64,000 nt of DNA, taken from the NCBI GenBank assembly GCA_951828535.1, contig OX639990.1, positions 1,971,300 through 2,035,299 on the forward strand. The letters are read 5' to 3'. The DNA comes from an uncultured Candidatus Entotheonella sp. (lineage in GTDB: Bacteria; Tectomicrobia; Entotheonellia; Entotheonellales; Entotheonellaceae). This document shows positions 1 through 64,000 of the stretch, piece after piece. The notes under the pieces were generated by a model, which saw only the letters and a program-made list of their open reading frames with translations, was not told where the DNA came from and searched no databases. How positions within the stretch are numbered: the first letter of the stretch is position 1; each line of letters opens with the position of its first letter. The translations under genes were made by a program, and so were the position numbers.

Positions 1-2
1 AC

Positions 3-236
3 GTGTCGCTTTCCTGCAGCGGCGACGACCTCGATATCGCGGCGACCGGCACCGTGACCTGGCAGGACTCGATTCGCAACGCCGTGCTCGACCTGCGCTG
101 GCAGATACGGTCACAGGACCTTTACCGGCAGGAAGTCAATTTTCTGGGCGCCCTGGTCGGCCAGGAATCCAACGACGACGGCGAACTTTCGTTCCGCCTG
201 TACGGTCCCTGGCAGCGCTTGAGAACCAGTGGGTAG
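3..236 (+). CDS. C-terminal part of an unidentified protein
   Basis: This is the last 77 codons of a reading frame that is open at the left edge, ending at a TAG 130 bases before alaS. The first in-frame GTG (base 3) is probably internal. The peptide alternates polar and hydrophobic residues in a beta-strand-like pattern and has no catalytic motif I recognise. The pattern recalls the C-terminus of AsmA-like type II secretion GspN proteins, but that is a weak impression only. Confidence 0.45.
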   Translation: MSLSCSGDDLDIAATGTVTWQDSIRNAVLDLRWQIRSQDLYRQEVNFLGALVGQESNDDGELSFRLYGPWQRLRTSG

Positions 237-365
237 CGAAGAGCGGGGCAACACCCCATACGCGCAGATGCCGCGCTCCCGGGTTTTGGATTTCGCTAAA
301 CACCAGCCGCTGGTTTTTAACTGACCCCTAGCCACTGATCACTAACCGCTAATAGGAAATCAGCA

Positions 366-3040
<2,675 letters not shown>

Positions 3041-3044
<4 letters not shown>

Positions 3045-3559
3045 GCACAGACCGAAAAGCCGAGCCGCACTGGAGCCATATCGACGCGCAGGGCCGCGCC
3101 AACATGGTCGACGTGGGCGCCAAACCGACGAGCGAGCGCCAAGCGGTGGCGCGCGGCAGCGTCTACATGCAGGCCGCCACCCTGCGGGCCATCGTCGATC
3201 AGGAAATCAGCAAGGGCGACGTGCTGCAGGTGGCGCGCATCGCCGGCATCATGGCCGCCAAGCAGACGTCGTCGCTCATCCCCATGTGCCACCCGCTGGA
3301 AATCACCCACGTCAGGGTCGATCTGCAGCCCGACGCCGAAGCCGCCTGCGTGCGGCTCGAAGCAACCGTGCGGACCGTGGGCCGCACCGGGGTCGAAATG
3401 GAGGCCTTGACCGCCGTCACCGTCGCCGGTCTGACCGTCTACGACATGTGCAAGAGCCTCGACCGCCAGATGCGCCTGGGCGAGGTGGAATTGCTCTCCA
3501 AGAGCGGCGGCAAGAGCGGGCGGTACACGCATCCCGATTATCGTAGTCAGGAGGGATGA
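3041..3559 (+). CDS. moaC: Cyclic pyranopterin monophosphate synthase MoaC
   Basis: MoaC converts 3',8-cyclo-7,8-dihydro-GTP into cyclic pyranopterin monophosphate in molybdenum cofactor synthesis. The 172-residue product has the family signatures in order: an N-terminal NMVDVGAKP-type strand, AAKQTSSLIPMCHPL around residues 75-89, and GVEMEALTAV followed by LTVYDMCKS around residues 115-138. The closing KSGGKSG is also typical. I chose the GTG at 3041 because it forms a GTGA overlap with the alaS stop and gives a normal-length protein. Longer readings in this frame run inside alaS and are not credible. No other Mo-cofactor gene is visible nearby. Confidence 0.96.
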
Positions 3560-3560
3560 T

Positions 3561-3854
3561 ATGAACCGGAGCGAGTTCTGGACGGTCATTGCAGCGGCCG
3601 CTGCCGTGGTCGTTCTGTTGTGGACGATCTGGAGCGACGTTGCCGAAAACCGGCGCGCCATCAGCCAGGGATTCATCGAGGTGCATAAGGAGATTGCCGA
3701 CGTGCACAAGGTACTGGCTGAAATCCAGGTCAGCATTGCGGACCTGCGCACGGAGATGATCCGCGAGACCTCGCAGAACCGCGAAGACATCAGCAAGGTG
3801 AATTCGCGGATCGACGTTCTCGAAGCGGCGAGGGAACAAAGACCCGCCGAATGA
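3561..3854 (+). CDS. Small membrane-anchored coiled-coil protein
   Basis: The 97-residue product starts one base after the moaC stop. Residues 7-24 form one hydrophobic transmembrane segment, and about 65 residues of heptad-rich helix follow (IADVHKVLAEIQVSIADLR and similar), predicted to be a coiled coil. No enzyme motif is visible. The arrangement is very like the unrelated-locus gene at 44677 (transmembrane helix, coiled coil, short charged tail). The tight spacing to moaC implies co-transcription, but the role is unknown. Confidence 0.75.
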   Translation: MNRSEFWTVIAAAAAVVVLLWTIWSDVAENRRAISQGFIEVHKEIADVHKVLAEIQVSIADLRTEMIRETSQNREDISKVNSRIDVLEAAREQRPAE

Positions 3855-3876
3855 CTCTGAAAGAGGAACAAATGAC

Positions 3877-4965
3877 ATGCACGTAACGCACGTAACGACC
3901 CGGGTGCTGCGCACGCCGGCTGACAATCCTCTCGTCGTCGGACTGCCGGTTGGCGACGCCACCCGCGAGTTCGTCACCCTGGAACTGGGCACCGACGCGG
4001 GGCTGACGGGCATCGGGCTGACGTTCTTCGGCGGCCCGCTGACCAAGGCGCTTCAGGAGGCCATTGAGGCGCTGGGCGCCCTGGTGGTGGGCGAAAATCC
4101 GCTGTACGTCGAGCGCATCGTCGACAAGCTGCGCGCGGCGGCCAGCGGCGCCGGTCCGGGCGGCATTTTCACCTTGGCCATGGCAGCCATCGATCTGGCC
4201 CTGTGGGACCTGAAGGGCAAGGCGCTCGACCAGCCCGTGCATGCCCTGCTTGGCGGCTACCGCGACCGCGCCCCCACCTACGCCAGCGGCGCCCTGATGC
4301 GCGATTTTCCCACCCCCTACCTGAAGGACGCCGGGCCGCGCCTGGTGGAGATGGGCTTCCAGCAGATGAAGATGCAGCTTGGCGGCGAGTCGACCGTCGA
4401 GCGCGAGCTGGAGCGCGTGCGGCTGATCCGCGACGGCATCGGCCCCGAGATCGACCTGATGTGCGACATCAACCAGCTGTGGAACGTCAACCAGGCCATC
4501 GACATGGGCCGGCGGCTGGAGCCGTTCGACCTGTTCTGGCTGGAGGACGTGGTGGCGCACGACGACTTCCAAGGGCTGGCGCGGGTTGCCGACGCCCTCA
4601 CCACGCCGATCGCCACCGGCGAGTACCATTACGGCATCGTGCCGTTCCGCCACATGCTGGAGGCGCGCTCCGTTGACATCGTCATGATCGACGTGCTGCG
4701 CGCCGGCGGCATCACGCAGTGGATGAAGATCGCCGGCATGGCCGAGGCGTTCAACCTGCCGGTGGTCAGCCACCTGCTACCGGAAATCCACGTGCACATG
4801 ATGGCCGCCATCCCCAACGGCCTGACCATCGAGTACATGCCCTGGAGCCTGCGTCTGTTCGAGGAAACTCCGGCCCTCGAGGACGGCCAACTGGTGGTGC
4901 CATCCAAGCCCGGCCTGGGGCTGGCCTTCTCCGCCGAGACCATCAAGCGCTATGAGGTCAGCTAA
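3877..4965 (+). CDS. Enolase-superfamily enzyme of the mandelate racemase type
   Basis: The 362-residue product has the capping N-terminal domain and (beta/alpha)7-beta barrel of the mandelate racemase/muconate lactonizing group. The expected Mg2+ ligands are Asp197 (CDINQ), Glu223 (WLEDV) and Glu249 (TGEYH). His299 (VSHLLPE) and Asp272 (MIDVL) fit the His-Asp dyad of the racemase subgroup. The usual KxK at the end of barrel strand 2 reads KMQ (Lys165, Gln167), so the second catalytic lysine is replaced by glutamine. Substrate cannot be assigned; an acid-sugar dehydratase or a divergent member is possible. The end overlaps the next gene by 14 bases, which suggests a two-step operon with the MBL-fold hydrolase. 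Confidence 0.9.
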   Translation: MHVTHVTTRVLRTPADNPLVVGLPVGDATREFVTLELGTDAGLTGIGLTFFGGPLTKALQEAIEALGALVVGENPLYVERIVDKLRAAASGAGPGGIFTLAMAAIDLALWDLKGKALDQPVHALLGGYRDRAPTYASGALMRDFPTPYLKDAGPRLVEMGFQQMKMQLGGESTVERELERVRLIRDGIGPEIDLMCDINQLWNVNQAIDMGRRLEPFDLFWLEDVVAHDDFQGLARVADALTTPIATGEYHYGIVPFRHMLEARSVDIVMIDVLRAGGITQWMKIAGMAEAFNLPVVSHLLPEIHVHMMAAIPNGLTIEYMPWSLRLFEETPALEDGQLVVPSKPGLGLAFSAETIKRYEVS

Positions 4966-6436
4966 GCCATCCGAGCGGCCCTTTGCCCCCCGCACCTACG
5001 GCAGGCTGGAACAGGTGACGCCGCGCGTCTACCTGTTTCGCAACGTGGTGAACAGCGTGGTGGTGCTGGGGGACGATGCCGTGGCGGTGATCGACACGCA
5101 GGTGAATGCGCCGATGGCGCGGCGCCTGCTGGCGCACGTGCGGGCGTTGTCCGACAAGCCGCTGCGGTGGGTCGTCAACACGCACTATCACTGGGATCAC
5201 ACCGCCGGCAACGGCATCTTTCGGGAAGCCGGTGCCACCCTCGTTTCCAGCGCCCTGACGCGGGAATTCATGCACACGCGGGCCGCCCGGCAGCAGGCGT
5301 TTCTCGCCTCACGCGGCTTCGAGCTCGGGCCGGAGCCCTGCCTGGCTGATGAGACGGTGACGGGCGAGCGAGAGATCGACCTGGGCAACCAGCGTCTGAT
5401 TCTGAAATCGCTGGGCGCCGCGGAAACCGACGACGCCCTGGCGGTCCACCTGCCGCAGGAAGGCTGCGTGGCGGCGGGCGATACGGTGATGACCGGCAGC
5501 TTTCCGATGTTCGGCCAGCCGGTGATGGACGAAGGGCTGATGGGCACACCCCGCTGGCTGGACACCCTGGCCGCCATCGAGCGTCTGCAGCCGGACCACG
5601 TGCTCCCCGGCCACGGCCCCGTGGCTCACGAGGCGGACCTCTCCCTCCTCAAACGCCTCGAACGCTATTTCCTGGACGAAGTCGGCGCCCGCGTGTCGCG
5701 CGGCATGCCCCTATCGGCGCTGCTGGCCGACCTGGAGGCGCAGCTACCCGAGTGGATCACGGCAATTCCGGTCGTCTGGGGCACGCCGCGCTATGCTATC
5801 CTGCGCGTCTACCGCGGCCTGGTGCAGGGCGAGGGCGATAAGCCCGGCTGGCAGCAATACAAGCCGTCGGCCATTCCCTGTTCCGACCCCGGCAGCGTGT
5901 CAGCGGCCTGTGAGGAGTTGACGACCGTTGCGTCGTTCCAGACCGCCGCCCAGGAATTCGCCGAAGGCGGCGACCCCGGCGGCGCCATCGCCGCCGCCCG
6001 CCGCGCCACCGAATGCCTGCCGGATGAGCCCGCCGCCTGGGTGTGCCTCGCCGATCATCTCGTGCGCGGCGCCGCCCATGTCCCCAGCGTGCTCGAAAAG
6101 GGCGACTTTTTCGCGCCGGCCCGCGCCGCCCTGCACCACGCCCTTGACCTCGATCCCGGATACGCTCCGGCGCGTCTCGCGCTCGGTCGCTTTCTCGTCA
6201 TGTCGGCCTACCGCAACGGCCATGACCCCACGCCGGGCATGACCCATCTGCGCCACGTCATCGACGCCGCACCCGAGGACGCCGCCCTGCTGGCCGACGC
6301 CCATTTCTACCTCGGCTTGGCGCACCGCACCCAGGCCGACGAACGGCAGGCCGGCGCCGCATTCGCTGCCGCCCTGCAGCGCCAGCCGACGCACCGTGCC
6401 GCGCGTTTAGCCCTTGCCGCGGACGAGAGACACTGA
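4952..6436 (+). CDS. MBL-fold metallo-hydrolase with C-terminal TPR-like repeats
   Basis: Residues 20-225 form a metallo-beta-lactamase domain with the metal motif HYHWDH (His78, His80, Asp82, His83). Further ligand candidates are the histidine in LPGHGP near residue 218 and the aspartate in AAGDTVM. Residues about 330-490 are Ala-rich helical repeats of TPR character. Related proteins include zinc hydrolases of quinoprotein dehydrogenase loci, but no such dehydrogenase is present here. The 14-base overlap with the enolase-superfamily gene implies coupled translation and a shared pathway. No signal peptide is evident. The substrate is unknown. Confidence 0.88.
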   Translation: MRSAKPSERPFAPRTYGRLEQVTPRVYLFRNVVNSVVVLGDDAVAVIDTQVNAPMARRLLAHVRALSDKPLRWVVNTHYHWDHTAGNGIFREAGATLVSSALTREFMHTRAARQQAFLASRGFELGPEPCLADETVTGEREIDLGNQRLILKSLGAAETDDALAVHLPQEGCVAAGDTVMTGSFPMFGQPVMDEGLMGTPRWLDTLAAIERLQPDHVLPGHGPVAHEADLSLLKRLERYFLDEVGARVSRGMPLSALLADLEAQLPEWITAIPVVWGTPRYAILRVYRGLVQGEGDKPGWQQYKPSAIPCSDPGSVSAACEELTTVASFQTAAQEFAEGGDPGGAIAAARRATECLPDEPAAWVCLADHLVRGAAHVPSVLEKGDFFAPARAALHHALDLDPGYAPARLALGRFLVMSAYRNGHDPTPGMTHLRHVIDAAPEDAALLADAHFYLGLAHRTQADERQAGAAFAAALQRQPTHRAARLALAADERH

Positions 6437-6446
6437 GGACGCTGGG

Positions 6447-7148
6447 TCAATGCGATGCCGGCAGGTGTTCCAATCGGGATAACCAGTCAGCGAAGTGGGG
6501 ACACTGGCCGCGTATCGCGTCGAGGCCGATGCGCAGCGCAGCGTTGGTGCCGTCCAAGGGTTTTTGGTACCCGGGCACCAGGGCCAGAATACGCTTGGAG
6601 GGAGCGGTGTCGGCTGAATCGTTGATGTGTTCCGGGGTGTCGAATTGAGCTCGGATGTCCTGAAACTTTCCGGCAAGTTGAGGCCCGCGGCCGATTCCTT
6701 CCGCGAAACCTTGGCAGTCGCTGAACAGCAGGGCTTCGAACTCGTGCATCATCACGAACGGCACGAATCGGCTGGTGCTGGAACTGTTGCCCAGGCTCCG
6801 AATGACGTCATCGTGGAGGGCATGTTCAACCCTGGCAGGTCTGTCCGGAAATGGCAGCCGGGCGGCATCGGCGCGCTTGGGCCAGGCTTTGGGTCCGGTT
6901 CGTGGCAGGCCATAGTAATCAACCATTGTACTGACGATGCATTCCGTATCCGCACGCAAATGATTCACGATACCTTGCCGCACCGACGACCACGCACGAC
7001 CCCCACCTCGACCGGACCGCTGACGGGCATTCCCCATCAAGCGGGCACCGACCTGGTTATAACCGACACGGTGAAGATGCGGCGCCAGGACTTTATTGAC
7101 GAAAGTCTCTTCCGTTTCGCCTTCGACATGGACCAGCAGTCGGGTCAT
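6447..7148 (-). CDS. DUF4276 family protein, partner of the upstream ATPase
   Basis: The 233-residue protein opens with LLVHVEGETEETFVNKVL, the hallmark of DUF4276, whose members are thought to have a TOPRIM-like fold with an early glutamate. A conserved central part follows (MMHEFEALLFSD near residue 136), then the closing PSKRILALVPGYQKPLDG. It lies 21 bases downstream of an SMC-like ATPase on the same strand. That pairing recalls OLD-like and PARIS-like ATPase-plus-TOPRIM defence modules. A nuclease-type effector role is inferred from the fold and neighbour, not seen directly. Confidence 0.87.
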   Translation of the reverse strand: MTRLLVHVEGETEETFVNKVLAPHLHRVGYNQVGARLMGNARQRSGRGGGRAWSSVRQGIVNHLRADTECIVSTMVDYYGLPRTGPKAWPKRADAARLPFPDRPARVEHALHDDVIRSLGNSSSTSRFVPFVMMHEFEALLFSDCQGFAEGIGRGPQLAGKFQDIRAQFDTPEHINDSADTAPSKRILALVPGYQKPLDGTNAALRIGLDAIRGQCPHFADWLSRLEHLPASH

Positions 7149-7169
7149 GCGCAGTAAGTCCGTGAGTTA

Positions 7170-8270
7170 TCAAGCCGGGCGGCCGCCAATCTCATTCTTC
7201 TCCCACAGTTGCCCCAGGCTGTAATCTGCCAACCACACTTCCAGACTCGCAGAATCAAGGCGCGAAAAAGCCACCTCTCCGCCGACTCGATCGGCCACGA
7301 TTACGTCTTCCGGTTCAAAATGATCCAGCAGCAGCGGGGACTGGGTGGCCACAACTAACTGGGTCTCCTGGGAAGCCTTTTTGACCAGGGAGGCCAGCAT
7401 AAGGATGGCGTACGGATGCAACCCGAGTTCGGGTTCGTCCAGAAGAATGACGGAGGGCCGAGTCTGTCGTGGCTGCTGCAGAAGGGTGACCAGGGCGATG
7501 AAACGCAAGGTACCGTCCGAAAGCGCCGCGGCGTCGAAATCAGCGTCAGAATCCCGGTGCCGCCATTGTAGGCGGATTTTATCCTCATTAAGCGCTAGCG
7601 GAGCCAAGGCGAAGTCGTCGAAAAATGGGGCAACCAGTTGGATGGAACGCCGTATCAGCTCGTAATCTGTCCGGTGCTGGTGGCGAAGAACGTACAGAAA
7701 CGCAGCAAGATTCGATCCATCCTGCTGCAAGAAGCGATTGTCGTCTACAGCGCACGTCCTCTTCATGGGTGATACGCTGCTGGTGTCGTGAAAATGGTAG
7801 ACGCGCCACGTGTCCAGATATTTACGAATAAAAGCAGTGATTCTCCTTTCGCCCCGCGGCTCAGCGATGCCGGCCTCGCCGCCGGAGCCCCGTAATCCAT
7901 CTACATAAGGTTGATCGTACTTCTTGTCCCAGAAGGACACCCACTCCGTTTCGGGGAAAAGCGAGTCGTCATCCGTTGGGACAAGTGTTATCCCGTATTG
8001 ATTAACCTCTCGGTTGAATGAGACAGAAATTTCGAGTTCTCCGGTTGTCCTGGCACCGAAGTGCAGAATTGAATTCGCACCCCCGGCTGTCCCGACGTAG
8101 CGCTGAAGCCGTCCTGTTCGAACCGCCCGCAAGAACGAAAAAACCTCGATAAGACTTGATTTGCCGGAGCCGTTCGGACCGATCAGGACGTTGATCGGGC
8201 TGAGCATCAGACGTTCCACGTTCTTGATGCTCTTGAATCCCTTAACAGTTATCCAGTCAAGTACGGCCAT
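7170..8270 (-). CDS. AAA family (SMC/OLD-like) ATPase
   Basis: This is an ABC-type ATPase of the AAA_21 class. The Walker A motif is LIGPNGSGKSS (near residue 30), a signature-like region AALSDGTLRFIAL follows, the Walker B is VILLDEPELGLHPYA, and the switch is VVATQSPLLLD. I chose the ATG at 8270, which has GGGTGA seven bases upstream; a GTG at 8279 is also possible. The DUF4276 gene follows 21 bases later, so they form an operon. By analogy with OLD-family defence modules, this ATPase may sense invader DNA and release the DUF4276 effector. That role is an inference. Confidence 0.88.
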   Translation of the reverse strand: MAVLDWITVKGFKSIKNVERLMLSPINVLIGPNGSGKSSLIEVFSFLRAVRTGRLQRYVGTAGGANSILHFGARTTGELEISVSFNREVNQYGITLVPTDDDSLFPETEWVSFWDKKYDQPYVDGLRGSGGEAGIAEPRGERRITAFIRKYLDTWRVYHFHDTSSVSPMKRTCAVDDNRFLQQDGSNLAAFLYVLRHQHRTDYELIRRSIQLVAPFFDDFALAPLALNEDKIRLQWRHRDSDADFDAAALSDGTLRFIALVTLLQQPRQTRPSVILLDEPELGLHPYAILMLASLVKKASQETQLVVATQSPLLLDHFEPEDVIVADRVGGEVAFSRLDSASLEVWLADYSLGQLWEKNEIGGRPA

Positions 8271-8461
8271 GACATTCACCCAGGAAACAAGGTTGGCACG
8301 GTGCAGGAGAATTTTTTCTCCGTTGAACCGCTGCGCGATTATACACGCAGGTTGTGGCGGGAAAAGTCGGGGACCTTGGCGGCCCGTCTTCCTTCGATCT
8401 GTCTATCGGTTTATGATTCGCATAGAAGTCAACTCGGAACACAAAGCAGGGAGGCAGGTGA

Positions 8462-9091
8462 ATGGAAGCTATCGTCATTGCCATTATCGGTATCGTCGGG
8501 GCGCTGCTGGCGGGGGTGCTTGGGCGTTCGGGGCAAGCCGAATCGGGAGCGGCTTCGACCGGGGTGGACCCGGTGGCACGGGTCGCGGCCTTGGTCGGCG
8601 GGGTGCTGGCTCTGACCGCGGTCGTCCTCGTCGTCATGGTGTCGGTGGGACCGCTACACCGGCTCGAAGACGTGGGCCAGCGCCTGGAGGACCTCGGCCA
8701 TCTGACCGTCAAATCCACCAAGGTCCTTGCCGACTTCGCCGCCTCGCCGGACGACACCAATCCTGCAGACCAGACCAAGCTGCTGGCAGCGGAAGCCAAG
8801 GCGATTCTCGACGGCAACGGACCCCAGGTCATGAGCGCCGCCGGCAGGCGCTGGGCGGTCGGCGACGTGGTGTACGTCAACGAAGGCCAATGGGTCACGC
8901 CGCTGCATCCCCAAGGCCGCCGCGACCGCACCGCCGCCAGCGAAACCTGCGGCATCGAGCCCGCCGGTAGCCTGACCATCCGCGGCTTCAGCGAGCGCCG
9001 CCGAGCAGCCCTTCTCCAATACACCCCGCCCGGCCCCACCACCGGCACCCGCTGTCCCTCGGGCACGTACTTCTTCTACCGGGTCAAGTAG
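8462..9091 (+). CDS. Hypothetical membrane protein with two N-terminal helices
   Basis: The 209-residue product has a hydrophobic segment at residues 3-20 and another at about 43-62, separated by a Gly/Ser-rich loop. A soluble region of about 145 residues follows with no motif that I recognise; it contains two cysteines (CGIEP, RCPSG) near the end. The start at 8462 is preceded by GGCAGGTGA. It is divergent from the ATPase/DUF4276 pair and convergent with the restriction gene, so it is probably a single-gene unit. The function is unknown. Confidence 0.75.
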   Translation: MEAIVIAIIGIVGALLAGVLGRSGQAESGAASTGVDPVARVAALVGGVLALTAVVLVVMVSVGPLHRLEDVGQRLEDLGHLTVKSTKVLADFAASPDDTNPADQTKLLAAEAKAILDGNGPQVMSAAGRRWAVGDVVYVNEGQWVTPLHPQGRRDRTAASETCGIEPAGSLTIRGFSERRRAALLQYTPPGPTTGTRCPSGTYFFYRVK

Positions 9092-9108
9092 AACAGAGGC
9101 GTGAGCGC

Positions 9109-10140
9109 CTACCGGGAACGAAACTCCGCCAGACGCGTGTGCTCCACCATTTGCCCCACGTTTTGCAGAGTGAAGACTTTGCCCCGCGTTGACAGCAGAA
9201 GTTTCTTCATATCCTCCCGGCGCACGCCGAAACCCCGTCCCGCAATACAGGCAACGACCTCGAATTTCGGCTCATGGGGAGACTGCCCTTCCAGGCTGAG
9301 CGCAGCAAGATGCTGAACGCGCGTTACCTTATCGCGCGCTGTGCCGTCGTCCTCGGTTAGTTTGGCTTCGATAATGACTTGCGGATTGAACTCGTTGGGA
9401 ACGACGAAATCAGGCGCTTGGTCGAAGCCGGGCAAGCGTTCGGCCCGCCTTGTCTTGCGGAAGCTGATGGCGGCGCGGGATAGAACGTCTTCAATGGCGT
9501 TTTCGACGATATCGCCGACAAGTTCGCTGACCGAATCCCGATGACCCGCAAATGGCCGGCCGAGAAAGCGCTCGTATAGCAGGACGGAATACGGCACTCC
9601 CAGGTTCGCCAGAGCCTGCAGGCTGACAAGTCCGGCTTTGGTATCCGCCTTGTCGAAGCGGTGCAGGTTGTCACGAGACGTTTCAGGGACACCGGACGCA
9701 AGCATGTGACAGGCAGCAGCTATCAACGCATGGATGCGCCCTTCCGTAACGTTTCCATCACGCGGCAGCGCCGCCGCAGGAGCTATACGGATTTTTCTGT
9801 CGATCGCGCGAGCGGCGCCTTGGCTGACCGAGACGCCGGTCAACCGGCTAGCGTAATATGCCCACTCCGGCGGCGTAAACCCCAGCATGCAGCGCAGAAC
9901 AATCAGCGAAATCGGCACTTCGGATACAACCTGCATCACCCTCTCTGGCGTGACGGCCGTAAAATTCCTCGTTGCCCGCTTCAGGGCCTCATAACCGGCT
10001 TCAAATGTTGAGAACTCCACAAACCCCCTGCCCTTTGGCAGGACCAGAAATTCTGACTCGAGACATCCGAATACGGCATCAACGCACGCATCCAGGTTGG
10101 TTTGAACTTCATCGAAGCCAACTTCAAAGGGAAAAGGCAC
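9109..10140 (-). CDS. Putative restriction endonuclease, PD-(D/E)XK type
   Basis: The 343-residue product follows a DNA methylase by one base on the same strand. Near the C-terminus it has a PD-(D/E)XK arrangement: Asp244 in APDFVV, then Glu258 and Lys260 in VIIEAKL. A basic helix just before it (RKTRRAERLPG) could contact DNA. The GTG at 10140 was chosen because a perfect AGGAGG lies six bases upstream, while the longer reading would overlap the methylase. Its position and the nuclease motif make it the likely restriction partner of that methylase. The recognition sequence is not predictable from sequence. Confidence 0.72.
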   Translation of the reverse strand: MPFPFEVGFDEVQTNLDACVDAVFGCLESEFLVLPKGRGFVEFSTFEAGYEALKRATRNFTAVTPERVMQVVSEVPISLIVLRCMLGFTPPEWAYYASRLTGVSVSQGAARAIDRKIRIAPAAALPRDGNVTEGRIHALIAAACHMLASGVPETSRDNLHRFDKADTKAGLVSLQALANLGVPYSVLLYERFLGRPFAGHRDSVSELVGDIVENAIEDVLSRAAISFRKTRRAERLPGFDQAPDFVVPNEFNPQVIIEAKLTEDDGTARDKVTRVQHLAALSLEGQSPHEPKFEVVACIAGRGFGVRREDMKKLLLSTRGKVFTLQNVGQMVEHTRLAEFRSR

Positions 10141-10141
10141 T

Positions 10142-12316
10142 TCATGCCTCCTGACGGGAAGCGGCTGCGTCAAACAACGGCCCCAACCTCGTCGCACTCA
10201 CTTCCTTGGTCGCCGCCTGCTTGGCGATTCCTTCAGCATCCCCGAAAGCACCTACTGCGTCGGCAAGCGCGGCAATCTTCTTTGTTGTCGGCAGGACGCG
10301 ATTCCAGCCGCGGCGAAGCTGCCTCACCGCCAATCGAGTCAGGTGCCCAAAGACAATGCACCGCGTGTCCCCAGGCGTGGCCTGCCTGCCGGTAGCCGCC
10401 AACGCGGCCAGATCGTCACTCACGATGGCCGCCAGTTGTTCGGGGGAATCCGCATGCCAACCCGCCTCAGCCGGCTCCGAAGCCCGGCACACGAACACCG
10501 TGTCAATGATCGACGACGTAGTGCCGTGAATATGGATGGAGCCGCCCATTTCCGCCGGGCAGGGAAACGAGGCGGTACAGACGAGACCCGCGTCCAGAAT
10601 CGCCATCCCGACGGCGTAGTACGCTTCCAGCTTGTTGTGATGAAAGGTAAACGCCAGCGGACCGCCCGGTTTCAAGGCCACGGCCATGCGCGAATAAACC
10701 TCGGACAATCCCTCCGCGAAATGCTCCAGACTGCGTTCTGCCGTGACATTGCCCGTCAACTCATCCGGCGACCGTGTAGATGTTCGGTCAAAACCCTCGG
10801 CCTCGTCCCCGACAAGGCGACGCAGCCAGACGTAGCAGAAGTCCATCAACTCCCCATACTGCACGTTGCCGAAATAGGGTGGGTCCGTAAACACGGCGTC
10901 AAGGCTCTCCGGCGCCAGCCAAGCCTTCGTGGCGCTCTCGCAATGCAGGGTGACGGAGCGGCGGCGACCGTTAAGCTTTTCCCCAATCCATTCGCCACGC
11001 ACCGGCACCCGAACGTTGCGCGAGCCGTGCCGCCGGACTTCGTACGGCGCTTCGCAATAACGCTTCGCCCGGATGTACTTCTCAACGATATTGGACCAGC
11101 CGCCCGAGCCGACATTGGCACCGGAGGCAGCAATAATTCCCAGCAGATTGGATTCACATTGCACGAGTCCAACAGGAAAACCGTGCACAGAGAAAATGTC
11201 CAAGGCCTTGAGCGCCATTGTGTCGTAGCGGCAAAGCAGGTTCTGGTAGCGCAGTAAGTCGGAAAGGTTGGTCGCCAAAGCATCGCGTGTGGGCCGGTCG
11301 TCAATTCCGGAAATCAACCGGCAACTCAATTCCAGCCCCAGAAGCTGGCGCGGGTTGAACATGTCCCGGTAGCGGGCATAACCCCATCTGCGCAACCGAT
11401 CGGTTTCGTCTCCCGGCGGAACCTCCTCATCTGGCACAAAGCGAGGGGTGAGTTGCTCCCAGCGCTGGCAGGCGGCAGCCACGCGCGCCAAGTCCTCCGC
11501 GTCCGGCTTCTTGAAGAACCGGCCTCTGTGCCCCGCCTTGCGCTTGGGATTGTGATATTCGATGGCGAACAAACGATGCCCAAGGGGCCGCCGCGCTTCA
11601 CCAGGGTAGACATTCGACTGCCCGCAGTGCGGGCAGTCGCAGCGGCCACGGCGGGCAGGCCCCTGCTGGCGAAGTGCAGCGCCGCAGGTGCCACAATGCC
11701 CGGGCATTCGCTTGTCCTCGACTTCGTTGAGATCACCGCAGGCCGGACAGACCAATACGTTTTTCGGGTGTCGGCGGTTCTCGGCAAGCACGTATCCGGG
11801 GAAGAGGTCGAACGGCCTCGCGCAGGCTCGGCAATGGAGCACCTTGACCCATAGAAAGGATTTAACGGGGATCTCGGCGTCGCCATAGAGGGGGCAGGCG
11901 GTGAGGTAATGCGGTTCAAGGTCAGCGCGTAGTTCATTGATGAGGCCGTGGGCGGTCCGCCGGTAGGCGTCTATGTCGAGTTGTTCGATTTCCCGGCGCA
12001 CGATCCAGGCAGCCATCGGGTTGATGTCGAAGCCATGCACGTCGCAACCCAAGCGGTTCGCTTCGATCAAAGGCGTGCCGCCGCCCATGAACGGGTCTGC
12101 GATGCGGATACCGGAAAAATCGTTGGATCGGAAGAAGGTGCGGTCCAGGCGGTCGTTCCCGAATTCCGCCAGCAGAAGGGCGCGAAACAAAGTCCCGGGA
12201 CGGCGGGCAAACCATTTGTGGACGCCAATGATCGGGCGATAGTTCTGCTGAATCTGTTTCTCTCGCAACGCCATGGCACCGACGAAGGAAACATCGAAAC
12301 GTTGTTCGATAGTCAT
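10142..12316 (-). CDS. Zinc-ribbon DNA methyltransferase (COG1743-like)
   Basis: The 724-residue product has an N-terminal HKWFARRPGTLFRALLL segment related to the WWARRP opening of DUF1156 methylases. The SAM-binding motif I is DPFMGGGTPLIE (residues 74-85) and catalytic motif IV is TDPPYFGN (near residue 476), typical of exocyclic amino-methylases (N6-adenine or N4-cytosine). Between them is a cysteine-rich insert (CRAC, CPAC, CGTC, CPHC) expected to bind zinc. The nuclease gene follows with a one-base gap, forming a two-gene restriction-modification operon. It is a distinct, shorter relative of the 978-residue methylase at 27048. Confidence 0.88.
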   Translation of the reverse strand: MTIEQRFDVSFVGAMALREKQIQQNYRPIIGVHKWFARRPGTLFRALLLAEFGNDRLDRTFFRSNDFSGIRIADPFMGGGTPLIEANRLGCDVHGFDINPMAAWIVRREIEQLDIDAYRRTAHGLINELRADLEPHYLTACPLYGDAEIPVKSFLWVKVLHCRACARPFDLFPGYVLAENRRHPKNVLVCPACGDLNEVEDKRMPGHCGTCGAALRQQGPARRGRCDCPHCGQSNVYPGEARRPLGHRLFAIEYHNPKRKAGHRGRFFKKPDAEDLARVAAACQRWEQLTPRFVPDEEVPPGDETDRLRRWGYARYRDMFNPRQLLGLELSCRLISGIDDRPTRDALATNLSDLLRYQNLLCRYDTMALKALDIFSVHGFPVGLVQCESNLLGIIAASGANVGSGGWSNIVEKYIRAKRYCEAPYEVRRHGSRNVRVPVRGEWIGEKLNGRRRSVTLHCESATKAWLAPESLDAVFTDPPYFGNVQYGELMDFCYVWLRRLVGDEAEGFDRTSTRSPDELTGNVTAERSLEHFAEGLSEVYSRMAVALKPGGPLAFTFHHNKLEAYYAVGMAILDAGLVCTASFPCPAEMGGSIHIHGTTSSIIDTVFVCRASEPAEAGWHADSPEQLAAIVSDDLAALAATGRQATPGDTRCIVFGHLTRLAVRQLRRGWNRVLPTTKKIAALADAVGAFGDAEGIAKQAATKEVSATRLGPLFDAAASRQEA

Positions 12317-12409
12317 GACCGCCCCCCGGACAACTGGCTTGGTGTGGTTGCACCGGCGGACCGCGATTGCTCCCCATGCCGGTCGGTCTCGCGCATTGCC
12401 TATGCATCA

Positions 12410-12619
12410 TCACCGCACTGTCTGAGTATAACGTGAAACTGCTCTCACAGGTTTGCCGCCCACCGCCTCGGCGGCTGCGTCTTTCATGGTGCCGGCCAGG
12501 ACGGCGTAAGTGACGGTCCAGGCGTCGTTGACCTCGGAGGTGAAGAGGTCCCCGAGGCCCTGTTCGAGGGTCCAGAGCAGCGCGGCAGCCACGGTGCCGT
12601 AATGCCGATCGGTTTTGAA
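12410..12619 (-). pseudogene. Remnant of a bacterial globin (C-terminal third)
   Basis: The minus-strand frame encodes about 68 residues resembling the last helices of single-domain bacterial globins, with HYGTVAAALLWTLEQGLGD and DAWTVTYAVLAGTMKDAA, followed by a natural stop. The preceding two thirds, including the CD and E helices, are missing. Upstream of about 12620 the frame is non-homologous and instead matches an antitoxin on the opposite strand. The fragment looks like a deletion or rearrangement product rather than a functional gene. Confidence 0.65.
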
Positions 12620-12862
12620 CTCACTGCGTCGTTCCTCCAGGCCATGTATCGCGGCACGGAGGAAGACCCGGGCGACGGCAGCATGATCCGTGCCGCTCTG
12701 AAGGATATCGCACGGGCGCAGAACATGAGTCTGCTGGCCCGTGACATCGGGATGAGCCGCGAAGGGCTTTACAAGGCGCTGTCCGAGAACGGCAACCCCA
12801 GCTTCGCCACGGTCACGCGGATCATGCGGGCACTGGGTATGCAGTTGCGGATCACGGTGTAG
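12602..12862 (+). CDS. HigA-like addiction-module antitoxin, probably N-terminally truncated
   Basis: The 86-residue product carries the helix-turn-helix of the HigA-type antidote family: IRAALKDIARAQNMS, LARDIGMSREGLYKALS and NPSFATVTRIMRALGMQL. Family members usually have about 25 more N-terminal residues (a YLxxPE-type segment). Here the first codons overlap the globin remnant on the other strand, so the N-terminus seems to have been lost at a rearrangement junction. No RelE/HigB-type toxin gene lies beside it. It may be a solitary DNA-binding remnant. Confidence 0.65.
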   Translation: MPIGFELTASFLQAMYRGTEEDPGDGSMIRAALKDIARAQNMSLLARDIGMSREGLYKALSENGNPSFATVTRIMRALGMQLRITV

Positions 12863-12959
12863 CGGCTCGCGCCGGATAGTTGACATAAGGCGGGGTTATC
12901 CGAAGTTGACGAAAGCGGGAGAAAAAAGCGATGGCTCGCGACGACGACAGACTGAATTT

Positions 12960-13120
12960 ACCCGCTACCGACGTTCCGGAACGCCGCTTTGCTGCTCCCA
13001 GCCTTGCTCGCGACGGTACTGGGCGCTGATTTGCAGGGCCGGGGTGGAAGCGTTTGAACGGGGTGATTACGCCGCTGCCATGCGTGAATGGCGTCCGCTG
13101 GTCGATGGTGGCTTGCCGGA
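12960..13120 (+). pseudogene. Frameshifted, truncated Sel1-repeat protein
   Basis: One frame encodes a signal-peptide-like stretch, NAALLLPALLATVLGADLQ. After base 13037 the sense shifts to another frame encoding GVEAFERGDYAAAMREWRPL, the usual first unit of exported Sel1/TPR-like proteins. Removing one G from the GGG at 13036-13038 joins the two parts into a normal mature N-terminus. The similarity ends after about 25 residues, so the gene is both frameshifted and truncated. The remaining sequence up to 13300 shows no further coding signal I trust. Confidence 0.55.
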
Positions 13121-13306
13121 TGTCAACGGCACGCAGAGCTGTCTGGTTTTCGGCACATCAAGAGGTTCCAACCCGGGTAATCGGCCCGAACCGGCCTTGA
13201 CCGCCTCCCTTTTGTGGACTTTTGCCATTGCCCTTGACATTATTGCGCAGTGCTTTTCCGGAGGGTAACGACTCGTACCTATAAGTAAGGCGTCAGGAGG
13301 ATCATC

Positions 13307-13771
13307 ATGATACAGGCCCGCAAACTTGGTCACGTGGTGTTGAAAGTACGTGACGTGCAAGTGTCCAAAGCATTTTATACCCGCGTGCTTGGGCTACAGG
13401 TGGCCCATGAAGCCCGCCAACGGGGTGCGGTGTTCCTGAGCTTTGGCACGGAGCACCACGATCTCGCCTTGTTCCAACTGGCCACGGGGGAGACGCCCGC
13501 GGCCACGCAGCCCGGCCTGCATCATACGGCCTGGCAGCTCGAGAGCTTCGAGGCGCTGCAGGATGCCCATCGAGAACTGGGCCGGCTTGGCATTGCGGTT
13601 GAGGCCACTACCGAACACAACGTGACCCGCAGTGTCTACTTCCATGATCCGGATGGCAACCGGGTGGAACTTTATTGCGATATGGTGCCGAATGGCTTTG
13701 AAGCCATGCAGACGCTCGGCCCCGTCAGTATGCCCTTGAACATGGAGACGGGTGAGGCCGTCAGCCAGTAA
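13307..13771 (+). CDS. VOC-family (glyoxalase/extradiol dioxygenase-like) protein
   Basis: The 154-residue product has two beta-alpha-beta-beta-beta modules of the vicinal oxygen chelate fold. LGHVVLKVRDV at residues 7-17 supplies the first metal histidine, LHHTAWQL near residue 67 the second, and DPDGNRVELYCD near residue 118 the glutamate. It could be a metal-dependent lyase, dioxygenase or resistance protein; the family alone does not decide. It is preceded by AGGAGG at 13296, seven or so bases before the ATG. It stands alone between decayed genes and looks intact. Confidence 0.88.
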   Translation: MIQARKLGHVVLKVRDVQVSKAFYTRVLGLQVAHEARQRGAVFLSFGTEHHDLALFQLATGETPAATQPGLHHTAWQLESFEALQDAHRELGRLGIAVEATTEHNVTRSVYFHDPDGNRVELYCDMVPNGFEAMQTLGPVSMPLNMETGEAVSQ

Positions 13772-13804
13772 TCGCATCATTGTCTGGCAACCCTTCCAGG
13801 ACAC

Positions 13805-14032
13805 CTAGACCTTTGCCGCGACGGCCTCAATCTCGAGCAGAAAACCGCTCCACACCAAGCCGGCGCCGATGAGCAGCATCGATGCCGGCCGCGCGTCGCC
13901 CAGGAAGCGCGACCGGACCTTGACATAATCCCGAACGTCCCGCTCGTGCATGGGTTGGGCCTGCGCAGTGACGCAGGCCATCAAGAGCGCCAGAGCACCC
14001 AATAAAACGGGTTGCAAAACGGTATTCGACAC
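13805..14032 (-). pseudogene. Internally deleted RidA/YjgF-like exported protein
   Basis: From the GTG at 14032 the frame encodes a clear signal peptide (LQPVLLGALALLMACVTAQAQ). It then jumps within about ten residues to the typical C-terminal end of RidA proteins, RSRFLGDARPAS followed by FLLEIEAVAAKV. A complete family member would have roughly 80 more residues between these parts. The deletion is in frame, so a 75-residue peptide could still be made, but the trimer-forming core and active-site cleft are absent. Confidence 0.55.
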
Positions 14033-14137
14033 GGTGCGATTTCCTCCGAAGCGCGGGTGGCATTCAACTTCCCGGCGCCAGGCCGGGCGGCAAAGGTACA
14101 ACTGGCGCTTACTATGAAGGCACCGTGTTAAGGTTTG

Positions 14138-14929
14138 TTAAGCGAACACGACTTCGGCCGAACCCAGCCCCTCGACGGTCACCCGCACCCGGTCGCCCCA
14201 CTCGACCCACTGGGTGGCCACGACGCTGCCGGTGAGAACGACCTGGCCGCGGCGCAAACCGATTCCGTATACCGCGAGCTGATTGGCCAGCCACGCCAGC
14301 GCCGTCAGCGGATGCCCCAGCACATCGCCGCCCCTGCCCCGCCCGCGTTCCTCGCCGTTGATGGCCATCATGCCCGGCAGCGCGGCGAGATCGAGCCGAC
14401 GCCAGTCCGCGTCGGCGGCTCCCAGCACGATGCCCGCCTGGAAGAAGTCGTCGGCAATCAGGGTCGGCGTGTCCAGCGAGCGCCAGTCGGCATAGCGATC
14501 ATCGACGATCTCGATGGCCGCCATGCACGCCCCAACTGCCTCGGCCACCTGCGCCTTCGCAAACGGCGCCGCCTCCGCCGGCAGGTCGGCATCCAGCCGA
14601 ACGGCGATCTCGCACTCGACGCCGGGATGGACGTAACCTGCGTGCGCCACCTCGGCGGGCGACCGGTGCACCCCGTTCGCCAGCACCCCGCCGCCGCACG
14701 GGTTGTGAATGTCCAGATAGTCCTGCATCACCTGGCTCGTGGCGCCGATCTTATAGCCCGCCAAATCGCCGCCGCCAGCCCGGATCAGTTGTTCACGCAG
14801 CGCAAACTGCACGGCATACGCCGCGTCCTCGCTCGCCGGGCGGCACGCCTCCGGCAATCCCGGCAACCGCTCGCCCCGCAGCCGGTTCTGCGCCAACAGG
14901 GTGGCGGCGTGTTCGGTGGCTGTTGTCAT
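14138..14929 (-). CDS. 2-keto-4-pentenoate hydratase family protein
   Basis: The 263-residue product belongs to the fumarylacetoacetate hydrolase-fold hydratase/decarboxylase group (MhpD/DmpE/HpcG-like). Members hydrate 2-hydroxypenta-2,4-dienoate or decarboxylate oxalocrotonate in meta-cleavage pathways. Visible signatures are GYKIGATS near residue 58, the metal-binding VECEIAVRL near residue 104, AIEIVDDRY near residue 138, and the closing strand GDRVRVTVEGLG. The length is normal for the family. No other aromatic-degradation gene is nearby, so the true substrate is uncertain. It is divergent from the exported protein at 15343. Confidence 0.9.
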   Translation of the reverse strand: MTTATEHAATLLAQNRLRGERLPGLPEACRPASEDAAYAVQFALREQLIRAGGGDLAGYKIGATSQVMQDYLDIHNPCGGGVLANGVHRSPAEVAHAGYVHPGVECEIAVRLDADLPAEAAPFAKAQVAEAVGACMAAIEIVDDRYADWRSLDTPTLIADDFFQAGIVLGAADADWRRLDLAALPGMMAINGEERGRGRGGDVLGHPLTALAWLANQLAVYGIGLRRGQVVLTGSVVATQWVEWGDRVRVTVEGLGSAEVVFA

Positions 14930-14971
14930 GGTTGGCTCCTTTCATGGGTGCGGAAGTCCATCGATGAGGAA

Positions 14972-14997
14972 GCCGGATCAGGGTGCGCTAATCCGGC
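14972..14997. repeat. GTCGGAT-type dispersed palindrome
   Basis: The sequence reads GCCGGAT, a GC-rich centre, then ATCCGGC, and forms an imperfect hairpin. Related palindromes lie at 46132 and 50802, with partial copies near 52211 and 56833. All are intergenic or at gene edges, as expected of a REP-like family. Confidence 0.6.
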
Positions 14998-15000
14998 CCG

Positions 15001-15032
15001 CATTGACACACATTCCCACATTGACACACATT
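15001..15032. repeat. Two direct copies of a 14-bp unit
   Basis: CATTGACACACATT occurs at 15001-15014 and again at 15019-15032 (period 18). The whole 14930-15342 stretch has no credible gene: besides this repeat it holds the palindrome at 14972 and the G-rich repeat at 15101. The rest is unassigned leader between two divergent genes. Confidence 0.6.
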
Positions 15033-15100
15033 AAGAAATCCCCCATGGCCTCCCCAAGGCCGCATCGAGAACCATGAAACTAGCTCCCGGAGCGACCGCC

Positions 15101-15133
15101 GCCCCCCTGACAAGGGGGGTTGGGGGGTTACAT
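15101..15133. repeat. C6/G6 hairpin repeat
   Basis: A CCCCCC-TGACAA-GGGGGG hairpin is followed by TTGGGGGGTTA. Read on the other strand it matches the copy at 35621-35656 over about 30 bases. Both copies sit within the MoxR-type cluster, one in its leader and one just upstream of moxR. Confidence 0.6.
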
Positions 15134-15342
15134 GTTTCCCCCAGGTTGGACCTCGTCCCCCACCCGGTGGATGCCCGCCTGCACGGGACATGGGCACCCA
15201 CATGGGATGCCCCTACGACGGTAGGAGGCGCTGCACAGGCTATTTTCATAGTAAGGACGGATCGAGTCCGCATATACTGGCGACTCGAGACGCTGACATC
15301 CGCCATTCGTATGTTGAAACCTGTCAAGGACTGGCTGAACAC

Positions 15343-17283
15343 ATGACCGGAGTTTGTGTGCGGCGCTTCATACTCTGCCTGTGGTGGGCGGCGGTGCCGG
15401 GGCTGGTGGGGGCCGAGGTGACGATCGAGGCGCGGCTGGGGCTGCAGGAGACGGTACGGCTGGAGAAGTGGAACCAGGTCATCGTGCGGCTGCACAACAA
15501 CGGCGCGCCGGTAGCCGGTACGCTGGGCGTACGGGTGTGGCGTGGAAGCGAGATACGGGGGGATTTGCACGTCACCAGCTTCACGCAGCCGGTATCGCTG
15601 TCGCACCGGGCGCGCAAACGGTTTACCTTCACGGTGCCGATTACCAGCATCAACCGTCCCATCGAGGTGTTTCTGCGCCGCGGCGAGGAAGTGCTGCAGC
15701 AGCACAACCTCGACCTGCGAACGGCCCTGAGCGCCGAACAGGTCATCCTCGGCCTAACGCGCGACCTGAGCCTGGATTTTCTGGCAACGCTGCTGCCCAC
15801 CCATACCCGTATCGTCTACCTGCCGCAAGACGAATTGCCACAACACTGGTACGGCTACGACAGCGTGTCCGCTGTGGTGCTCAAGGGGTTGTCGCTGCAA
15901 CCCCTGTCGGAAGCCCAGGCGCGGGCGCTGCGGCAGTGGATCGCCGGTGGCGGCACCCTGGTGGTGGCCAGCGATTCGCGCTACGCCCTGCTCACGGAAC
16001 CACGATTGCAGGCGTTGCTGCCGGTGCAGGTGCTCGGCGTTGAGCAGCGCGACGGCCTGCCCGAATTGGCGGCGCATTATGGCGTGCCGCTACAGCCGGC
16101 ACCGCTCATCGCCATGCGAGCGCGTCTGACGCAGGGTGAGGTATGGGTCGGCAGCGCCAATATGCCCCTGCTGGCGCAACGCGCCTTCGGCAGTGGACGG
16201 GTCGTCTTTCTGGCGGTCGATTACGCCACCAAGCCCCTGGCTGGCTGGCGCGGCAACCAAGCCCTGTGGCACGACATGTTGCAACCCGCCGAGCGCATCG
16301 ACTTTAGCCGCGTGTTCACCGAACTCGGGCTGCGCGATGAGCGGCACCCGGCGGTGGAAATCCTGTCGCGCCCGATTCTGCTCTACCCCTCGCACGTCAC
16401 CCTCGGCGCGCTCCTGGCCGCCTACTGCGGCGCCCTCGGCGGCCTCTTTTGGGTCATCAAACGGCGCCGACTGCGCCACGTCGCGGTGGGGCTTGCCGTG
16501 GCCCTGCTCCTTCTGGCGTTCACCGCCGCCGGCTACGGCCTGCTGGCGCAGCACAGCCTGCAACACTCGGCCCTGGCGTTTGATCTCACCACCCTGGAAG
16601 TGCTGCCCGATACCGGCTACAGCCGCTTGCGCGGCGCGGTCGGCGTGTTTTCGGTGCACGGCGGGCGCTACACCCTGCCCCTGCAACAGCCCGAAACGAT
16701 GATGCGGCACACCTTTACGCGCGGCGCCGGGCCGGCCGGTGAGGCGCTCGAGGTCGGAACCGCCGAATCGACCGCTATCCGCCATATCGACCTCGGACCC
16801 TGGACGCTGCGGGTGTTCTCGCTGGAGGCCATGGCCCCAACGCCCGTGCGGGTGCGGGCCGAACGGCAGGCAGGCAGCTTAAGCGTACGGGTCGACAACC
16901 CCGGCGCCCTGCCCCTGCACGCCGCCGCCATCCTGCACCGCGGCAATCCGTCGCCCCTCGGCACCATCACCCCTGGACAGGCCGTATCCGTGGTTCTGCC
17001 CGACACGCCGCAACGGCCCGAACCGCCGTCGCACGAACGCCTGTGGCAGACCGTGTTCGCGCACAGCCCGCTGTCCGGCAGCCGACGCCTCGCCTACATG
17101 CAGGAGGTGTTGCTGCGCCACTATTTCAACGACCGCCGCCTCGCCGACCACGACGCCCCGTTTCTCACCGGTTGGCTCCTCACCCCAAGCACCGTACATC
17201 CCGACGCCGGCGCGCCGCACACCTGGGGTCTGACGCTGCTCGTCAGTCCGCTACAACATCAGTCTCAGAGACCCCCAAAATGA
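15343..17283 (+). CDS. Exported/membrane protein of the MoxR-VWA cluster
   Basis: From the ATG at 15343 the 646-residue product begins with a signal peptide (residues 1-24, ending LVGA). Beta-rich exported domains follow, then a glutamine-amidotransferase-like segment (ALRQWIAGGGTLVVASDS near residue 201). Two transmembrane helices lie at about residues 353-370 and 382-402, and a further beta-rich domain ends the protein. I chose this start because it places the signal peptide at the N-terminus; a reading from 15190 adds 51 residues without such character. The stop forms an ATGA overlap with a permease start whose continuation is now 16 kb away. Its role is probably structural or envelope-related, like other Bat-cluster proteins. 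Confidence 0.8.
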   Translation: MTGVCVRRFILCLWWAAVPGLVGAEVTIEARLGLQETVRLEKWNQVIVRLHNNGAPVAGTLGVRVWRGSEIRGDLHVTSFTQPVSLSHRARKRFTFTVPITSINRPIEVFLRRGEEVLQQHNLDLRTALSAEQVILGLTRDLSLDFLATLLPTHTRIVYLPQDELPQHWYGYDSVSAVVLKGLSLQPLSEAQARALRQWIAGGGTLVVASDSRYALLTEPRLQALLPVQVLGVEQRDGLPELAAHYGVPLQPAPLIAMRARLTQGEVWVGSANMPLLAQRAFGSGRVVFLAVDYATKPLAGWRGNQALWHDMLQPAERIDFSRVFTELGLRDERHPAVEILSRPILLYPSHVTLGALLAAYCGALGGLFWVIKRRRLRHVAVGLAVALLLLAFTAAGYGLLAQHSLQHSALAFDLTTLEVLPDTGYSRLRGAVGVFSVHGGRYTLPLQQPETMMRHTFTRGAGPAGEALEVGTAESTAIRHIDLGPWTLRVFSLEAMAPTPVRVRAERQAGSLSVRVDNPGALPLHAAAILHRGNPSPLGTITPGQAVSVVLPDTPQRPEPPSHERLWQTVFAHSPLSGSRRLAYMQEVLLRHYFNDRRLADHDAPFLTGWLLTPSTVHPDAGAPHTWGLTLLVSPLQHQSQRPPK

Positions 17284-17312
17284 TCCCCATACCCGGCAGG
17301 AAGGCGCTGCGC
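17265..17312 (+). repeat. Left copy of the direct repeat flanking the defence island
   Basis: These 48 bases span the last codons of the exported protein and the first eleven codons of a permease. The matching copy is at 33274-33320. The two differ by one single-base indel and two substitutions. The length and the sparing of both host genes resemble attachment-site duplication more than a short target-site duplication. Confidence 0.85.
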
Positions 17313-17315
17313 TAA
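17280..17315 (+). pseudogene. Eleven-codon stub of the cluster permease
   Basis: ATG at 17280 encodes MIPIPGRKALR and then stops. The same eleven residues open the intact permease at 33288. The stub overlaps the upstream stop as ATGA, which is the arrangement expected in an uninterrupted operon. It marks the point where the cluster was opened by the island. Confidence 0.85.
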
Positions 17316-17605
17316 TCCAAACTGCTTTGACGTCGCGCGAAATGTTCCAGCTATACAAGGATCAGAGCAGGAATAACGGCTCCCCCAGGGGAAACTGTCC
17401 CTCATGAACACAGTCATTGTGTCGAGTCCCCCGCTTGCTAACGGCCCCGCTTGTGTACGATACTGCCCCCAGATTTCCACTCACCCAAATGGACCAGGAG
17501 ATGGGCTATTTCGGTATCGTGGCCACGCTGGTGATCAACAAATGCCAATGCTCAACGGAAACGATGCCGGTCGAGCGCCAGAAAAACACATGGGTGATAT
17601 AGACC
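17316..17605 (+). promoter_or_regulatory. Leader of the defence island with a possible promoter
   Basis: No gene is supported in this stretch. A possible sigma70 promoter is TTGCTA (17435-17440), an 18-base spacer, and GATACT (17459-17464), about 140 bases before the DUF499 ATPase start. This match is only moderate. A GGGTGA at 17592 lies slightly far from the GTG start. Confidence 0.3.
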
Positions 17606-20600
17606 GTGAAAATTGCGACAATATTCGACACCTGCCGACCCCGCTCGGACGTGCTCAAGGGAGCGGTTGCTGAGGCCGACTTCGCGGCGGACCTAGCTCA
17701 GGTCATTTCCGGCAGGGGACCCCAGGAATACCTCAACCCGGCCCGTTTCTTCGCTAATACCTACCCCACCCGGGGCCTCGCCAACCTGCTGCTCAACGTG
17801 TGCCGTCGGCTGACCGGCGCGGGAGGCGAAGCGGCAGCGATCTTTCGGCTTGACACCTCTTACGGCGGCGGCAAGACGCACGGACTGATCGCGCTGGCGC
17901 ATGCCGCCAGAGGGGTAAAAGGCGTTCCCAACATCGTGGAATTCATCGATCCTTCCCTGCTCCCGGAAGGCCATGTGCGCGTTGCCGCCTTCGACGGCGA
18001 GAACGCCGATCCGGCCAACGGCCGGGCCATGGGAGACCGGGTATTGGCGCATACCCCTTGGGGCGAGATAGCCTATGCTCTTGCCGGCAAGGTGGGATAC
18101 GACCGCGTCCGCGCTAGTGACGAAAGCCATGTGGCGCCCGGCGCCGATACCCTGCGGGAGCTATTCGGTGGCGAACCCACGTTGATCCTACTCGACGAGT
18201 TGTCCGTCTACCTGCGCAAGGTGCATAACCTTGCTGACGCCCGCAATCAATTGACCGCTTTCCTGACTTCCTTGTTCAAGGCGGTAGAGAGCACCCCCTA
18301 CGCCGCCCTTGTCTACACCTTGGCCATCGGCAAGGACGGTACGGCAAGCGACGCTTACAATGAAGAAAATCAGTTCATCGCCGACCGCATGGCCGAAGCC
18401 GAAAGCGTGTCCGCGCGCAAGGCGACACTATTGAATCCCACTGAAGAGGACGAGACGGTTCAAGTCCTGCGCCGCCGCCTGTTCGAATCCATTGACGAAG
18501 AAAAGGCCGCCCCAGCCATTGAGGCGTACCGCGCCCTGTGGTCCGCGGGCGGCGACGCGCTTGCCCCCGAGGCTTCGCGTCCGGAAACCGTCGAGGCGTT
18601 CAGAGCGAGCTACCCCTTGCACCCAGAGGTGCTGGCAACCTTGACTGGCAAAACCGCGACGCTCGGCAATTTCCAGAGGGTGCGGGGCATGTTGCGCCTT
18701 CTGGGGCGCACGCTGGCGCATCTGTGGGAAGAAAGGCCCGCTGACGCCACCGCCATACACCTGCACCATATCGATCCGGGGCATGAACCCATCCGCCAGG
18801 AAATCGTCACGCGTCTCGGCCAGACGGCATACGTGCCGGCCATCGCCAACGATGTTTCCGGTTCCGGCTCAAAGGCGCTGGCTCAGGAAATCGACGCCGA
18901 ATGTCATGGCGGCCTGCCGCCGTATGCCGCCTACGTTGCCCGTACCATCTTCCTGCACACCCTCGCCTTCAACGAACCGCTCAAAGGCCTGCCGGGCGAG
19001 CGGCTTCGTTTCTCCGCCGTCGGCCCGGGGCTGGACATCAGCTTCATCGAGGAAGCGCGCAAGAAATTCATCGCCGATTCCGCCTATCTCGACGACCGGC
19101 CTGGCGCTCCGATGCGCTTTCTGGCCGAGGCCAACCTGCGCCAGATCATTCGACGCGAGGAGCAGCACGTCGATGCCGGCGAGGCACGCAGCGAGCTCAA
19201 CGACCGTATCCGGGACATCTTCAAAGGCAAAACATCAGGTGGGGCTTTCGACGCGATCTGCTTTCCCGGCGGGCCGTTTGACGTTCCCGACGAGGTGGGT
19301 GATGGGCGTCCGAAGCTGGTTATCCTGGCCTATGACGGCGTGACCGTCGGCAACTCTGTTGACGCCGTACCCGAACTGATCGGCCGCATCCATGCCCGCA
19401 AGGGCTCCGAAGGCTCCGCCTTGCGGGCGTTTCGGAACAACCTCGTGTTCGTGGCCGCGGCCGATGAGCGCAGGGAAGAGATGCGAAATAAGATGTCCCA
19501 TCGGTTGGCCCTCCGGGAGTTGAAAAAGCCGGAACGTCTCCTCGAACTCGCGGAGCACCAGCAGGACAAGGTGCGTGAACTGGAGGCGCGGTCGGAGCAG
19601 GAACTCGCCCTTGCCATTCAGCATTGTTACCGGCACGTATTCTACCCGTCGCGCGACCGGATGGAGGCAAGCGACGTGGACTTGGCCCATACTGCCATCG
19701 ACATCCAGTCCGCTTCCGATCAGCCCGGCGCCGGCCAACAACAAGTCGTGCGGGTACTGCGCGACCTCCGCAAACTACGGCTTCCCGAAGACCAGCCGGA
19801 TTCACCCACCTATGTGCGTGACCGTACGCCGCTGAAGAAAGGCGAGATCACGACGCTGACCCTGCGTAATGAGTTCCGACGCGACCCGGCCCTGCCCATC
19901 CTGATTGGCGACGACCCGTTCATTCGGGGTGTCAGGCGCGGTATTGAGCAGGGTGATTACGTTTACCGGCGCGGCGAATTGCTGTTCGGCCCGGGTGATC
20001 CGTCGGCCAGCATCGAGATCGACGAACAGGCCGTGGTTTTCACCATGGCTTATGCCAAGAATGCCGGCATCTGGCCGCGCCCACAACCGGGCTCCCCTGA
20101 ACCGGGACCGACCGGGGTAGACATCAGCCAACCCGCAGAAGGAGCCACCGGCAGCGTAGTCGCGGACCCGCCGGTCGACCCAGGCGAAGGCCGCCCTCCG
20201 GCTACGACACCTGACCAGCTGACCGCCGAGGGCCTGCTCAGGGAAGCCTTGGCACAAGTATGGGAACAGGCCCGGGCAAAGGGTATCGGCACCATCGGCA
20301 CGCTGACCATCAGACTATTCGAGGCCGGCGACGCCTTCCGGCTCATGGGGGCCGTGGGGTCGGTGCAGGGCGCGGATAAAACCGTGACGATCACGGGGGG
20401 TTACGAAACCCGCGACGGCGGGTCTTTCGAGTTGGAATTCCGGGGGCCGCCGTTGGACGCGCAGCCGGTCAGGGAATTTCTGGAACCGCAGTTGCGCGAC
20501 GCCAGTTCACAGAACCTCCAGGCCGGGTTCGAACTGGTTTTCAGCGACGGACTTGTCATGCAAGGTGACACCGCAGAGAAGCTGACCGAGCGGCTAGCCC

Positions 20601-20653
20601 GATTTGCCGGCGGGGCTGCCTATGTGTCTGCCGCTGCAGAGGTCAAGGCTTAG
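17606..20653 (+). CDS. DUF499 AAA+ ATPase of an Hma-like defence system
   Basis: The 1015-residue product matches DUF499 (COG1483) ATPases. It has a Walker A variant RLDTSYGGGKTHG (Lys90) and a Walker B LILLDELSVYL near residue 193. A long helical middle follows, and a proline-rich linker near residues 830-860 separates a C-terminal domain. DUF499 ATPases recur beside DUF1156 methylases and PLD-helicases in the helicase-methylase-ATPase type of defence locus. All three components are present here between 17.6 and 33.2 kb. The GTG start fits the family N-terminus IFDTCRPRSDVL; no in-frame ATG precedes it. The next gene starts immediately after the stop. Confidence 0.92.
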   Translation: MKIATIFDTCRPRSDVLKGAVAEADFAADLAQVISGRGPQEYLNPARFFANTYPTRGLANLLLNVCRRLTGAGGEAAAIFRLDTSYGGGKTHGLIALAHAARGVKGVPNIVEFIDPSLLPEGHVRVAAFDGENADPANGRAMGDRVLAHTPWGEIAYALAGKVGYDRVRASDESHVAPGADTLRELFGGEPTLILLDELSVYLRKVHNLADARNQLTAFLTSLFKAVESTPYAALVYTLAIGKDGTASDAYNEENQFIADRMAEAESVSARKATLLNPTEEDETVQVLRRRLFESIDEEKAAPAIEAYRALWSAGGDALAPEASRPETVEAFRASYPLHPEVLATLTGKTATLGNFQRVRGMLRLLGRTLAHLWEERPADATAIHLHHIDPGHEPIRQEIVTRLGQTAYVPAIANDVSGSGSKALAQEIDAECHGGLPPYAAYVARTIFLHTLAFNEPLKGLPGERLRFSAVGPGLDISFIEEARKKFIADSAYLDDRPGAPMRFLAEANLRQIIRREEQHVDAGEARSELNDRIRDIFKGKTSGGAFDAICFPGGPFDVPDEVGDGRPKLVILAYDGVTVGNSVDAVPELIGRIHARKGSEGSALRAFRNNLVFVAAADERREEMRNKMSHRLALRELKKPERLLELAEHQQDKVRELEARSEQELALAIQHCYRHVFYPSRDRMEASDVDLAHTAIDIQSASDQPGAGQQQVVRVLRDLRKLRLPEDQPDSPTYVRDRTPLKKGEITTLTLRNEFRRDPALPILIGDDPFIRGVRRGIEQGDYVYRRGELLFGPGDPSASIEIDEQAVVFTMAYAKNAGIWPRPQPGSPEPGPTGVDISQPAEGATGSVVADPPVDPGEGRPPATTPDQLTAEGLLREALAQVWEQARAKGIGTIGTLTIRLFEAGDAFRLMGAVGSVQGADKTVTITGGYETRDGGSFELEFRGPPLDAQPVREFLEPQLRDASSQNLQAGFELVFSDGLVMQGDTAEKLTERLARFAGGAAYVSAAAEVKA

Positions 20654-21148
20654 ATGGCCCGCGTCGAGAGAATCGCCCGAACCGAAGCGCCAAGCTCGGC
20701 GCCCCGGTATGAATTGCGCGTGCGCCGTCATGAGTCGATTGGCGTCGCGTACGAAATCTGGCAGCTACCGGCAGCAGCGACGCCGCAAGTGACTTCGGCA
20801 TTGCGGATTGCGGGACTGTGGGGCCGCAACCTTGAGCTGGTCGAGTACCGGGTGCTCAAACGGCTTTCGCAGGCTGGCGTCAAGCTGGGTCGGAGCATGG
20901 GTGCCAAGAAACGCGGCCATGCCCTCGACGAAGACTTGGCGCTGACGCTAGGGTTGTTGTTTCGCGCCCTGGCGCCCATGCGCAGCCGAGACAACATGCG
21001 GGCAGTGGCGGAAGGCATCGAGGCCATGGGACACGAGGAAGCGGCCTACTGGCTGGGCATGGCGATGCACCGCAAGCATCCGCGGCGGGTCCTGACGGCG
21101 CTGCGGTTCCTGCTGACCGAACCCAAACCAGGCAGAAAGAAGCCATGA
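20654..21148 (+). CDS. Small partner protein of the DUF499 ATPase
   Basis: The 164-residue product starts directly after the TAG of the ATPase gene, so the two are surely co-translated. It is basic and mostly helical after a beta-rich N-terminus (RYELRVRRHESIGVAYEIW). A central helix pair follows (LELVEYRVLKRLSQAGV), and it ends in a Lys/Arg tail. I recognise no catalytic motif. Small proteins of this kind occur next to DUF499 ATPases in defence loci, so a structural or targeting role in the complex is inferred. Confidence 0.8.
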   Translation: MARVERIARTEAPSSAPRYELRVRRHESIGVAYEIWQLPAAATPQVTSALRIAGLWGRNLELVEYRVLKRLSQAGVKLGRSMGAKKRGHALDEDLALTLGLLFRALAPMRSRDNMRAVAEGIEAMGHEEAAYWLGMAMHRKHPRRVLTALRFLLTEPKPGRKKP

Positions 21149-21216
21149 ACATTTCCTCTGCTCAGTAGAACGGATACCGTGGATTCGAGTTGCAGGCGCT
21201 CAGGAACCGAACCTTA

Positions 21217-21255
21217 TGTGCATTCTGTTTGAAATTAAGTATTTTTGACGTTGGG
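21217..21255 (+). repeat. Left 39-nt imperfect direct repeat around the DUF6236-like gene
   Basis: This sequence, starting TGTGCATTC and ending GTTGGG, matches 22452-22490 at 32 of 39 positions. The two copies bracket the gene at 21429-22451 in direct orientation. They could be cassette boundaries or an old duplication. Confidence 0.6.
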
Positions 21256-21260
21256 ACGCT

Positions 21261-21302
21261 TGTGGGAAAGGCTTGGCCCGAGGCGGCCAAGCCTTTCCCA
21301 CA
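21261..21302. repeat. Perfect 18-bp stem hairpin
   Basis: TGTGGGAAAGGCTTGGCC is followed by a six-base loop (CGAGGC) and its exact complement. There is no T-run after it, so a classic intrinsic terminator is unlikely. It lies 113 bases after the ATPase partner gene and six bases after the 39-nt repeat. A transcription barrier, processing site or mobile-cassette end are options. Confidence 0.7.
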
Positions 21303-21428
21303 ATTGTTGGTAGTTAAAGTGGTCGCGCTTTAGCAAAATAAGTCTGGGACAACAGCGGCCTTAAACTACAAACTTCCGTTGCAAAATGATTCACTGAATA
21401 GCGTCACTTTCTCTCAGGAGATGTAAAC

Positions 21429-22451
21429 ATGAAACGGGACTTCGCATTCTATTATCCTGGACAATACTGGCATGATTCCGATTGGATGAAGAATCTTATT
21501 CTCTTTTTCGATGGAATCTCCATGTTGATTCCAGAGTACATGGAAGACCATGGGTCTTTTGACGACTACGCGATCGTTTCAGCACTGAAGAAGCAGGGCT
21601 TGTTCAACATTATGCGACCAGAAGTAGCGGTCGGGGCAAAGGAGACGGAAGCACTATCGAGGGCGCTTACCGACATCGTCTCGTCTGGTGGCTTGGATCA
21701 TCTGGTTCAAACGACATCCAAAGACAGAGCGGGATCAAGTTTCGGTTCTATTTCCATGTCAAGATTGGGTTACCGGGGGAGTGAAGAACTTGCGGAGGCC
21801 ATCTTCCACCAGCTCAAGGAGCGAGGCTTGACGAGGGACTCTGATGACGGCGTGAGCATTCCGATGCATCGCACCGTGCGTACCTTGATTCTGATATTGC
21901 TTTCGCAAATCCTCAGAGGACAAGGTGAAGAAATGGGCGTGACACTCAGCCCCGTTACAGACCGGTGGGATCTCGTTTTTGCACTTAACGAGATCATTTC
22001 AGTACCCGCCGGACCACCCGGGGTGGGTGAAATCGTGTCGTTCGACTTGGCTATGGTAGGGGTCGACCTCAGTAGTGTACCGATAGATGAAATTCTCGAT
22101 TTTCGCCAACAGAACTATGCGGCACACCGGGACTATCGCCTTTCAATTCTGAAGTTTAGTCATGAGTTGAGTAGTCTGGGGGCGAAAGACCGTGAAGCCG
22201 CCTTCGAACAGCGGCAAGAGGAACTTGACGTGAAGGCACAAGCATTGCGCAGGGTCAATTGGAAAGCATGGAAGAAGCCCGCGACATTTGCGCTTTCGGT
22301 GGCGAGCGCAGTGCGGCTGGTCGAAAGTGGGAATCCCACTTGGGCCGCACTAGCCATTCTGCTGGCGGTACTGGGCCTGATTCCGGAAGGTTCTAAGGAA
22401 GGCAACGTTTACTCGTATCTGATGTCCGCTCAGCGAAAGTGGTCCGTCTGA
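21429..22451 (+). CDS. Hypothetical protein, DUF6236-like
   Basis: The 340-residue product opens with FAFYYPGQYWHDSDWMKNLILFFDGISMLIP when read in full, which resembles DUF6236 proteins (a YYP...W...W.. pattern of conserved aromatics). It has a helical C-terminal half with a hydrophobic pair near residues 290-325 that could be membrane-associated. Its base composition is clearly more AT-rich than the flanking genes, suggesting separate acquisition. AGGAG lies eight bases upstream of the ATG. It is bracketed by imperfect direct repeats and follows a strong hairpin, so it appears to be a separate cassette inside the island. Function unknown. Confidence 0.7.
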   Translation: MKRDFAFYYPGQYWHDSDWMKNLILFFDGISMLIPEYMEDHGSFDDYAIVSALKKQGLFNIMRPEVAVGAKETEALSRALTDIVSSGGLDHLVQTTSKDRAGSSFGSISMSRLGYRGSEELAEAIFHQLKERGLTRDSDDGVSIPMHRTVRTLILILLSQILRGQGEEMGVTLSPVTDRWDLVFALNEIISVPAGPPGVGEIVSFDLAMVGVDLSSVPIDEILDFRQQNYAAHRDYRLSILKFSHELSSLGAKDREAAFEQRQEELDVKAQALRRVNWKAWKKPATFALSVASAVRLVESGNPTWAALAILLAVLGLIPEGSKEGNVYSYLMSAQRKWSV

Positions 22452-22490
22452 TGTGCATTCCGCTTGAGATTGAGAATTCTTGAAGTTGGG
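22452..22490 (+). repeat. Right 39-nt imperfect direct repeat
   Basis: This copy begins right after the stop codon of the DUF6236-like gene and matches 21217-21255 at 32 of 39 positions. The following 218 bases, up to the IS, show no credible gene. Confidence 0.6.
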
Positions 22491-22708
22491 CTCGCTGAAG
22501 GGGTGCTGTAGCTGCGGATGCCAACCTTCTGCGAAGCCTCTTGGTATCACAGTGAACACACTTTAGTCCCCGTGAACCTGCCGGTGGGGAAAAACAATGG
22601 CGGCAGGACGTCGGTGCTTGGACCGATGAGCCCACTGGCTGAAAACGGCAGTCTTTCGGCACTGGCTTGCTCCGGAATCCGGCGCTGCCAAAAAATTTGC
22701 TAATTACT

Positions 22709-24190
22709 GAGCCTCTTGCAAAATTCATGAGCAACTGCAGGCTCGGCTACGGAAGCACGAAGCGTCGCCTTGAGCCGCAATAGGCATGAAGGCTTAAGGA
22801 ACGTGCTGCAAGAGTTACCTCGGTGTCCAGTTGGAGCAGGTTCTACGACCTGTGGGCAAGGTTGTCCCCGGCCCTCCATGAGGGCGGTGTTGCAGTGATG
22901 TCGGGCGAACAAGCTCCATCAGAGCGGTGGCAGCAGGTGCATCAGCTGGCTGACCGCCAGCGCAAGGATGCCCAACATGAGGTGGCATAGCACCTTCGCG
23001 TGCCCCCGTACCCGAACATGACGACCGCCGAACTCCTCCTTGAGCCGCGCATACACCCGCTCGACGGTCGTGCGTTCGTGGTAGCGCCGCTGTTCCGGAA
23101 AAACATAGCCAAGAGCGCGGCGTGCCGTTGCTTCGCGCTTGATCGCTTCGCCTCGCCCGCCCGATCCCCGGGGGTTGAAGTCGATGATCGGCACGTGGCC
23201 GAGGTTTCGACTGTAGGCCCGTATCTCCTCAGCGTCGTAAGCTGCGTCCATCAGGTCGTAGAGGTTGTTAACCCGCCCAGCCGTCAGACGTGCCAATGGG
23301 ATGGCTGCTTGTGAGTCATGCAGCGACGCCGAGGTCAAAATACAACTCACCGGCACGCCGCCATCGGCGGCGTCGACGTGCAGCTTGTAGCCGACCCACT
23401 TTTCAAACGCGCCCTTGGCGTTTGTCCGCACTCCGACGTCGCACGGCTTTGGCAACTCGTCCAACATTTGCGGCAGCGTCATGGCTAACTGACGTTGCAG
23501 GCGGGTGGGTTCCTTGGGCCGTTGTTCACCCTTTCGCGGGCGCCCTCGCTGGCGCTTCGTTCGGCGTGCGCCAGGCACCTTCGGCAGCGGCTTTTCACGG
23601 CCCGCGATTGCCGTGGCATCGCGCGAGATATGCCCGACCAAGTGGCCCTTCATCGTCCGCGTAACCAGCGCCTCGTGCAGACGGCTAACCAGGGCGCTGT
23701 CGGCGAATTCGGCAAAGCCGCGTGAGAACGTGGCCTCGCTCGGAAGTCGGCAGGCGCTGCTGAAGCCGCACAGGCGCTGAAGTGTCTGGTCAACCCGCAG
23801 ACGTTCGATGAGGGCCCGCGTCGTCGGGATGTCGAAGACCGCCTTGGCAATGAAGGCGCGCGCCAGTGCGGCGCGATCCTGCGGTGGCCGGCCTGGCAAG
23901 CTGGACATGGACGGCAAAAGGATTTCGAGGCGCACGAACTCGAGGACCGCAACAAAGAGTCCATAGCGCCCGCTCAGGGGGCCAAACTCCATTTCGAGTC
24001 TGGGGAACAGTTCTTGTTGAAAGGCATACCAATAGTTCGATAGAGTCTCGCGCAGGGGCATGGCCGCTCTCCTCGTCATGAGGTCTGTGGAGGACACCAT
24101 GATACTCAGGAGGGTCGGCCTGTCCCAGCCAAAGTCATCCTACTCCAATCTGCAATAAATCCAGTCGTTTCGTAATTCTGCAAGAGGCTC
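22709..24190 (-). mobile_element. Complete IS5/IS1182-like insertion sequence
   Basis: The element is 1482 bp. Terminal inverted repeats of 17 bp with one mismatch begin GAGCCTCTTGCA at 22709-22725 and at 24174-24190 on the opposite strand. The four bases TACT flank both ends (22705-22708 and 24191-24194), giving a clean target-site duplication. It contains a single transposase gene on the minus strand. The intact ends and duplication suggest a fairly recent insertion in the defence island. Confidence 0.88.
22919..24061 (-). CDS. IS5/IS1182-like DDE transposase
   Basis: The product has an N-terminal DUF772-type helical domain (LCGFSSACRLPSEATFSRGF) and a DDE catalytic domain. The catalytic residues are probably Asp in HISRDATAI, Asp in YDLMDAAYDAEEI, and Glu in RTTVERVYARLKEEFGG. 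A basic linker (KRQRGRPRKGEQRPKEP) lies between. I chose the ATG at 24061 because GAGGAG lies just upstream; an in-frame ATG at 24100 adds 13 residues. The gene is intact and lies within inverted repeats. Confidence 0.9.
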   Translation of the reverse strand: MPLRETLSNYWYAFQQELFPRLEMEFGPLSGRYGLFVAVLEFVRLEILLPSMSSLPGRPPQDRAALARAFIAKAVFDIPTTRALIERLRVDQTLQRLCGFSSACRLPSEATFSRGFAEFADSALVSRLHEALVTRTMKGHLVGHISRDATAIAGREKPLPKVPGARRTKRQRGRPRKGEQRPKEPTRLQRQLAMTLPQMLDELPKPCDVGVRTNAKGAFEKWVGYKLHVDAADGGVPVSCILTSASLHDSQAAIPLARLTAGRVNNLYDLMDAAYDAEEIRAYSRNLGHVPIIDFNPRGSGGRGEAIKREATARRALGYVFPEQRRYHERTTVERVYARLKEEFGGRHVRVRGHAKVLCHLMLGILALAVSQLMHLLPPL

Positions 24191-24199
24191 TACTGTCAA

Positions 24200-24472
24200 T
24201 CAATGCGGTTCAGGTATTTCTGCCAAGGCTACCTTTCCAATTTCTTTTCTCGTGACCTTGAAGACCTCTTCCTTGCTTTTCCGCAGCAAATCTATTTCGG
24301 CTTGTTCCAGCATCCGGGGAGCGGGCGAGGTACCGATCTTCCGATAGAGCAAGGCAATCGAAGGCGTGAGCGAAGTGTCCAAGCCGTCACACTTCAACAT
24401 GTCGTCCGTGTCGCTGTCGAAGTTCATGCCGGTTCTCATTCCGGGGGAGACCACCGTATTGGTGGACTGCAT
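24200..24472 (-). CDS. Small hypothetical protein
   Basis: The 90-residue frame ends ten bases from the IS boundary with its own stop codon. The second half is helical and charged (EQAEIDLLRKSKEEVFKVTRKEI), and the first half is rich in Asp and Thr. An in-frame ATG at 24439 could be the true start. No motif is recognised. It is divergent from the gene at 24616 and could be part of the unit the IS entered. Confidence 0.45.
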   Translation of the reverse strand: MQSTNTVVSPGMRTGMNFDSDTDDMLKCDGLDTSLTPSIALLYRKIGTSPAPRMLEQAEIDLLRKSKEEVFKVTRKEIGKVALAEIPEPH

Positions 24473-24615
24473 GGGCTATGATTGGTCTGTTCAATCGTAG
24501 GGAATACTCGGGACGCTTTCTTGACTGTTGTTTCGCCAGCCAGCAGTATAGCGTCTGGAAAAGCTAATCTGGCAATCCTTGGCGGTGCCAGGCGCGATCG
24601 GGCAGGAGGCGCGGC

Positions 24616-25311
24616 ATGCGAATCGAGCCGGAGATTGACGGGATCAGCATCGTCGTGGTTGGGAATTTCAACCCGGCGATCTTCACGCCAAGCTGGTTTG
24701 CATTGTACGGCCTACTCTCGAAGAGTGCCGCGGACAGCGCGGAATTGGGGGTCGCTCACCCGGAGATCACCCACTTCCAGACGGACTGGCTCAAATTGCA
24801 GGTTACGACAGACAAATTCAATGCCGAAACCCAACTAGCTCCTCATGTCCGGGTGCGCGATCTGGTCGTGCGCGTATTCAAGGAATACCTGTATCATACA
24901 CCCCTAAGAGCGTTCGGAATCAATCGCAGCGTCCATTTCCGGGTGCGAGATTTCAGCGCCAGGGACCGGATCGGCAGGAAGCTTGCCCCAGTTGAACCAT
25001 GGGGCGTTTGGGGGCAACAACTGGGCGACAGTGGCCATGAAGGTGGCATGATATCCCTGACCATGAGACAGGTGACCGTCGAGGCAAGGCCCGCTGGTGA
25101 TCAGATCAACGTGACTGTGGAGCCCTCCAATCGCATTCCCGATGGCGCGTCAGGCGTATACGTGGGCGTCAATGATCATTACACGACGGGTGAAGCGGAT
25201 GGGCATGAAAGCAGCGGCCGGCTGATGGAGATCCTGGAACAGAATTTCGACAATTCGGTTGCGTGCAGTGAAGACATCATCGATCACATTATGTCATTGG
25301 CTGAGGGTTAG
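24616..25311 (+). CDS. Hypothetical protein, first gene of an MBL-associated trio
   Basis: The 231-residue product is preceded by a perfect AGGAGG six bases before the ATG. It has an alternating strand pattern at the N-terminus (ISIVVVGNFNPAIFTP) and a central helix with RVRDLVVRVFKEYL. A beta-rich section with SVHFRVRDF and MRQVTVEARP follows, and the tail is acidic. The architecture recalls proteins that compare a query value with a stored one (two related beta sheets), but I cannot assign a family. The next gene begins 12 bases later with another strong ribosome-binding site, so the three genes up to 27008 form an operon. Confidence 0.7.
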   Translation: MRIEPEIDGISIVVVGNFNPAIFTPSWFALYGLLSKSAADSAELGVAHPEITHFQTDWLKLQVTTDKFNAETQLAPHVRVRDLVVRVFKEYLYHTPLRAFGINRSVHFRVRDFSARDRIGRKLAPVEPWGVWGQQLGDSGHEGGMISLTMRQVTVEARPAGDQINVTVEPSNRIPDGASGVYVGVNDHYTTGEADGHESSGRLMEILEQNFDNSVACSEDIIDHIMSLAEG

Positions 25312-25323
25312 GAGGTTTGGTTC

Positions 25324-25929
25324 ATGCTTCACGCGGGACAGTCCGTAGCTGTGGACAGTACGGATGCGTTTGTTGAAGACAGCGGACATAGGTCCGATAT
25401 CGTGACGCAAATGCCGCCTCACGATGCGTCAGCTGCGGTCAACGCTTGGCTGGCACGGGGAAATTACCTCAGCGGATCGTCGCGGACCAGCACACCGGTG
25501 AAACCGGTGCCGGACGCGGACTACACCGGGCGCCCGCAGGGCGCCGATGGCCGCCACCCTGTCATGGACCTGCCGCCGCGGCCTCGACAGATACCATCCG
25601 CCACGTTCCATGCCCTGCAGGAATGGGAAGGGTATGTGCTGGAAGTCGGCGAGGAGGAATTCGAGGCACGCCTCATCGACATGACAGCGCGGGCGATTTA
25701 CGAGGGTGAAGAAGCCACGATCCCTCTGTTGGAAATCTCGGGCCACGATGCCAAGAGGCTCCGTGTCGGCGCAATCTTCCGCTGGGTGATCGGCTACGAA
25801 CGAACGGCGGGAGGAAGCAGAAGGCGGGTGTCCCAGATCGTGTTCCGGGATTTGCCCGCGGTTACGGAATCCGACCTGCGAGCCGGCCAAGAATGGGCCG
25901 CCAGAATGTTCAAGTCGCTCAACCCGTGA
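25324..25929 (+). CDS. Hypothetical protein, second gene of the trio
   Basis: The 201-residue product has a disordered, Pro-rich N-terminal half. A compact beta-rich domain follows from about residue 95 (WEGYVLEVGEEEFEARLIDM, then IPLLEISGHDAKRLRVGAIF), resembling a small barrel that might bind a partner or nucleic acid. AGGAGG lies eight bases upstream of the ATG. Its stop overlaps a possible GTG start of the MBL-fold gene (GTGA), so these two are probably translated together. I know of no named family. Confidence 0.7.
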   Translation: MLHAGQSVAVDSTDAFVEDSGHRSDIVTQMPPHDASAAVNAWLARGNYLSGSSRTSTPVKPVPDADYTGRPQGADGRHPVMDLPPRPRQIPSATFHALQEWEGYVLEVGEEEFEARLIDMTARAIYEGEEATIPLLEISGHDAKRLRVGAIFRWVIGYERTAGGSRRRVSQIVFRDLPAVTESDLRAGQEWAARMFKSLNP

Positions 25930-25934
25930 CGGAC

Positions 25935-27008
25935 ATGAATAACCCTCTGGCCGAAGATGAACTTGAAGTCACTGTCTTCGGCCCCGGCTACGGAGAGAGT
26001 ATTGCCCTGCATGTCGGCGACGGCGCCTGGGTTCTCGTCGACTCCTGCATCAACCCGGATGGCGAGCCGAGAGCCCTGCAATATCTGGCCGGCCTCGGTG
26101 TCAATCCGGCCCAGGCCGTTCGCCTAGTCGTTGCCACCCACTGGCATGACGATCACATTCGCGGCATGGCCAGACTGGTCACCGCCTGCAGCAACGCTGT
26201 TTTCTGCTGCGCCAGTGCCCTCCGCGAAAAAGAGTTTCTCACCTTATCTGGCACCTCCGGACCCAACAGAATTCCCGGCGCCAGCTCTGGTGTTCGGGAA
26301 CTTTACAACATCTTCTCCAGGCTCCATCGAACACCAGAAAAACTGAAATTCGTTTTCGCTGACAACCTAATCTTCCGACAAGGTTCCTGCGAAATCTGGG
26401 CGCTGTCGCCAAATAGCTCGGCATTTTTGAATTTTCTAAAGCAGGTAGGCAGCATCCTGCCCGGGCGGGGCGAAACCAGGCGTCGAATACCCAGCCTCAC
26501 CCCCAATCAAGTTTCCGTTGTGTTGTGGGTCAAAATCGGGGATTTCGCATTGCTGCTCGGCTCCGATATGGAGAGGCCCGGCTGGGCCGACATTCTCAGT
26601 AGTACGACACGACCGACGGGCAAGGCGTCGGTGCTCAAGGTGCCGCATCATGGGTCGGCAAACGCCGACGAACCAGGGGTGTGGCAGGATATGCTGGCAT
26701 CCCATCCTTGGGCCGTGCTGGCACCTTGGCGCCTGGGTGGGCGGAAGCTGCCGCGACAAGATGACGTGCGGCGTGTTTTGTCCTACACGCCGAACGCGTA
26801 TGCCACATCCCAGGGAACTACACTCACCGGAGCCCCGGCAGAGAAAAACCGCACGGTCAGCAGAACGATACGGGAAACCGCCATCAAGCGCCGCTCTGTC
26901 TCCATGTCGACTGATGCGGTCCGGCTGCGCAGGCCGTCTGGAAGCCAGGCGCCATGGCGGGTCGAGCTTTTCGGCTCGGCCTGTGCGCTCCAGCACTTCG
27001 CCACTTAA
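25935..27008 (+). CDS. ComEC-like MBL-fold hydrolase
   Basis: The product of about 357 residues has the metal-binding motif HWHDDH (His69, His71, Asp72, Asp73, His74) and later LLGSDME and KVPHHGS, which match the stand-alone ComEC/Rec2-type metallo-beta-lactamase proteins. ComEC-type MBL domains act on nucleic acid or remain uncharacterised. There is no membrane segment, so it is presumably cytoplasmic. The start is ATG 25935, or GTG 25926 overlapping the preceding stop. It sits inside the Hma-like island, 40 bases before the DNA methylase, so a nuclease or nucleotide-hydrolysing effector role is inferred. Confidence 0.85.
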   Translation: MNNPLAEDELEVTVFGPGYGESIALHVGDGAWVLVDSCINPDGEPRALQYLAGLGVNPAQAVRLVVATHWHDDHIRGMARLVTACSNAVFCCASALREKEFLTLSGTSGPNRIPGASSGVRELYNIFSRLHRTPEKLKFVFADNLIFRQGSCEIWALSPNSSAFLNFLKQVGSILPGRGETRRRIPSLTPNQVSVVLWVKIGDFALLLGSDMERPGWADILSSTTRPTGKASVLKVPHHGSANADEPGVWQDMLASHPWAVLAPWRLGGRKLPRQDDVRRVLSYTPNAYATSQGTTLTGAPAEKNRTVSRTIRETAIKRRSVSMSTDAVRLRRPSGSQAPWRVELFGSACALQHFAT

Positions 27009-27047
27009 TGAGACCTGCCGTCAACGCTTTACCCGGAATCCGACCCC

Positions 27048-29984
27048 ATGCCTGAAGACACCCGCCTGATCGAACGCTGGCTGCCGATCGCCGAGCTTGG
27101 CATCGAAAGCACCCGCGAGCGAACGCCCATGACCCCCTTTCCGGCCCCGAACCGCCTGCACGTCTGGTGGGCGCGGCGGCCGCTGGTGGCGGCACGCGCC
27201 GCGGTTCTCGCTTCCCTGCTGCCGGCGGATGCTGACCGCGACAAGTTTCTGCACGTGTTGGGCATTCACGGGGACCCGGTGGCTACTCGGCGGCGGATTG
27301 ACGCGGCGAGACGCCGTGGCGAACGATTCGAGGGACAAGCATACAGTTATCCCCGGGCCTTCGGTTACGTTCCCAGCCAAGACGATAGGGCTTGGGTAAC
27401 ATCCGCTCTACGAAATTCTCTGGCCGATTTCACTGTGATTGATCCGACCGCTGGTGGTGGCAGCGTTCCCTTCGAAGCGACTCGACTGGGGATTAGCGCT
27501 GTCGCGAACGATCTCAATCCGGTGGCAGCGCTGATCATGCGGGCAACGGTGCAGTGGCCTTCGGAATTTGGTTCCCAATTGAAGGCTGAATTCGGCAGTC
27601 TCTCGGAACGTTTCATTCGGATAAGAGAAGAACGCCTCGAACCGCACTTTCCTCCCGAGCCCAAACCCAATGCCATACCCACTAACTTCATTTGGGCGCG
27701 CACCATCACATGCCCTTATTGCGACGGACTGGTGCCGCTGTCGCCGAACTGGCGGCTGGCGCCAGACGGCACCGGCGTGCGGCTCAGGCCCCAACTCGGG
27801 ACCGGAGGGGGGGCGAAAGGCCGGGTGTGCAGGTTCGAGATTGTGCGGTCTGCGAACGAGCAGTCCGCCGGTACGGTGGCAAGGGGCGACGGTACCTGCC
27901 TGTATCCCGACTGCGGGCGCGTGATCGACGGCGACGAGATCAAGTCCCAGGCCCAGGCCGGGCGGATGGGCGAGCAGTTGTTCGCGGTCGTCTACAAGGA
28001 ACGGGTTCTCAGCAAGACCAAAACGGGCAAGACCCGCGAGAAGTGGGTACGCGATTATCGCGCCCCCCGGCGGGAGGACGACAACAGCACCGACATACGG
28101 TCGCGGCTGGATGGGAAACTGCCGGAGTGGGAAGCGTTCGACATGGTGCCGAGTGAGAAGATCCCCGACGGAAACAAGACCGCGGAACCTCAGCGATATG
28201 GCATGTTACTTTGGCGTGACCTGTTTTCGCCGCGCCAACTTATCTGCCATGGCACGAGCGTCGAGGTCTTCCGCGAAATGCTCGACGCCGACCGGGCGGC
28301 GGGCGAGCTGAGCGAGGTTCGACAAGCGGCGTATGGGTATTTGGCTCTCTCATTGGATAAGCTGCTGAACTACAACTCCCGCATGTCAGTCTGGATGCCT
28401 ACGCGGGAGGTAGTCGCAAACACTTTCAACCGACATGACTTCGCATTCTGCTGGTCGCACGCCGAAATGGCACCCCTCATCGCCGGCCTTGGCTACGATT
28501 GGGCCATCGGCCAAACCGCCAAATGTATCGGCGAACTCGTATCCCTGGTGCGTCCCGGAGCCATAGACGCCAACGGCGACCTGTTCGCCACCGCAGACGA
28601 AACCCCGACGATCACCATAACCTGCAAACCGGGGGACAACCTCGACCACATCGAACATGGCAGCATCGACGCGGTAGTCATCGACCCGCCGTACTATGAC
28701 AACGTGATGTACGCCGAGTTGTCCGACTTCTTCTATGTCTGGCTGAAGCGCACCGCCGGTCACGTCTTTCCCGAGCTGTTCCGCCGCCGTCTGACCGATA
28801 AGGACAATGAGGCCGTCGCCAATCCCGCCAGGTTCCAAGGACAAAAGGGCGCCCGGTCGCTCGCCGGCCGGGACTACCAGCAACGCATGGCGTCGATCTT
28901 CGCCGAGTGCCGCCGAGTGCTGAAGCCTGACGGCATTATGACGTTGATGTTCACCCACAAGGCGAGCGGTGCCTGGGATGCGCTGACCGCCGGGCTAATG
29001 GACGCAGGCTTTATCATCACCGCTTCCTGGCCGGTCAACACCGAGGCCGAGGGCAGCCTGCACATCCGCGACAAAGCAGCGGCCAACAGCACCGTCTTTC
29101 TGGTCTGCCGGCCACGACAGCCTGACGGCGGCGGCGCCAGCGACCTCTACTGGGAGGACATCGAACCTCAGGTGGCGCACGCCGTCCGCGAACGGGTCGA
29201 AGCGTTCCAGGAAGCCGGCATCAGCGGCGTGGACCTCTATCTCGCCTCCTTCGGGCCGGCGCTAGAGGAATTCTCCCGCCACTGGCCCTTGCGGCGCGGC
29301 ACACCGCGCCAGGTTCCCGAGGCGGAACGCCGCTCCCGGCGCCAGCAGGCCTTGTTTGAAGTGGCGCCAGACCCCTACGTCGCCACCCCGGAAGACGCTC
29401 TGGACACGGCCCGCCGCGAGGTGAAGCGTTGGCGCCTAGAGCAGTTGACGCACCTCAAGGCCAATGCTGATCTCGACCCGCCTACTGCCTTTTTCGTGCT
29501 GGCTTGGGACGCTTTCAAGGCGCCAGTCTTCGCCTACGACGAAGCATTGCGGCTGGCCCGTGCCGTCGGCGTCGATCTCGACAGGGCGATCATCGGCCGG
29601 ATGGCGGAGAAGAAGGGCAGCAACGTCCAGTTGTGGGACAGCACGCGCCGGGCGGCGAAAGGCACCCTGGGGCCGCCCGACGGCTCCCGCGGCATGATCG
29701 ACGCCGTTCATCACGCCGCCAACCTGGCGCGCCTCCGCTCCCTGGCTGCGGCCCGCGAGATGCTCACCAACGCGCAGGTCGACCAGGACCCGCGCTTCCT
29801 GGCTGCTCTGGAGGCCGTTCTTGAAATCCTCCCCGTTTCCACCAGCATCACCGGTATTGAACTGACGGGAGATGTTGCCGCCGCCGGGAGCGACTTCGAA
29901 GCGCTCTACGGCCTATATCGCCTGGCCTACCGCGACCGGATCGACGAACCCACGCAGCTGAAGTTGTGGCGGGACGACAACTGA
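27048..29984 (+). CDS. DUF1156 DNA methyltransferase of an Hma-like system
   Basis: The 978-residue product has the DUF1156 N-terminus (LIERWLPIAELGIES, then NRLHVWWARRPLVAARA). The SAM motif I is DPTAGGGSVPFEA (near residue 131) and motif IV is DPPYYDNVMYAELSDFFYVW (near residue 546), as in amino-methylases. A short cysteine pair motif (CPYCDG near residue 223) and a further pair (CLYPDC) may bind zinc. Its C-terminal third is helical and family-specific. The stop is two bases from the helicase start. With the DUF499 ATPase and helicase it makes up the core of the defence system, presumably modifying host DNA. Confidence 0.93.
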   Translation: MPEDTRLIERWLPIAELGIESTRERTPMTPFPAPNRLHVWWARRPLVAARAAVLASLLPADADRDKFLHVLGIHGDPVATRRRIDAARRRGERFEGQAYSYPRAFGYVPSQDDRAWVTSALRNSLADFTVIDPTAGGGSVPFEATRLGISAVANDLNPVAALIMRATVQWPSEFGSQLKAEFGSLSERFIRIREERLEPHFPPEPKPNAIPTNFIWARTITCPYCDGLVPLSPNWRLAPDGTGVRLRPQLGTGGGAKGRVCRFEIVRSANEQSAGTVARGDGTCLYPDCGRVIDGDEIKSQAQAGRMGEQLFAVVYKERVLSKTKTGKTREKWVRDYRAPRREDDNSTDIRSRLDGKLPEWEAFDMVPSEKIPDGNKTAEPQRYGMLLWRDLFSPRQLICHGTSVEVFREMLDADRAAGELSEVRQAAYGYLALSLDKLLNYNSRMSVWMPTREVVANTFNRHDFAFCWSHAEMAPLIAGLGYDWAIGQTAKCIGELVSLVRPGAIDANGDLFATADETPTITITCKPGDNLDHIEHGSIDAVVIDPPYYDNVMYAELSDFFYVWLKRTAGHVFPELFRRRLTDKDNEAVANPARFQGQKGARSLAGRDYQQRMASIFAECRRVLKPDGIMTLMFTHKASGAWDALTAGLMDAGFIITASWPVNTEAEGSLHIRDKAAANSTVFLVCRPRQPDGGGASDLYWEDIEPQVAHAVRERVEAFQEAGISGVDLYLASFGPALEEFSRHWPLRRGTPRQVPEAERRSRRQQALFEVAPDPYVATPEDALDTARREVKRWRLEQLTHLKANADLDPPTAFFVLAWDAFKAPVFAYDEALRLARAVGVDLDRAIIGRMAEKKGSNVQLWDSTRRAAKGTLGPPDGSRGMIDAVHHAANLARLRSLAAAREMLTNAQVDQDPRFLAALEAVLEILPVSTSITGIELTGDVAAAGSDFEALYGLYRLAYRDRIDEPTQLKLWRDDN

Positions 29985-29986
29985 CC

Positions 29987-32900
29987 ATGCTCTGCGACCG
30001 CGACTGGAAGCTCAAGTACACCCCCGACGATGGCGATCTCGTACGGCTGTTCTACATCCCTGCTCTCGAAGACGCCGAACGCTACGACCGGCTGACCGGA
30101 TATTTCAATGCCAGTGCCCTGCGGCTGGCGGCGCGGGGCATCGAAGGACTGGTGCGCAACGACGGCCGCATGCGCCTGATCGTCGGCTGCACGCTGGATC
30201 CCGCCGAGATCGAGGCCATCGAAAAGGGCGAGGAACTGCGCAAGCTCGTCGGGCAGCACATGGCCACCCTGTCCCTGGCGCCGCCGGACCAGGCGACATC
30301 CGACGCCTTGGAGCTGCTGGCGTGGATGGTCGGACGCGGCTATCTGGACGTCCGGGTGGCGGTACCCTGCGATGCGGACCGGAGGCCGATCCCGGCGGAC
30401 GGCATCTTTCACGAAAAAGCCGGCATCATCCAGGACCGCGCCGGCGACCGCATTGCCTGGAACGGCAGCCTCAACGAGACAGCCGCCGGCTGGCAGCACA
30501 ACTGGGAGAGCATCAACGTCTATACAAGTTGGGGTACGGATGCGGCCAGGGTAAATCACGAGGACGCCAACTTTGCCCGTATATGGACAGACAAGGCACA
30601 GCGCGTCATCGTGTTGGACGTCCCCGACGCCGCCCGCCAGAGTCTGATGCGGTTCATGCCGAAGAACGACATGCCGGCCCGCCTGAAGCAGGAACCCGAA
30701 ACGAAACTCGTTGCATCTCCCCCTGTCGAGCTGACTGCCGGGCCGACAGGGCCCGAAGAACCGCCGGCACCTGGACCGGGGGACCTGAGAAGCCGGGTTT
30801 GGTCTTTCATCCGGCACGCCCCTTGCCTCCCCGAGGGCGGCGAGCGGGTGGGTGAGGCCACCTCGGCGGTGGTCCCGTGGCCGCACCAAGTCAGAGCTTT
30901 CGAGCGGCTTTACCGCGACTGGCCGCCCCGGCTGCTGATCGCAGACGAGGTCGGGCTGGGAAAAACCATTCAGGCCGGTATGTTGCTGCGGCAGGCCTGG
31001 CTTGCCGGCCGCGCCGGGCGCATCCTGATCCTGGCCCCCAAGGCGGTGCTCAGACAGTGGCAAATCGAACTGCGCGAGAAGTTCAATCTCAACTGGCCGA
31101 TCTATGACGGCCGCAAGCTGGTCTGGCATCCATCGCCGGCGTTGCGTGAACACCACGAGCGGGAGGTGGACCGCGACGACTGGCACCGGGAACCCGTGGT
31201 CATCGCCTCGAGCCACCTGATGCGCCGCCACGACCGCGCCGCGTCCCTCCTGGAACATGCCGCTCCCTGGGATCTGATCGTGCTCGACGAGGCCCACCAT
31301 GCCCGCCGGCGCGCTGCCGGCAGCCCCCAGGAGGGCGGACCCAACGCCTTGCTGCGCCTGATGCAAGGACTGAAAGACCGCGCCCAGGGTCTGGTGTTGC
31401 TGACAGCGACGCCCATGCAGGTCCATCCAGTGGAGGTCTGGGATTTGCTCAACCTGCTAGGGTTGCCGCCGGAATGGTCGGCACAATCGTTTCTCGAATT
31501 CTTCGAGGATGTCGAGCAGCCCAATCCTTCCGCGACGACGATGGACCGGATGGCACAGTTGTTCCAATCGGCCGAGCATACCTATGGCCAGGTCGAAGCA
31601 CAGGACGCCAGTCGTGTAACGGACCTGTCCCCTCTCAAGACCAATAGGGTGCTTCGCGCCCTGCGGGACCCGGCCAGTATTCCCCGGCGGCAGCTGGAAA
31701 CTGCTGAGCGGCGGGCGGCAGTCAACATCATGCGGGCCAACACCCCGCTGCGCCGGCTGGTGTCGCGTCACACCCGCGAACTGCTCAGGCGGTATTTTCA
31801 GGCGGGTATGCTGTCCACCCTGATCGCCGACCGTCGGGTCGAGGACCGCTTTCTCGATATGACGCCGCTGGAACGCGAGCTTTACGAGGCGTTGGAGGCG
31901 TACATCGCCACCACCTACAACCAAGCCAGCGCCAGCGAGCGCACCGCGGTGGGGTTCGTCATGACCATTTACCGCCGCCGCCTCGCCAGCAGCTTCAGCG
32001 CTTTGCGAAACACGCTGCGGAAACATCTGGGCGCGGTTACCACGGGCAACCACGATTTATTGACGGGCCTGGACGAAGACGCGCCGGACGATGGGCTTGG
32101 CGAAGAGGAGGTGCTGGATGCGGATGAGGTTGGAGACCTGGAACGTGAGGCCCTCGCCGCGGAAGAAAGGGCCGACATTGAAGATCTGCTAGACCGCATC
32201 ACCCAGCTGCCGCCGGACAGCAAACTGGCCAGCCTGAAACGCACCCTTGCCGATCTCCAACGGGAGGGCTATGAGCAGGCCATGGTCTTTACCCAATACA
32301 CCGACACGATGGATTTCCTTCGCGGGGAGCTTCAAAAAAACGGTGATCTGAAACTCATGTGCTTCTCCGGCCGCGGCGGCGAAATTCCTTCTGCCGACGG
32401 CGGTTGGCGTCAGATCAATCGCGATGATGTCAAACGGCGCTTTCGTGACGGCGAGGCGCATATTCTGCTGTGCACCGATGCCGCGGCCGAAGGCTTGAAT
32501 TTCCAGTTCTGCGGCGCCTTGGTCAACTACGATATGCCCTGGAACCCGATGCGGGTCGAGCAGCGCATCGGGCGCATCGACCGCCTCGGGCAACGCCACC
32601 CGGTCATCCGAATCGTTAACCTACATTATGAAGACACGGTGGAGACCGACGTCTATCGCGCCCTTCGCGACCGCATCGGACTCTTCGAATCCGTGGTCGG
32701 GCCTCTGCAACCGATCCTTGCCCGCATGCCGCGGACGATTTCGGAAGCGGTATTGTCGAGTGCAAGACGCAGCCGGCAGGAAGCGGCCGACTTGGTGGAC
32801 ACGATTCATCAGCAGACACAAGAGGCGGAAAGAAAGGGCTTCGACCTTGACGCCGTGACCGAGGAAGACCTCGTCATGCCGCCGCTGCCGACCTCACCAG

Positions 32901-33175
32901 TCACCATGGACGATCTCGACAGGGTCATCGGTTCCCTCGACCTGATGCCGCCAGGTACCGACATCCAGCCATTGGGACACCGGGAATACGGTCTGTTGGC
33001 ACCGGGTATGAGGGAGTCTTTGCGGGTGACCACCGATCCCCAATACTTCGACGAAAATGCCGACAGCGTCGAATTCTGGTCACCGGGCAGCCCTCTGTTC
33101 ATCCCACCGGAGTTCGTGGCACAGCACAATCATGTGCCAAGTGTCAGGTCGTTAAAGGATGTTCTCGACGCCTGA
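29987..33175 (+). CDS. PLD-nuclease-like SNF2 helicase of an Hma-like system
   Basis: The product (about 1062 residues) begins with a phospholipase-D-like domain: HEKAGIIQD near residue 136 and GSLNETAAG after it give the HxK...GS motif. A SNF2-family helicase follows, with LLIADEVGLGKTIQAG (motif I, near residue 325), DEAHHAR (motif II), LLTATPM (motif III), VFTQYTDTM (motif IV), LLCTDAAAEGLNFQFC (motif V) and QRIGRIDRLGQ (motif VI). I chose ATG 29987, two bases after the methylase stop; a GTG at 29966 would overlap. It probably translocates on and cuts unmodified DNA, but that is inferred from family relations. Confidence 0.93.
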   Translation: MLCDRDWKLKYTPDDGDLVRLFYIPALEDAERYDRLTGYFNASALRLAARGIEGLVRNDGRMRLIVGCTLDPAEIEAIEKGEELRKLVGQHMATLSLAPPDQATSDALELLAWMVGRGYLDVRVAVPCDADRRPIPADGIFHEKAGIIQDRAGDRIAWNGSLNETAAGWQHNWESINVYTSWGTDAARVNHEDANFARIWTDKAQRVIVLDVPDAARQSLMRFMPKNDMPARLKQEPETKLVASPPVELTAGPTGPEEPPAPGPGDLRSRVWSFIRHAPCLPEGGERVGEATSAVVPWPHQVRAFERLYRDWPPRLLIADEVGLGKTIQAGMLLRQAWLAGRAGRILILAPKAVLRQWQIELREKFNLNWPIYDGRKLVWHPSPALREHHEREVDRDDWHREPVVIASSHLMRRHDRAASLLEHAAPWDLIVLDEAHHARRRAAGSPQEGGPNALLRLMQGLKDRAQGLVLLTATPMQVHPVEVWDLLNLLGLPPEWSAQSFLEFFEDVEQPNPSATTMDRMAQLFQSAEHTYGQVEAQDASRVTDLSPLKTNRVLRALRDPASIPRRQLETAERRAAVNIMRANTPLRRLVSRHTRELLRRYFQAGMLSTLIADRRVEDRFLDMTPLERELYEALEAYIATTYNQASASERTAVGFVMTIYRRRLASSFSALRNTLRKHLGAVTTGNHDLLTGLDEDAPDDGLGEEEVLDADEVGDLEREALAAEERADIEDLLDRITQLPPDSKLASLKRTLADLQREGYEQAMVFTQYTDTMDFLRGELQKNGDLKLMCFSGRGGEIPSADGGWRQINRDDVKRRFRDGEAHILLCTDAAAEGLNFQFCGALVNYDMPWNPMRVEQRIGRIDRLGQRHPVIRIVNLHYEDTVETDVYRALRDRIGLFESVVGPLQPILARMPRTISEAVLSSARRSRQEAADLVDTIHQQTQEAERKGFDLDAVTEEDLVMPPLPTSPVTMDDLDRVIGSLDLMPPGTDIQPLGHREYGLLAPGMRESLRVTTDPQYFDENADSVEFWSPGSPLFIPPEFVAQHNHVPSVRSLKDVLDA

Positions 33176-33273
33176 GCATCCAAAGTCATCCGTTCAAGCG
33201 CCGCTACCAGAGCATCACCGCCATACAGCCCGGCCGCGTTGACGGCGCCCTTCTAACCTGCAATAGCGGTTCT

Positions 33274-33320
33274 TCAGAGACCCCCACATGATCCCCATAC
33301 CCGGTAGGAAGGCGCTGCGC
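33274..33320 (+). repeat. Right copy of the direct repeat flanking the island
   Basis: These 47 bases contain the permease ATG (33288) and match 17265-17312. The preceding 98 bases after the helicase stop (33176-33273) hold no gene. Here the former upstream codons (CAGAGACCCCCA) are kept as a non-coding leader. Confidence 0.85.
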
Positions 33321-34124
33321 AACCCGATCTTCCGCGGCGCGCTGGACGCCATGACGCACCGCGGCACAGCCTGGACGCACGGGCTGAATTACGCCGCGGT
33401 GCTGTCGCTGGCGCTCTTCATCACCTGGCCGAAGGAAGGCTTCCTGAGTCTGCGCGACCTGCCGTTCACCTACAACGCCATGGGCGGCACGGCGACGATC
33501 ATCCTGGCCTACCTCAACTTCACCCAGGGGGCGCGCAACCTGCTGGGCGCCCAGGACGTCACCCTGCGCGACTGGCTGGCGTTCACGCCGCTGCCGGTCG
33601 GCGTGTGCCTGCGCGGCTATCTGGCAGCAGGCAGCGTCGAGACGCTGTTCTTCTGGGGCCTGTCGTGGCCCCTGATGCTGCTGGCCGGCGGCGTCTCGGG
33701 CGAGTCGCTCGCCCATCTCGGCACCGGCATGCTCGTGCTGCTGGCGTGCCTGACGGCGTACCGGGTTATCGGCGTCACCTTGCTGATCTGGTTCGAGCGC
33801 GACGACTTCGTCCTCTACATCCTGGTGCGCGTCGTGTACCTGTGGTTCATCCTGGTCAGCGGCTTCGTGTGGCCGCTCGCTAACCCGGTGCTGGCGTTCA
33901 TCGACACCAGCATCTGGCCGCAGCGCCTGCCCGACGTCAGTCTTCGGCTAGCGGGCTTTGAATATTCGGCGCCGGGGTGGGCCGCCACGGTGACGTTGCA
34001 TTTGATTCTGGGGGGGCTGTTTTTTATAATCGCCACCTTGCGCACGCGCTGGCTGCAACGCCGATTGGCTCTCCGCGACGGCACTGAGGGAGGTGAAGGC
34101 GATGGATCGATCGGGCCTCCTTGA
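33288..34124 (+). CDS. Multi-pass membrane protein of the MoxR-VWA cluster
   Basis: The 278-residue product has about six hydrophobic segments, at residues 33-47, 64-78, 100-130, 140-165, 170-200 and 235-255. It resembles ABC-permease-like membrane proteins that occur in Bat/MoxR clusters. No nucleotide-binding partner is seen. Its first eleven codons are duplicated at 17280, where the ancestral operon placed it directly after the exported 646-residue protein. Its 3' end overlaps the next gene by 23 bases. Confidence 0.8.
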   Translation: MIPIPGRKALRNPIFRGALDAMTHRGTAWTHGLNYAAVLSLALFITWPKEGFLSLRDLPFTYNAMGGTATIILAYLNFTQGARNLLGAQDVTLRDWLAFTPLPVGVCLRGYLAAGSVETLFFWGLSWPLMLLAGGVSGESLAHLGTGMLVLLACLTAYRVIGVTLLIWFERDDFVLYILVRVVYLWFILVSGFVWPLANPVLAFIDTSIWPQRLPDVSLRLAGFEYSAPGWAATVTLHLILGGLFFIIATLRTRWLQRRLALRDGTEGGEGDGSIGPP

Positions 34125-35622
34125 GCAGGCCGTAACGCGGTTGCAGCGGCGCCACCGGTTTCTTCGGCGGCTGCGCCGCTCCCTGGATACCGCCCTCGTC
34201 GGCCTCGCCGCCGCCTGTCTGGCAACGGCCGTCGTCACTGCCGGCGTGTGGACGGCCTCCCTGTCGGGCGTCTATGCCCTCCTCGCCCTCGTGATCCTCG
34301 GCATCATTATCTGCCTCGGCTGGCCCAGACGCGGCGATTCAAAGCTTGCTAGCCTGAGGATGCTGGCCGCCGCGGACCGCACCCTGCGCGGCCACGAACG
34401 CCTCAGCACCGCTTACGAGTATGGCACGCAGCACGCCGACCACCCCTTCAATGCCGCCCTGATGGACGAAGCCGATCGGCTGGCGCCGCGCGTCGAGCCG
34501 CGCCAGGTATTGCCGCTGCGCCTGCCGCGCCGGCTGTGGGCCATCCCGGTCTTGCTGCTCGCCACCCTCGCCCTGCACTGGATCGAGACCCCACCGTGGT
34601 CGTTCGCCACGCTCGGCGATGCGGATTTCAGCCGCCAAGTGGTGCGCGAGGGCCAGCGTCTCGAACAGTGGGGCGACGAACTGGAGCGGCTCGCCAAACA
34701 GGAACACCTGGACCGCAGCCTCGTCCTGGCGCGCCAACTGCAGAACCTCGGCAAGCATCTGCAAGACGAGCGAGCGCCGCAGGACGCCTTCACGGACCGC
34801 ATCGCCACCCTTTCGGACTACCTGCAGCGCCTGCGCGAGGAGCTGCGCGAGCGCGCCCTGATGAGCGGCATGGGCCGGTTGGCGGTGCGCGACACGCTGC
34901 CGTCCGGCAAGAGCCTCAAGCAGGAGTTGCGCGACGTGCTGAAACTCTTGGACGACGAAACACCGTCGCGCGACCGGGTGGCGGCAGCCGAGCAAAGCCT
35001 GCAGCGCCTGCGCCAGCAGGCCGGCGCCGTACCGGTTCCCGAACTGGAATCGCTGTTGCAAAACCTGCGCGCCGGCGACGTGCAGGCGGCGCGGCAATTG
35101 TTGCGTGAGGTCATCGAGCAGCAGCAGGCCAGTGAAGAGATGCAGCACCTCGAACGCGCCCGCCGCGCTTTGGAATACGCCTCCCGCAACCTGCAGCAAC
35201 AGGCCGAGGGCCAGCCCGGCGACCCCTCGCCCGGCGCCCGGCAGGCGCAGGGCGACTTCGACCGCCGCCAGTTCGGCGGCGAGTTCATGATGGAAGACCT
35301 GTACGGCATGGAGGAGTTCTCCGCCCCCGGCTCCGACGCCGGCTACGGCGTGTCCACCCGTGTCGACGCCCGCCCCGAACAGGCCCTGCGCGAGTCCGAG
35401 CAACCCACGTCGCACGTCGAGTTGCGCAACAACCCCGGCCCCACGCGCCTGCAATACATGCGCCGCCTGCCGATGATCAACGAGGCGCAGGTGCCCGTGG
35501 AGGAGGTCGCCGTGCAATACCGGCAAGCCGCCGAGGAGGTGCTGACGCACGAGGACATCCCGCGCGGCTACCGCGAACAGATCAAGCAGTACTTCCTGTC
35601 GCTGGGGATGGTGCGGGAATAA
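34102..35622 (+). CDS. Membrane-anchored coiled-coil protein of the MoxR-VWA cluster
   Basis: The 506-residue product has two transmembrane helices near residues 31-55 and 58-75 and probably another near residue 145. A long Gln/Leu/Arg-rich helical region follows, expected to form coiled coils. The C-terminal 50 residues (RRLPMINEAQVPVEEVAVQY...) are conserved-looking. The ATG at 34102 has GGAGG eight bases upstream; a GTG at 34093 is the alternative. This is a cluster-specific envelope protein resembling DUF4175-type neighbours of MoxR. No enzymatic motif is visible. Confidence 0.78.
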   Translation: MDRSGLLEQAVTRLQRRHRFLRRLRRSLDTALVGLAAACLATAVVTAGVWTASLSGVYALLALVILGIIICLGWPRRGDSKLASLRMLAAADRTLRGHERLSTAYEYGTQHADHPFNAALMDEADRLAPRVEPRQVLPLRLPRRLWAIPVLLLATLALHWIETPPWSFATLGDADFSRQVVREGQRLEQWGDELERLAKQEHLDRSLVLARQLQNLGKHLQDERAPQDAFTDRIATLSDYLQRLREELRERALMSGMGRLAVRDTLPSGKSLKQELRDVLKLLDDETPSRDRVAAAEQSLQRLRQQAGAVPVPELESLLQNLRAGDVQAARQLLREVIEQQQASEEMQHLERARRALEYASRNLQQQAEGQPGDPSPGARQAQGDFDRRQFGGEFMMEDLYGMEEFSAPGSDAGYGVSTRVDARPEQALRESEQPTSHVELRNNPGPTRLQYMRRLPMINEAQVPVEEVAVQYRQAAEEVLTHEDIPRGYREQIKQYFLSLGMVRE

Positions 35623-35656
35623 CCCCCAACCCCCCTTTTCAGGGGGGCAGGTTTCC
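35621..35656. repeat. C6/G6 hairpin repeat upstream of moxR
   Basis: CCCCCC-TTTTCA-GGGGGG forms a hairpin in the 62-base gap before moxR. It is the partner, in opposite orientation, of the repeat at 15101. It could modulate expression between the two genes. Confidence 0.55.
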
Positions 35657-35684
35657 CTTTTCTTAAGAAGCGGATTGAAACAGA

Positions 35685-36674
35685 ATGAACATAACCGATC
35701 AGGTGGCGCAATTTGGCACCGACATGGCGCGCATCCGCACCGAAATCGCCAAGGCCATTGTGGGGCACGGCGGCACCGTGGACGGCCTGCTCACCTGCCT
35801 GCTGTGCGGCGGTCACGCCCTCCTCGAAGGCGTGCCCGGGCTCGGCAAAACGCTGCTGGTCAAGAGCCTCGGCGCCGCCCTGCACCTGCAGTTCTCGCGC
35901 ATCCAGTTTACCCCCGACCTCATGCCGGCCGATATCATCGGCACCCGCGTGGTGCTCGAAGACGAGGCCGGGCAGCGCCATTTCGCCTTTCAACCCGGCC
36001 CGATCTTCAGCAACGTGGTGCTCGCCGACGAGATCAACCGCGCGACGCCAAAAACCCAATCCGCGCTGCTCGAGGCCATGCAGGAGCAGACGGTGACGGT
36101 GGCCGGCACGGAGCACAAGCTGCACCTGCCGTTCCTGGTGCTGGCCACCCAGAACCCGCTCGAAATGGACGGCACCTACCCGCTGCCGGAGGCGCAGCTC
36201 GATCGCTTCCTGCTGAAATTGCAGGTCAGCTACCCGTCGTTCAACGACCTCAGCGACATCGTCGACCGCACCACCCAGGGCGAGGCGCAGACCGCGGAGC
36301 CGGTCGCCACGGCAACCGACGTGCTGGCGGCCCAGCGCCTGATACGCGACGTGCCGCTGGCCACACACGTCAAGAATTACGCCATCCGCCTGGTCATGGC
36401 CACCCACCCGCAGACACCCCGTACCACCGACGCGGTGCGCAATTACGTGCGCTACGGCTCCAGCCCGCGCGGCGTGCAGAGCCTGGTGCTGGCCGCCAAG
36501 GTGCGGGCGCTGTTCGCCGGGCGCTTCAACGTCAGCTTCGACGACCTGCGCGAGGTCGCCGTGCCCTGCCTGCGGCACCGCCTCATCCTGAATTTCGAGG
36601 GCGAGGCGGAGGGCATCGACACCGCCGAGATCGTCAGCGGCCTCGTGCGCGACCTGCCGGAGAGCGGCCCCTAA
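35685..36674 (+). CDS. MoxR-family AAA+ ATPase
   Basis: The 329-residue product has Walker A LLEGVPGLGKTLLVKS near residue 46, Walker B NVVLADEINRATPKTQSALL near residue 109, sensor 1 LVLATQNPLEMDGTYPLPEA near residue 148, and a lid domain near the end. MoxR ATPases act as chaperones with VWA-domain partners for cofactor insertion or envelope-complex assembly. The usual next gene, DUF58, is here displaced to 45022 by 8.3 kb of accessory DNA, while the permease and coiled-coil genes precede it. Confidence 0.95.
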   Translation: MNITDQVAQFGTDMARIRTEIAKAIVGHGGTVDGLLTCLLCGGHALLEGVPGLGKTLLVKSLGAALHLQFSRIQFTPDLMPADIIGTRVVLEDEAGQRHFAFQPGPIFSNVVLADEINRATPKTQSALLEAMQEQTVTVAGTEHKLHLPFLVLATQNPLEMDGTYPLPEAQLDRFLLKLQVSYPSFNDLSDIVDRTTQGEAQTAEPVATATDVLAAQRLIRDVPLATHVKNYAIRLVMATHPQTPRTTDAVRNYVRYGSSPRGVQSLVLAAKVRALFAGRFNVSFDDLREVAVPCLRHRLILNFEGEAEGIDTAEIVSGLVRDLPESGP

Positions 36675-36720
36675 AGCATCTGCACGGGATGGTTTTCATC
36701 ACCTGGGAGTAGCACAGACC

Positions 36721-36948
36721 ATGAAATCATTCGAGAGGATTACCATGGCTCCCGACGTCATGGGCGGCAAGGCGTGCATTCGAGGTCAGCACGTCACGGT
36801 TGGGACCATCGTCGGTCTCTTGGCGGCTGGCCGTTCGCCCGGGGAAATCCTCAAAGCCTATCCGTATCTTGAACGGGAGGACATCGACCAATCCCTGGCC
36901 TACGCCGCCTGGAGGCTGGAGGAGCGAGAAGTTCCTCTCTCCCCGTAG
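36721..36948 (+). CDS. DUF433 domain protein
   Basis: The 75-residue product has the DUF433 signature: ERITMAPDVMGGKACIRGQHV followed by TVGTIVGLLAAGRSPGEILKAYPYLE, a small winged-helix-like fold often found as the antitoxin-like partner of a PIN-type gene. No PIN gene follows directly; instead two small DUF genes do. A DNA-binding regulatory role is inferred from family knowledge. Confidence 0.87.
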   Translation: MKSFERITMAPDVMGGKACIRGQHVTVGTIVGLLAAGRSPGEILKAYPYLEREDIDQSLAYAAWRLEEREVPLSP

Positions 36949-36961
36949 GGATGAAGGGGTC

Positions 36962-37216
36962 ATGAAGACAACGCGCTACTTTCATGAGCAGGTGCGTCGC
37001 AAGCGTCCCTACATTGAGTTGACGTGGTGCGCTCAAGTCGTGGCTGCGCCCCTTCGCACGGAGGAGCAGGAGAATGGGCGAGTGCGCTTTTGGGGAGAGG
37101 TCATCCTACCCGGCGAAACGGCCCCACGCTATCTGCGCGTCGTAACGCTGGAAGACGGCGAGACTATTCACAACGCATTTTTCGACCGACGCTTTCGGAA
37201 GGAGGAACAGGCATGA
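36962..37216 (+). CDS. Small hypothetical protein preceding DUF2283
   Basis: The 84-residue product starts 13 bases after the DUF433 gene and overlaps the DUF2283 gene by four bases (ATGA). It has an HEQVRRKRPYIELTWC opening and a beta-rich remainder ending RRFRKEEQA. Genes of this type commonly precede DUF2283 genes in toxin-antitoxin-like pairs. Which of them would be toxic is unknown. Confidence 0.72.
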   Translation: MKTTRYFHEQVRRKRPYIELTWCAQVVAAPLRTEEQENGRVRFWGEVILPGETAPRYLRVVTLEDGETIHNAFFDRRFRKEEQA

Positions 37217-37428
37217 AACTTCACTACTACCCGGAGACCGACAGCCTCTATGTCGAATTCAAGGCCCACCCCGGGGCTGAAACCATCGAGGTCACTGAGG
37301 GGCTGAACGTCGACATAGATGCTGATGGCGAGGTGGTCGGCTTCGACATCGACCAGGCATCCCGACGCCTGGACCTGCACACGTTGGAAACCGAGGCACT
37401 GCCCCTTTACAGCATCAAAGCGAGCTGA
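37213..37428 (+). CDS. DUF2283 domain protein
   Basis: The 71-residue product has the DUF2283 pattern: MKLHYYPETDSLYVEF, TIEVTEGLNVDIDADGEVVG and a helix with IDQASRRLDL. It overlaps the preceding gene by four bases and has AGGAGG-like bases (GGAGGAACAGGC) upstream. DUF2283 proteins are usually found in small two-gene units that behave like toxin-antitoxin modules. Confidence 0.88.
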   Translation: MKLHYYPETDSLYVEFKAHPGAETIEVTEGLNVDIDADGEVVGFDIDQASRRLDLHTLETEALPLYSIKAS

Positions 37429-37560
37429 TCCGCCACTGCTGGCGGACAGGCTTTCCGTGACCAATGGACCAGGTTCTATAGAGAGCGCCGGCGACTCGGC
37501 GGGGATCTTTTCCGCTGATTCACACGTGAAATCGGAGCCTGCGGTCGCCTTGACGACGGC

Positions 37561-38991
37561 ATGCCTGACGCAAAAATGACAGAGATAATTCCCCTTCCAA
37601 CCTGGGTGGTGGTCGTTGCCGGCGCCTTTTCACTTTGGGCGATTCTTGACCACCTGCTCATCCCAGGCGCGCGCTGGTTTTTCAGACGGCGCGCCAGTCG
37701 TGTGATCGACGAGCTCAACACCCGCTTGCAGTTGCAAATACCGCTTTTCCAACGGACAAAACGACAGGTTCTTATCGATCGACTGACACACGACCCCAAG
37801 GTGATGGAGTCGGTCGAGGCTGAGGCGCAGCGGTCTGACGTACCGCGAGAAGTTCTGGCCCGGGAAGTCGAGCGCTATGCGCGTGAGATCGTGCCGTCGT
37901 TCAATGTCTACCTGTACTTCCGAATCGGGTATTACCTGGCACGACGCATCCTGCAATTCCTGTATCGGGTCCGCCTGGGCTATGCCGACGACGAGGCACT
38001 GGCCAAAATCGAGCCTACCGCGAGCATCGTTTTTCTGATGAATCATCGCAGTAACATGGACTACATCATCGTTGCCTACATGGCCGCGACGCGCTCCGCA
38101 TTGAGCTATGCAGTGGGCGAATGGGCGCGCACCTGGCCCCTGCAGTCAATCATCAAATCGCTCGGCGGTTTCTTCGTGCGTCGACAATCCGACAACCCGC
38201 TCTACCGTCGCGTCCTGGCCCGCTATGTCCAAATGGCGACGGCAGGCGGCGTCGTACAGGCGTTCTACCCCGAGGGTCGTTTCACCCGCGACGGACGCCT
38301 CCGCAAGCCGAGGCTTGGCCTCATCAGCTACATGGTTTCGGCATTCGACCCCAAGGGTGAACGAGACCTCGTGTTCATCCCGGTGGGAATCAACTACGAC
38401 CGTGTGCTGGAGGACCGCACCCTGGTACGCGAACTCGACCCGCAGGCCAGCCCACGCAGCAAGACGTACACCGTCGTAGCCTTTGTAAGGTTCCTCGGCC
38501 ATCAGGTAAAACTCCTGCTGGAACGGCGCTGGTATCGCTTCGGCTATGCCTGCGTTAATTTCGGAACGCCGGTTTCCATGCGGTCGTACACCGCCCGCAC
38601 CAGAACGGATTTTCGCCCTCTGGACGCAGAAGCTCGTTTTGGAGCCGTCGAGCAGCTTGGCAATGTGTTGCTCGACGCCATCGCCACGGCCATTCCGGTA
38701 TTACCGGTGCCGCTCATCGCCACCGTGTTCCTGCGCCATCCACAAACGGCCATGAGCGAACTCGAGATCAAGGCACAGACCCACGCCCTGATCAATGATC
38801 TCGAGCAGCGCGGGGCGTATGTCCACATCCCGAGATCAGACCGCGACTACGCGACCACAGTAGGGCTGCGGATGCTGGTGCTGCGGCATTTGGTGCAGGA
38901 ATCGGATGGGCTCTACCGCGCGTGTGCTGACGAACACGACATTCTGCGTTACTACGCCAATTCGATAGCCCACTTCCTGCCCGAACCGTGA
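37561..38991 (+). CDS. PlsB-like glycerol-3-phosphate acyltransferase
   Basis: The 476-residue product has the acyltransferase block I NHRSNMDY (His162 to Asp167, the HX4D pair), block III-like FYPEGRFTRDG near residue 237, and one N-terminal hydrophobic segment (residues 13-29). It is shorter than PlsB of enteric bacteria (about 800 residues) and lacks the long N-terminal domain. It may acylate glycerol-3-phosphate or a related lipid at the inner membrane. It lies among toxin-antitoxin genes, so it may be cargo of the second island rather than part of a lipid operon. Confidence 0.85.
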   Translation: MPDAKMTEIIPLPTWVVVVAGAFSLWAILDHLLIPGARWFFRRRASRVIDELNTRLQLQIPLFQRTKRQVLIDRLTHDPKVMESVEAEAQRSDVPREVLAREVERYAREIVPSFNVYLYFRIGYYLARRILQFLYRVRLGYADDEALAKIEPTASIVFLMNHRSNMDYIIVAYMAATRSALSYAVGEWARTWPLQSIIKSLGGFFVRRQSDNPLYRRVLARYVQMATAGGVVQAFYPEGRFTRDGRLRKPRLGLISYMVSAFDPKGERDLVFIPVGINYDRVLEDRTLVRELDPQASPRSKTYTVVAFVRFLGHQVKLLLERRWYRFGYACVNFGTPVSMRSYTARTRTDFRPLDAEARFGAVEQLGNVLLDAIATAIPVLPVPLIATVFLRHPQTAMSELEIKAQTHALINDLEQRGAYVHIPRSDRDYATTVGLRMLVLRHLVQESDGLYRACADEHDILRYYANSIAHFLPEP

Positions 38992-39131
38992 TGGCTCCAT
39001 GCGCAGAGCGCCTGGAATCCAGTTCAGCCGTCTCGGTGGCGACCGCCATCTTCCCATTCAAAGATGAGTTCAAGGCGCTTAGGGTTGTTCGAAGCCGGCA
39101 AGCAGTTCAATCGCGTCGCTTGACCTGACTT

Positions 39132-39158
39132 CCTTACCCATTTACCTTGAACGTAAGG
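39132..39158. promoter_or_regulatory. Inverted repeat, probable operator of the AbrB/PIN pair
   Basis: CCTTAC and GTAAGG form an inverted repeat with a 15-base gap, and a nested TTAC...GTAA lies inside. It ends at the ribosome-binding site of the antitoxin gene, so autoregulation by the AbrB-type protein is likely. Confidence 0.45.
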
Positions 39159-39171
39159 AGGAACGACAGCC

Positions 39172-39423
39172 ATGCTCGTAAAAGTCACCTCAAAACGGCA
39201 GGTAACCTTTCCCAAGCACGTGCTCGACGCGCTAGGCGTGGGACCCGGCGACCAATTGGAGCTGATGGAAAGCACCGAGGGGTTCATCCTGCGCCCGCGC
39301 CGGATAGACTACTCACGCTTGGGGACGCTCCGCGACAAGATTCCTGATGGACACCCGCCCTTCGACATCCGGACGTTCCGGGACCTACGGGAGCAAGGGA
39401 ATGGCCCCTCGCTACGGCGTTGA
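39172..39423 (+). CDS. AbrB/MazE-type antitoxin
   Basis: The 83-residue product starts with the swapped-hairpin DNA-binding fold (VKVTSKRQVTFPKHVLDALG, then GDQLELMESTEGFILRPRR). The C-terminal 40 residues presumably wrap the toxin. It overlaps the PIN-domain gene by 23 bases. An AAGGAGG ribosome-binding site precedes the ATG. Confidence 0.9.
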   Translation: MLVKVTSKRQVTFPKHVLDALGVGPGDQLELMESTEGFILRPRRIDYSRLGTLRDKIPDGHPPFDIRTFRDLREQGNGPSLRR

Positions 39424-39799
39424 CACATCAGTCCTGGTCAGGTTAGTCACCAAGGAGCCCTTGAGCGACTTCGAGCGCTGTGTGAGCCGGCTTAGCACCT
39501 TGGTGGAAAACGAGGGATACGAGATATTCGCGTCCAATCAGGCCGTAGGGGAGGCCTACGCCGCCCTGATGCACCATTACGGCATCAGCAGCGCCAACGC
39601 CCGCTCCACGCTGCTGGACGTTCTGACCAGCGGCCTCGTGGTCCCCCTGAACGGCCAAGCCGTCATTGAAGCCCTTTCAGCCTCCGGCGGCCCCGGCCCG
39701 TTCGACCGGCTCATCACCGACGACTACGCACGGGCCGGGCTGGAGACGTTGACGCTGGACCGCAGGATGGCTTCCCTGCCCAACGCGGGCCTCCTCTGA
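39401..39799 (+). CDS. PIN-domain toxin (VapC-like)
   Basis: The 132-residue product has the PIN acidic residues Asp in YGVDTSVLVRL (residue 8), Glu in AVGEAYAAL (near residue 50), and Asp in FDRLITDDYA (near residue 106-107). VapC-like proteins are metal-dependent RNases inhibited by their antitoxin. The gene overlaps the AbrB-type antitoxin, giving the normal antitoxin-first order. Confidence 0.88.
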   Translation: MAPRYGVDTSVLVRLVTKEPLSDFERCVSRLSTLVENEGYEIFASNQAVGEAYAALMHHYGISSANARSTLLDVLTSGLVVPLNGQAVIEALSASGGPGPFDRLITDDYARAGLETLTLDRRMASLPNAGLL

Positions 39800-39964
39800 T
39801 CTTGACTTTGTACAAACGCTGGTAGGTGTCAGCGCGTATAAACCCGCGGCGGTTTTGACGCGCCGCACCAAGGCCGGGGCGGCATCGCCGACGCGCGGCA
39901 GATTCGTTATTGTGAAAGAGGCAGCTTATCAATGAACTACCCACTTATTGAAGGCTTTGGTTGA

Positions 39965-42900
39965 ATGTTTGACATCTCCAAAGATCAACTACTCCAGCTC
40001 AGCGATGTAGATCTGCGGGAGTTGGTAGCTTGTCTGTGCGAGGCAGAGTTAAGGCGCAAAGGAGCGCCAGTCAGCGCTGTGAGATGCGGCGGCTCTCAAA
40101 CCGCTCCCGATGGGGGTTTGGACGTTGAAGTCCGAGTCAAGGACCAAGAGTATGCGGGCGACTTCGTACCCCGCGCTTGGACTGGAATTCAGGTCAAGAA
40201 GTCAAGTATGCCGGCTGGTAAGATCGCCAATGAAATATCCCCCGAGGGCGTTCTGCGGCCCGTATTCCCGGAGCTTGCGAGACACAATGGCTGCTACATC
40301 ATCGTCAGCCTGGCCGATGACCCCGCTGGCACCAACCTGGGCGATCGAGAGAAGGCAATGCAGGCGCAGGTCGAATCGATCAAGGACCAGGGTGACCTAC
40401 GAATAGAGTTTTACGGGCGAGGCCGTCTTACCGATTGGCTTCGTCAGCATCCCGGCGTTCAGCTTTGGGTGCGCGAAAAACTTGGCTTGCAGTTGAGTGG
40501 ATGGAGACCGCACGGGAGATGGAGTGCCACACCACGGAATGCTGAAGACGGTCTGATCTGCGAAGGGGGTGTTGTCATTAGGCTTCCAGGACGAGAGCAG
40601 GACGAGTTAGGCATCGCTCAGGGCATAGAAGGGATTCGAGAGTTGGTAAGAAACCCGGACAAAGCGGTGCGGATTGTCGGGTTATCCGGGGTAGGCAAAT
40701 CCCGGATCGTCCAGGCGCTGTTCGAAGAATCTGTTGGGAACAAACCCCTCGACAGACACCTTGCGGTATACGCCGACCTTGCCGAGACACCGGATCCACC
40801 AGCCCGAACGGTTCTTGAGCGTCTTGCTGCTGAAGGACGCCCGGCCATCATGGTATTGGACAACTGTCCGTCTGATGCACACAACCGACTTGCTGGCCAA
40901 GTTGCTTCCTTGCCGAACCTTCACCTTGTTACGGTCGAATACGACATTCGAGAAGATAAACCTGAAGTTACCAGCGTTGTTCGGATTGATGCCGAAGGTT
41001 CCGAAATAGCCGAGACGCTGATCAAACGTCGGTATCCTGGCCTTGGTCAAGTGAACGCACGACGGATCGCCGAGTTGTCGGGTGGCAACGCCCGGGTTGC
41101 GCTCGCCCTTGCAGACGCGGCGAACGAGGTGAAGGAAAGCCTTTCAGATTTTTCAGATGCACAACTTTTCGAGAGATTGTTCTATCAAGGAGGCGAGCGC
41201 GACTCTGATCTTGCTGTGTCCGCCGAGATATTGTCACTTGTGTACTCGTTCTCGGTTGGCCGGAACGAAGAGGGCGTGGACGAACTCGCCACACTTGGCG
41301 GATTGCTAGATCAGGGCCGGGACCGACGCGTACTGTACAGGGCGACACAAACGCTCGTTGAGCGACAACTCGCACAGAATCGGGGAAATTGGCGCGCAGT
41401 CTTGCCCCATGCCGTGGCCAATCGGCTCGCTGCGAAAGCACTCGTAAACATCCCCGTTGACCACATCTTAAACACCTTCCAACGGCTGCCAAGTCTGCGT
41501 TTGCTGAAGTCATTCGGGAGACGCCTTGGGTTTCTCCATGATCATGAGGTTGCGCAGGATATTGTCAAATCCTGGTTGTCGCCCGGTGGGCGATTGCACG
41601 ATCTTTCCCAGCTTAATGACGATGACATCCAGCTCCTTCAGAACGTCGCACCGGTAGTCCCGGAGGATGTACTGAGCGTGATTGAGCCTCAGGAAGAAGC
41701 GTTTTTCTCCAGGGAAAACCCCCATTTCACCACGTTTGTAAACCTTCTGATTGCAATCGCATATGATGCTGATTTCTTCGAAAGATGTGTCACCCTTCTG
41801 GCCAAGTTCTCGCTAACGGAAAGAGAGGGTGAGAATTGGGACAGCACACAGAACCGGCTCTTCGGCCTGTTTTCGTTGTATCTCTCGGGAACTCATGCTG
41901 GTCCAGACGCCCGTGAAGAGCTTGCCCGTCGTTATCTGTCGAGCACCGAGACGAACGAACAGCGCCTCGGGTTGGGGATGCTGAAGGCGGCGCTGCGGAG
42001 TAACCATTGGTCCTCAACCGAGACGTTCGAGTTCGGCGTTCGCCCGAGGAATTTCGGTTATCAACCTAGGACTCACGAGGAGCGAAACGGGTGGTTTAAG
42101 TGCTTCATTGCACTGGCGCAGAAAATAGCCATGGATGGCAATGCTTACCTTTCGGCTGAAGTTCGCGGTTTACTCGCGAACGAGCTGCGAAATCTTTGGA
42201 GCTATCCGGTACTGCATGCAACGCTGGTGGATATGGCGAGGGCCTTGAACAACCAGCGGCCTTGGCTGGAAGGCTGGCGGGCCGTACGATCGATCAAGCG
42301 CTACGGCCATCGCAAAGCCGATGGCACTGCCGTAGTCGACGGCTCCGAACTGCTGGACGAAATGGACGAGGCGTTAAAGCCGCGACGCCTAACTGATGAA
42401 GTCAGAGTCTACGTTCTCAGCGTCGGATATCAGCAGTTCGCACCGGATGAAGAATTCGATTATGACGACGGCCAAGATTGGCCAAAGGCGCACGAACGCG
42501 CCGCTGCAAAGGCATACGATCTTGGTACGGCTGTGGCTGCCGAACCGGAAGTCATGGATGAGTTGTCTCAGGATCTCTTCACAGCAGAACGCGGTTATCT
42601 CGTTGAATTTGGCACAGGTGTAGCTTCGAAATGGAGCGACCTGCGGTCTCTTTGGGACCGTCTCGTCGAGTCTCTGGAACTCGCCGCTGATCAAGCAAGG
42701 TATTGTGGTGTCCTGACCGGTATCCTCGAAATTGTCCACCAACGCGATGAGTCACTGGCACAGGAAATTCTTGATGAAGCGGTGCAGAACCCCACGCTCA
42801 GAAGGATTATCGTGAGCCTGCAGTTGGCGGTTCCATTTGGTCAAACAGGTATCAGCCGACTGGATAGATCACTCGACTTCGAAGATACCCCACTGCGACA

Positions 42901-43810
42901 ATTCGGAAATCTCGCTTGGAATCGTCTACTTGACACGTTCAGCGAAACGGACATCCGGGGCTTGGTGCTAAAGGTGCTGTACAGACCTGATGGCACCAGA
43001 ATTGTCCTTGAGGGTCTAGCCACGCGGTTTCGACTATTGAAAAGCGACGGACGCACTCTGGCCTCCGACCTGATGAAACTCGGCCTACGAGCTTCCATCG
43101 CACTCCTGCGCCAAGACGCGCATTATCACCGCAATGACTCAACCGCTCGCAATGTATCGGAAGTCTTAGCATCCTGCCTGAATGAAGCTGAGTTGCCCCA
43201 AGAGGTTGGTGAAGTCTTCAACGCCTATCTCGGCCGGGTGAGGAGATCGTATTCTCATATGGGTGCCTTAGAGGCGTCGGCAGCAATTCTGGCTGAGAAA
43301 GCGACGTTTCGGTTTCTTGACGGTGTTTTCTTGGATCCAGGCCTTACTGACGTTCATCGTCATGGGATTTTCAGGGAGTTCACCCACAGAAAGAACCCGC
43401 TTTCCAGTGCCTGCGCCGAGGTACTATTGGACTGGTGCCGGCAAAGCGGATTTCAAGTTCAAGAACGCCTATCGATTCTTTCAGGAGCAATTTACCCCTT
43501 TGAAAAAGAGCCAGACGGTGATGGGGTCGTATTGTCGGAGCAAGCGCGCGCGATCATAGAGGAAGCGCAAGATCCCTGCGCGATTCTGAGAAATCTCTGC
43601 TCCTCTGTTCGGCCGAGTGGATGGTCGGGGAGTTTGGCGGACATCATCGCGAAGCGGCGCCAAGCTTTTGAGACGTTGTTGGAACACGACCGACCCAATA
43701 TCCGGGATGCGGCTGCAGCACGGATCGCTGAAATGAAGGAATGGGAAGAGCAGGAACGACGCTACGAGCAAACCAGAGACCGACAGCGTGATCAGCGTTT
43801 TGAGTGGTGA
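39965..43810 (+). CDS. Large PD-(D/E)XK nuclease-like / STAND-like NTPase
   Basis: The 1281-residue product has a likely N-terminal Mrr-like nuclease domain: DGGLDV (Asp53), then GIQVKKS (Gln76, Lys78) after a 22-residue spacer, the D...QxK form of PD-(D/E)XK. Residues 225-250 contain the Walker A GLSGVGKSRIVQ, and further on VLDNCP is a Walker-B-like stretch. About 800 residues of helical repeats follow, suited to target sensing. This layout (nuclease, NTPase, superhelix) is that of Avs-like STAND defence proteins. It is moderately AT-rich, stands alone, and lies in an island with toxin-antitoxin genes. A phage-sensing role is inferred. Confidence 0.83.
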   Translation: MFDISKDQLLQLSDVDLRELVACLCEAELRRKGAPVSAVRCGGSQTAPDGGLDVEVRVKDQEYAGDFVPRAWTGIQVKKSSMPAGKIANEISPEGVLRPVFPELARHNGCYIIVSLADDPAGTNLGDREKAMQAQVESIKDQGDLRIEFYGRGRLTDWLRQHPGVQLWVREKLGLQLSGWRPHGRWSATPRNAEDGLICEGGVVIRLPGREQDELGIAQGIEGIRELVRNPDKAVRIVGLSGVGKSRIVQALFEESVGNKPLDRHLAVYADLAETPDPPARTVLERLAAEGRPAIMVLDNCPSDAHNRLAGQVASLPNLHLVTVEYDIREDKPEVTSVVRIDAEGSEIAETLIKRRYPGLGQVNARRIAELSGGNARVALALADAANEVKESLSDFSDAQLFERLFYQGGERDSDLAVSAEILSLVYSFSVGRNEEGVDELATLGGLLDQGRDRRVLYRATQTLVERQLAQNRGNWRAVLPHAVANRLAAKALVNIPVDHILNTFQRLPSLRLLKSFGRRLGFLHDHEVAQDIVKSWLSPGGRLHDLSQLNDDDIQLLQNVAPVVPEDVLSVIEPQEEAFFSRENPHFTTFVNLLIAIAYDADFFERCVTLLAKFSLTEREGENWDSTQNRLFGLFSLYLSGTHAGPDAREELARRYLSSTETNEQRLGLGMLKAALRSNHWSSTETFEFGVRPRNFGYQPRTHEERNGWFKCFIALAQKIAMDGNAYLSAEVRGLLANELRNLWSYPVLHATLVDMARALNNQRPWLEGWRAVRSIKRYGHRKADGTAVVDGSELLDEMDEALKPRRLTDEVRVYVLSVGYQQFAPDEEFDYDDGQDWPKAHERAAAKAYDLGTAVAAEPEVMDELSQDLFTAERGYLVEFGTGVASKWSDLRSLWDRLVESLELAADQARYCGVLTGILEIVHQRDESLAQEILDEAVQNPTLRRIIVSLQLAVPFGQTGISRLDRSLDFEDTPLRQFGNLAWNRLLDTFSETDIRGLVLKVLYRPDGTRIVLEGLATRFRLLKSDGRTLASDLMKLGLRASIALLRQDAHYHRNDSTARNVSEVLASCLNEAELPQEVGEVFNAYLGRVRRSYSHMGALEASAAILAEKATFRFLDGVFLDPGLTDVHRHGIFREFTHRKNPLSSACAEVLLDWCRQSGFQVQERLSILSGAIYPFEKEPDGDGVVLSEQARAIIEEAQDPCAILRNLCSSVRPSGWSGSLADIIAKRRQAFETLLEHDRPNIRDAAAARIAEMKEWEEQERRYEQTRDRQRDQRFEW

Positions 43811-43846
43811 CAATTTGACGTCAAAGATGCGAAGGCCAGGAACGTA

Positions 43847-44083
43847 ATGCCAATTGTGCTGAGGGAAGGGCCTTACCGATTCTTCTTCTATTCAGGGGAT
43901 GGGGATGAGCCCCACCACGTACACGTGGCGCGCGACAACAGAATCGCAAAATTCTGGCTGGACCCGGTGAGAATACAGAGGAGTGGCGGATTGAGGCGCG
44001 CTGAGATACGCCGCGTGCAACGGATAATCGAAGAGAATCACAGATTGCTGATGGAGGCGTGGAATGATTACTTCAACGATTGA
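43847..44083 (+). CDS. DUF4160 protein
   Basis: The 78-residue product carries the DUF4160 signature: GPYRFFFYSGDGDEPHHVHV, KFWLDP and RIIEENHRLLMEAWNDYF. The gene overlaps the DUF2442 gene by 20 bases. DUF4160/DUF2442 pairs behave like toxin-antitoxin units in the literature, but the mechanism is unclear. Confidence 0.92.
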   Translation: MPIVLREGPYRFFFYSGDGDEPHHVHVARDNRIAKFWLDPVRIQRSGGLRRAEIRRVQRIIEENHRLLMEAWNDYFND

Positions 44084-44423
44084 GGTACAGATACCGGAAG
44101 CGGAGGACGTGTCGGTTACCGATGATACGCTGCAGGTCGAGCTCTCGGATGGGCGTAGCATTTCCGTGCCCCTTGCCTGGTATCCCAGACTCGTCCACGC
44201 CATCCAGGGAGAGCGCAACAACTGGGAGTTGGTCGGTGAGGGTCAGGGAATCCGCTGGCCGGACTTGGACGAAGACCTTAGCGTCGAAGGGCTGATCGCG
44301 GGCCGCCCATCAAGGGAAAGCCAACGTTCTTTCAAACGGTGGCTCGAAGCCAAACGGGCGGGGCGCAGTGTGCTGCTTTCTGACCTGACGGCTGTTGAAC
44401 GAGAGGGCGACGCCGGGAAGTGA
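44064..44423 (+). CDS. DUF2442 protein
   Basis: The 119-residue product has the DUF2442 fold: VTDDTLQVELSDGRSISVPL, a tryptophan-tyrosine strand (AWYPRL) and GIRWPDLDEDLSVEGLIAG. Its C-terminal part is lysine/arginine-rich. It forms an overlapping pair with the DUF4160 gene. The 253 bases after it, to 44676, contain no gene I can support. Confidence 0.92.
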   Translation: MITSTIEVQIPEAEDVSVTDDTLQVELSDGRSISVPLAWYPRLVHAIQGERNNWELVGEGQGIRWPDLDEDLSVEGLIAGRPSRESQRSFKRWLEAKRAGRSVLLSDLTAVEREGDAGK

Positions 44424-44676
44424 GCTTGCCCCCTGGGTTGGATCATCCCGTTCCCGAAAGGCGCTGACAGGTCCTCTCTTCCTCCCATCCTACACCGTCG
44501 CCCCTGGAGAAAACCCACCTTGACTGCTGGCTCGCCGAATACACGATGGAATTCCTGAACGTCCTTCACGTTCTGTGCCTCCGACATCGGAAGCCCAAAA
44601 AAACAAAGCTGGAATCGGAGCCTGGGTAAGGGTAGGGTTGTGAACCTCGCAGGTCCGGTAAATTGAGGAGTCCATC

Positions 44677-44991
44677 GTGGCCATACAGGAAACGACCCCG
44701 CCCCACAGCGTCCTGATCGGCTACAAAGAACTCGCCGTCCTCGCGGTCATCGTCCTTCTCATCGTCGTCGCGATCTTCGGCACCACAATGTGGGCTATCT
44801 CCAGAACGTTTGCGCCGCTTCGAGAAGACATACGGGCGCTCAGCAGGCGTATGGATGCAGCCTTGGCAGGAGTTGGCAAGGAACTGCTCGCGCTGCGTAA
44901 GGACATCGGCGACCTCGACAGCCAAGCAGCCCGAATCGAGACCATCCTGGAGCAGCAACGCCGAGGCAAGACGGCGCCCGACGCACCTTGA
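44677..44991 (+). CDS. Small membrane-anchored coiled-coil protein
   Basis: The 104-residue product starts with GTG preceded by GAGGAG. It has a transmembrane segment at residues 19-40 and a heptad-rich helical tail (EDIRALSRRMDAALAGVGK, then LALRKDIGDLDSQAARIETILE). It resembles in layout the small protein at 3561. It ends 30 bases before the DUF58 gene and may be the last gene of the second island. The function is unknown. Confidence 0.72.
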   Translation: MAIQETTPPHSVLIGYKELAVLAVIVLLIVVAIFGTTMWAISRTFAPLREDIRALSRRMDAALAGVGKELLALRKDIGDLDSQAARIETILEQQRRGKTAPDAP

Positions 44992-45021
44992 TGCTGGGTG
45001 AACCCTGGAAACACTCACTTT

Positions 45022-45936
45022 ATGAACGCTTCACCCCTCACCCCACCGGTCGGGCCTGCCCCGGCGCTCTTCGACGCCGACTTCATGCGCAAGCTCGAAA
45101 CCCTGCACCTGCTGGCGCGCAAGCTGTTTCGGGGGCAGAGCCAGAACGACCGCACCACCTTGCGCCGCGGCATGGGCCTGGAATTCGCCGACCACCGCCG
45201 TTACCAGCCCGGCGACGATTTCCGCTACGTCGATTGGAACGTCTACAGCCGCCTGGACCGCCTCTTCCTCAAGGTCTTCGCCGCCGAGGAGGACCTCACC
45301 ATCCATTTGCTGGTCGATACCAGCCGCTCGATGCAGGAGGGCCAGCCGTCGAAGATCGACTTCGCCCGCCGGGTGGCCGCGGCGCTGGGCTACATCGGCC
45401 TCAACAGCCTGGACCGCGTTGGCGTGGTGTCGTTCGCCGACGAACTGGGCCACCCCAGGCCGCCGCAGCGCGGTCGGCAGCAGATCGTCACCATGCTGCG
45501 CTATTTCGAGGCCCTCGGTTGCGGAGGCGGCACCAACCTGAACCGCGTGCTGCGCACCTACGCCCGCCAGAGCCGCAAGACTGGCCTCGCTGTTGTCATT
45601 AGCGACCTGTTCGACCCGCAGGGCTACGCCTCCGGCCTGGACGCCCTGGCTTACGCCGGCTTCGACGCGCTGGTGATTCAGGTGGTAGCCGAGTCGGATG
45701 TCAACCCGACCTTCAGCGGCGCCGTGCGCCTGCACGACGTCGAGACCGGCCAGCAGCGCCGCCTGACGGTCAGCCAGCGCCTGCTCGCCCGCTACCGCGA
45801 CAAGGTGGCGGCGTACTTCGCCGGCATCGAGACGTATTGCCTGCGGCGCAACATTGAGTATCTGCGCGTCGTCACCACGGTGCCGTTTGAGGACGTCGTC
45901 CTGCGGTATCTGCGGCGCGGCTTGTATGTCAGTTAG
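45022..45936 (+). CDS. DUF58 (VWA-like) protein of the MoxR cluster
   Basis: The 304-residue product has the DUF58 signature FADHRRYQPGDDFRYVDWNV near residue 52 and a VWA fold with the MIDAS motif DTSRSM near residue 98. DUF58 proteins are the usual partners of MoxR ATPases. I chose ATG 45022; a GTG at 44998 would extend it by eight residues. It follows 8.3 kb after moxR. Confidence 0.93.
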   Translation: MNASPLTPPVGPAPALFDADFMRKLETLHLLARKLFRGQSQNDRTTLRRGMGLEFADHRRYQPGDDFRYVDWNVYSRLDRLFLKVFAAEEDLTIHLLVDTSRSMQEGQPSKIDFARRVAAALGYIGLNSLDRVGVVSFADELGHPRPPQRGRQQIVTMLRYFEALGCGGGTNLNRVLRTYARQSRKTGLAVVISDLFDPQGYASGLDALAYAGFDALVIQVVAESDVNPTFSGAVRLHDVETGQQRRLTVSQRLLARYRDKVAAYFAGIETYCLRRNIEYLRVVTTVPFEDVVLRYLRRGLYVS

Positions 45937-45994
45937 TGCATTTTCGTATCGGATAGAATCTTGAAGAGGCCAAGTGATTCCTGATTCAGATTTG

Positions 45995-46099
45995 CCCTCG
46001 CCCCAACCCTTTCCCGCCAAGGGAGAGGGAGCAAAACCATCTTCGCAGGGACGGCTCAGTCCCCTCCCCCCACCGCGGGGAGGGCTAGGGAGAGGGGGG
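45995..46099. repeat. REP/BIME-like repeat pair
   Basis: CCCTCGCCCCAACCCTTTCCC, a hairpin with AGGGAGAGGG, then a linker of about 35 bases and the opposite unit CCCCTCCCC...GGGAGGGCTAGGGAGAGG. The same pair occurs at 53652 (inverted) and 56886. Such repeats can stabilise mRNA or bind nucleoid proteins. It fills most of the 241-base gap before the BatA-like gene. Confidence 0.75.
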
Positions 46100-46131
46100 C
46101 GTATGATCGGAAATTGCTCTGGCAGTGGAAC

Positions 46132-46159
46132 GTCGGATGACGTCTACGGTGAATCCGAC
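46132..46159. repeat. GTCGGAT-type dispersed palindrome
   Basis: GTCGGAT at the left and ATCCGAC at the right form a hairpin with a 14-base centre, 18 bases before the BatA-like gene. It is very like the copy at 50802. Confidence 0.65.
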
Positions 46160-46177
46160 CTACGATAGGGAACACCC

Positions 46178-48037
46178 ATGGTCTGGCTCAACCCGGCGGC
46201 ACTCGCCTTGCTCGCCTTCGTGCCCGTGCTCCTGGTGCTGCACGCGCTGCGCTACCGGCGGCGCGACGTGCGGGTCAGCACGCTGTTCCTGTGGGAGAGC
46301 GTGGCGCGCGAGGCGCAGGGCAGCCTCGGCCTGCGGCGGCTAGTGCAGAACCTGCCGCTGCTGTTGCAGATCCTGCTCGTCTGCCTGCTGGCCGCGGCGC
46401 TCGCCGAACCGGCGCTCACCGGCCAGGCCGTGCCGAGCCGCGATGTCGTGCTGGTGCTCGACGTCAGCGCCAGCATGCAGACCCGTACCGGGCAAGGAAC
46501 GCGCTTTGCACAGGCCAGGGAACACGCCCTGCAGGTGTTGCAGGAACTGCCCGCCGGACGCCAGATGGCCGTCATCACTGCCGGCCGACAGCCGCGTGTG
46601 GCGGCGTTTTTCAGCAGCGAGAAGGCCCTGTTGCGACAGACCCTCCGCGACCTAGAGGCCAGCGACGCCACCGGTAACATGCGGGAAGCGCTGTTTCTGG
46701 CACTGTCGCTCACCCAGGGCAGCGGCTCGCACGAGATCATCGTCATCGGCGACGGCGCCTACCCGCGAATCGCCGAGCTGACGCAACTGCGCCAACAACT
46801 CGGCCACCAGTTGCGCCACATCCAGGTCGACGGCGGCGACACCAACGTCGGCATCACGCGCTTCGCCTTCCGGCAGGTGCCGGACGCTCAAGGACTCTAC
46901 GAGGTGCTGCTGACCGTGAAGAATTTCTCGCCGCAACCAGTCGCGGTGCCCTTGCGCCTCAGCATGCCGCCGCAACAACCGTTGGAGCGCCAGCTAAGCC
47001 TGCAGCCCGGCCAGCAGGAAGTCATCGTGTCGACCGTTGTCGGCCCTCTGCAAGGCGTCGCCGAGGCCGAGTTGGCGCTGGACGACGACCTGGCGCTGGA
47101 TAACCGCGCTTACGGCGTCGCCGCCGCGCCGTCACAGACCTGGATTCTGCTCGTCGGCGAGCCGAACTACTTCCTGGAAACGCTGCTCACCGCCATGCCC
47201 GGCGTGTTCGTCAACGTCGTGCCGCAGGTATCGGCGGACATCCTGCCGCGCCTGCTGGCGTCGAACCGCCTGATCATTTTCAACGGCGTCACCCCGCCGC
47301 CGCTGCAGCGCGGCAATTACCTGCTGATCAACGCCGTGCCGCCGGACGACCGGGTGCGGCACACCGGCACGGTGGCGCAGCCGCGCGTGGTGGACTGGGA
47401 GCGTCAGCACCCGCTGCTGCGCTTCGTCGATCTGGCTGACGTGCACATCGCCGAGGCTCTGCAACTGACGCTGCAAGACGGCGCCCACAGCCTCGTCGAC
47501 GCGCCGGACACGCCGTTGCTCGGTCTCATCGAGGAGCCGAACCTGCGCGTGGTCGTCCTCGGATTCGACCTGATGCAGTCGGACCTGCCGCTGCGCGTCG
47601 CCTTCCCGGTATTCATCGGTAACCTGCTGCGCTGGCTTTCTCCCCCGGAATCCGACGGCGGCGGCCAGATTCAGGCCGGAACCCCTTACCCGCTGTACCT
47701 CGATACCCCCCTATCGCGCATCTCCGTGCAGGACCCGGAGGGTCGGCAGCGAGAGTACGAGGTGCAGGGCAACCCGTGGATTTTTTCCGACACCCGGCGC
47801 GTCGGCGTGTACACCCTGCGCGCCGGGGACACGTTCAAGCGCTACCTGACGGTCAACCTGCTGGACGACGGCGAGTCGGACATCAACCCCGCGAACAAGC
47901 TGCCGCCGCTGACACCCGGTGAAGCCGCTGCCTCAGCTCCTGCCGGCAGCGCCGAAACGCCGCTGTGGCTCGCCCTGACGCTGGGCGCGGTGGCCGTTCT
48001 GAGCGCCGAGTGGTTCACCTGGTGCCGGGACTTCTGA
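46178..48037 (+). CDS. BatA-like VWA membrane protein
   Basis: The 619-residue product has the BatA N-terminal domain: two transmembrane helices (residues 5-22 and 61-80) around LFLWESVA. A VWA domain follows with the MIDAS motif DVSASM near residue 95. The remainder is beta-rich and exported, and a last transmembrane helix lies near residue 600. Together with MoxR and DUF58, Bat-type proteins are associated with envelope integrity and aerotolerance. The next gene starts one base after its stop. Confidence 0.9.
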   Translation: MVWLNPAALALLAFVPVLLVLHALRYRRRDVRVSTLFLWESVAREAQGSLGLRRLVQNLPLLLQILLVCLLAAALAEPALTGQAVPSRDVVLVLDVSASMQTRTGQGTRFAQAREHALQVLQELPAGRQMAVITAGRQPRVAAFFSSEKALLRQTLRDLEASDATGNMREALFLALSLTQGSGSHEIIVIGDGAYPRIAELTQLRQQLGHQLRHIQVDGGDTNVGITRFAFRQVPDAQGLYEVLLTVKNFSPQPVAVPLRLSMPPQQPLERQLSLQPGQQEVIVSTVVGPLQGVAEAELALDDDLALDNRAYGVAAAPSQTWILLVGEPNYFLETLLTAMPGVFVNVVPQVSADILPRLLASNRLIIFNGVTPPPLQRGNYLLINAVPPDDRVRHTGTVAQPRVVDWERQHPLLRFVDLADVHIAEALQLTLQDGAHSLVDAPDTPLLGLIEEPNLRVVVLGFDLMQSDLPLRVAFPVFIGNLLRWLSPPESDGGGQIQAGTPYPLYLDTPLSRISVQDPEGRQREYEVQGNPWIFSDTRRVGVYTLRAGDTFKRYLTVNLLDDGESDINPANKLPPLTPGEAAASAPAGSAETPLWLALTLGAVAVLSAEWFTWCRDF

Positions 48038-48038
48038 C

Positions 48039-50795
48039 ATGCGCGTACTCTACCCCTGGTTCATCGCCCTGTTACTGCTGGCGCCGCTGCTGCTCCTGTG
48101 GTTGCGCCGCACGCCCCGGCGGCTCGCGCCGACGCGGCGGCGTCTGCTCAGCGGCCTGCGGCTGCTGGCGCTGTTGCTGCTGGTCGGCGGCTTGGCGCGC
48201 TTCGCCCTGACGCAGCCCGACGAGCAGGCCAACGTCGTCTTTGCGCTCGACCTGTCGCACAGCGTCAGCGCCGCGGTGCGCCAGCAGGCGCTCGATTTCA
48301 TCCGCGCCGTCAGCGGCGACAAGCGCCCGCAGGATGGTGCCGGGCTCGTCGTGTTTGGCACCGACGCCTTCCTTGAACACGATGTCGCCAGGCGCTTCAG
48401 CCTGCCCGAGATCGCCTCCGAGGTGGACGGCAGCGCCACCAACATCGCCCGCGCGTTGCAAGTCAGCGCCGCCAGCTTCCCGACCGATGGCGCCAAGCGG
48501 CTGGTGCTGCTCAGCGACGGCAACGAGAACGTCGCCTCGGCGGCCGAGGCCGTGTTGATCGCCCGCTCCCTCGGCGTGTCGGTCTATCCGGTGCCGTTGG
48601 GGCGCGGGCAGCAGGAGCCCGAGGTGCGAGTGGAAGAGCTGGTCGCCCCCAAGCAGATACGGATGGGCACGCCCTATCACGTCGAGGCCGTCGTCTTCAG
48701 CAGCATCGAAACCCCGGCGTCGCTGGAGCTGTTCCACGAGGGGTCCTTCGTGGCGCGGCAGGAGGTCGTGCTGCGGCCCGGCAAGAACCGCCACCGCTTC
48801 CTGGAACAGGCCAAGGCCGAGGGCATGCAGCTCTACCAGATCGTCGTCAACAGCCCGCACGACACCATGCCGGAAAACAACCACCGGCAAACCTTCACCG
48901 AGGTGCGCGGCCGCCCCAAGGTGTTGCGGCTCTACGACCCGCCGGACCAAGACGCGCCGCTCGTGCAGGCGTTGCAGCAGCAGGGGCTCGACGTGCGCAG
49001 CCGTCCGTGGCAGGACCTCCCCCACATGCTCAGCGATTACCTGGAGTACGCTGCCCTTGTCTTCGACAACGTGCCCGGCTTCGGCATTTCGGTGTCGCAG
49101 ATGGAGGTGCTGGAGCGCTACGTGCGCGACATGGGCGGCGGCGTGCTGATGCTGGGCGGCGAGAAGAGCTTCGGCGCCGGCGGCTACTACCGCACGCCGC
49201 TGGAGAAAATCCTGCCGGTGGACATGGACGTGCCCACCAAGGTGTCGATCCCCAGCCTGGCGATGGTCATGGTCATCGACCGCTCGGACAGCATGGGCAG
49301 CAACGTCAGCGGCGCGCCGTCGTCGGGCTTCGGCGACCGCACCACCAAGCTGGAGGTGGCCAAGATCGCCGCCTTTTCGTCAATGAAGCTGCTCAATCCC
49401 TTCGATCAGGTGGGGGTGCTGGCCTTCAATGCCGAGTGGGACTGGAGCGTGCCGATGAGCGAGGCGGGCAAGCGCGAGCAGATCGCCGGTCGGCTGGCCG
49501 CCCTCACCCACGGCGGCGGCACCGATCTGTTCCAGGCCCTGCAGGAAGGGCTCGGCACGCTGCGCGACGTGCCGGCGGTGAAGAAGCACCTGATCGCGCT
49601 GTCCGACGGCCTGACGCCGAACATGGCGTTCGAGCCGCTGATGCGCGACGCCGTGGCCGACAACATCACCGTCACCACGGTGGCGCTGGGGCAAGACGCC
49701 GACCGCACCCTCATGGACGCCATCGCGCACTGGGGCAAAGGGCGGAGCTATTACACCAGCGACGCCCTCAACATCCCGCGCATCTTCACCGCCGAGACCA
49801 TTCTGGTGTCGCGCAGCCTGATCGAGGAGGGCGCGTTCCAGCCGCTCTTGCAGCGTAATCACGAGTTGTTGCGGGGCGTGGGAATTGACGAGGCGCCGCC
49901 GCTGCACGGCTACGTGGTGACCTACGGCAAGCCGGCCGCCGAGGTGCTGCTCACCACCCCGAACGACGATCCGCTGCTGGCGGTGCAGCGCTACGGCTTG
50001 GGACACGCCGCGGCATTCACCGCCGATCTGGGGCCGCGTTGGGGTAAGGACTGGCTGCACTGGCCGCAGTTCGGGCCGTTCGCCGCCCAGCTTGTGCGCT
50101 GGGTGCAGCGAACGGGTACGCCCGAGAGCGTTGACGTACGGGTGGACGTGCGCGAGGGCCAAGCCGTCGTGCAGGCCGACGTGTATGACGCCGAGGACCG
50201 CTTCATCAACCGCCTCGACCTGCAGGGCAGCCGCGTGCTGACGCCGGAAAAGGACACCCTGCCGCTGGAACTGACGCAGACAGCACCGGGCCGCTACCAG
50301 GGGCGGTTTGCCGTCAGCGGTCGCGGTGAGTATCTTCTCAGCCTCGTGGGCCGCCAGGGGGAGGCGACCATCGGGCCGAAAACCGTCGGCATCGCCCTGC
50401 CCTATTCGGCGGAGTATCTGGGGCTGGACGTCAACCGCCACCTGCTGGCCCGGCTGGCGGAGCGCACCGGCGGTCAGGTGCTTCCTGTCGACGCGCCCGA
50501 GGATGCCGCCGGCATCCTGTTCAGCACCGCGCAGCCGTCCGATCTCCCATCGGGGCCGGGGCGCCCGCTGAACGACTTCTGGCCGTGGTTCGTGTTGGCG
50601 GCCCTGGGCGTCTTCGTGGCGGAAATCGCGGTGCGCCAGATCAGCCTGCCCGCCGCCTGGACGGCCCGCTGGCAGAATGCCCAAGCAACCCGGGCAGCCG
50701 TGCCGGGCTATTCGTACGACGAGTTGGAAGCCATCGTGCACCGTCGCGCCGAGGACCACCGGCATCGCAGCAGAGACTTGAGAGCGGTCAGATAG
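48039..50795 (+). CDS. Large VWA membrane protein with glutamine-amidotransferase-like region
   Basis: The 918-residue product has two N-terminal transmembrane helices (residues 4-22 and 42-60), and a first VWA-like domain with ALDLSHSVS near residue 67. A glutamine-amidotransferase-like segment follows (VRDMGGGVLMLGGEKSFGAGG near residue 364). A second VWA domain has a full MIDAS motif, VIDRSDSMGS near residue 411. One transmembrane helix near residue 850 precedes a short tail. Proteins of this build end Bat/MoxR clusters. It is separated by one base from the BatA-like gene. Confidence 0.88.
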   Translation: MRVLYPWFIALLLLAPLLLLWLRRTPRRLAPTRRRLLSGLRLLALLLLVGGLARFALTQPDEQANVVFALDLSHSVSAAVRQQALDFIRAVSGDKRPQDGAGLVVFGTDAFLEHDVARRFSLPEIASEVDGSATNIARALQVSAASFPTDGAKRLVLLSDGNENVASAAEAVLIARSLGVSVYPVPLGRGQQEPEVRVEELVAPKQIRMGTPYHVEAVVFSSIETPASLELFHEGSFVARQEVVLRPGKNRHRFLEQAKAEGMQLYQIVVNSPHDTMPENNHRQTFTEVRGRPKVLRLYDPPDQDAPLVQALQQQGLDVRSRPWQDLPHMLSDYLEYAALVFDNVPGFGISVSQMEVLERYVRDMGGGVLMLGGEKSFGAGGYYRTPLEKILPVDMDVPTKVSIPSLAMVMVIDRSDSMGSNVSGAPSSGFGDRTTKLEVAKIAAFSSMKLLNPFDQVGVLAFNAEWDWSVPMSEAGKREQIAGRLAALTHGGGTDLFQALQEGLGTLRDVPAVKKHLIALSDGLTPNMAFEPLMRDAVADNITVTTVALGQDADRTLMDAIAHWGKGRSYYTSDALNIPRIFTAETILVSRSLIEEGAFQPLLQRNHELLRGVGIDEAPPLHGYVVTYGKPAAEVLLTTPNDDPLLAVQRYGLGHAAAFTADLGPRWGKDWLHWPQFGPFAAQLVRWVQRTGTPESVDVRVDVREGQAVVQADVYDAEDRFINRLDLQGSRVLTPEKDTLPLELTQTAPGRYQGRFAVSGRGEYLLSLVGRQGEATIGPKTVGIALPYSAEYLGLDVNRHLLARLAERTGGQVLPVDAPEDAAGILFSTAQPSDLPSGPGRPLNDFWPWFVLAALGVFVAEIAVRQISLPAAWTARWQNAQATRAAVPGYSYDELEAIVHRRAEDHRHRSRDLRAVR

Positions 50796-50801
50796 CGAAA
50801 T

Positions 50802-50827
50802 GTCGGATGACGCTGCGCTAATCCGAC
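50802..50827. repeat. GTCGGAT-type dispersed palindrome
   Basis: GTCGGATGACGCTGCGCTAA followed by TCCGAC forms a hairpin between the large VWA gene and engB. A degenerate copy starting GCCGGATGACGCTGCGC lies at 52212 before metK. Confidence 0.7.
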
Positions 50828-50845
50828 CTACTGTGGGTACACGTT

Positions 50846-51445
50846 ATGAAAATCATCTCCGCCGAATTCGTTACCAGCGCCGCGTCCCCAACGCAATATC
50901 CGCGCCAACGGCTCCCCGAAGTGGCGTTCGCCGGACGCTCGAACGTCGGCAAATCCTCGCTGATCAACACCCTGGTGCACCGCAAGAACCTGGTTAAAAC
51001 CAGCGCCACGCCCGGCAAGACGCGCACCCTCAATTTTTTCGTGGTCAATGGACGGTTCAGCTTTGTCGATTTTCCCGGCTACGGCTATGCCCGGGTGCCG
51101 CGCGAGATGCAGGCGAGCTGGCGGCCGATGGTAGAGGCGTACATGAAGCACCAAGACATGCTGCGCGCTGTGGTGCACATCGTCGATTTCCGCCACACGC
51201 CCAGCGAACTGGATTGGCAATTACGCGCCTGGCTGCTGAACAAGCAGGTCAGCGTGCTGACGGTCGCCACCAAGACCGACAAGGTCAAACGCAACCAGCG
51301 CGCCGCCCACGAGCGGGAAATCCGCCGCGGCCTCGCCCTGCCGGACGACGAGCCGCTCCTGCTGTTTTCGTCCCACAACCACGAGGGCCGCCTGCGCCTG
51401 TGGCAGCGGCTGATGCCGTGGTTGGCGCCGGTGAGGGACGCGTAG
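50846..51445 (+). CDS. engB: Ribosome biogenesis GTPase EngB (YihA/YsxC)
   Basis: The 199-residue product has the TRAFAC GTPase motifs G1 GRSNVGKSS (residues 31-39), G2 region SATPGKT, G3 DFPGYG, and G4 TKTDK near residue 142. EngB assists assembly of the 50S ribosomal subunit. The length is normal and the ATG lies shortly after the palindrome at 50802. It stands outside the MoxR cluster. Confidence 0.96.
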   Translation: MKIISAEFVTSAASPTQYPRQRLPEVAFAGRSNVGKSSLINTLVHRKNLVKTSATPGKTRTLNFFVVNGRFSFVDFPGYGYARVPREMQASWRPMVEAYMKHQDMLRAVVHIVDFRHTPSELDWQLRAWLLNKQVSVLTVATKTDKVKRNQRAAHEREIRRGLALPDDEPLLLFSSHNHEGRLRLWQRLMPWLAPVRDA

Positions 51446-51492
51446 CCCATTCTCGTATCCAAAGAAAGCCGGTGCCCGATGGAATCGTTTGC

Positions 51493-51511
51493 GATATCAT
51501 TTTGATATCAT
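51493..51511. promoter_or_regulatory. Probable operator of the FitA/PIN pair
   Basis: The sequence reads GATATCATTTTGATATCAT and contains ATATCA-TTT-TGATAT, an inverted repeat in the leader 18 bases before the antitoxin ATG. RHH antitoxins of this kind bind such palindromes. A similar core is found at 62221. Confidence 0.5.
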
Positions 51512-51528
51512 CAACTCTGGAGGCAACT

Positions 51529-51783
51529 ATGGCAACCGTTAACGTACGCCAGTTGGATGAAGAAGTGGTGCGGCGTCTCAAGCTCCGGGCTGCCGGCAAC
51601 AACCGTTCACTTGAAAGCGAGGTGCGCCATATTCTCGAACGCGCTTCGGAAGACACTGTGTCAGCGAAACGCGCATCCTTTCGGGAGTTGGCCACAAGGC
51701 TTAGGCAAATGACCAGAGGCCGTGTGCAGACACCCTCAGAACGTCTCATCAGGGATGATCGAGACCGTGGACACCGGGTTTGA
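51529..51783 (+). CDS. FitA/VapB-type ribbon-helix-helix antitoxin
   Basis: The 84-residue product has the FitA N-terminal ribbon-helix-helix, with ATVNVRQLDEEVVRRLKLRA and NNRSLESEVRHILERA. The C-terminal tail is basic and presumably binds the toxin. The ATG is preceded by TGGAGG. The stop TGA overlaps the TTG start of the PIN gene by three bases, so translation is coupled. Confidence 0.92.
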   Translation: MATVNVRQLDEEVVRRLKLRAAGNNRSLESEVRHILERASEDTVSAKRASFRELATRLRQMTRGRVQTPSERLIRDDRDRGHRV

Positions 51784-52208
51784 TACGCCTGGTGGTAGAT
51801 GCCAGCGTTGCGGTCAAGTGGCTGGTCGAGGAAGAGGAATCGGAAACCGCAGAGAGGCTGCTCCGCGGCAACTTTGATTTGCACGCGCCTCGCCTGTTGG
51901 TATCCGAGGTCGCCAACGCGATATGGCGCAGAGCCCGAGCGGGTGAAATTGGGCGCGGTGAAGCCGGTATGCTGGTTCATGCCATTAGCGAGATGCCGCT
52001 TTACTGGCACAACGATGAGGAACTGGGGCCGGATGCAGTGCGGCTTGCACTGGCATTCGACCGTCCGGCCTATGATTGCGTCTATCTTGCACTTGCCCAT
52101 CGAATCGGTGCGCAGGTCGTGACAGCAGACGCACGTTTTGCGAATGCGTTGGCGGCAACCGAGCACGGCGGATCGGTAAAGCTGTTGGGCGATCTCGCGT
52201 TGGCGTAA
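51780..52208 (+). CDS. PIN-domain toxin (FitB/VapC-like)
   Basis: The 142-residue product has the PIN acidic residues Asp in LVVDASVAVKW (residue 7), Glu in LVSEVANAIW (near residue 43) and Asp in AYDCVYLALA (near residue 98) and VVTADARFA (near residue 116). It starts with TTG inside the stop of the antitoxin gene. It is predicted to be a metal-dependent RNase inhibited by the antitoxin. Confidence 0.93.
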   Translation: MIRLVVDASVAVKWLVEEEESETAERLLRGNFDLHAPRLLVSEVANAIWRRARAGEIGRGEAGMLVHAISEMPLYWHNDEELGPDAVRLALAFDRPAYDCVYLALAHRIGAQVVTADARFANALAATEHGGSVKLLGDLALA

Positions 52209-52349
52209 CGCGCCGGATGACGCTGCGCGAACCCGCGCCTGTGCTCCAACGAGACCTCAAGGTGCGACGCCACGGGCGCTGTGTTAAAATGTGCCCTTCG
52301 CAAACCCCCGCAAAACGTCTACCGGCATCCATCAAGGAGAACTGGATCC

Positions 52350-53555
52350 ATGCGCGCCACATTTGCCTCGGAAAGTGTAACGGAAGGTCACCCGGACAAG
52401 GTCTGCGACAAAATTTCGGATAGCGTCCTGGATGCCGCGTTGACGTTGGATCCCAAGGCCCGCGTGGCCTGCGAGACCCTGGTTTCCGAAAACCTGGTCG
52501 TGATCACGGGCGAGGTGAGTGAGTCCGTTCTGAACAATCTGGACCTTGAGAGCGTCGCCCGCGAGGCGGTGCGCGAGATCGGCTACACGTCGGCAGACAT
52601 CGGCTTTGACGCTGACACGTGCGAGGTTCAGGTGCACATGAAGCCGCAAAGCCCCGACATCTCCCAGGGCGTGTCCGGCGGCGAGGGTCTTTTCAAGGAG
52701 CAGGGCGCCGGGGATCAGGGCATGATGTTCGGCTACGCCACCAAGGAAGCCCGCCTGAACGACGTGGATACGGAACTGATGCCGACGCCCATCTACTTCG
52801 CCCATCGGCTCACGGGACGTCTGACCGAGGTGCGCAAAACGGGCGTCGTACCCGGCCTGTATCCGGACGGCAAGGCGCAGGTGGCCGTGGAGTACGAGGA
52901 CAATGTGCCGGTGGCCATCGCCAACCTGGTGATTTCCACGCACCACAGCCCCGACCTGAAACTCACCGACCTACGCACCGCCCTCATCGAGCACGTCGTC
53001 AAGCCGGTCGTCCCCGACCGCCTGCTGTCCCACAGCCTGATGGACGCCGAGCGCGACAAGCTCGACAGCACGGTGATCTTCGTCAACCCCACGGGCGCCT
53101 TCCTGCACGGCGGCCCCAAGGCGGACGCCGGCTTGACCGGCCGCAAGATCATCGTCGACACCTACGGCGGCATGGGCCGCCACGGCGGCGGCGCGTTTTC
53201 CGGCAAGGATCCGAGCAAAGTGGACCGCTCGGCGGCCTATATGGCCCGCTACATCGCCAAATGCGTCGTGGCGGCCGAGCTCGCCAACGTCTGCGAGGTG
53301 CAGATCGCCTACGTCATCGGCCACGCCAATCCCGTCAGCGTGCGGGTCGACACCGTGAATCCCACCGTCTCGGAAGAGAGAATCAGCCAAGCCATTCAGG
53401 ACGTCTTCGACATGCGCCCGGAATTCATCATCCAACGCCTCGACCTGCTGCGCCCAATCTACCGCCCCACCGCCGCCTACGGCCACTTCGGCCGCTCCGA
53501 ATTCCCCTGGGAAGCCACCGACCGCGTCGCCGACCTACAACGCGCCCTGGCGTAA
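52350..53555 (+). CDS. metK: S-adenosylmethionine synthase
   Basis: The 401-residue enzyme makes S-adenosylmethionine from methionine and ATP. Visible signatures are [18 protein letters not shown] (residues 8-25), [20 protein letters not shown] near residue 110, and [20 protein letters not shown] near residue 272. I chose ATG 52350, preceded by AAGGAGAA. I saw no SAM riboswitch in the 141-base leader, which holds a degenerate GTCGGAT palindrome. Confidence 0.97.
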
Positions 53556-53651
53556 CGGACCGTCGCCACGCGGCGGAACGGCGTGAGCCTCAACCGTCGC
53601 GCGGACCTCTGTCGTCTTCATTGCAATCGCCGATGATCTTGCAGGTCATAC

Positions 53652-53759
53652 ACCTCCCTAGCCCTCCCCTCGGTGGGGGGACGGAATCAGAGGGCCGCCT
53701 TCTTCGCGGAGGGGCCTTGCTCCCTCTCCCCTGGCGGGAGAGGGTTGGGGTGAGGGGGG
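53652..53759. repeat. REP/BIME-like repeat pair (inverted)
   Basis: It has the same two units as at 45995, in opposite orientation: CCTCCCTAGCCCTCCCC at the left and GGGAGAGGGTTGGGGTGAGG at the right. It fills most of the gap between metK and the restriction gene. Confidence 0.75.
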
Positions 53760-53817
53760 AAGGCCCGGAATGACGATTGTGGGGCTTTGAACGGGTCCGT
53801 GGGAAGGATTCAAACGG

Positions 53818-54399
53818 ATGATGGAGGCGTACGATCCCCTGCACTACGAGAATCTGGCTCGCAGCGTCGTGAACGCGCTGCTGCAAGCGGAAGCCGTCGC
53901 CATGCCGCCGGCAACCGAGTTTTCCGGCTCCGGCGTTTACGCGCTGTATTATGCCGGCGGGCTACCGTTTTACGAGGGGATCGCTTCTCAGGCGTGCCAT
54001 ACTCCTATCTATGTCGGCAAAGCGGCGCCGGCCGGGGGGCGAAAGGGCGGCAGAAGCAGCGGCGCGGACGGCAGCAGCGGCGAATTGTTCCGCCGCCTGC
54101 GGCAACACAGCAGGTCCGTCGAGCAGGCCCACAATCTGCATCTGAGCGAGTTCAGGTGCCGCTATCTGGTCGTTGTCCCGGTATGGATCGACCTGGCGGA
54201 GCGGTTCCTGCTCGAACACTTCCGGCCGGTGTGGAATACCGTGATCGACGGCTTCGGCAACCACGATCCCGGTCGCGGCCGCCGCGCCATGCGGCGCCCC
54301 CGGTGGGACGTCGTGCATCCGGGGCGGCCCTGGGCCGCGGCGTTGCAGACCGACGACACCGTCGAGGATGTCCTGTCGCTGCTGGATGGCAGAGCCTGA
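53818..54399 (+). CDS. Eco29kI-type GIY-YIG restriction endonuclease
   Basis: The 193-residue product fits the Eco29kI family of GIY-YIG nucleases. GVYALYY (Tyr41), PIYVGKA (Tyr65), RRLRQH (Arg93, His97), DLAERFLLEHF (Glu128) and PVWN (Asn140) match the spacing of the catalytic residues known for R.Eco29kI. The closing DGFGNHDPG and HPGRPWA are also characteristic. It is convergent with a methyltransferase, ending one base before that gene's stop. Eco29kI cuts CCGCGG, but specificity here is unproven. Confidence 0.85.
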   Translation: MMEAYDPLHYENLARSVVNALLQAEAVAMPPATEFSGSGVYALYYAGGLPFYEGIASQACHTPIYVGKAAPAGGRKGGRSSGADGSSGELFRRLRQHSRSVEQAHNLHLSEFRCRYLVVVPVWIDLAERFLLEHFRPVWNTVIDGFGNHDPGRGRRAMRRPRWDVVHPGRPWAAALQTDDTVEDVLSLLDGRA

Positions 54400-55764
54400 C
54401 TACGGCGCCCGCAGCTCGACCGCGGTTTCGTACAGCCGCACCCGTTGACGCGCCGCGCCGATGCGTACCGATGAATTGACGATGCTGTTCCCCGTCCGTC
54501 GCTTGCGCACCTCGTGCAAATCCACGATCTTGAACCCTTCCCGTTCCGCAATCTCCGCGAACAGCCGGTCCGTCTGAAACTCGATACCCTGCAGGATATT
54601 GTTGCCGATCACGACGACCACGGAGCCGCCGGGACGCATGCGACTCAGGGTGACGGCACAGAAGCGTTGGCAGTCGTTAAAATACGCGGCGGCGTAATTG
54701 GCCCAGCCGGAACCGCCGTAGGGGGCTTTTTCGGGATGCAGGGCGCGAAGCTGCTCGATCTGCTCGGCCAGGTGGGGCAGGTCAGGCTGCAGAGCAACCG
54801 GCGGACCGGATCGCACCGTCTGCCAGAACAACCCGAAGCTCTGGCGTTCAATGATCTTCAGGTCGGCGGGCGTCTGCGCCAGGCCGAGCCAGAAGAGGTG
54901 CGGGCGCGTATTGCGGATGTAGTGATAGTTGTTGAGGTACGGCGGGGAGGTAATGAGCACGTCGATGCTGCGGGGCTCGATCCGGTGCGCATGGTCGAGA
55001 TAGGACAACGGGTGCACGGTGGCGCGCGGAACCGGCTTGTGTCTGGCCAGCCAGCCCTGGAACCTGATGACGTCGTCCCGCATCTCCTGCAACTTGCGCC
55101 GGACGATGCCGAAGACGTCGGCGTCCTCGATGTCGGGCTTGCCCGCACCGGCACGCGTACCGAGGCTGGGCTCATAGGTGTAGTTGGAAAAGCTCACCAT
55201 CACGGAACCGAAGGCGACGTGGAACAGGTCCTTCAGCCAATCCGTCGTTTCCGCGGCGACAAAATCCAGGCACGCCAACACCTGTCGTTCCACGGTGTCA
55301 CTGAAAAACGGTGAGCGGCTGCGGAACCCCGCCGGGCGTGCTGAAGCGGGCCTTGTGTGCAGCCAGGATGCCGCCGCGCCGTACGCCTCGAAGCGGGCGA
55401 TCAGGCGGTCCAGGTCCGCCACGTCATAGTGCCCGGCGTTGGCCTTCACCTTGCAGGCGAGCGCCGCGTAAGGATTGATCTCGAACCCGATGGTGTCGTC
55501 GCCCTTTTTCAGGGCTTCGATGAGGGTGGTGCCGACCCCGGCGAAGGGGTCCAGGACGCGCATCTTGCCGCGCTGCCTGACGGTATCGAGCACCCCGGCG
55601 ACAAAAGAGCCGGAGAACCCGGCGATCCAAGGCACCCAGCGATGCAGGGCAACCTCGTGATTCTCCGTGAAGGTGGTATCGCGAAAGCCTGGCGAGGACG
55701 GCAACGGGTTGGGCAGATTTGATTCGGCGGCGGCCTCGGGGTGAGATGATCTCATGGCGTTCAT
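54400..55764 (-). CDS. TSPPY-type DNA methyltransferase
   Basis: The 454-residue product has SAM motif I DPFAGVGTTLIEAL (residues 72-85) and catalytic motif IV TSPPYLNNYHYI (near residue 271). TSPPY is typical of exocyclic amino-methylases, mostly N4-cytosine. Motif I precedes IV in the primary sequence. It is tail-to-tail with the Eco29kI-type nuclease, so it is the presumed protecting partner. This is a departure from Eco29kI itself, whose methylase is a C5-cytosine enzyme. Confidence 0.87.
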   Translation of the reverse strand: MNAMRSSHPEAAAESNLPNPLPSSPGFRDTTFTENHEVALHRWVPWIAGFSGSFVAGVLDTVRQRGKMRVLDPFAGVGTTLIEALKKGDDTIGFEINPYAALACKVKANAGHYDVADLDRLIARFEAYGAAASWLHTRPASARPAGFRSRSPFFSDTVERQVLACLDFVAAETTDWLKDLFHVAFGSVMVSFSNYTYEPSLGTRAGAGKPDIEDADVFGIVRRKLQEMRDDVIRFQGWLARHKPVPRATVHPLSYLDHAHRIEPRSIDVLITSPPYLNNYHYIRNTRPHLFWLGLAQTPADLKIIERQSFGLFWQTVRSGPPVALQPDLPHLAEQIEQLRALHPEKAPYGGSGWANYAAAYFNDCQRFCAVTLSRMRPGGSVVVVIGNNILQGIEFQTDRLFAEIAEREGFKIVDLHEVRKRRTGNSIVNSSVRIGAARQRVRLYETAVELRAP

Positions 55765-55817
55765 TGTAGGTTAGATACCCTCTGGCTTCCACCCCGGCAA
55801 ATCCGACCGACACACCA

Positions 55818-57002
55818 TTACGGCGTGCGGAAGGCGTCGGGAAGATCAGGGGCGCGCAGGGTTTTGAAGTAGGCGACGGCACGGCGCAGGTCGCCGTCGT
55901 GGGCGGCAAGGGCATCGTCGAAGAAGGTGGTGTCGCGGTTGTAGACGCGGAAGGAAAGCAGCAGGGCGTTGTTGAGGGTTCGGCCTTCGAAGAAGCGGCG
56001 GTAGGTGTGGGTTTTCATGCTGGGGAAGAGCGCCGGCCAGGTGGCGGCGGCCTCGTCGAACAGGATTTGGCGGCGGCGCAGCTTCTCCTCCCGGCTGACC
56101 GGCTCCTGATAGAGATCCTGCAGGCGGGCGATGAGTTGCTGCAGATGGGTGCGCAAGAGGTCCGCATCGGCGCGGCGGTCCAGGTAATCCCGATGGGCTG
56201 GGGAATCCACGCCGTCATGGTGCGCCACGTACGCTTCGGCGCCCTTCTGCCCCACGAAACTGGCCAGACTTTCGTTGAAGCTGACGTGGCCCTTGATCCA
56301 CACCGTCTGGTGCAGCATCTCGTGCAGGATGGTTTCGATCAGGGCGCCGTTGGGGTAGGACAGCATGCTGGAGAGGATCGGATCGGCGAAATAGCCGAGG
56401 GTGCTGTAGGCGCGCACGCCGCGCAGGTAGGTGTCGTAGCCGCGTTGTTGCAATTCGCCTTGCGCGGCCAGGGCGCCGTCCTTGCTGAAGAAGCCCTGGT
56501 ACGGCATGCGCCCGACGATGGGATAGCGCCACACGTAGGGCTCGATGGCGTCGACCGGCGAGGCGGTGAGGTTGTAGCTGACGAACGGCCGGTCCAGGTG
56601 CACGAAGGTGGTGTAGGTGGCGCTGTCGTGCAGCCCGAGGTACTCGATACCGAACGCCCGCACCTTGAGGATGAGGCGAATCTTGTCGCGTTGGGCGCCG
56701 CTGAGCCGGGCGTCCTGCAGCGCTTCCTGCACCGGGCGGCGCTGCCGCAGCAAATCCGCCTGCCCCTTTGCCAGGTGCCACAGGTGCCCGACGCCGCAGC
56801 CGTTCAGAAACAGCACGACGGCGAGCAGAAGTGTAGGTCGGATTAGGGCACTTACGGACCAATATGGCTTGCCAGCCGGGGCGTCCCCCTCACCCCAACC
56901 CTCTCCCACCAGGGGAGAGGGAGTAAACCCCTTTTGCGTTGGAGGGTTAGATCGGATCCCCTCCCCTCTCCGCGGGGGAGGGCTAGGGAGAGGGGGACGC
57001 AT
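55818..57002 (-). CDS. Putative zinc aminopeptidase lipoprotein with an unclear start
   Basis: The product matches the putative aminopeptidase family with zinc motif HEMLH in ETILHEMLHQTVW and a downstream glutamate in SFNESLASFVG. A lipobox-like VVLFLNGC follows a hydrophobic segment, suggesting an inner- or outer-membrane lipoprotein. No convincing start codon exists directly before this segment: the frame runs upstream into a REP repeat (56886-56997) and a palindrome fragment. The first ATG beyond is at 57002. The native 5' end may have been replaced by the repeats, so the gene may be damaged or use an unusual start. Confidence 0.75.
   Translation of the reverse strand: MRPPLPSPPPRRGEGIRSNPPTQKGFTPSPLVGEGWGEGDAPAGKPYWSVSALIRPTLLLAVVLFLNGCGVGHLWHLAKGQADLLRQRRPVQEALQDARLSGAQRDKIRLILKVRAFGIEYLGLHDSATYTTFVHLDRPFVSYNLTASPVDAIEPYVWRYPIVGRMPYQGFFSKDGALAAQGELQQRGYDTYLRGVRAYSTLGYFADPILSSMLSYPNGALIETILHEMLHQTVWIKGHVSFNESLASFVGQKGAEAYVAHHDGVDSPAHRDYLDRRADADLLRTHLQQLIARLQDLYQEPVSREEKLRRRQILFDEAAATWPALFPSMKTHTYRRFFEGRTLNNALLLSFRVYNRDTTFFDDALAAHDGDLRRAVAYFKTLRAPDLPDAFRTP
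56886..56997. repeat. REP/BIME-like repeat pair at the 5' end of the lipoprotein gene
   Basis: It contains the units CCCTCACCCCAACCCTCTCCC and AGGGCTAGGGAGAGGGGG in the same orientation as 45995. Here it lies inside the open frame of the aminopeptidase-like gene. Confidence 0.75.
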
Positions 57003-57077
57003 GAGCCGGCCGATAGCTCCCCGTTGCAATCCGATACGGAATTGCTCCAGCGTCGCGCAATCCGACATGCCGCCGTC

Positions 57078-57419
57078 CTAATCCAACAATGAGATGGGAC
57101 GGCGCCCGGCGAACCCCGTTTCGTAGCGGTGGAAATGTTCGATGTCATCCTCGCCGAGCTTCCAGCAGTAGTAATAGCCGTCGCCCGAATCGAAATCCGC
57201 CACCCACAGGCCTTTGACTTCCACCCCGAGGTTTCTGACGGCCTTGACCCAGTTGCCAACCTCATCATTCATGAGTCCTTCGAGGCGCTTGGCATCGCGC
57301 GGCTCCTCCAGGTTCTCAAGCTGCTCGCGCATTTCCTCAACGGCATCGTAGTAATGCTGCGTCACTTCCTTGACCTGCGGCAGCAGGTCGCGGGCTTCCT
57401 GCAGCGTATACATCGTCAT
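57078..57419 (-). CDS. DUF2203 protein
   Basis: The 113-residue product has the DUF2203 pattern: YTLQEARDLLPQVKEVTQHY, GVEVKGLWVADFDSGDGYYY and a terminal HRYETGFAGRRPISL. An AAAGGAACC ribosome-binding site precedes tandem start codons (GTG 57422, ATG 57419, ATG 57413). The cellular role of the family is unknown. Confidence 0.88.
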   Translation of the reverse strand: MTMYTLQEARDLLPQVKEVTQHYYDAVEEMREQLENLEEPRDAKRLEGLMNDEVGNWVKAVRNLGVEVKGLWVADFDSGDGYYYCWKLGEDDIEHFHRYETGFAGRRPISLLD

Positions 57420-57468
57420 CACGGTTCCTTTGCATGGTGGTGCAGGCGAAAAAAGGCCGGGCCCGGCG

Positions 57469-58917
57469 TCAAGTGCCGGCGCCCTGAGACGTGCGGTTTA
57501 CGCGCCCCGACTCCAGGACCGACTCGCAGGCGCGGGCAAGCATGGGCACCGCGGCGCGGTCGGTCGTGTACAACCGGTAATGCACCATTTCGGCGGGAAT
57601 GGGTGCCAGGATGTCCTCCAGCAGCTCACGGTGCGCCTCGCCGGTGGCAGGGTCATAGATGCTGATCGGCCATTCGCCGAGCGCCAGCGGGTTGAGGTTT
57701 CTCGGGTCCTGCACGGCGGTATCGAGCTGAAATTCCAGCGCCCCGCTGTCCGGCGGCAGGGCGCTTCGCACCCGTTCAACGAGGTGCTCCGGTGCGAAAC
57801 TCTGCGCCGTGCGGCGCTCGCGGCCGCGCATGGGCAGCGTGGCATCGTACGCCATTTTCCATTTCAGCTTGCGGCCCAGAATCCGGCTCCACTCCTGGCC
57901 GAGGGCGCGCTTGTCGGGCGATGGGTCATCGACCCAGCCGCGCACCGCCTCCAGCACCGACCAATCGGTGAGGCGCACGTAACGTTGCAGGTCGTCGAGC
58001 GGGTTGTCGGGGAACAGATGGCGCAAGGTGGCGGGGAACACGTCGCGCAGATGCAGGTCGATGGCGCGCACGGTGCGGTGAAAATAGACGTTGGCATAGA
58101 GGTAGAGCCGCGCGTTAAGGAACATCGTCAGGGCGCTGACGCCGGACTTGTGCAGCGCCGGGCCGTCCGGCGTGATGACGCTGTAATGCAGCAGCCGCTC
58201 CAGGTCGATAGGTCCGATGGCTACGCCGCACATGTACGAATCGCGCAGCACGTAGTCCAGGTTGTCCGCCGTGTAGATGCCGCCGAGCACCGGTTTGATA
58301 TGGCGCAGCCAGCGCGGCGCGTCCGCGGCAGTATCCTTCTTCTGCATCACGAAGGCGACGTGCGCCGGCTCCAGCGCTTCGTCGGCGGCGAACGCGCCGC
58401 TGGGCCCGCGCCGCAGACCGCGCAGGGTGCCGGCCAATTCGCGCAGAATGATCTGCTGGCCGAGGACTTCGTGACCAATGCCGAATTGCGCCAGGTGGTT
58501 ATCGTCAAAGAAATGGCCGAACGGGCCGTGGCCGACGTCGTGCAGCAGGGCGCCCATGCGCAGCACCTCCTCCACGTACGGCAGCGACGGGCAGGACGGC
58601 TCGACCGCGCGCAAGGACGGGTAGAGTTGCCGGGCGAAGCGCCCGGCGACGTGCATGGCGCCGAGGGAATGCTGGAAGCGGCTGTGCTCGGCCCCCGGGT
58701 AGACCCAGCGGGCACTCTGCAACTGGTTGATGTAGCGCAGGCGCTGCACCCACGGCGTGTCGATGACGTCCTTCTCCGCCACCTCGCGCGCACCGCCGTG
58801 CAGATCGAGCGGCACGGTAAAGGGCACGTAGCTGTGGACCGGGTCGGCAAACATCGCCGAGCCGTGATAGTACTGGCTGACTTCCGAGGGCACGCTGTGG
58901 GGCGGGAGTGATGACAC
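57469..58917 (-). CDS. HD-domain phosphohydrolase (dNTPase-like)
   Basis: The 482-residue product has the HD motif: SRFQHSLG (His83), LLHDVGHGPFGH (His126, Asp127, His130, His135), with a later aspartate expected in NLDYVLRDSY near residue 220. It resembles SAMHD1/dGTPase-like proteins that cleave (d)NTPs. GTG 58917 starts the frame; ATG 58869 is the alternative. It is not obviously linked to the neighbouring genes. HD phosphohydrolases can deplete dNTPs during infection, but nothing here proves that role. Confidence 0.9.
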   Translation of the reverse strand: MSSLPPHSVPSEVSQYYHGSAMFADPVHSYVPFTVPLDLHGGAREVAEKDVIDTPWVQRLRYINQLQSARWVYPGAEHSRFQHSLGAMHVAGRFARQLYPSLRAVEPSCPSLPYVEEVLRMGALLHDVGHGPFGHFFDDNHLAQFGIGHEVLGQQIILRELAGTLRGLRRGPSGAFAADEALEPAHVAFVMQKKDTAADAPRWLRHIKPVLGGIYTADNLDYVLRDSYMCGVAIGPIDLERLLHYSVITPDGPALHKSGVSALTMFLNARLYLYANVYFHRTVRAIDLHLRDVFPATLRHLFPDNPLDDLQRYVRLTDWSVLEAVRGWVDDPSPDKRALGQEWSRILGRKLKWKMAYDATLPMRGRERRTAQSFAPEHLVERVRSALPPDSGALEFQLDTAVQDPRNLNPLALGEWPISIYDPATGEAHRELLEDILAPIPAEMVHYRLYTTDRAAVPMLARACESVLESGRVNRTSQGAGT

Positions 58918-59065
58918 GGCAGGCCTTACGCTGTTTGAGACAGCACCGCAAAGGGTTACGGGGGGACTCCTGGAGCGGGGCGCAGTCTAGCAAATGCACC
59001 TTGCTGCCGCAATTTGGCGCCGCGTGTATAGAGACCGTGATAGGAGCCGGTCCAATGCGCTGGCC

Positions 59066-59398
59066 CTAGCCGGCGGCGCGGTCCAGCACTTCTTCTGCCC
59101 ACTGATTCAGGCTCTTGCCGGAGAGCTCGGCCGCAAGGCTGGCCTTACGGTGAACCTCCGGGCTGATACGGAACATCACTTGGCCGGAGAAAGCCTTCTG
59201 CGGCGCTTTGTCGACCTTGGCGCAGGTCTCGAGGTAATCCTCCACCGCCTCGCAAAAAGCTTCTCGCAGACCGTCTACCGTATCCGCATGAAAGCCCACG
59301 CCGTCACGAATGCCGGCGATCCTGCCGGTGAAGATGCCGTCATCGTCGTCGTACTCGATCCGGGCCGAATAGCCTTTGTAGCTCATGGTATTGGTCAT
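59066..59398 (-). CDS. hicB: HicB-type antitoxin
   Basis: The 110-residue product has the HicB partial-RNase-H-like fold (YSARIEYDDDDGIFTGRIAG, GFHADTVDGLREAFCEAVED) and a C-terminal ribbon-helix-helix (GQVMFRISPEVHRKASLAAE). It overlaps the HicA gene by four bases. The start is ATG 59398 inside that overlap. Confidence 0.92.
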   Translation of the reverse strand: MTNTMSYKGYSARIEYDDDDGIFTGRIAGIRDGVGFHADTVDGLREAFCEAVEDYLETCAKVDKAPQKAFSGQVMFRISPEVHRKASLAAELSGKSLNQWAEEVLDRAAG

Positions 59399-59649
59399 GG
59401 GGTTACTCCGATCCGTTCCAGGAACGCGCGGGCGGCCCGGGCCTGATAGCGTTTGGCTTCCTTCGCGGGGTGCGGCCGATGAAACGTTTCGACCTCGCCA
59501 TCCTTCTCGAATCGTACCCGTGAGCCTCGCCCCTCGATCACCCGCGCACCAGCGGCGAGAAGCAGACCCTCGATCGCCGTCCATTCAATGGTGCCTGACA
59601 CCGGATCGGCGAACACGGCGGCAAGGGTTTTACGGTGCTTGCTGTTCAT
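59395..59649 (-). CDS. hicA: HicA-type mRNA interferase toxin
   Basis: The 84-residue product has the dsRBD-like HicA fold, with a beta-hairpin and GRGSRVRFEKDGEVETFHRP holding the conserved Gly-Ser and a histidine late in the domain. I chose ATG 59649, giving a family-normal length. HicA precedes HicB with a four-base overlap. Confidence 0.88.
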   Translation of the reverse strand: MNSKHRKTLAAVFADPVSGTIEWTAIEGLLLAAGARVIEGRGSRVRFEKDGEVETFHRPHPAKEAKRYQARAARAFLERIGVTP

Positions 59650-59667
59650 TTGGTCCATATGCCACAG

Positions 59668-59686
59668 GCTTGCGTTATTTGCAAGC
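59668..59686. promoter_or_regulatory. Probable operator of hicAB
   Basis: GCTTGC and GCAAGC form a perfect inverted repeat with a 7-base gap (GTTATTT), 19 bases upstream of the HicA start. HicB-type RHH domains bind such sites to autoregulate. Confidence 0.4.
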
Positions 59687-60031
59687 ATTTCCAACTATCG
59701 GCCAGGGTGGGCGCGAATGGCGACATCCGGTAAACGGCTGCAACAAGAGGATTATTACGCGCTCCTGGATGGGGTGCGGCGGGACCAAGAAAATTTACTG
59801 GTCTGAAGAAGACGGTGGGGGGGGGTAAAAATCTACCAGGATAGCAGCAACGAATGACGGGGTGTCTGCCGGCAGAAGCACAAGGACGTCCCCTTACGGG
59901 ACACCTTCGACGGACACGCCTACGACTGGATCAGCTGGACTTGCGACACGGGAGAGCGTCGGGAGCGGCTCGAGCGCAAGGCCATGAGCGTGTGGATAAG
60001 AGACTGGGTCACTTTGAAGGGGAACCTAACG

Positions 60032-60319
60032 ATGTCAGACACGGAATTTCGCAGCCGGGTCGAGACGTATCTGAGCATCAATCGTCAGATCAAGTCGCTG
60101 GACAACCAACTCGCCACGGAGAAAGAACATCTGATCCAGGAACTCGACAGCCGCAAGGCCGAGGAATTGTCGGTGGGGCAATACAATGTCAGCAACAAGG
60201 CGGTTGCCTCAAGTCGCGTGGACGTCAAGCGCTTGAAGGAGCATTTCCCCGACGTAGCAGGGAGCGCACCAAGGAAACGTGCCACAGGCGGTTCAACGTT
60301 GACTTGGCGTAATATATAG
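60032..60319 (+). pseudogene. Phage-type coiled-coil protein with a frameshifted end
   Basis: The frame from ATG 60032 encodes MSDTEFRSRVETYLSINRQI, a coiled coil, and SNKAVASSRVDVKRLKEHFPDV, the usual pattern of a small phage or plasmid protein. The expected C-terminus (ERTKETCHRRFNVDLA) occurs in another frame from about 60259, ending TAA at 60312. So there is a single-base shift between about 60250 and 60262, either mutation or sequencing error. The coding-like sequence also extends upstream in the same frame (59885-60031) without a good start. The stretch 59687-59884 holds no gene. Confidence 0.5.
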
Positions 60320-60372
60320 GGTGGGTTTCGGCCCACTCCTGCTTTGCGGCGGCCTACTCCCCTTGCATCACG

Positions 60373-60795
60373 TCAACAGACAGCCGCTCGCGGCCGCCCC
60401 CACTGATGATCCACATCACGCCGGCGGGCGTCGCCATCCCGCATGTAGGCCTTCGCCGGATCCTCGCGACGCACCGAGCAGACCCCCAAAGCCCTGCCGC
60501 AGCGATCGCGCTGTGCATCGATAGCGCACGATACGTTGCCGCCACCAATGCGTTCCTGCAGGGCACGCGTCGCTGCCTGTCCGCAGGGGTACAGGGCGCC
60601 GGAACCCCGTTCGCACATCTGCCGCGTCTCCGGGGCATCGATGCCCTGGAGCCGAACGCCCTCGCCTTTCACCTCCAGGGTGTCGGCGTCAATCACCCGC
60701 GTGGGGCCGCCGATGATGGTGGTATCCGCAAGACCCAACATCGGCAGCAACAGCCAAAAGGCCAGGCACAGGCCAATCAAGAATCGTTTTGACAT
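60373..60795 (-). CDS. Exported staphylococcal-nuclease-like protein, truncated
   Basis: The 140-residue product has a signal peptide (FLIGLCLAFWLLLPMLGLA, residues 4-22) and the SNase core: RVIDADTLEVKGEGVRLQGI, DAPETRQMC and a later RDRCGRALGVC. After REDP the sequence departs from the family and ends early, so the C-terminal helix and barrel closure are lost. It may be a degenerate thermonuclease. Start ATG 60795. Confidence 0.65.
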   Translation of the reverse strand: MSKRFLIGLCLAFWLLLPMLGLADTTIIGGPTRVIDADTLEVKGEGVRLQGIDAPETRQMCERGSGALYPCGQAATRALQERIGGGNVSCAIDAQRDRCGRALGVCSVRREDPAKAYMRDGDARRRDVDHQWGRPRAAVC

Positions 60796-60856
60796 GTCGC
60801 CCTCCATTGTTCAAACGCTACCCGGCGGGCGGGCTCTGAAGTGAAGGAAATGTAAA

Positions 60857-61432
60857 TTATCCGTATGCAATGAAAGCACAGTAGGAGGCAATTAGACCCC
60901 ACAAAAACAGCCCATACGAGACGAAACCAAGCACGATGCAAACGTAGTTGAAGAAATTGCCGGTTTTTCGGTGAGAAATTTGCGGCCCAGCATAGAACCA
61001 CTGAGCAAGATACGTGAACCCCGAAATGAGTGCAGCCGCCAAGGTGCCTATGGAGAAAAGAAAAAGACAATAGGAAAAGTCTGTAACCTGAGCCTTATTT
61101 TCGCTGAGTGTAATCAGACGAGAGATGAAGGCAAGCAATGCAACGGTGGCGCCGCCATTCAGTAGGAACATGGACTTTATTGCCGCCTGACCAGCTGTGA
61201 TAACCGAACGGAACATCTCCAGATCGCTCTGATGCCAATGTTTGACATCCTCTATCCATTTCTGGATGTGAGCTTCTTCAGTGAACTTGGTGTCTGTAGG
61301 TGGAGAGTCAGTCGATATTAAAACCTCATTTAGGTAAGCAATTATGTTGTCACACGGGATTGAGGTAATGCCTTCCAATTTGGCTTTTTCGACACTCGAT
61401 TTCATATTCTCAGCTAATTGCTTTACGCTCAT
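60857..61432 (-). CDS. Hypothetical three-helix membrane protein
   Basis: The 191-residue product has a charged helical N-terminal half and three transmembrane segments at about residues 87-108, 118-146 and 160-191. It is much more AT-rich than its neighbours, pointing to recent transfer. A soluble helical domain followed by a membrane pore-like region is a common build of abortive-infection membrane effectors, but no family is recognised. It is divergent from the HicB gene. Confidence 0.7.
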   Translation of the reverse strand: MSVKQLAENMKSSVEKAKLEGITSIPCDNIIAYLNEVLISTDSPPTDTKFTEEAHIQKWIEDVKHWHQSDLEMFRSVITAGQAAIKSMFLLNGGATVALLAFISRLITLSENKAQVTDFSYCLFLFSIGTLAAALISGFTYLAQWFYAGPQISHRKTGNFFNYVCIVLGFVSYGLFLWGLIASYCAFIAYG

Positions 61433-61609
61433 TCGATTCTCCTATCTCCAAGAGGTTCCCTACGCCGACTTCCTGTTCTGCCGCCAAGCCTCCAGAGCGT
61501 CCGCATGGCGCAACTTCGCCACCCCTTCACGACGGAGCCGTCGGGGTTGCGAAGTCTATTGCGAAGAAAGCACGGTGGCAAGACTAGGTCGCCCAACAGG
61601 AGAGCAGAT

Positions 61610-61999
61610 ATGACGACTCGCTATCCCGCCCTGATCGACGGCGAAAGCGGGACCTATGGCGTGACGTTTCCCGATCTGCCGGGAATCGTGGCCATGGGCA
61701 AAACGATCGACGAGGCGCTGATGCATGCGGAGAGCGCGCTGCGCGACTACGTGATCGAGACGGAAAAGGACGGAGAGAAAATTGTACCGCCTAGCCCGAT
61801 TGAGGAGGTCAGGACGGAGCCTGGTCAGACACTCGTTTCCGTCCCCCTTGTCCAATTATCCGGCCGCAGCGTGCGCATGAATATGGCACTGGATGAGGGC
61901 GTGGCGCGCTTTATCGAAGGAGAGGCGCATCGGCGTGGGATGACCCGCACGGCCTATGTCGAATGGATGGCTCGGCGCATCGCGGCTATGGGGGGGTAA
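61610..61999 (+). CDS. hicB: HicB-type antitoxin without an intact HicA
   Basis: The 129-residue product has the HicB pattern: YPALIDGESGTYGVTFPDLPG, TIDEALMHAESALRDYV, and a C-terminal ribbon-helix-helix (RMNMALDEGVARFIEGEAHR). ATG 61610 follows AGGAGAGCAGAT. No intact hicA lies beside it. The upstream bases 61560-61600 encode AKSIAKKARWQD in one frame, which could be the tail of a lost hicA. I infer an orphan antitoxin. Confidence 0.87.
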   Translation: MTTRYPALIDGESGTYGVTFPDLPGIVAMGKTIDEALMHAESALRDYVIETEKDGEKIVPPSPIEEVRTEPGQTLVSVPLVQLSGRSVRMNMALDEGVARFIEGEAHRRGMTRTAYVEWMARRIAAMGG

Positions 62000-62220
62000 G
62001 GTTATTGGTTTGGCGCTACCCCGGCGCCGTGCGCGGGGAGGCCCCCCTTCGAGCTTCTTCATGCCGACCCGTGGCCGACAGGGGCTGTCTGACACTGTGT
62101 GCCAGCGCCGATAAAACTGTAATGCGGGATTACGGGTTCGTCAATTTAGGGGTGAATTGGGGGGTTAGGGGAACCGACACGCTTGCGGGGCCGAAATGGG
62201 CGTAAAAACCTTTGATGAAT

Positions 62221-62241
62221 GATATCACTATTGATATTATA
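62221..62241. promoter_or_regulatory. Probable operator of the second hicAB
   Basis: The core ATATCA-CTAT-TGATAT is an inverted repeat shortly before the HicA start. It shares its arms with the site at 51493. The bases 62000-62220 between the two Hic loci hold no gene. Confidence 0.45.
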
Positions 62242-62247
62242 TGTCTC

Positions 62248-62496
62248 ATGATGAACACAGCGGCAATCCTGAAGGCACTCCGCAAGAATCCCAATAACGT
62301 CCGGTTCGCCGACCTCGCCAAGCTGTGCGATGCGTACTTCGAGGAGCCGCGCCAGAAGGGAACCAGCCATCGCGTTTACCGAACACCCTGGCCGGGCGAC
62401 CCGCGAGTGAACATCCAAAGTGCCAGAGGGAAAGCCAAGCCATATCAGGTCCGCCAAGTCATCAAGGCGATTGAGAAACTGGAGGGCAGGCAGTGA
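62248..62496 (+). CDS. hicA: HicA-type toxin (KGKAKPYQVRQ variant)
   Basis: The 82-residue product fits HicA: VRFADLAKLCDAYF, then KGTSHRVYRTPWPGDPRVNI with the catalytic histidine, and the family closing GKAKPYQVRQVIKAIEKLE. Two adjacent ATG codons (62248 and 62251) can serve as start. The stop overlaps the GTG start of the antitoxin. Confidence 0.87.
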   Translation: MMNTAAILKALRKNPNNVRFADLAKLCDAYFEEPRQKGTSHRVYRTPWPGDPRVNIQSARGKAKPYQVRQVIKAIEKLEGRQ

Positions 62497-62822
62497 ACAG
62501 CCACTATACCTATCGCATCACGTGGTCCGCCGAAGACAATGAGTACGTTGGCCTGTGTATTGAATTCCCGTCCCTAAGTTGGCTGGCACCTACCCCCGCC
62601 AAGGCATTGGCCGGCATCCAGCGCCTTGTGCGCGACTGCCTCGAGGACATGAGGACGACCGGAGAAACCCCTCCGGTGCCCGTGGCCGATCGCGTCTACA
62701 GCGGCAAGTTCATGGTGCGCGTACCGCCAGAAATCCACCGTGCCCTCGCCTTGCGCGCTGCTGAGGAGGGCGTTAGCCTGAACCGACTCGTAAGTGCGCG
62801 TCTCTCGAACGTCACTGTTTAA
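62493..62822 (+). CDS. hicB: HicB-type antitoxin
   Basis: The 109-residue product has the HicB domain (YRITWSAEDNEYVGLCIEFP, KALAGIQRLVRDCLEDM) and a ribbon-helix-helix (GKFMVRVPPEIHRALALRAA). Its GTG start lies in the HicA stop (GTGA). It ends four bases before the IS. Confidence 0.92.
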   Translation: MNSHYTYRITWSAEDNEYVGLCIEFPSLSWLAPTPAKALAGIQRLVRDCLEDMRTTGETPPVPVADRVYSGKFMVRVPPEIHRALALRAAEEGVSLNRLVSARLSNVTV

Positions 62823-62888
62823 AGGTGACCTAGCCCCTTGAATCCGGGCCACGGGGATGTAGAGTCCATTGTAGGGAGGATGGGCTCT

Positions 62889-63152
62889 ATGAAGCGCAGA
62901 TTAACGGACCAGCAGATCATCGGTATGATCCGGGAGCAGGAGGCGGGGCTGAAGACTTCCGAGGTCTGCCGCAAATACGGCATCAGCGACGCCACCTTCT
63001 ACAAGTACAAGGCCAAGTACGGGGGCATGAGCGTCTCCGATGCGAGGAGGCTGCGCGCCCTGGAGGCGGAAAACGCCAGGCTCAAGCGCCTTCTGGCCGA
63101 TGCCATGCTCGACAATGCCGCTCTGAGGGATCTCACGACAAAAAACTTCTGA
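62889..63152 (+). CDS. IS3-family transposase OrfA
   Basis: The 87-residue product has the IS407-type helix-turn-helix (MKRRLTDQQIIGMIREQEAG, VCRKYGISDATFYKYKAKYG) and a leucine-zipper-like helix (LRALEAENARLKRLLADAML). It stops at 63152 just after an A6-C slippery sequence at 63140-63146, the usual site for a -1 shift into OrfB. Confidence 0.93.
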   Translation: MKRRLTDQQIIGMIREQEAGLKTSEVCRKYGISDATFYKYKAKYGGMSVSDARRLRALEAENARLKRLLADAMLDNAALRDLTTKNF

Positions 63153-64000
63153 CGCCCGACGCCAAGCGGGTAGCCGTTCGGCAGGTGATGACTGTACACG
63201 GCTTGAGCGAGCGGCGGGCGTGTCAACTGGTTGGGCTGGATCGCTCCACGTTCCAGTATTACAAGAAGACGGGTACGGACGCAGTCCTGAGGGAGCGGCT
63301 CAAGGCGATGGCCGGCGAACGCCGCCGCTTCGGCTACCGGCGCCTGCGCATCCTGTTACAACGCGAGGGCTTCGTGGTAAATCACAAGAAGCTCTTTCGC
63401 CTTTACCGTGAAGAGGATCTGGCGGTGCGGCGCCGGCGGGGCCGCAAGCGGGCTTTGGGGACGCGCAGGCCCACAATCGTACCGAGTCGCCCCAATGAAC
63501 GCTGGAGCCTGGATTTCGTCTCTGACAGCCTTGCCGAAGGGCGAAAGTTCCGAGCCTTGTGCATCGTCGATGACTTTTCGCGCGAAGCCCTGGCCATCGT
63601 GCCGGATTTCTCGCTCTCAGGGGTTCGGGTTGCCCGAGAGTTGGAGCGCATCATCGCGTTTCGCAGCAGACCTGCGTTGATCGTCTCCGACAACGGCACC
63701 GAACTGACCCGTCATGCGGTCCTCAAGTGGTCGCAGGAAGCCAGGATCGACTGGCATTACATCGCGCCGGGCAAGCCGACGCAGAATGCCTTCGTGGAGA
63801 GCTTCATCGGCAGGCTGCGGGACGAATGCCTCAATGAGCACTTATTCACGACATTAGGCGAGGCGCGCAACCTCATTGAAGACTGGAGGCGGGACTACAA
63901 TACGACCCGGCCGCACAGTTCGTTGGGCGGCCTGCCGCCAAGCATCTACGCCGGCCTCAGGTGTATTGACGGGCATGCTGAACGTGAGTTGTTTCATGGC
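63137..64000 (+). CDS. IS3-family transposase OrfB, partial at the right edge
   Basis: From the slippage site the -1 frame is open to the window end (at least 288 residues). The DDE integrase core is present: SLDFVSDSL, LIVSDNGTE and NAFVESFIGRLRDECLNE give the D, D and E. It is produced with OrfA as a fusion by programmed -1 frameshifting. Only a short C-terminus is missing. Confidence 0.92.

What the first reader, a model, noticed from the sequence alone, without database searches (positions are those of the whole stretch)
17265..33320. 16-kb defence island bounded by a 47/48-bp direct repeat that leaves both host genes intact
The end of one cluster gene and the first eleven permease codons occur at both island ends (17265-17312 and 33274-33320) with one indel and two substitutions. 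The left copy completes the upstream gene and the right copy completes the permease. This looks like attL/attR of a site-specific element, yet no integrase or recombinase is visible in between. The boundary sequence is inside an operon and not in a tRNA gene, which is unusual for an integration site.
Basis: partly seen in the sequence, partly recalled or inferred. Interest (0 to 1): 0.8.

Follow-up and report, generated by a model that had tools for sequence, protein, structure and literature searches.

The report
Defence island with recombination-scar repeat ends
A 16-kb phage-defence gene block sits inside a housekeeping operon of a sponge-symbiont bacterium, and the short repeat at its two ends looks like the scar of recombination at a small hairpin repeat, not the attachment site of a mobile element.

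Summary
The repeat is real: 17265-17312 and 33274-33320, 45/48 identical. It is the only direct repeat of 28 bp or more in the window, and its sequence occurs nowhere else in the 3.6-Mb genome. The organism is Candidatus Entotheonella. A family member (G002) has the uninterrupted gene pair, so the island is an insertion. The island is an Hma (DUF499 / BREX-related) system with an IS and no recombinase.

The attL/attR reading is poorly supported. The only same-genus relative (G001) has the same island at the same site but lacks the left copy, and its island ends are otherwise unrelated. The left copy ends exactly in the loop (CGCTGCGC) of a dispersed REP hairpin (51 copies per genome) and continues into that REP's right arm. 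G001's left end carries the other half of such a REP. Island genes differ between the two species by dS 0.49-0.73, host genes by 0.08-0.42, so the two islands were not simply co-inherited. REP loops also coincide with other breakpoints between the genomes.

Best explanation: the island was acquired or exchanged by homologous recombination through the permease side and an 8-bp microhomology join at a REP loop. This duplicated 47 bp without any integrase. Most of this is inference from two genomes.

The parts
15190..17283 (+). Host operon gene with DUF7408/DUF4350 domain, upstream of the island; its last codons and stop lie in the left repeat copy
   Evidence: orthologue followed directly by the permease in G002
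17265..17312 (+). Left copy of the 48/47-bp repeat: upstream gene 3' end plus permease codons 1-11; most likely the native host junction
17305..17325 (+). Loop CGCTGCGC (17305-17312, shared with the permease) plus right arm TAATCC.. of a dispersed GTAG-type REP palindrome: the left junction; 18/21 to the REP half
17606..20653 (+). HmaC-like DUF499 AAA+ ATPase
   Evidence: Pfam DUF499 2e-37, PADLOC HmaC 2e-96
20654..21148 (+). DUF7680 gene
21429..22451 (+). 340-aa unknown gene with an 81% 43-bp direct repeat at its flanks (21213-21255 / 22448-22490), between decayed remnants of a PDC-M38A-like gene
22709..24190 (-). IS element with DDE_Tnp_1 transposase (22919-24100), 12-bp terminal inverted repeats (GAGCCTCTTGCA) and a probable TACT target duplication
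24616..25311 (+). 231-aa island gene, unknown
25324..25929 (+). 201-aa island gene, unknown
25893..27008 (+). Metallo-beta-lactamase-fold protein
   Evidence: Pfam Lactamase_B 2e-7
27048..29984 (+). HmaB-like DUF1156 adenine methyltransferase
29966..33175 (+). HmaA-like SNF2 helicase with weak N-terminal PLD-type nuclease match
33274..33320 (+). Right copy of the repeat, leading into the intact permease; also present in G001
33288..34124 (+). Host 'permease' (278 aa, no Pfam or NCBIfam hit), 90% identical in G001
56834..57072 (-). Second REP in the window, split near its loop by about 200 bp containing another dispersed repeat; intact in G001

Best explanation
The island is an Hma (DUF499-centred, BREX-related) defence locus. 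It entered a chromosome that still had the uninterrupted DUF7408-gene/permease junction, carried on DNA from a related bacterium in which the island already lay next to the permease. On the right it was joined by ordinary homologous recombination in the permease. On the left it was joined by an 8-bp microhomology (CGCTGCGC) between permease codons 8-11 and the hairpin loop of a REP palindrome at the island's left edge. Because that microhomology lies 47 bp inside the region also carried by the donor, the junction was duplicated, giving the repeat and leaving both host genes readable without an integrase. This is homology-facilitated illegitimate recombination, or equally the single crossover of a donor fragment circularised at the same microhomology. 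Shown: the insertion, the repeat, the REP halves at both left ends, the excess divergence of island genes. Inferred: the order of events, the donor, RecA-type recombination and the breakage of the REP hairpin.
For: Empty junction in G002. Same island, same site, same right boundary (CAGAGACCCCC) but no left copy in G001. Left copy ends exactly in a REP loop and runs into its right arm (18/21), while G001's left end is the complementary REP half (18/20, chance about 2e-9). 51 REP copies in each genome against 0-1 in the reversed-pattern control. REP loops at other W/G001 breakpoints: 4 of 46 block ends within 60 bp against 0.3 expected; one REP in the window is split near its loop and intact in G001. 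Island genes dS 0.49-0.73 (n=7) against host 0.08-0.42 (n=19), p=1.5e-6; GC3-matched host genes p=0.001. Both genomes have ComEC and DprA. Published HFIR junctions usually show 3-10 bp of microhomology, and circularised donors give duplications (PMC3240628).
Against: Only one relative carries the island, so the order of events is not fixed. Classical HFIR usually deletes recipient DNA rather than duplicating it. REPs are extragenic and alignments tend to end between genes, which inflates the REP-breakpoint association. Higher island dS could partly reflect weaker codon bias. No tract of donor-like permease could be shown. Ku is absent and competence is untested, as ComEC and DprA are widespread.
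Confidence: 0.5

Rival explanations
1. Site-specific integration: the 47-bp repeats are attL and attR of a tyrosine-recombinase-type element whose integrase was lost or acts in trans.
For: Perfectly placed direct repeats, host genes readable, unique site. Two islands too diverged to be co-inherited occupy the same site in the same orientation. The genome encodes four tyrosine recombinases above the Pfam cut-off and several resolvase-type genes elsewhere.
Against: No recombinase in either island. G001 lacks attL. The core ends at a REP loop, which this model does not predict. No other occurrence of the site in the genome, phage or plasmid collections or viral contigs.
Confidence: 0.2
2. Single ancestral insertion with target duplication: the island was captured once, before the two species split, at a staggered break that duplicated 47 bp. 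G001 later lost the left copy, and one lineage's island was later swapped by ordinary recombination.
For: The right boundary is identical in both genomes. Copy-to-copy divergence (3 of 48) is similar to W/G001 divergence in the permease. Sequence around each island end is rearranged in G001 (REP half at left, triple 233-bp tandem repeat at right).
Against: Needs an extra event to explain dS 0.6 against 0.22 and another to explain why the left copy ends in a REP loop.
Confidence: 0.25

Closest known systems
Homology-facilitated illegitimate recombination (HFIR) in competent bacteria (PMC3240628; proposed for Vibrio T6SS module displacement, PMC5361080)
   Same: Foreign block joined by homology on one side and by 3-10 bp microhomology on the other; no integrase
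   Different: Here a 47-bp duplication rather than a deletion, a 16-kb block, and the microhomology lies in a REP hairpin loop; process inferred, not observed
REP sequences at exchange points of O-antigen clusters in E. coli (PMC3158064)
   Same: A laterally exchanged cluster whose boundaries coincide with REP palindromes
   Different: There REPs lie in flanking intergenic regions; here the join is inside the REP loop and one host gene start is duplicated
Hma system / DUF499-centred BREX-related (Type-2 BR) system (PMC12839542; PADLOC HmaABC)
   Same: DUF499 ATPase, DUF1156 methyltransferase, SNF2 helicase with PLD-type N-terminus; accessory genes embedded within the locus
   Different: DUF3780, the published Type-2 accessory gene, was not found; has DUF7680, an MBL-fold gene and two unknown genes instead
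CIMEs and integrase-less genomic islands flanked by att repeats (own knowledge)
   Same: Cargo between direct repeats with no recombinase
   Different: No related integrative element shares the site; the close relative lacks one repeat; REP-loop junction

Membership tests
Site-specific integrative element / CIME | Direct repeats (attL/attR) at both ends | tested here: met
Site-specific integrative element / CIME | Cognate recombinase inside the element, or a related element with one at the same site | tested here: not met
   None in the window island or the G001 island; site absent from plasmid and phage collections and viral contigs
Site-specific integrative element / CIME | Both att copies kept in relatives carrying the element | tested here: not met
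   G001 lacks the left copy
Site-specific integrative element / CIME | Excision circle or restored attB | not testable with these tools
   Needs reads or culture DNA
HFIR-type integration | Short microhomology (3-10 bp) at the illegitimate junction | tested here: met
   8 bp CGCTGCGC, permease against REP loop
HFIR-type integration | Homologous sequence at the other end of the incoming DNA | tested here: inconclusive
   Right flank runs into the permease and G001 has the same arrangement, but no donor tract was detected
HFIR-type integration | Recipient sequence deleted at the junction (usual outcome) | tested here: not met
   47 bp duplicated instead; duplications occur with circularised donors in PMC3240628
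Hma / DUF499-centred BREX-related system | DUF499 ATPase + DUF1156 methyltransferase + SNF2 helicase | tested here: met
Hma / DUF499-centred BREX-related system | Type-2 hallmark: HKD/PLD nuclease fused to helicase and standalone DUF3780 | tested here: inconclusive
   PLDc_2 below Pfam cut-off but PLD_Helicase and phospholipD_antiphage models hit; no DUF3780 hit
GTAG-type REP | 20-40-bp dispersed palindrome with one-sided GTAG tag | tested here: met
   GTAGGTCGGATTAGCGCAGCGTAATCCGACATTCC, 51 copies per genome; definition in PMC3733652

The most novel reading that the evidence does not exclude
In Entotheonella, REP hairpin loops act as recurrent break-and-join points, and defence islands are gained and exchanged at a preferred operon through them without any integrase, leaving direct repeats that imitate att sites.
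Probability: 0.25. Interest if true: 0.6.

Novelty: new member of a known kind. Interest (0 to 1): 0.42.

Why it matters
How defence islands that lack recombinases move is still poorly explained. This case gives a readable junction suggesting one route: homology on one side and a REP-loop microhomology on the other. It also warns that a flanking direct repeat alone does not prove a site-specific element.

Tried and rejected
Searched for the 47-bp site in plasmid and phage records and for an exact 27-base core in viral contigs: nothing. Looked for a general long-target-duplication mechanism by checking other insertions in about 70 kb of W/G001 synteny: no comparable direct repeats, so a genus-wide duplicating transposition was dropped. 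RAYT (Y1) transposase as the REP mover: none in G000; the two G001 hits are domains inside DUF1156 methyltransferases. Ku-type end joining: no Ku in either genome.

Full report
Observation. They are 45/48 identical with one indel and two substitutions, are the only direct repeat of 28 bp or more in the window, score far above simulated windows (70.7 against at most 37.4 bits), and occur nowhere else in the 3,617,904-bp genome. The left copy carries the ATGA overlap that ends the upstream DUF7408-domain gene; the right copy starts the permease.

Setting. The nearest records are Candidatus Entotheonella and Tectomicrobia; the phylum holds only five genomes in the collection. The host operon is a MoxR/DUF58/BatA/vWA cluster. 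In G002 the upstream gene ends TAATG directly on the permease start, so the junction is natively contiguous and the 16 kb is an insertion.

Cargo. DUF499 ATPase, DUF1156 methyltransferase and SNF2 helicase match HmaC, HmaB and HmaA. The literature places such loci with DUF499-centred BREX-related systems (PMC12839542). Also present are DUF7680, an MBL-fold protein, unknown genes and one IS with terminal inverted repeats. No integrase, resolvase or other recombinase was found.

The relative. G001 (OY282375.1) has the same island at the same site and orientation, with the right copy intact, but the upstream gene ends differently and there is no left copy. The sequence between host and island is unrelated at both ends apart from the shared CAGAGACCCCC boundary at the right.

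The junction. The left copy ends ...GGCGCTGCGC and continues TAATCCAAACTGC. CGCTGCGCTAATCCGACCTAC is the loop and right arm of a dispersed palindrome, GGAATGTCGGATTA-CGCTGCGC-TAATCCGACCTAC, with 51 matches at up to 3 mismatches in each genome against 0-1 for the reversed control. It fits the GTAG-tagged REP class (PMC3733652). The permease's own codons supply CGCTGCGC, so the repeat ends in an 8-bp microhomology between host gene and REP loop. At the same island edge G001 carries GGAATGCCGGATGACGCTGC followed by island sequence, the other REP half, 18/20 to consensus. Both left ends are therefore REPs broken at the loop.

Generality. In the fetched 400-kb stretches, 4 of 46 ends of W/G001 alignment blocks lie within 60 bp of a REP against 0.3 expected; two of these are ends beside the same REP, and one is the island's own left edge. 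At window 56834-57072 a REP is split near its loop by about 200 bp and is intact in G001; another block ends in a REP at A278147/B358809, where A and B are the 400-kb stretches. REPs are extragenic and block ends often are too, so this supports but does not prove the point.

Age. Synonymous divergence between W and G001 is 0.49-0.73 for seven island genes and 0.08-0.42 for nineteen host genes (p=1.5e-6; against GC3-matched host genes p=0.001). The nineteen are the operon and flanking reading frames with dN/dS below 0.5 plus one with 0.79; frames with higher values, probably misread frames, were left out by hand. The change is sharp at the right edge and gentler at the left. The two islands are thus not simply inherited from the species' common ancestor; at least one was brought in or replaced by recombination.

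Mechanism. Island-bearing DNA from a related strain, recombining through the permease on the right and joining at the REP-loop microhomology on the left, gives exactly the observed structure, including a 47-bp duplication running from the donor's right boundary to the microhomology. HFIR junctions usually carry 3-10 bp of microhomology, and circularised donor fragments give duplications (PMC3240628). A similar proposal exists for T6SS modules (PMC5361080), and REPs mark exchange points of O-antigen clusters (PMC3158064). SbcCD-type cleavage of hairpins is a plausible source of the break (PMC8053094) but was not tested here. ComEC and DprA are present; Ku is absent.

What remains open. Site-specific integration is not excluded: two diverged islands at one site is what it predicts, and a lost integrase leaves no trace. 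A single ancestral capture with later replacement also fits with extra steps. More Entotheonella genomes would decide.

Noticed in passing
L094:6846-10430 (-) and L095:6336-10001 (+): Two G001 DUF1156 methyltransferases next to DUF499 genes contain an IS200-type Y1 transposase (HUH) domain match inside the protein (E 2.6e-7, above Pfam cut-off). The main text of the BREX-related paper PMC12839542 does not mention HUH, IS200, TnpA or transposase.
   Followed up: partly
G001 island; reverse complement of L014-L016 at 38951-39008 and 42923-42980: The G001 inner cargo (NsnA-like DUF262 protein and PDC-M38A/B pair) is bounded by a 58-bp copy of the DUF7680 gene end. Two inner junctions (about 41009 and 42883) also carry fragments of the HmaB gene start fused to the DUF7680 end, suggesting collapsed tandem copies of the system.
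   Followed up: partly
window 36712-44998 and L035: A second insertion in the same operon, between MoxR and DUF58, in both genomes with different cargo. In G001 a decayed copy of about 110 bp of the DUF58 gene start lies at its left, another duplicated gene start.
   Followed up: partly
G001 island right end (reverse complement of L014-L016, 51664-52336): Three tandem units of about 233 bp, each holding the end of the HmaA gene and a different REP palindrome.
   Followed up: no
window 45995-46106, 53654-53768, 56876-57004: Dispersed repeat of about 110 bp (CCCTCACCCCAACCCTCTCCC...), in both orientations.
   Followed up: no
window 10142-12316: A further DUF1156/HmaB-like methyltransferase outside the island, on the opposite strand.
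   Followed up: no
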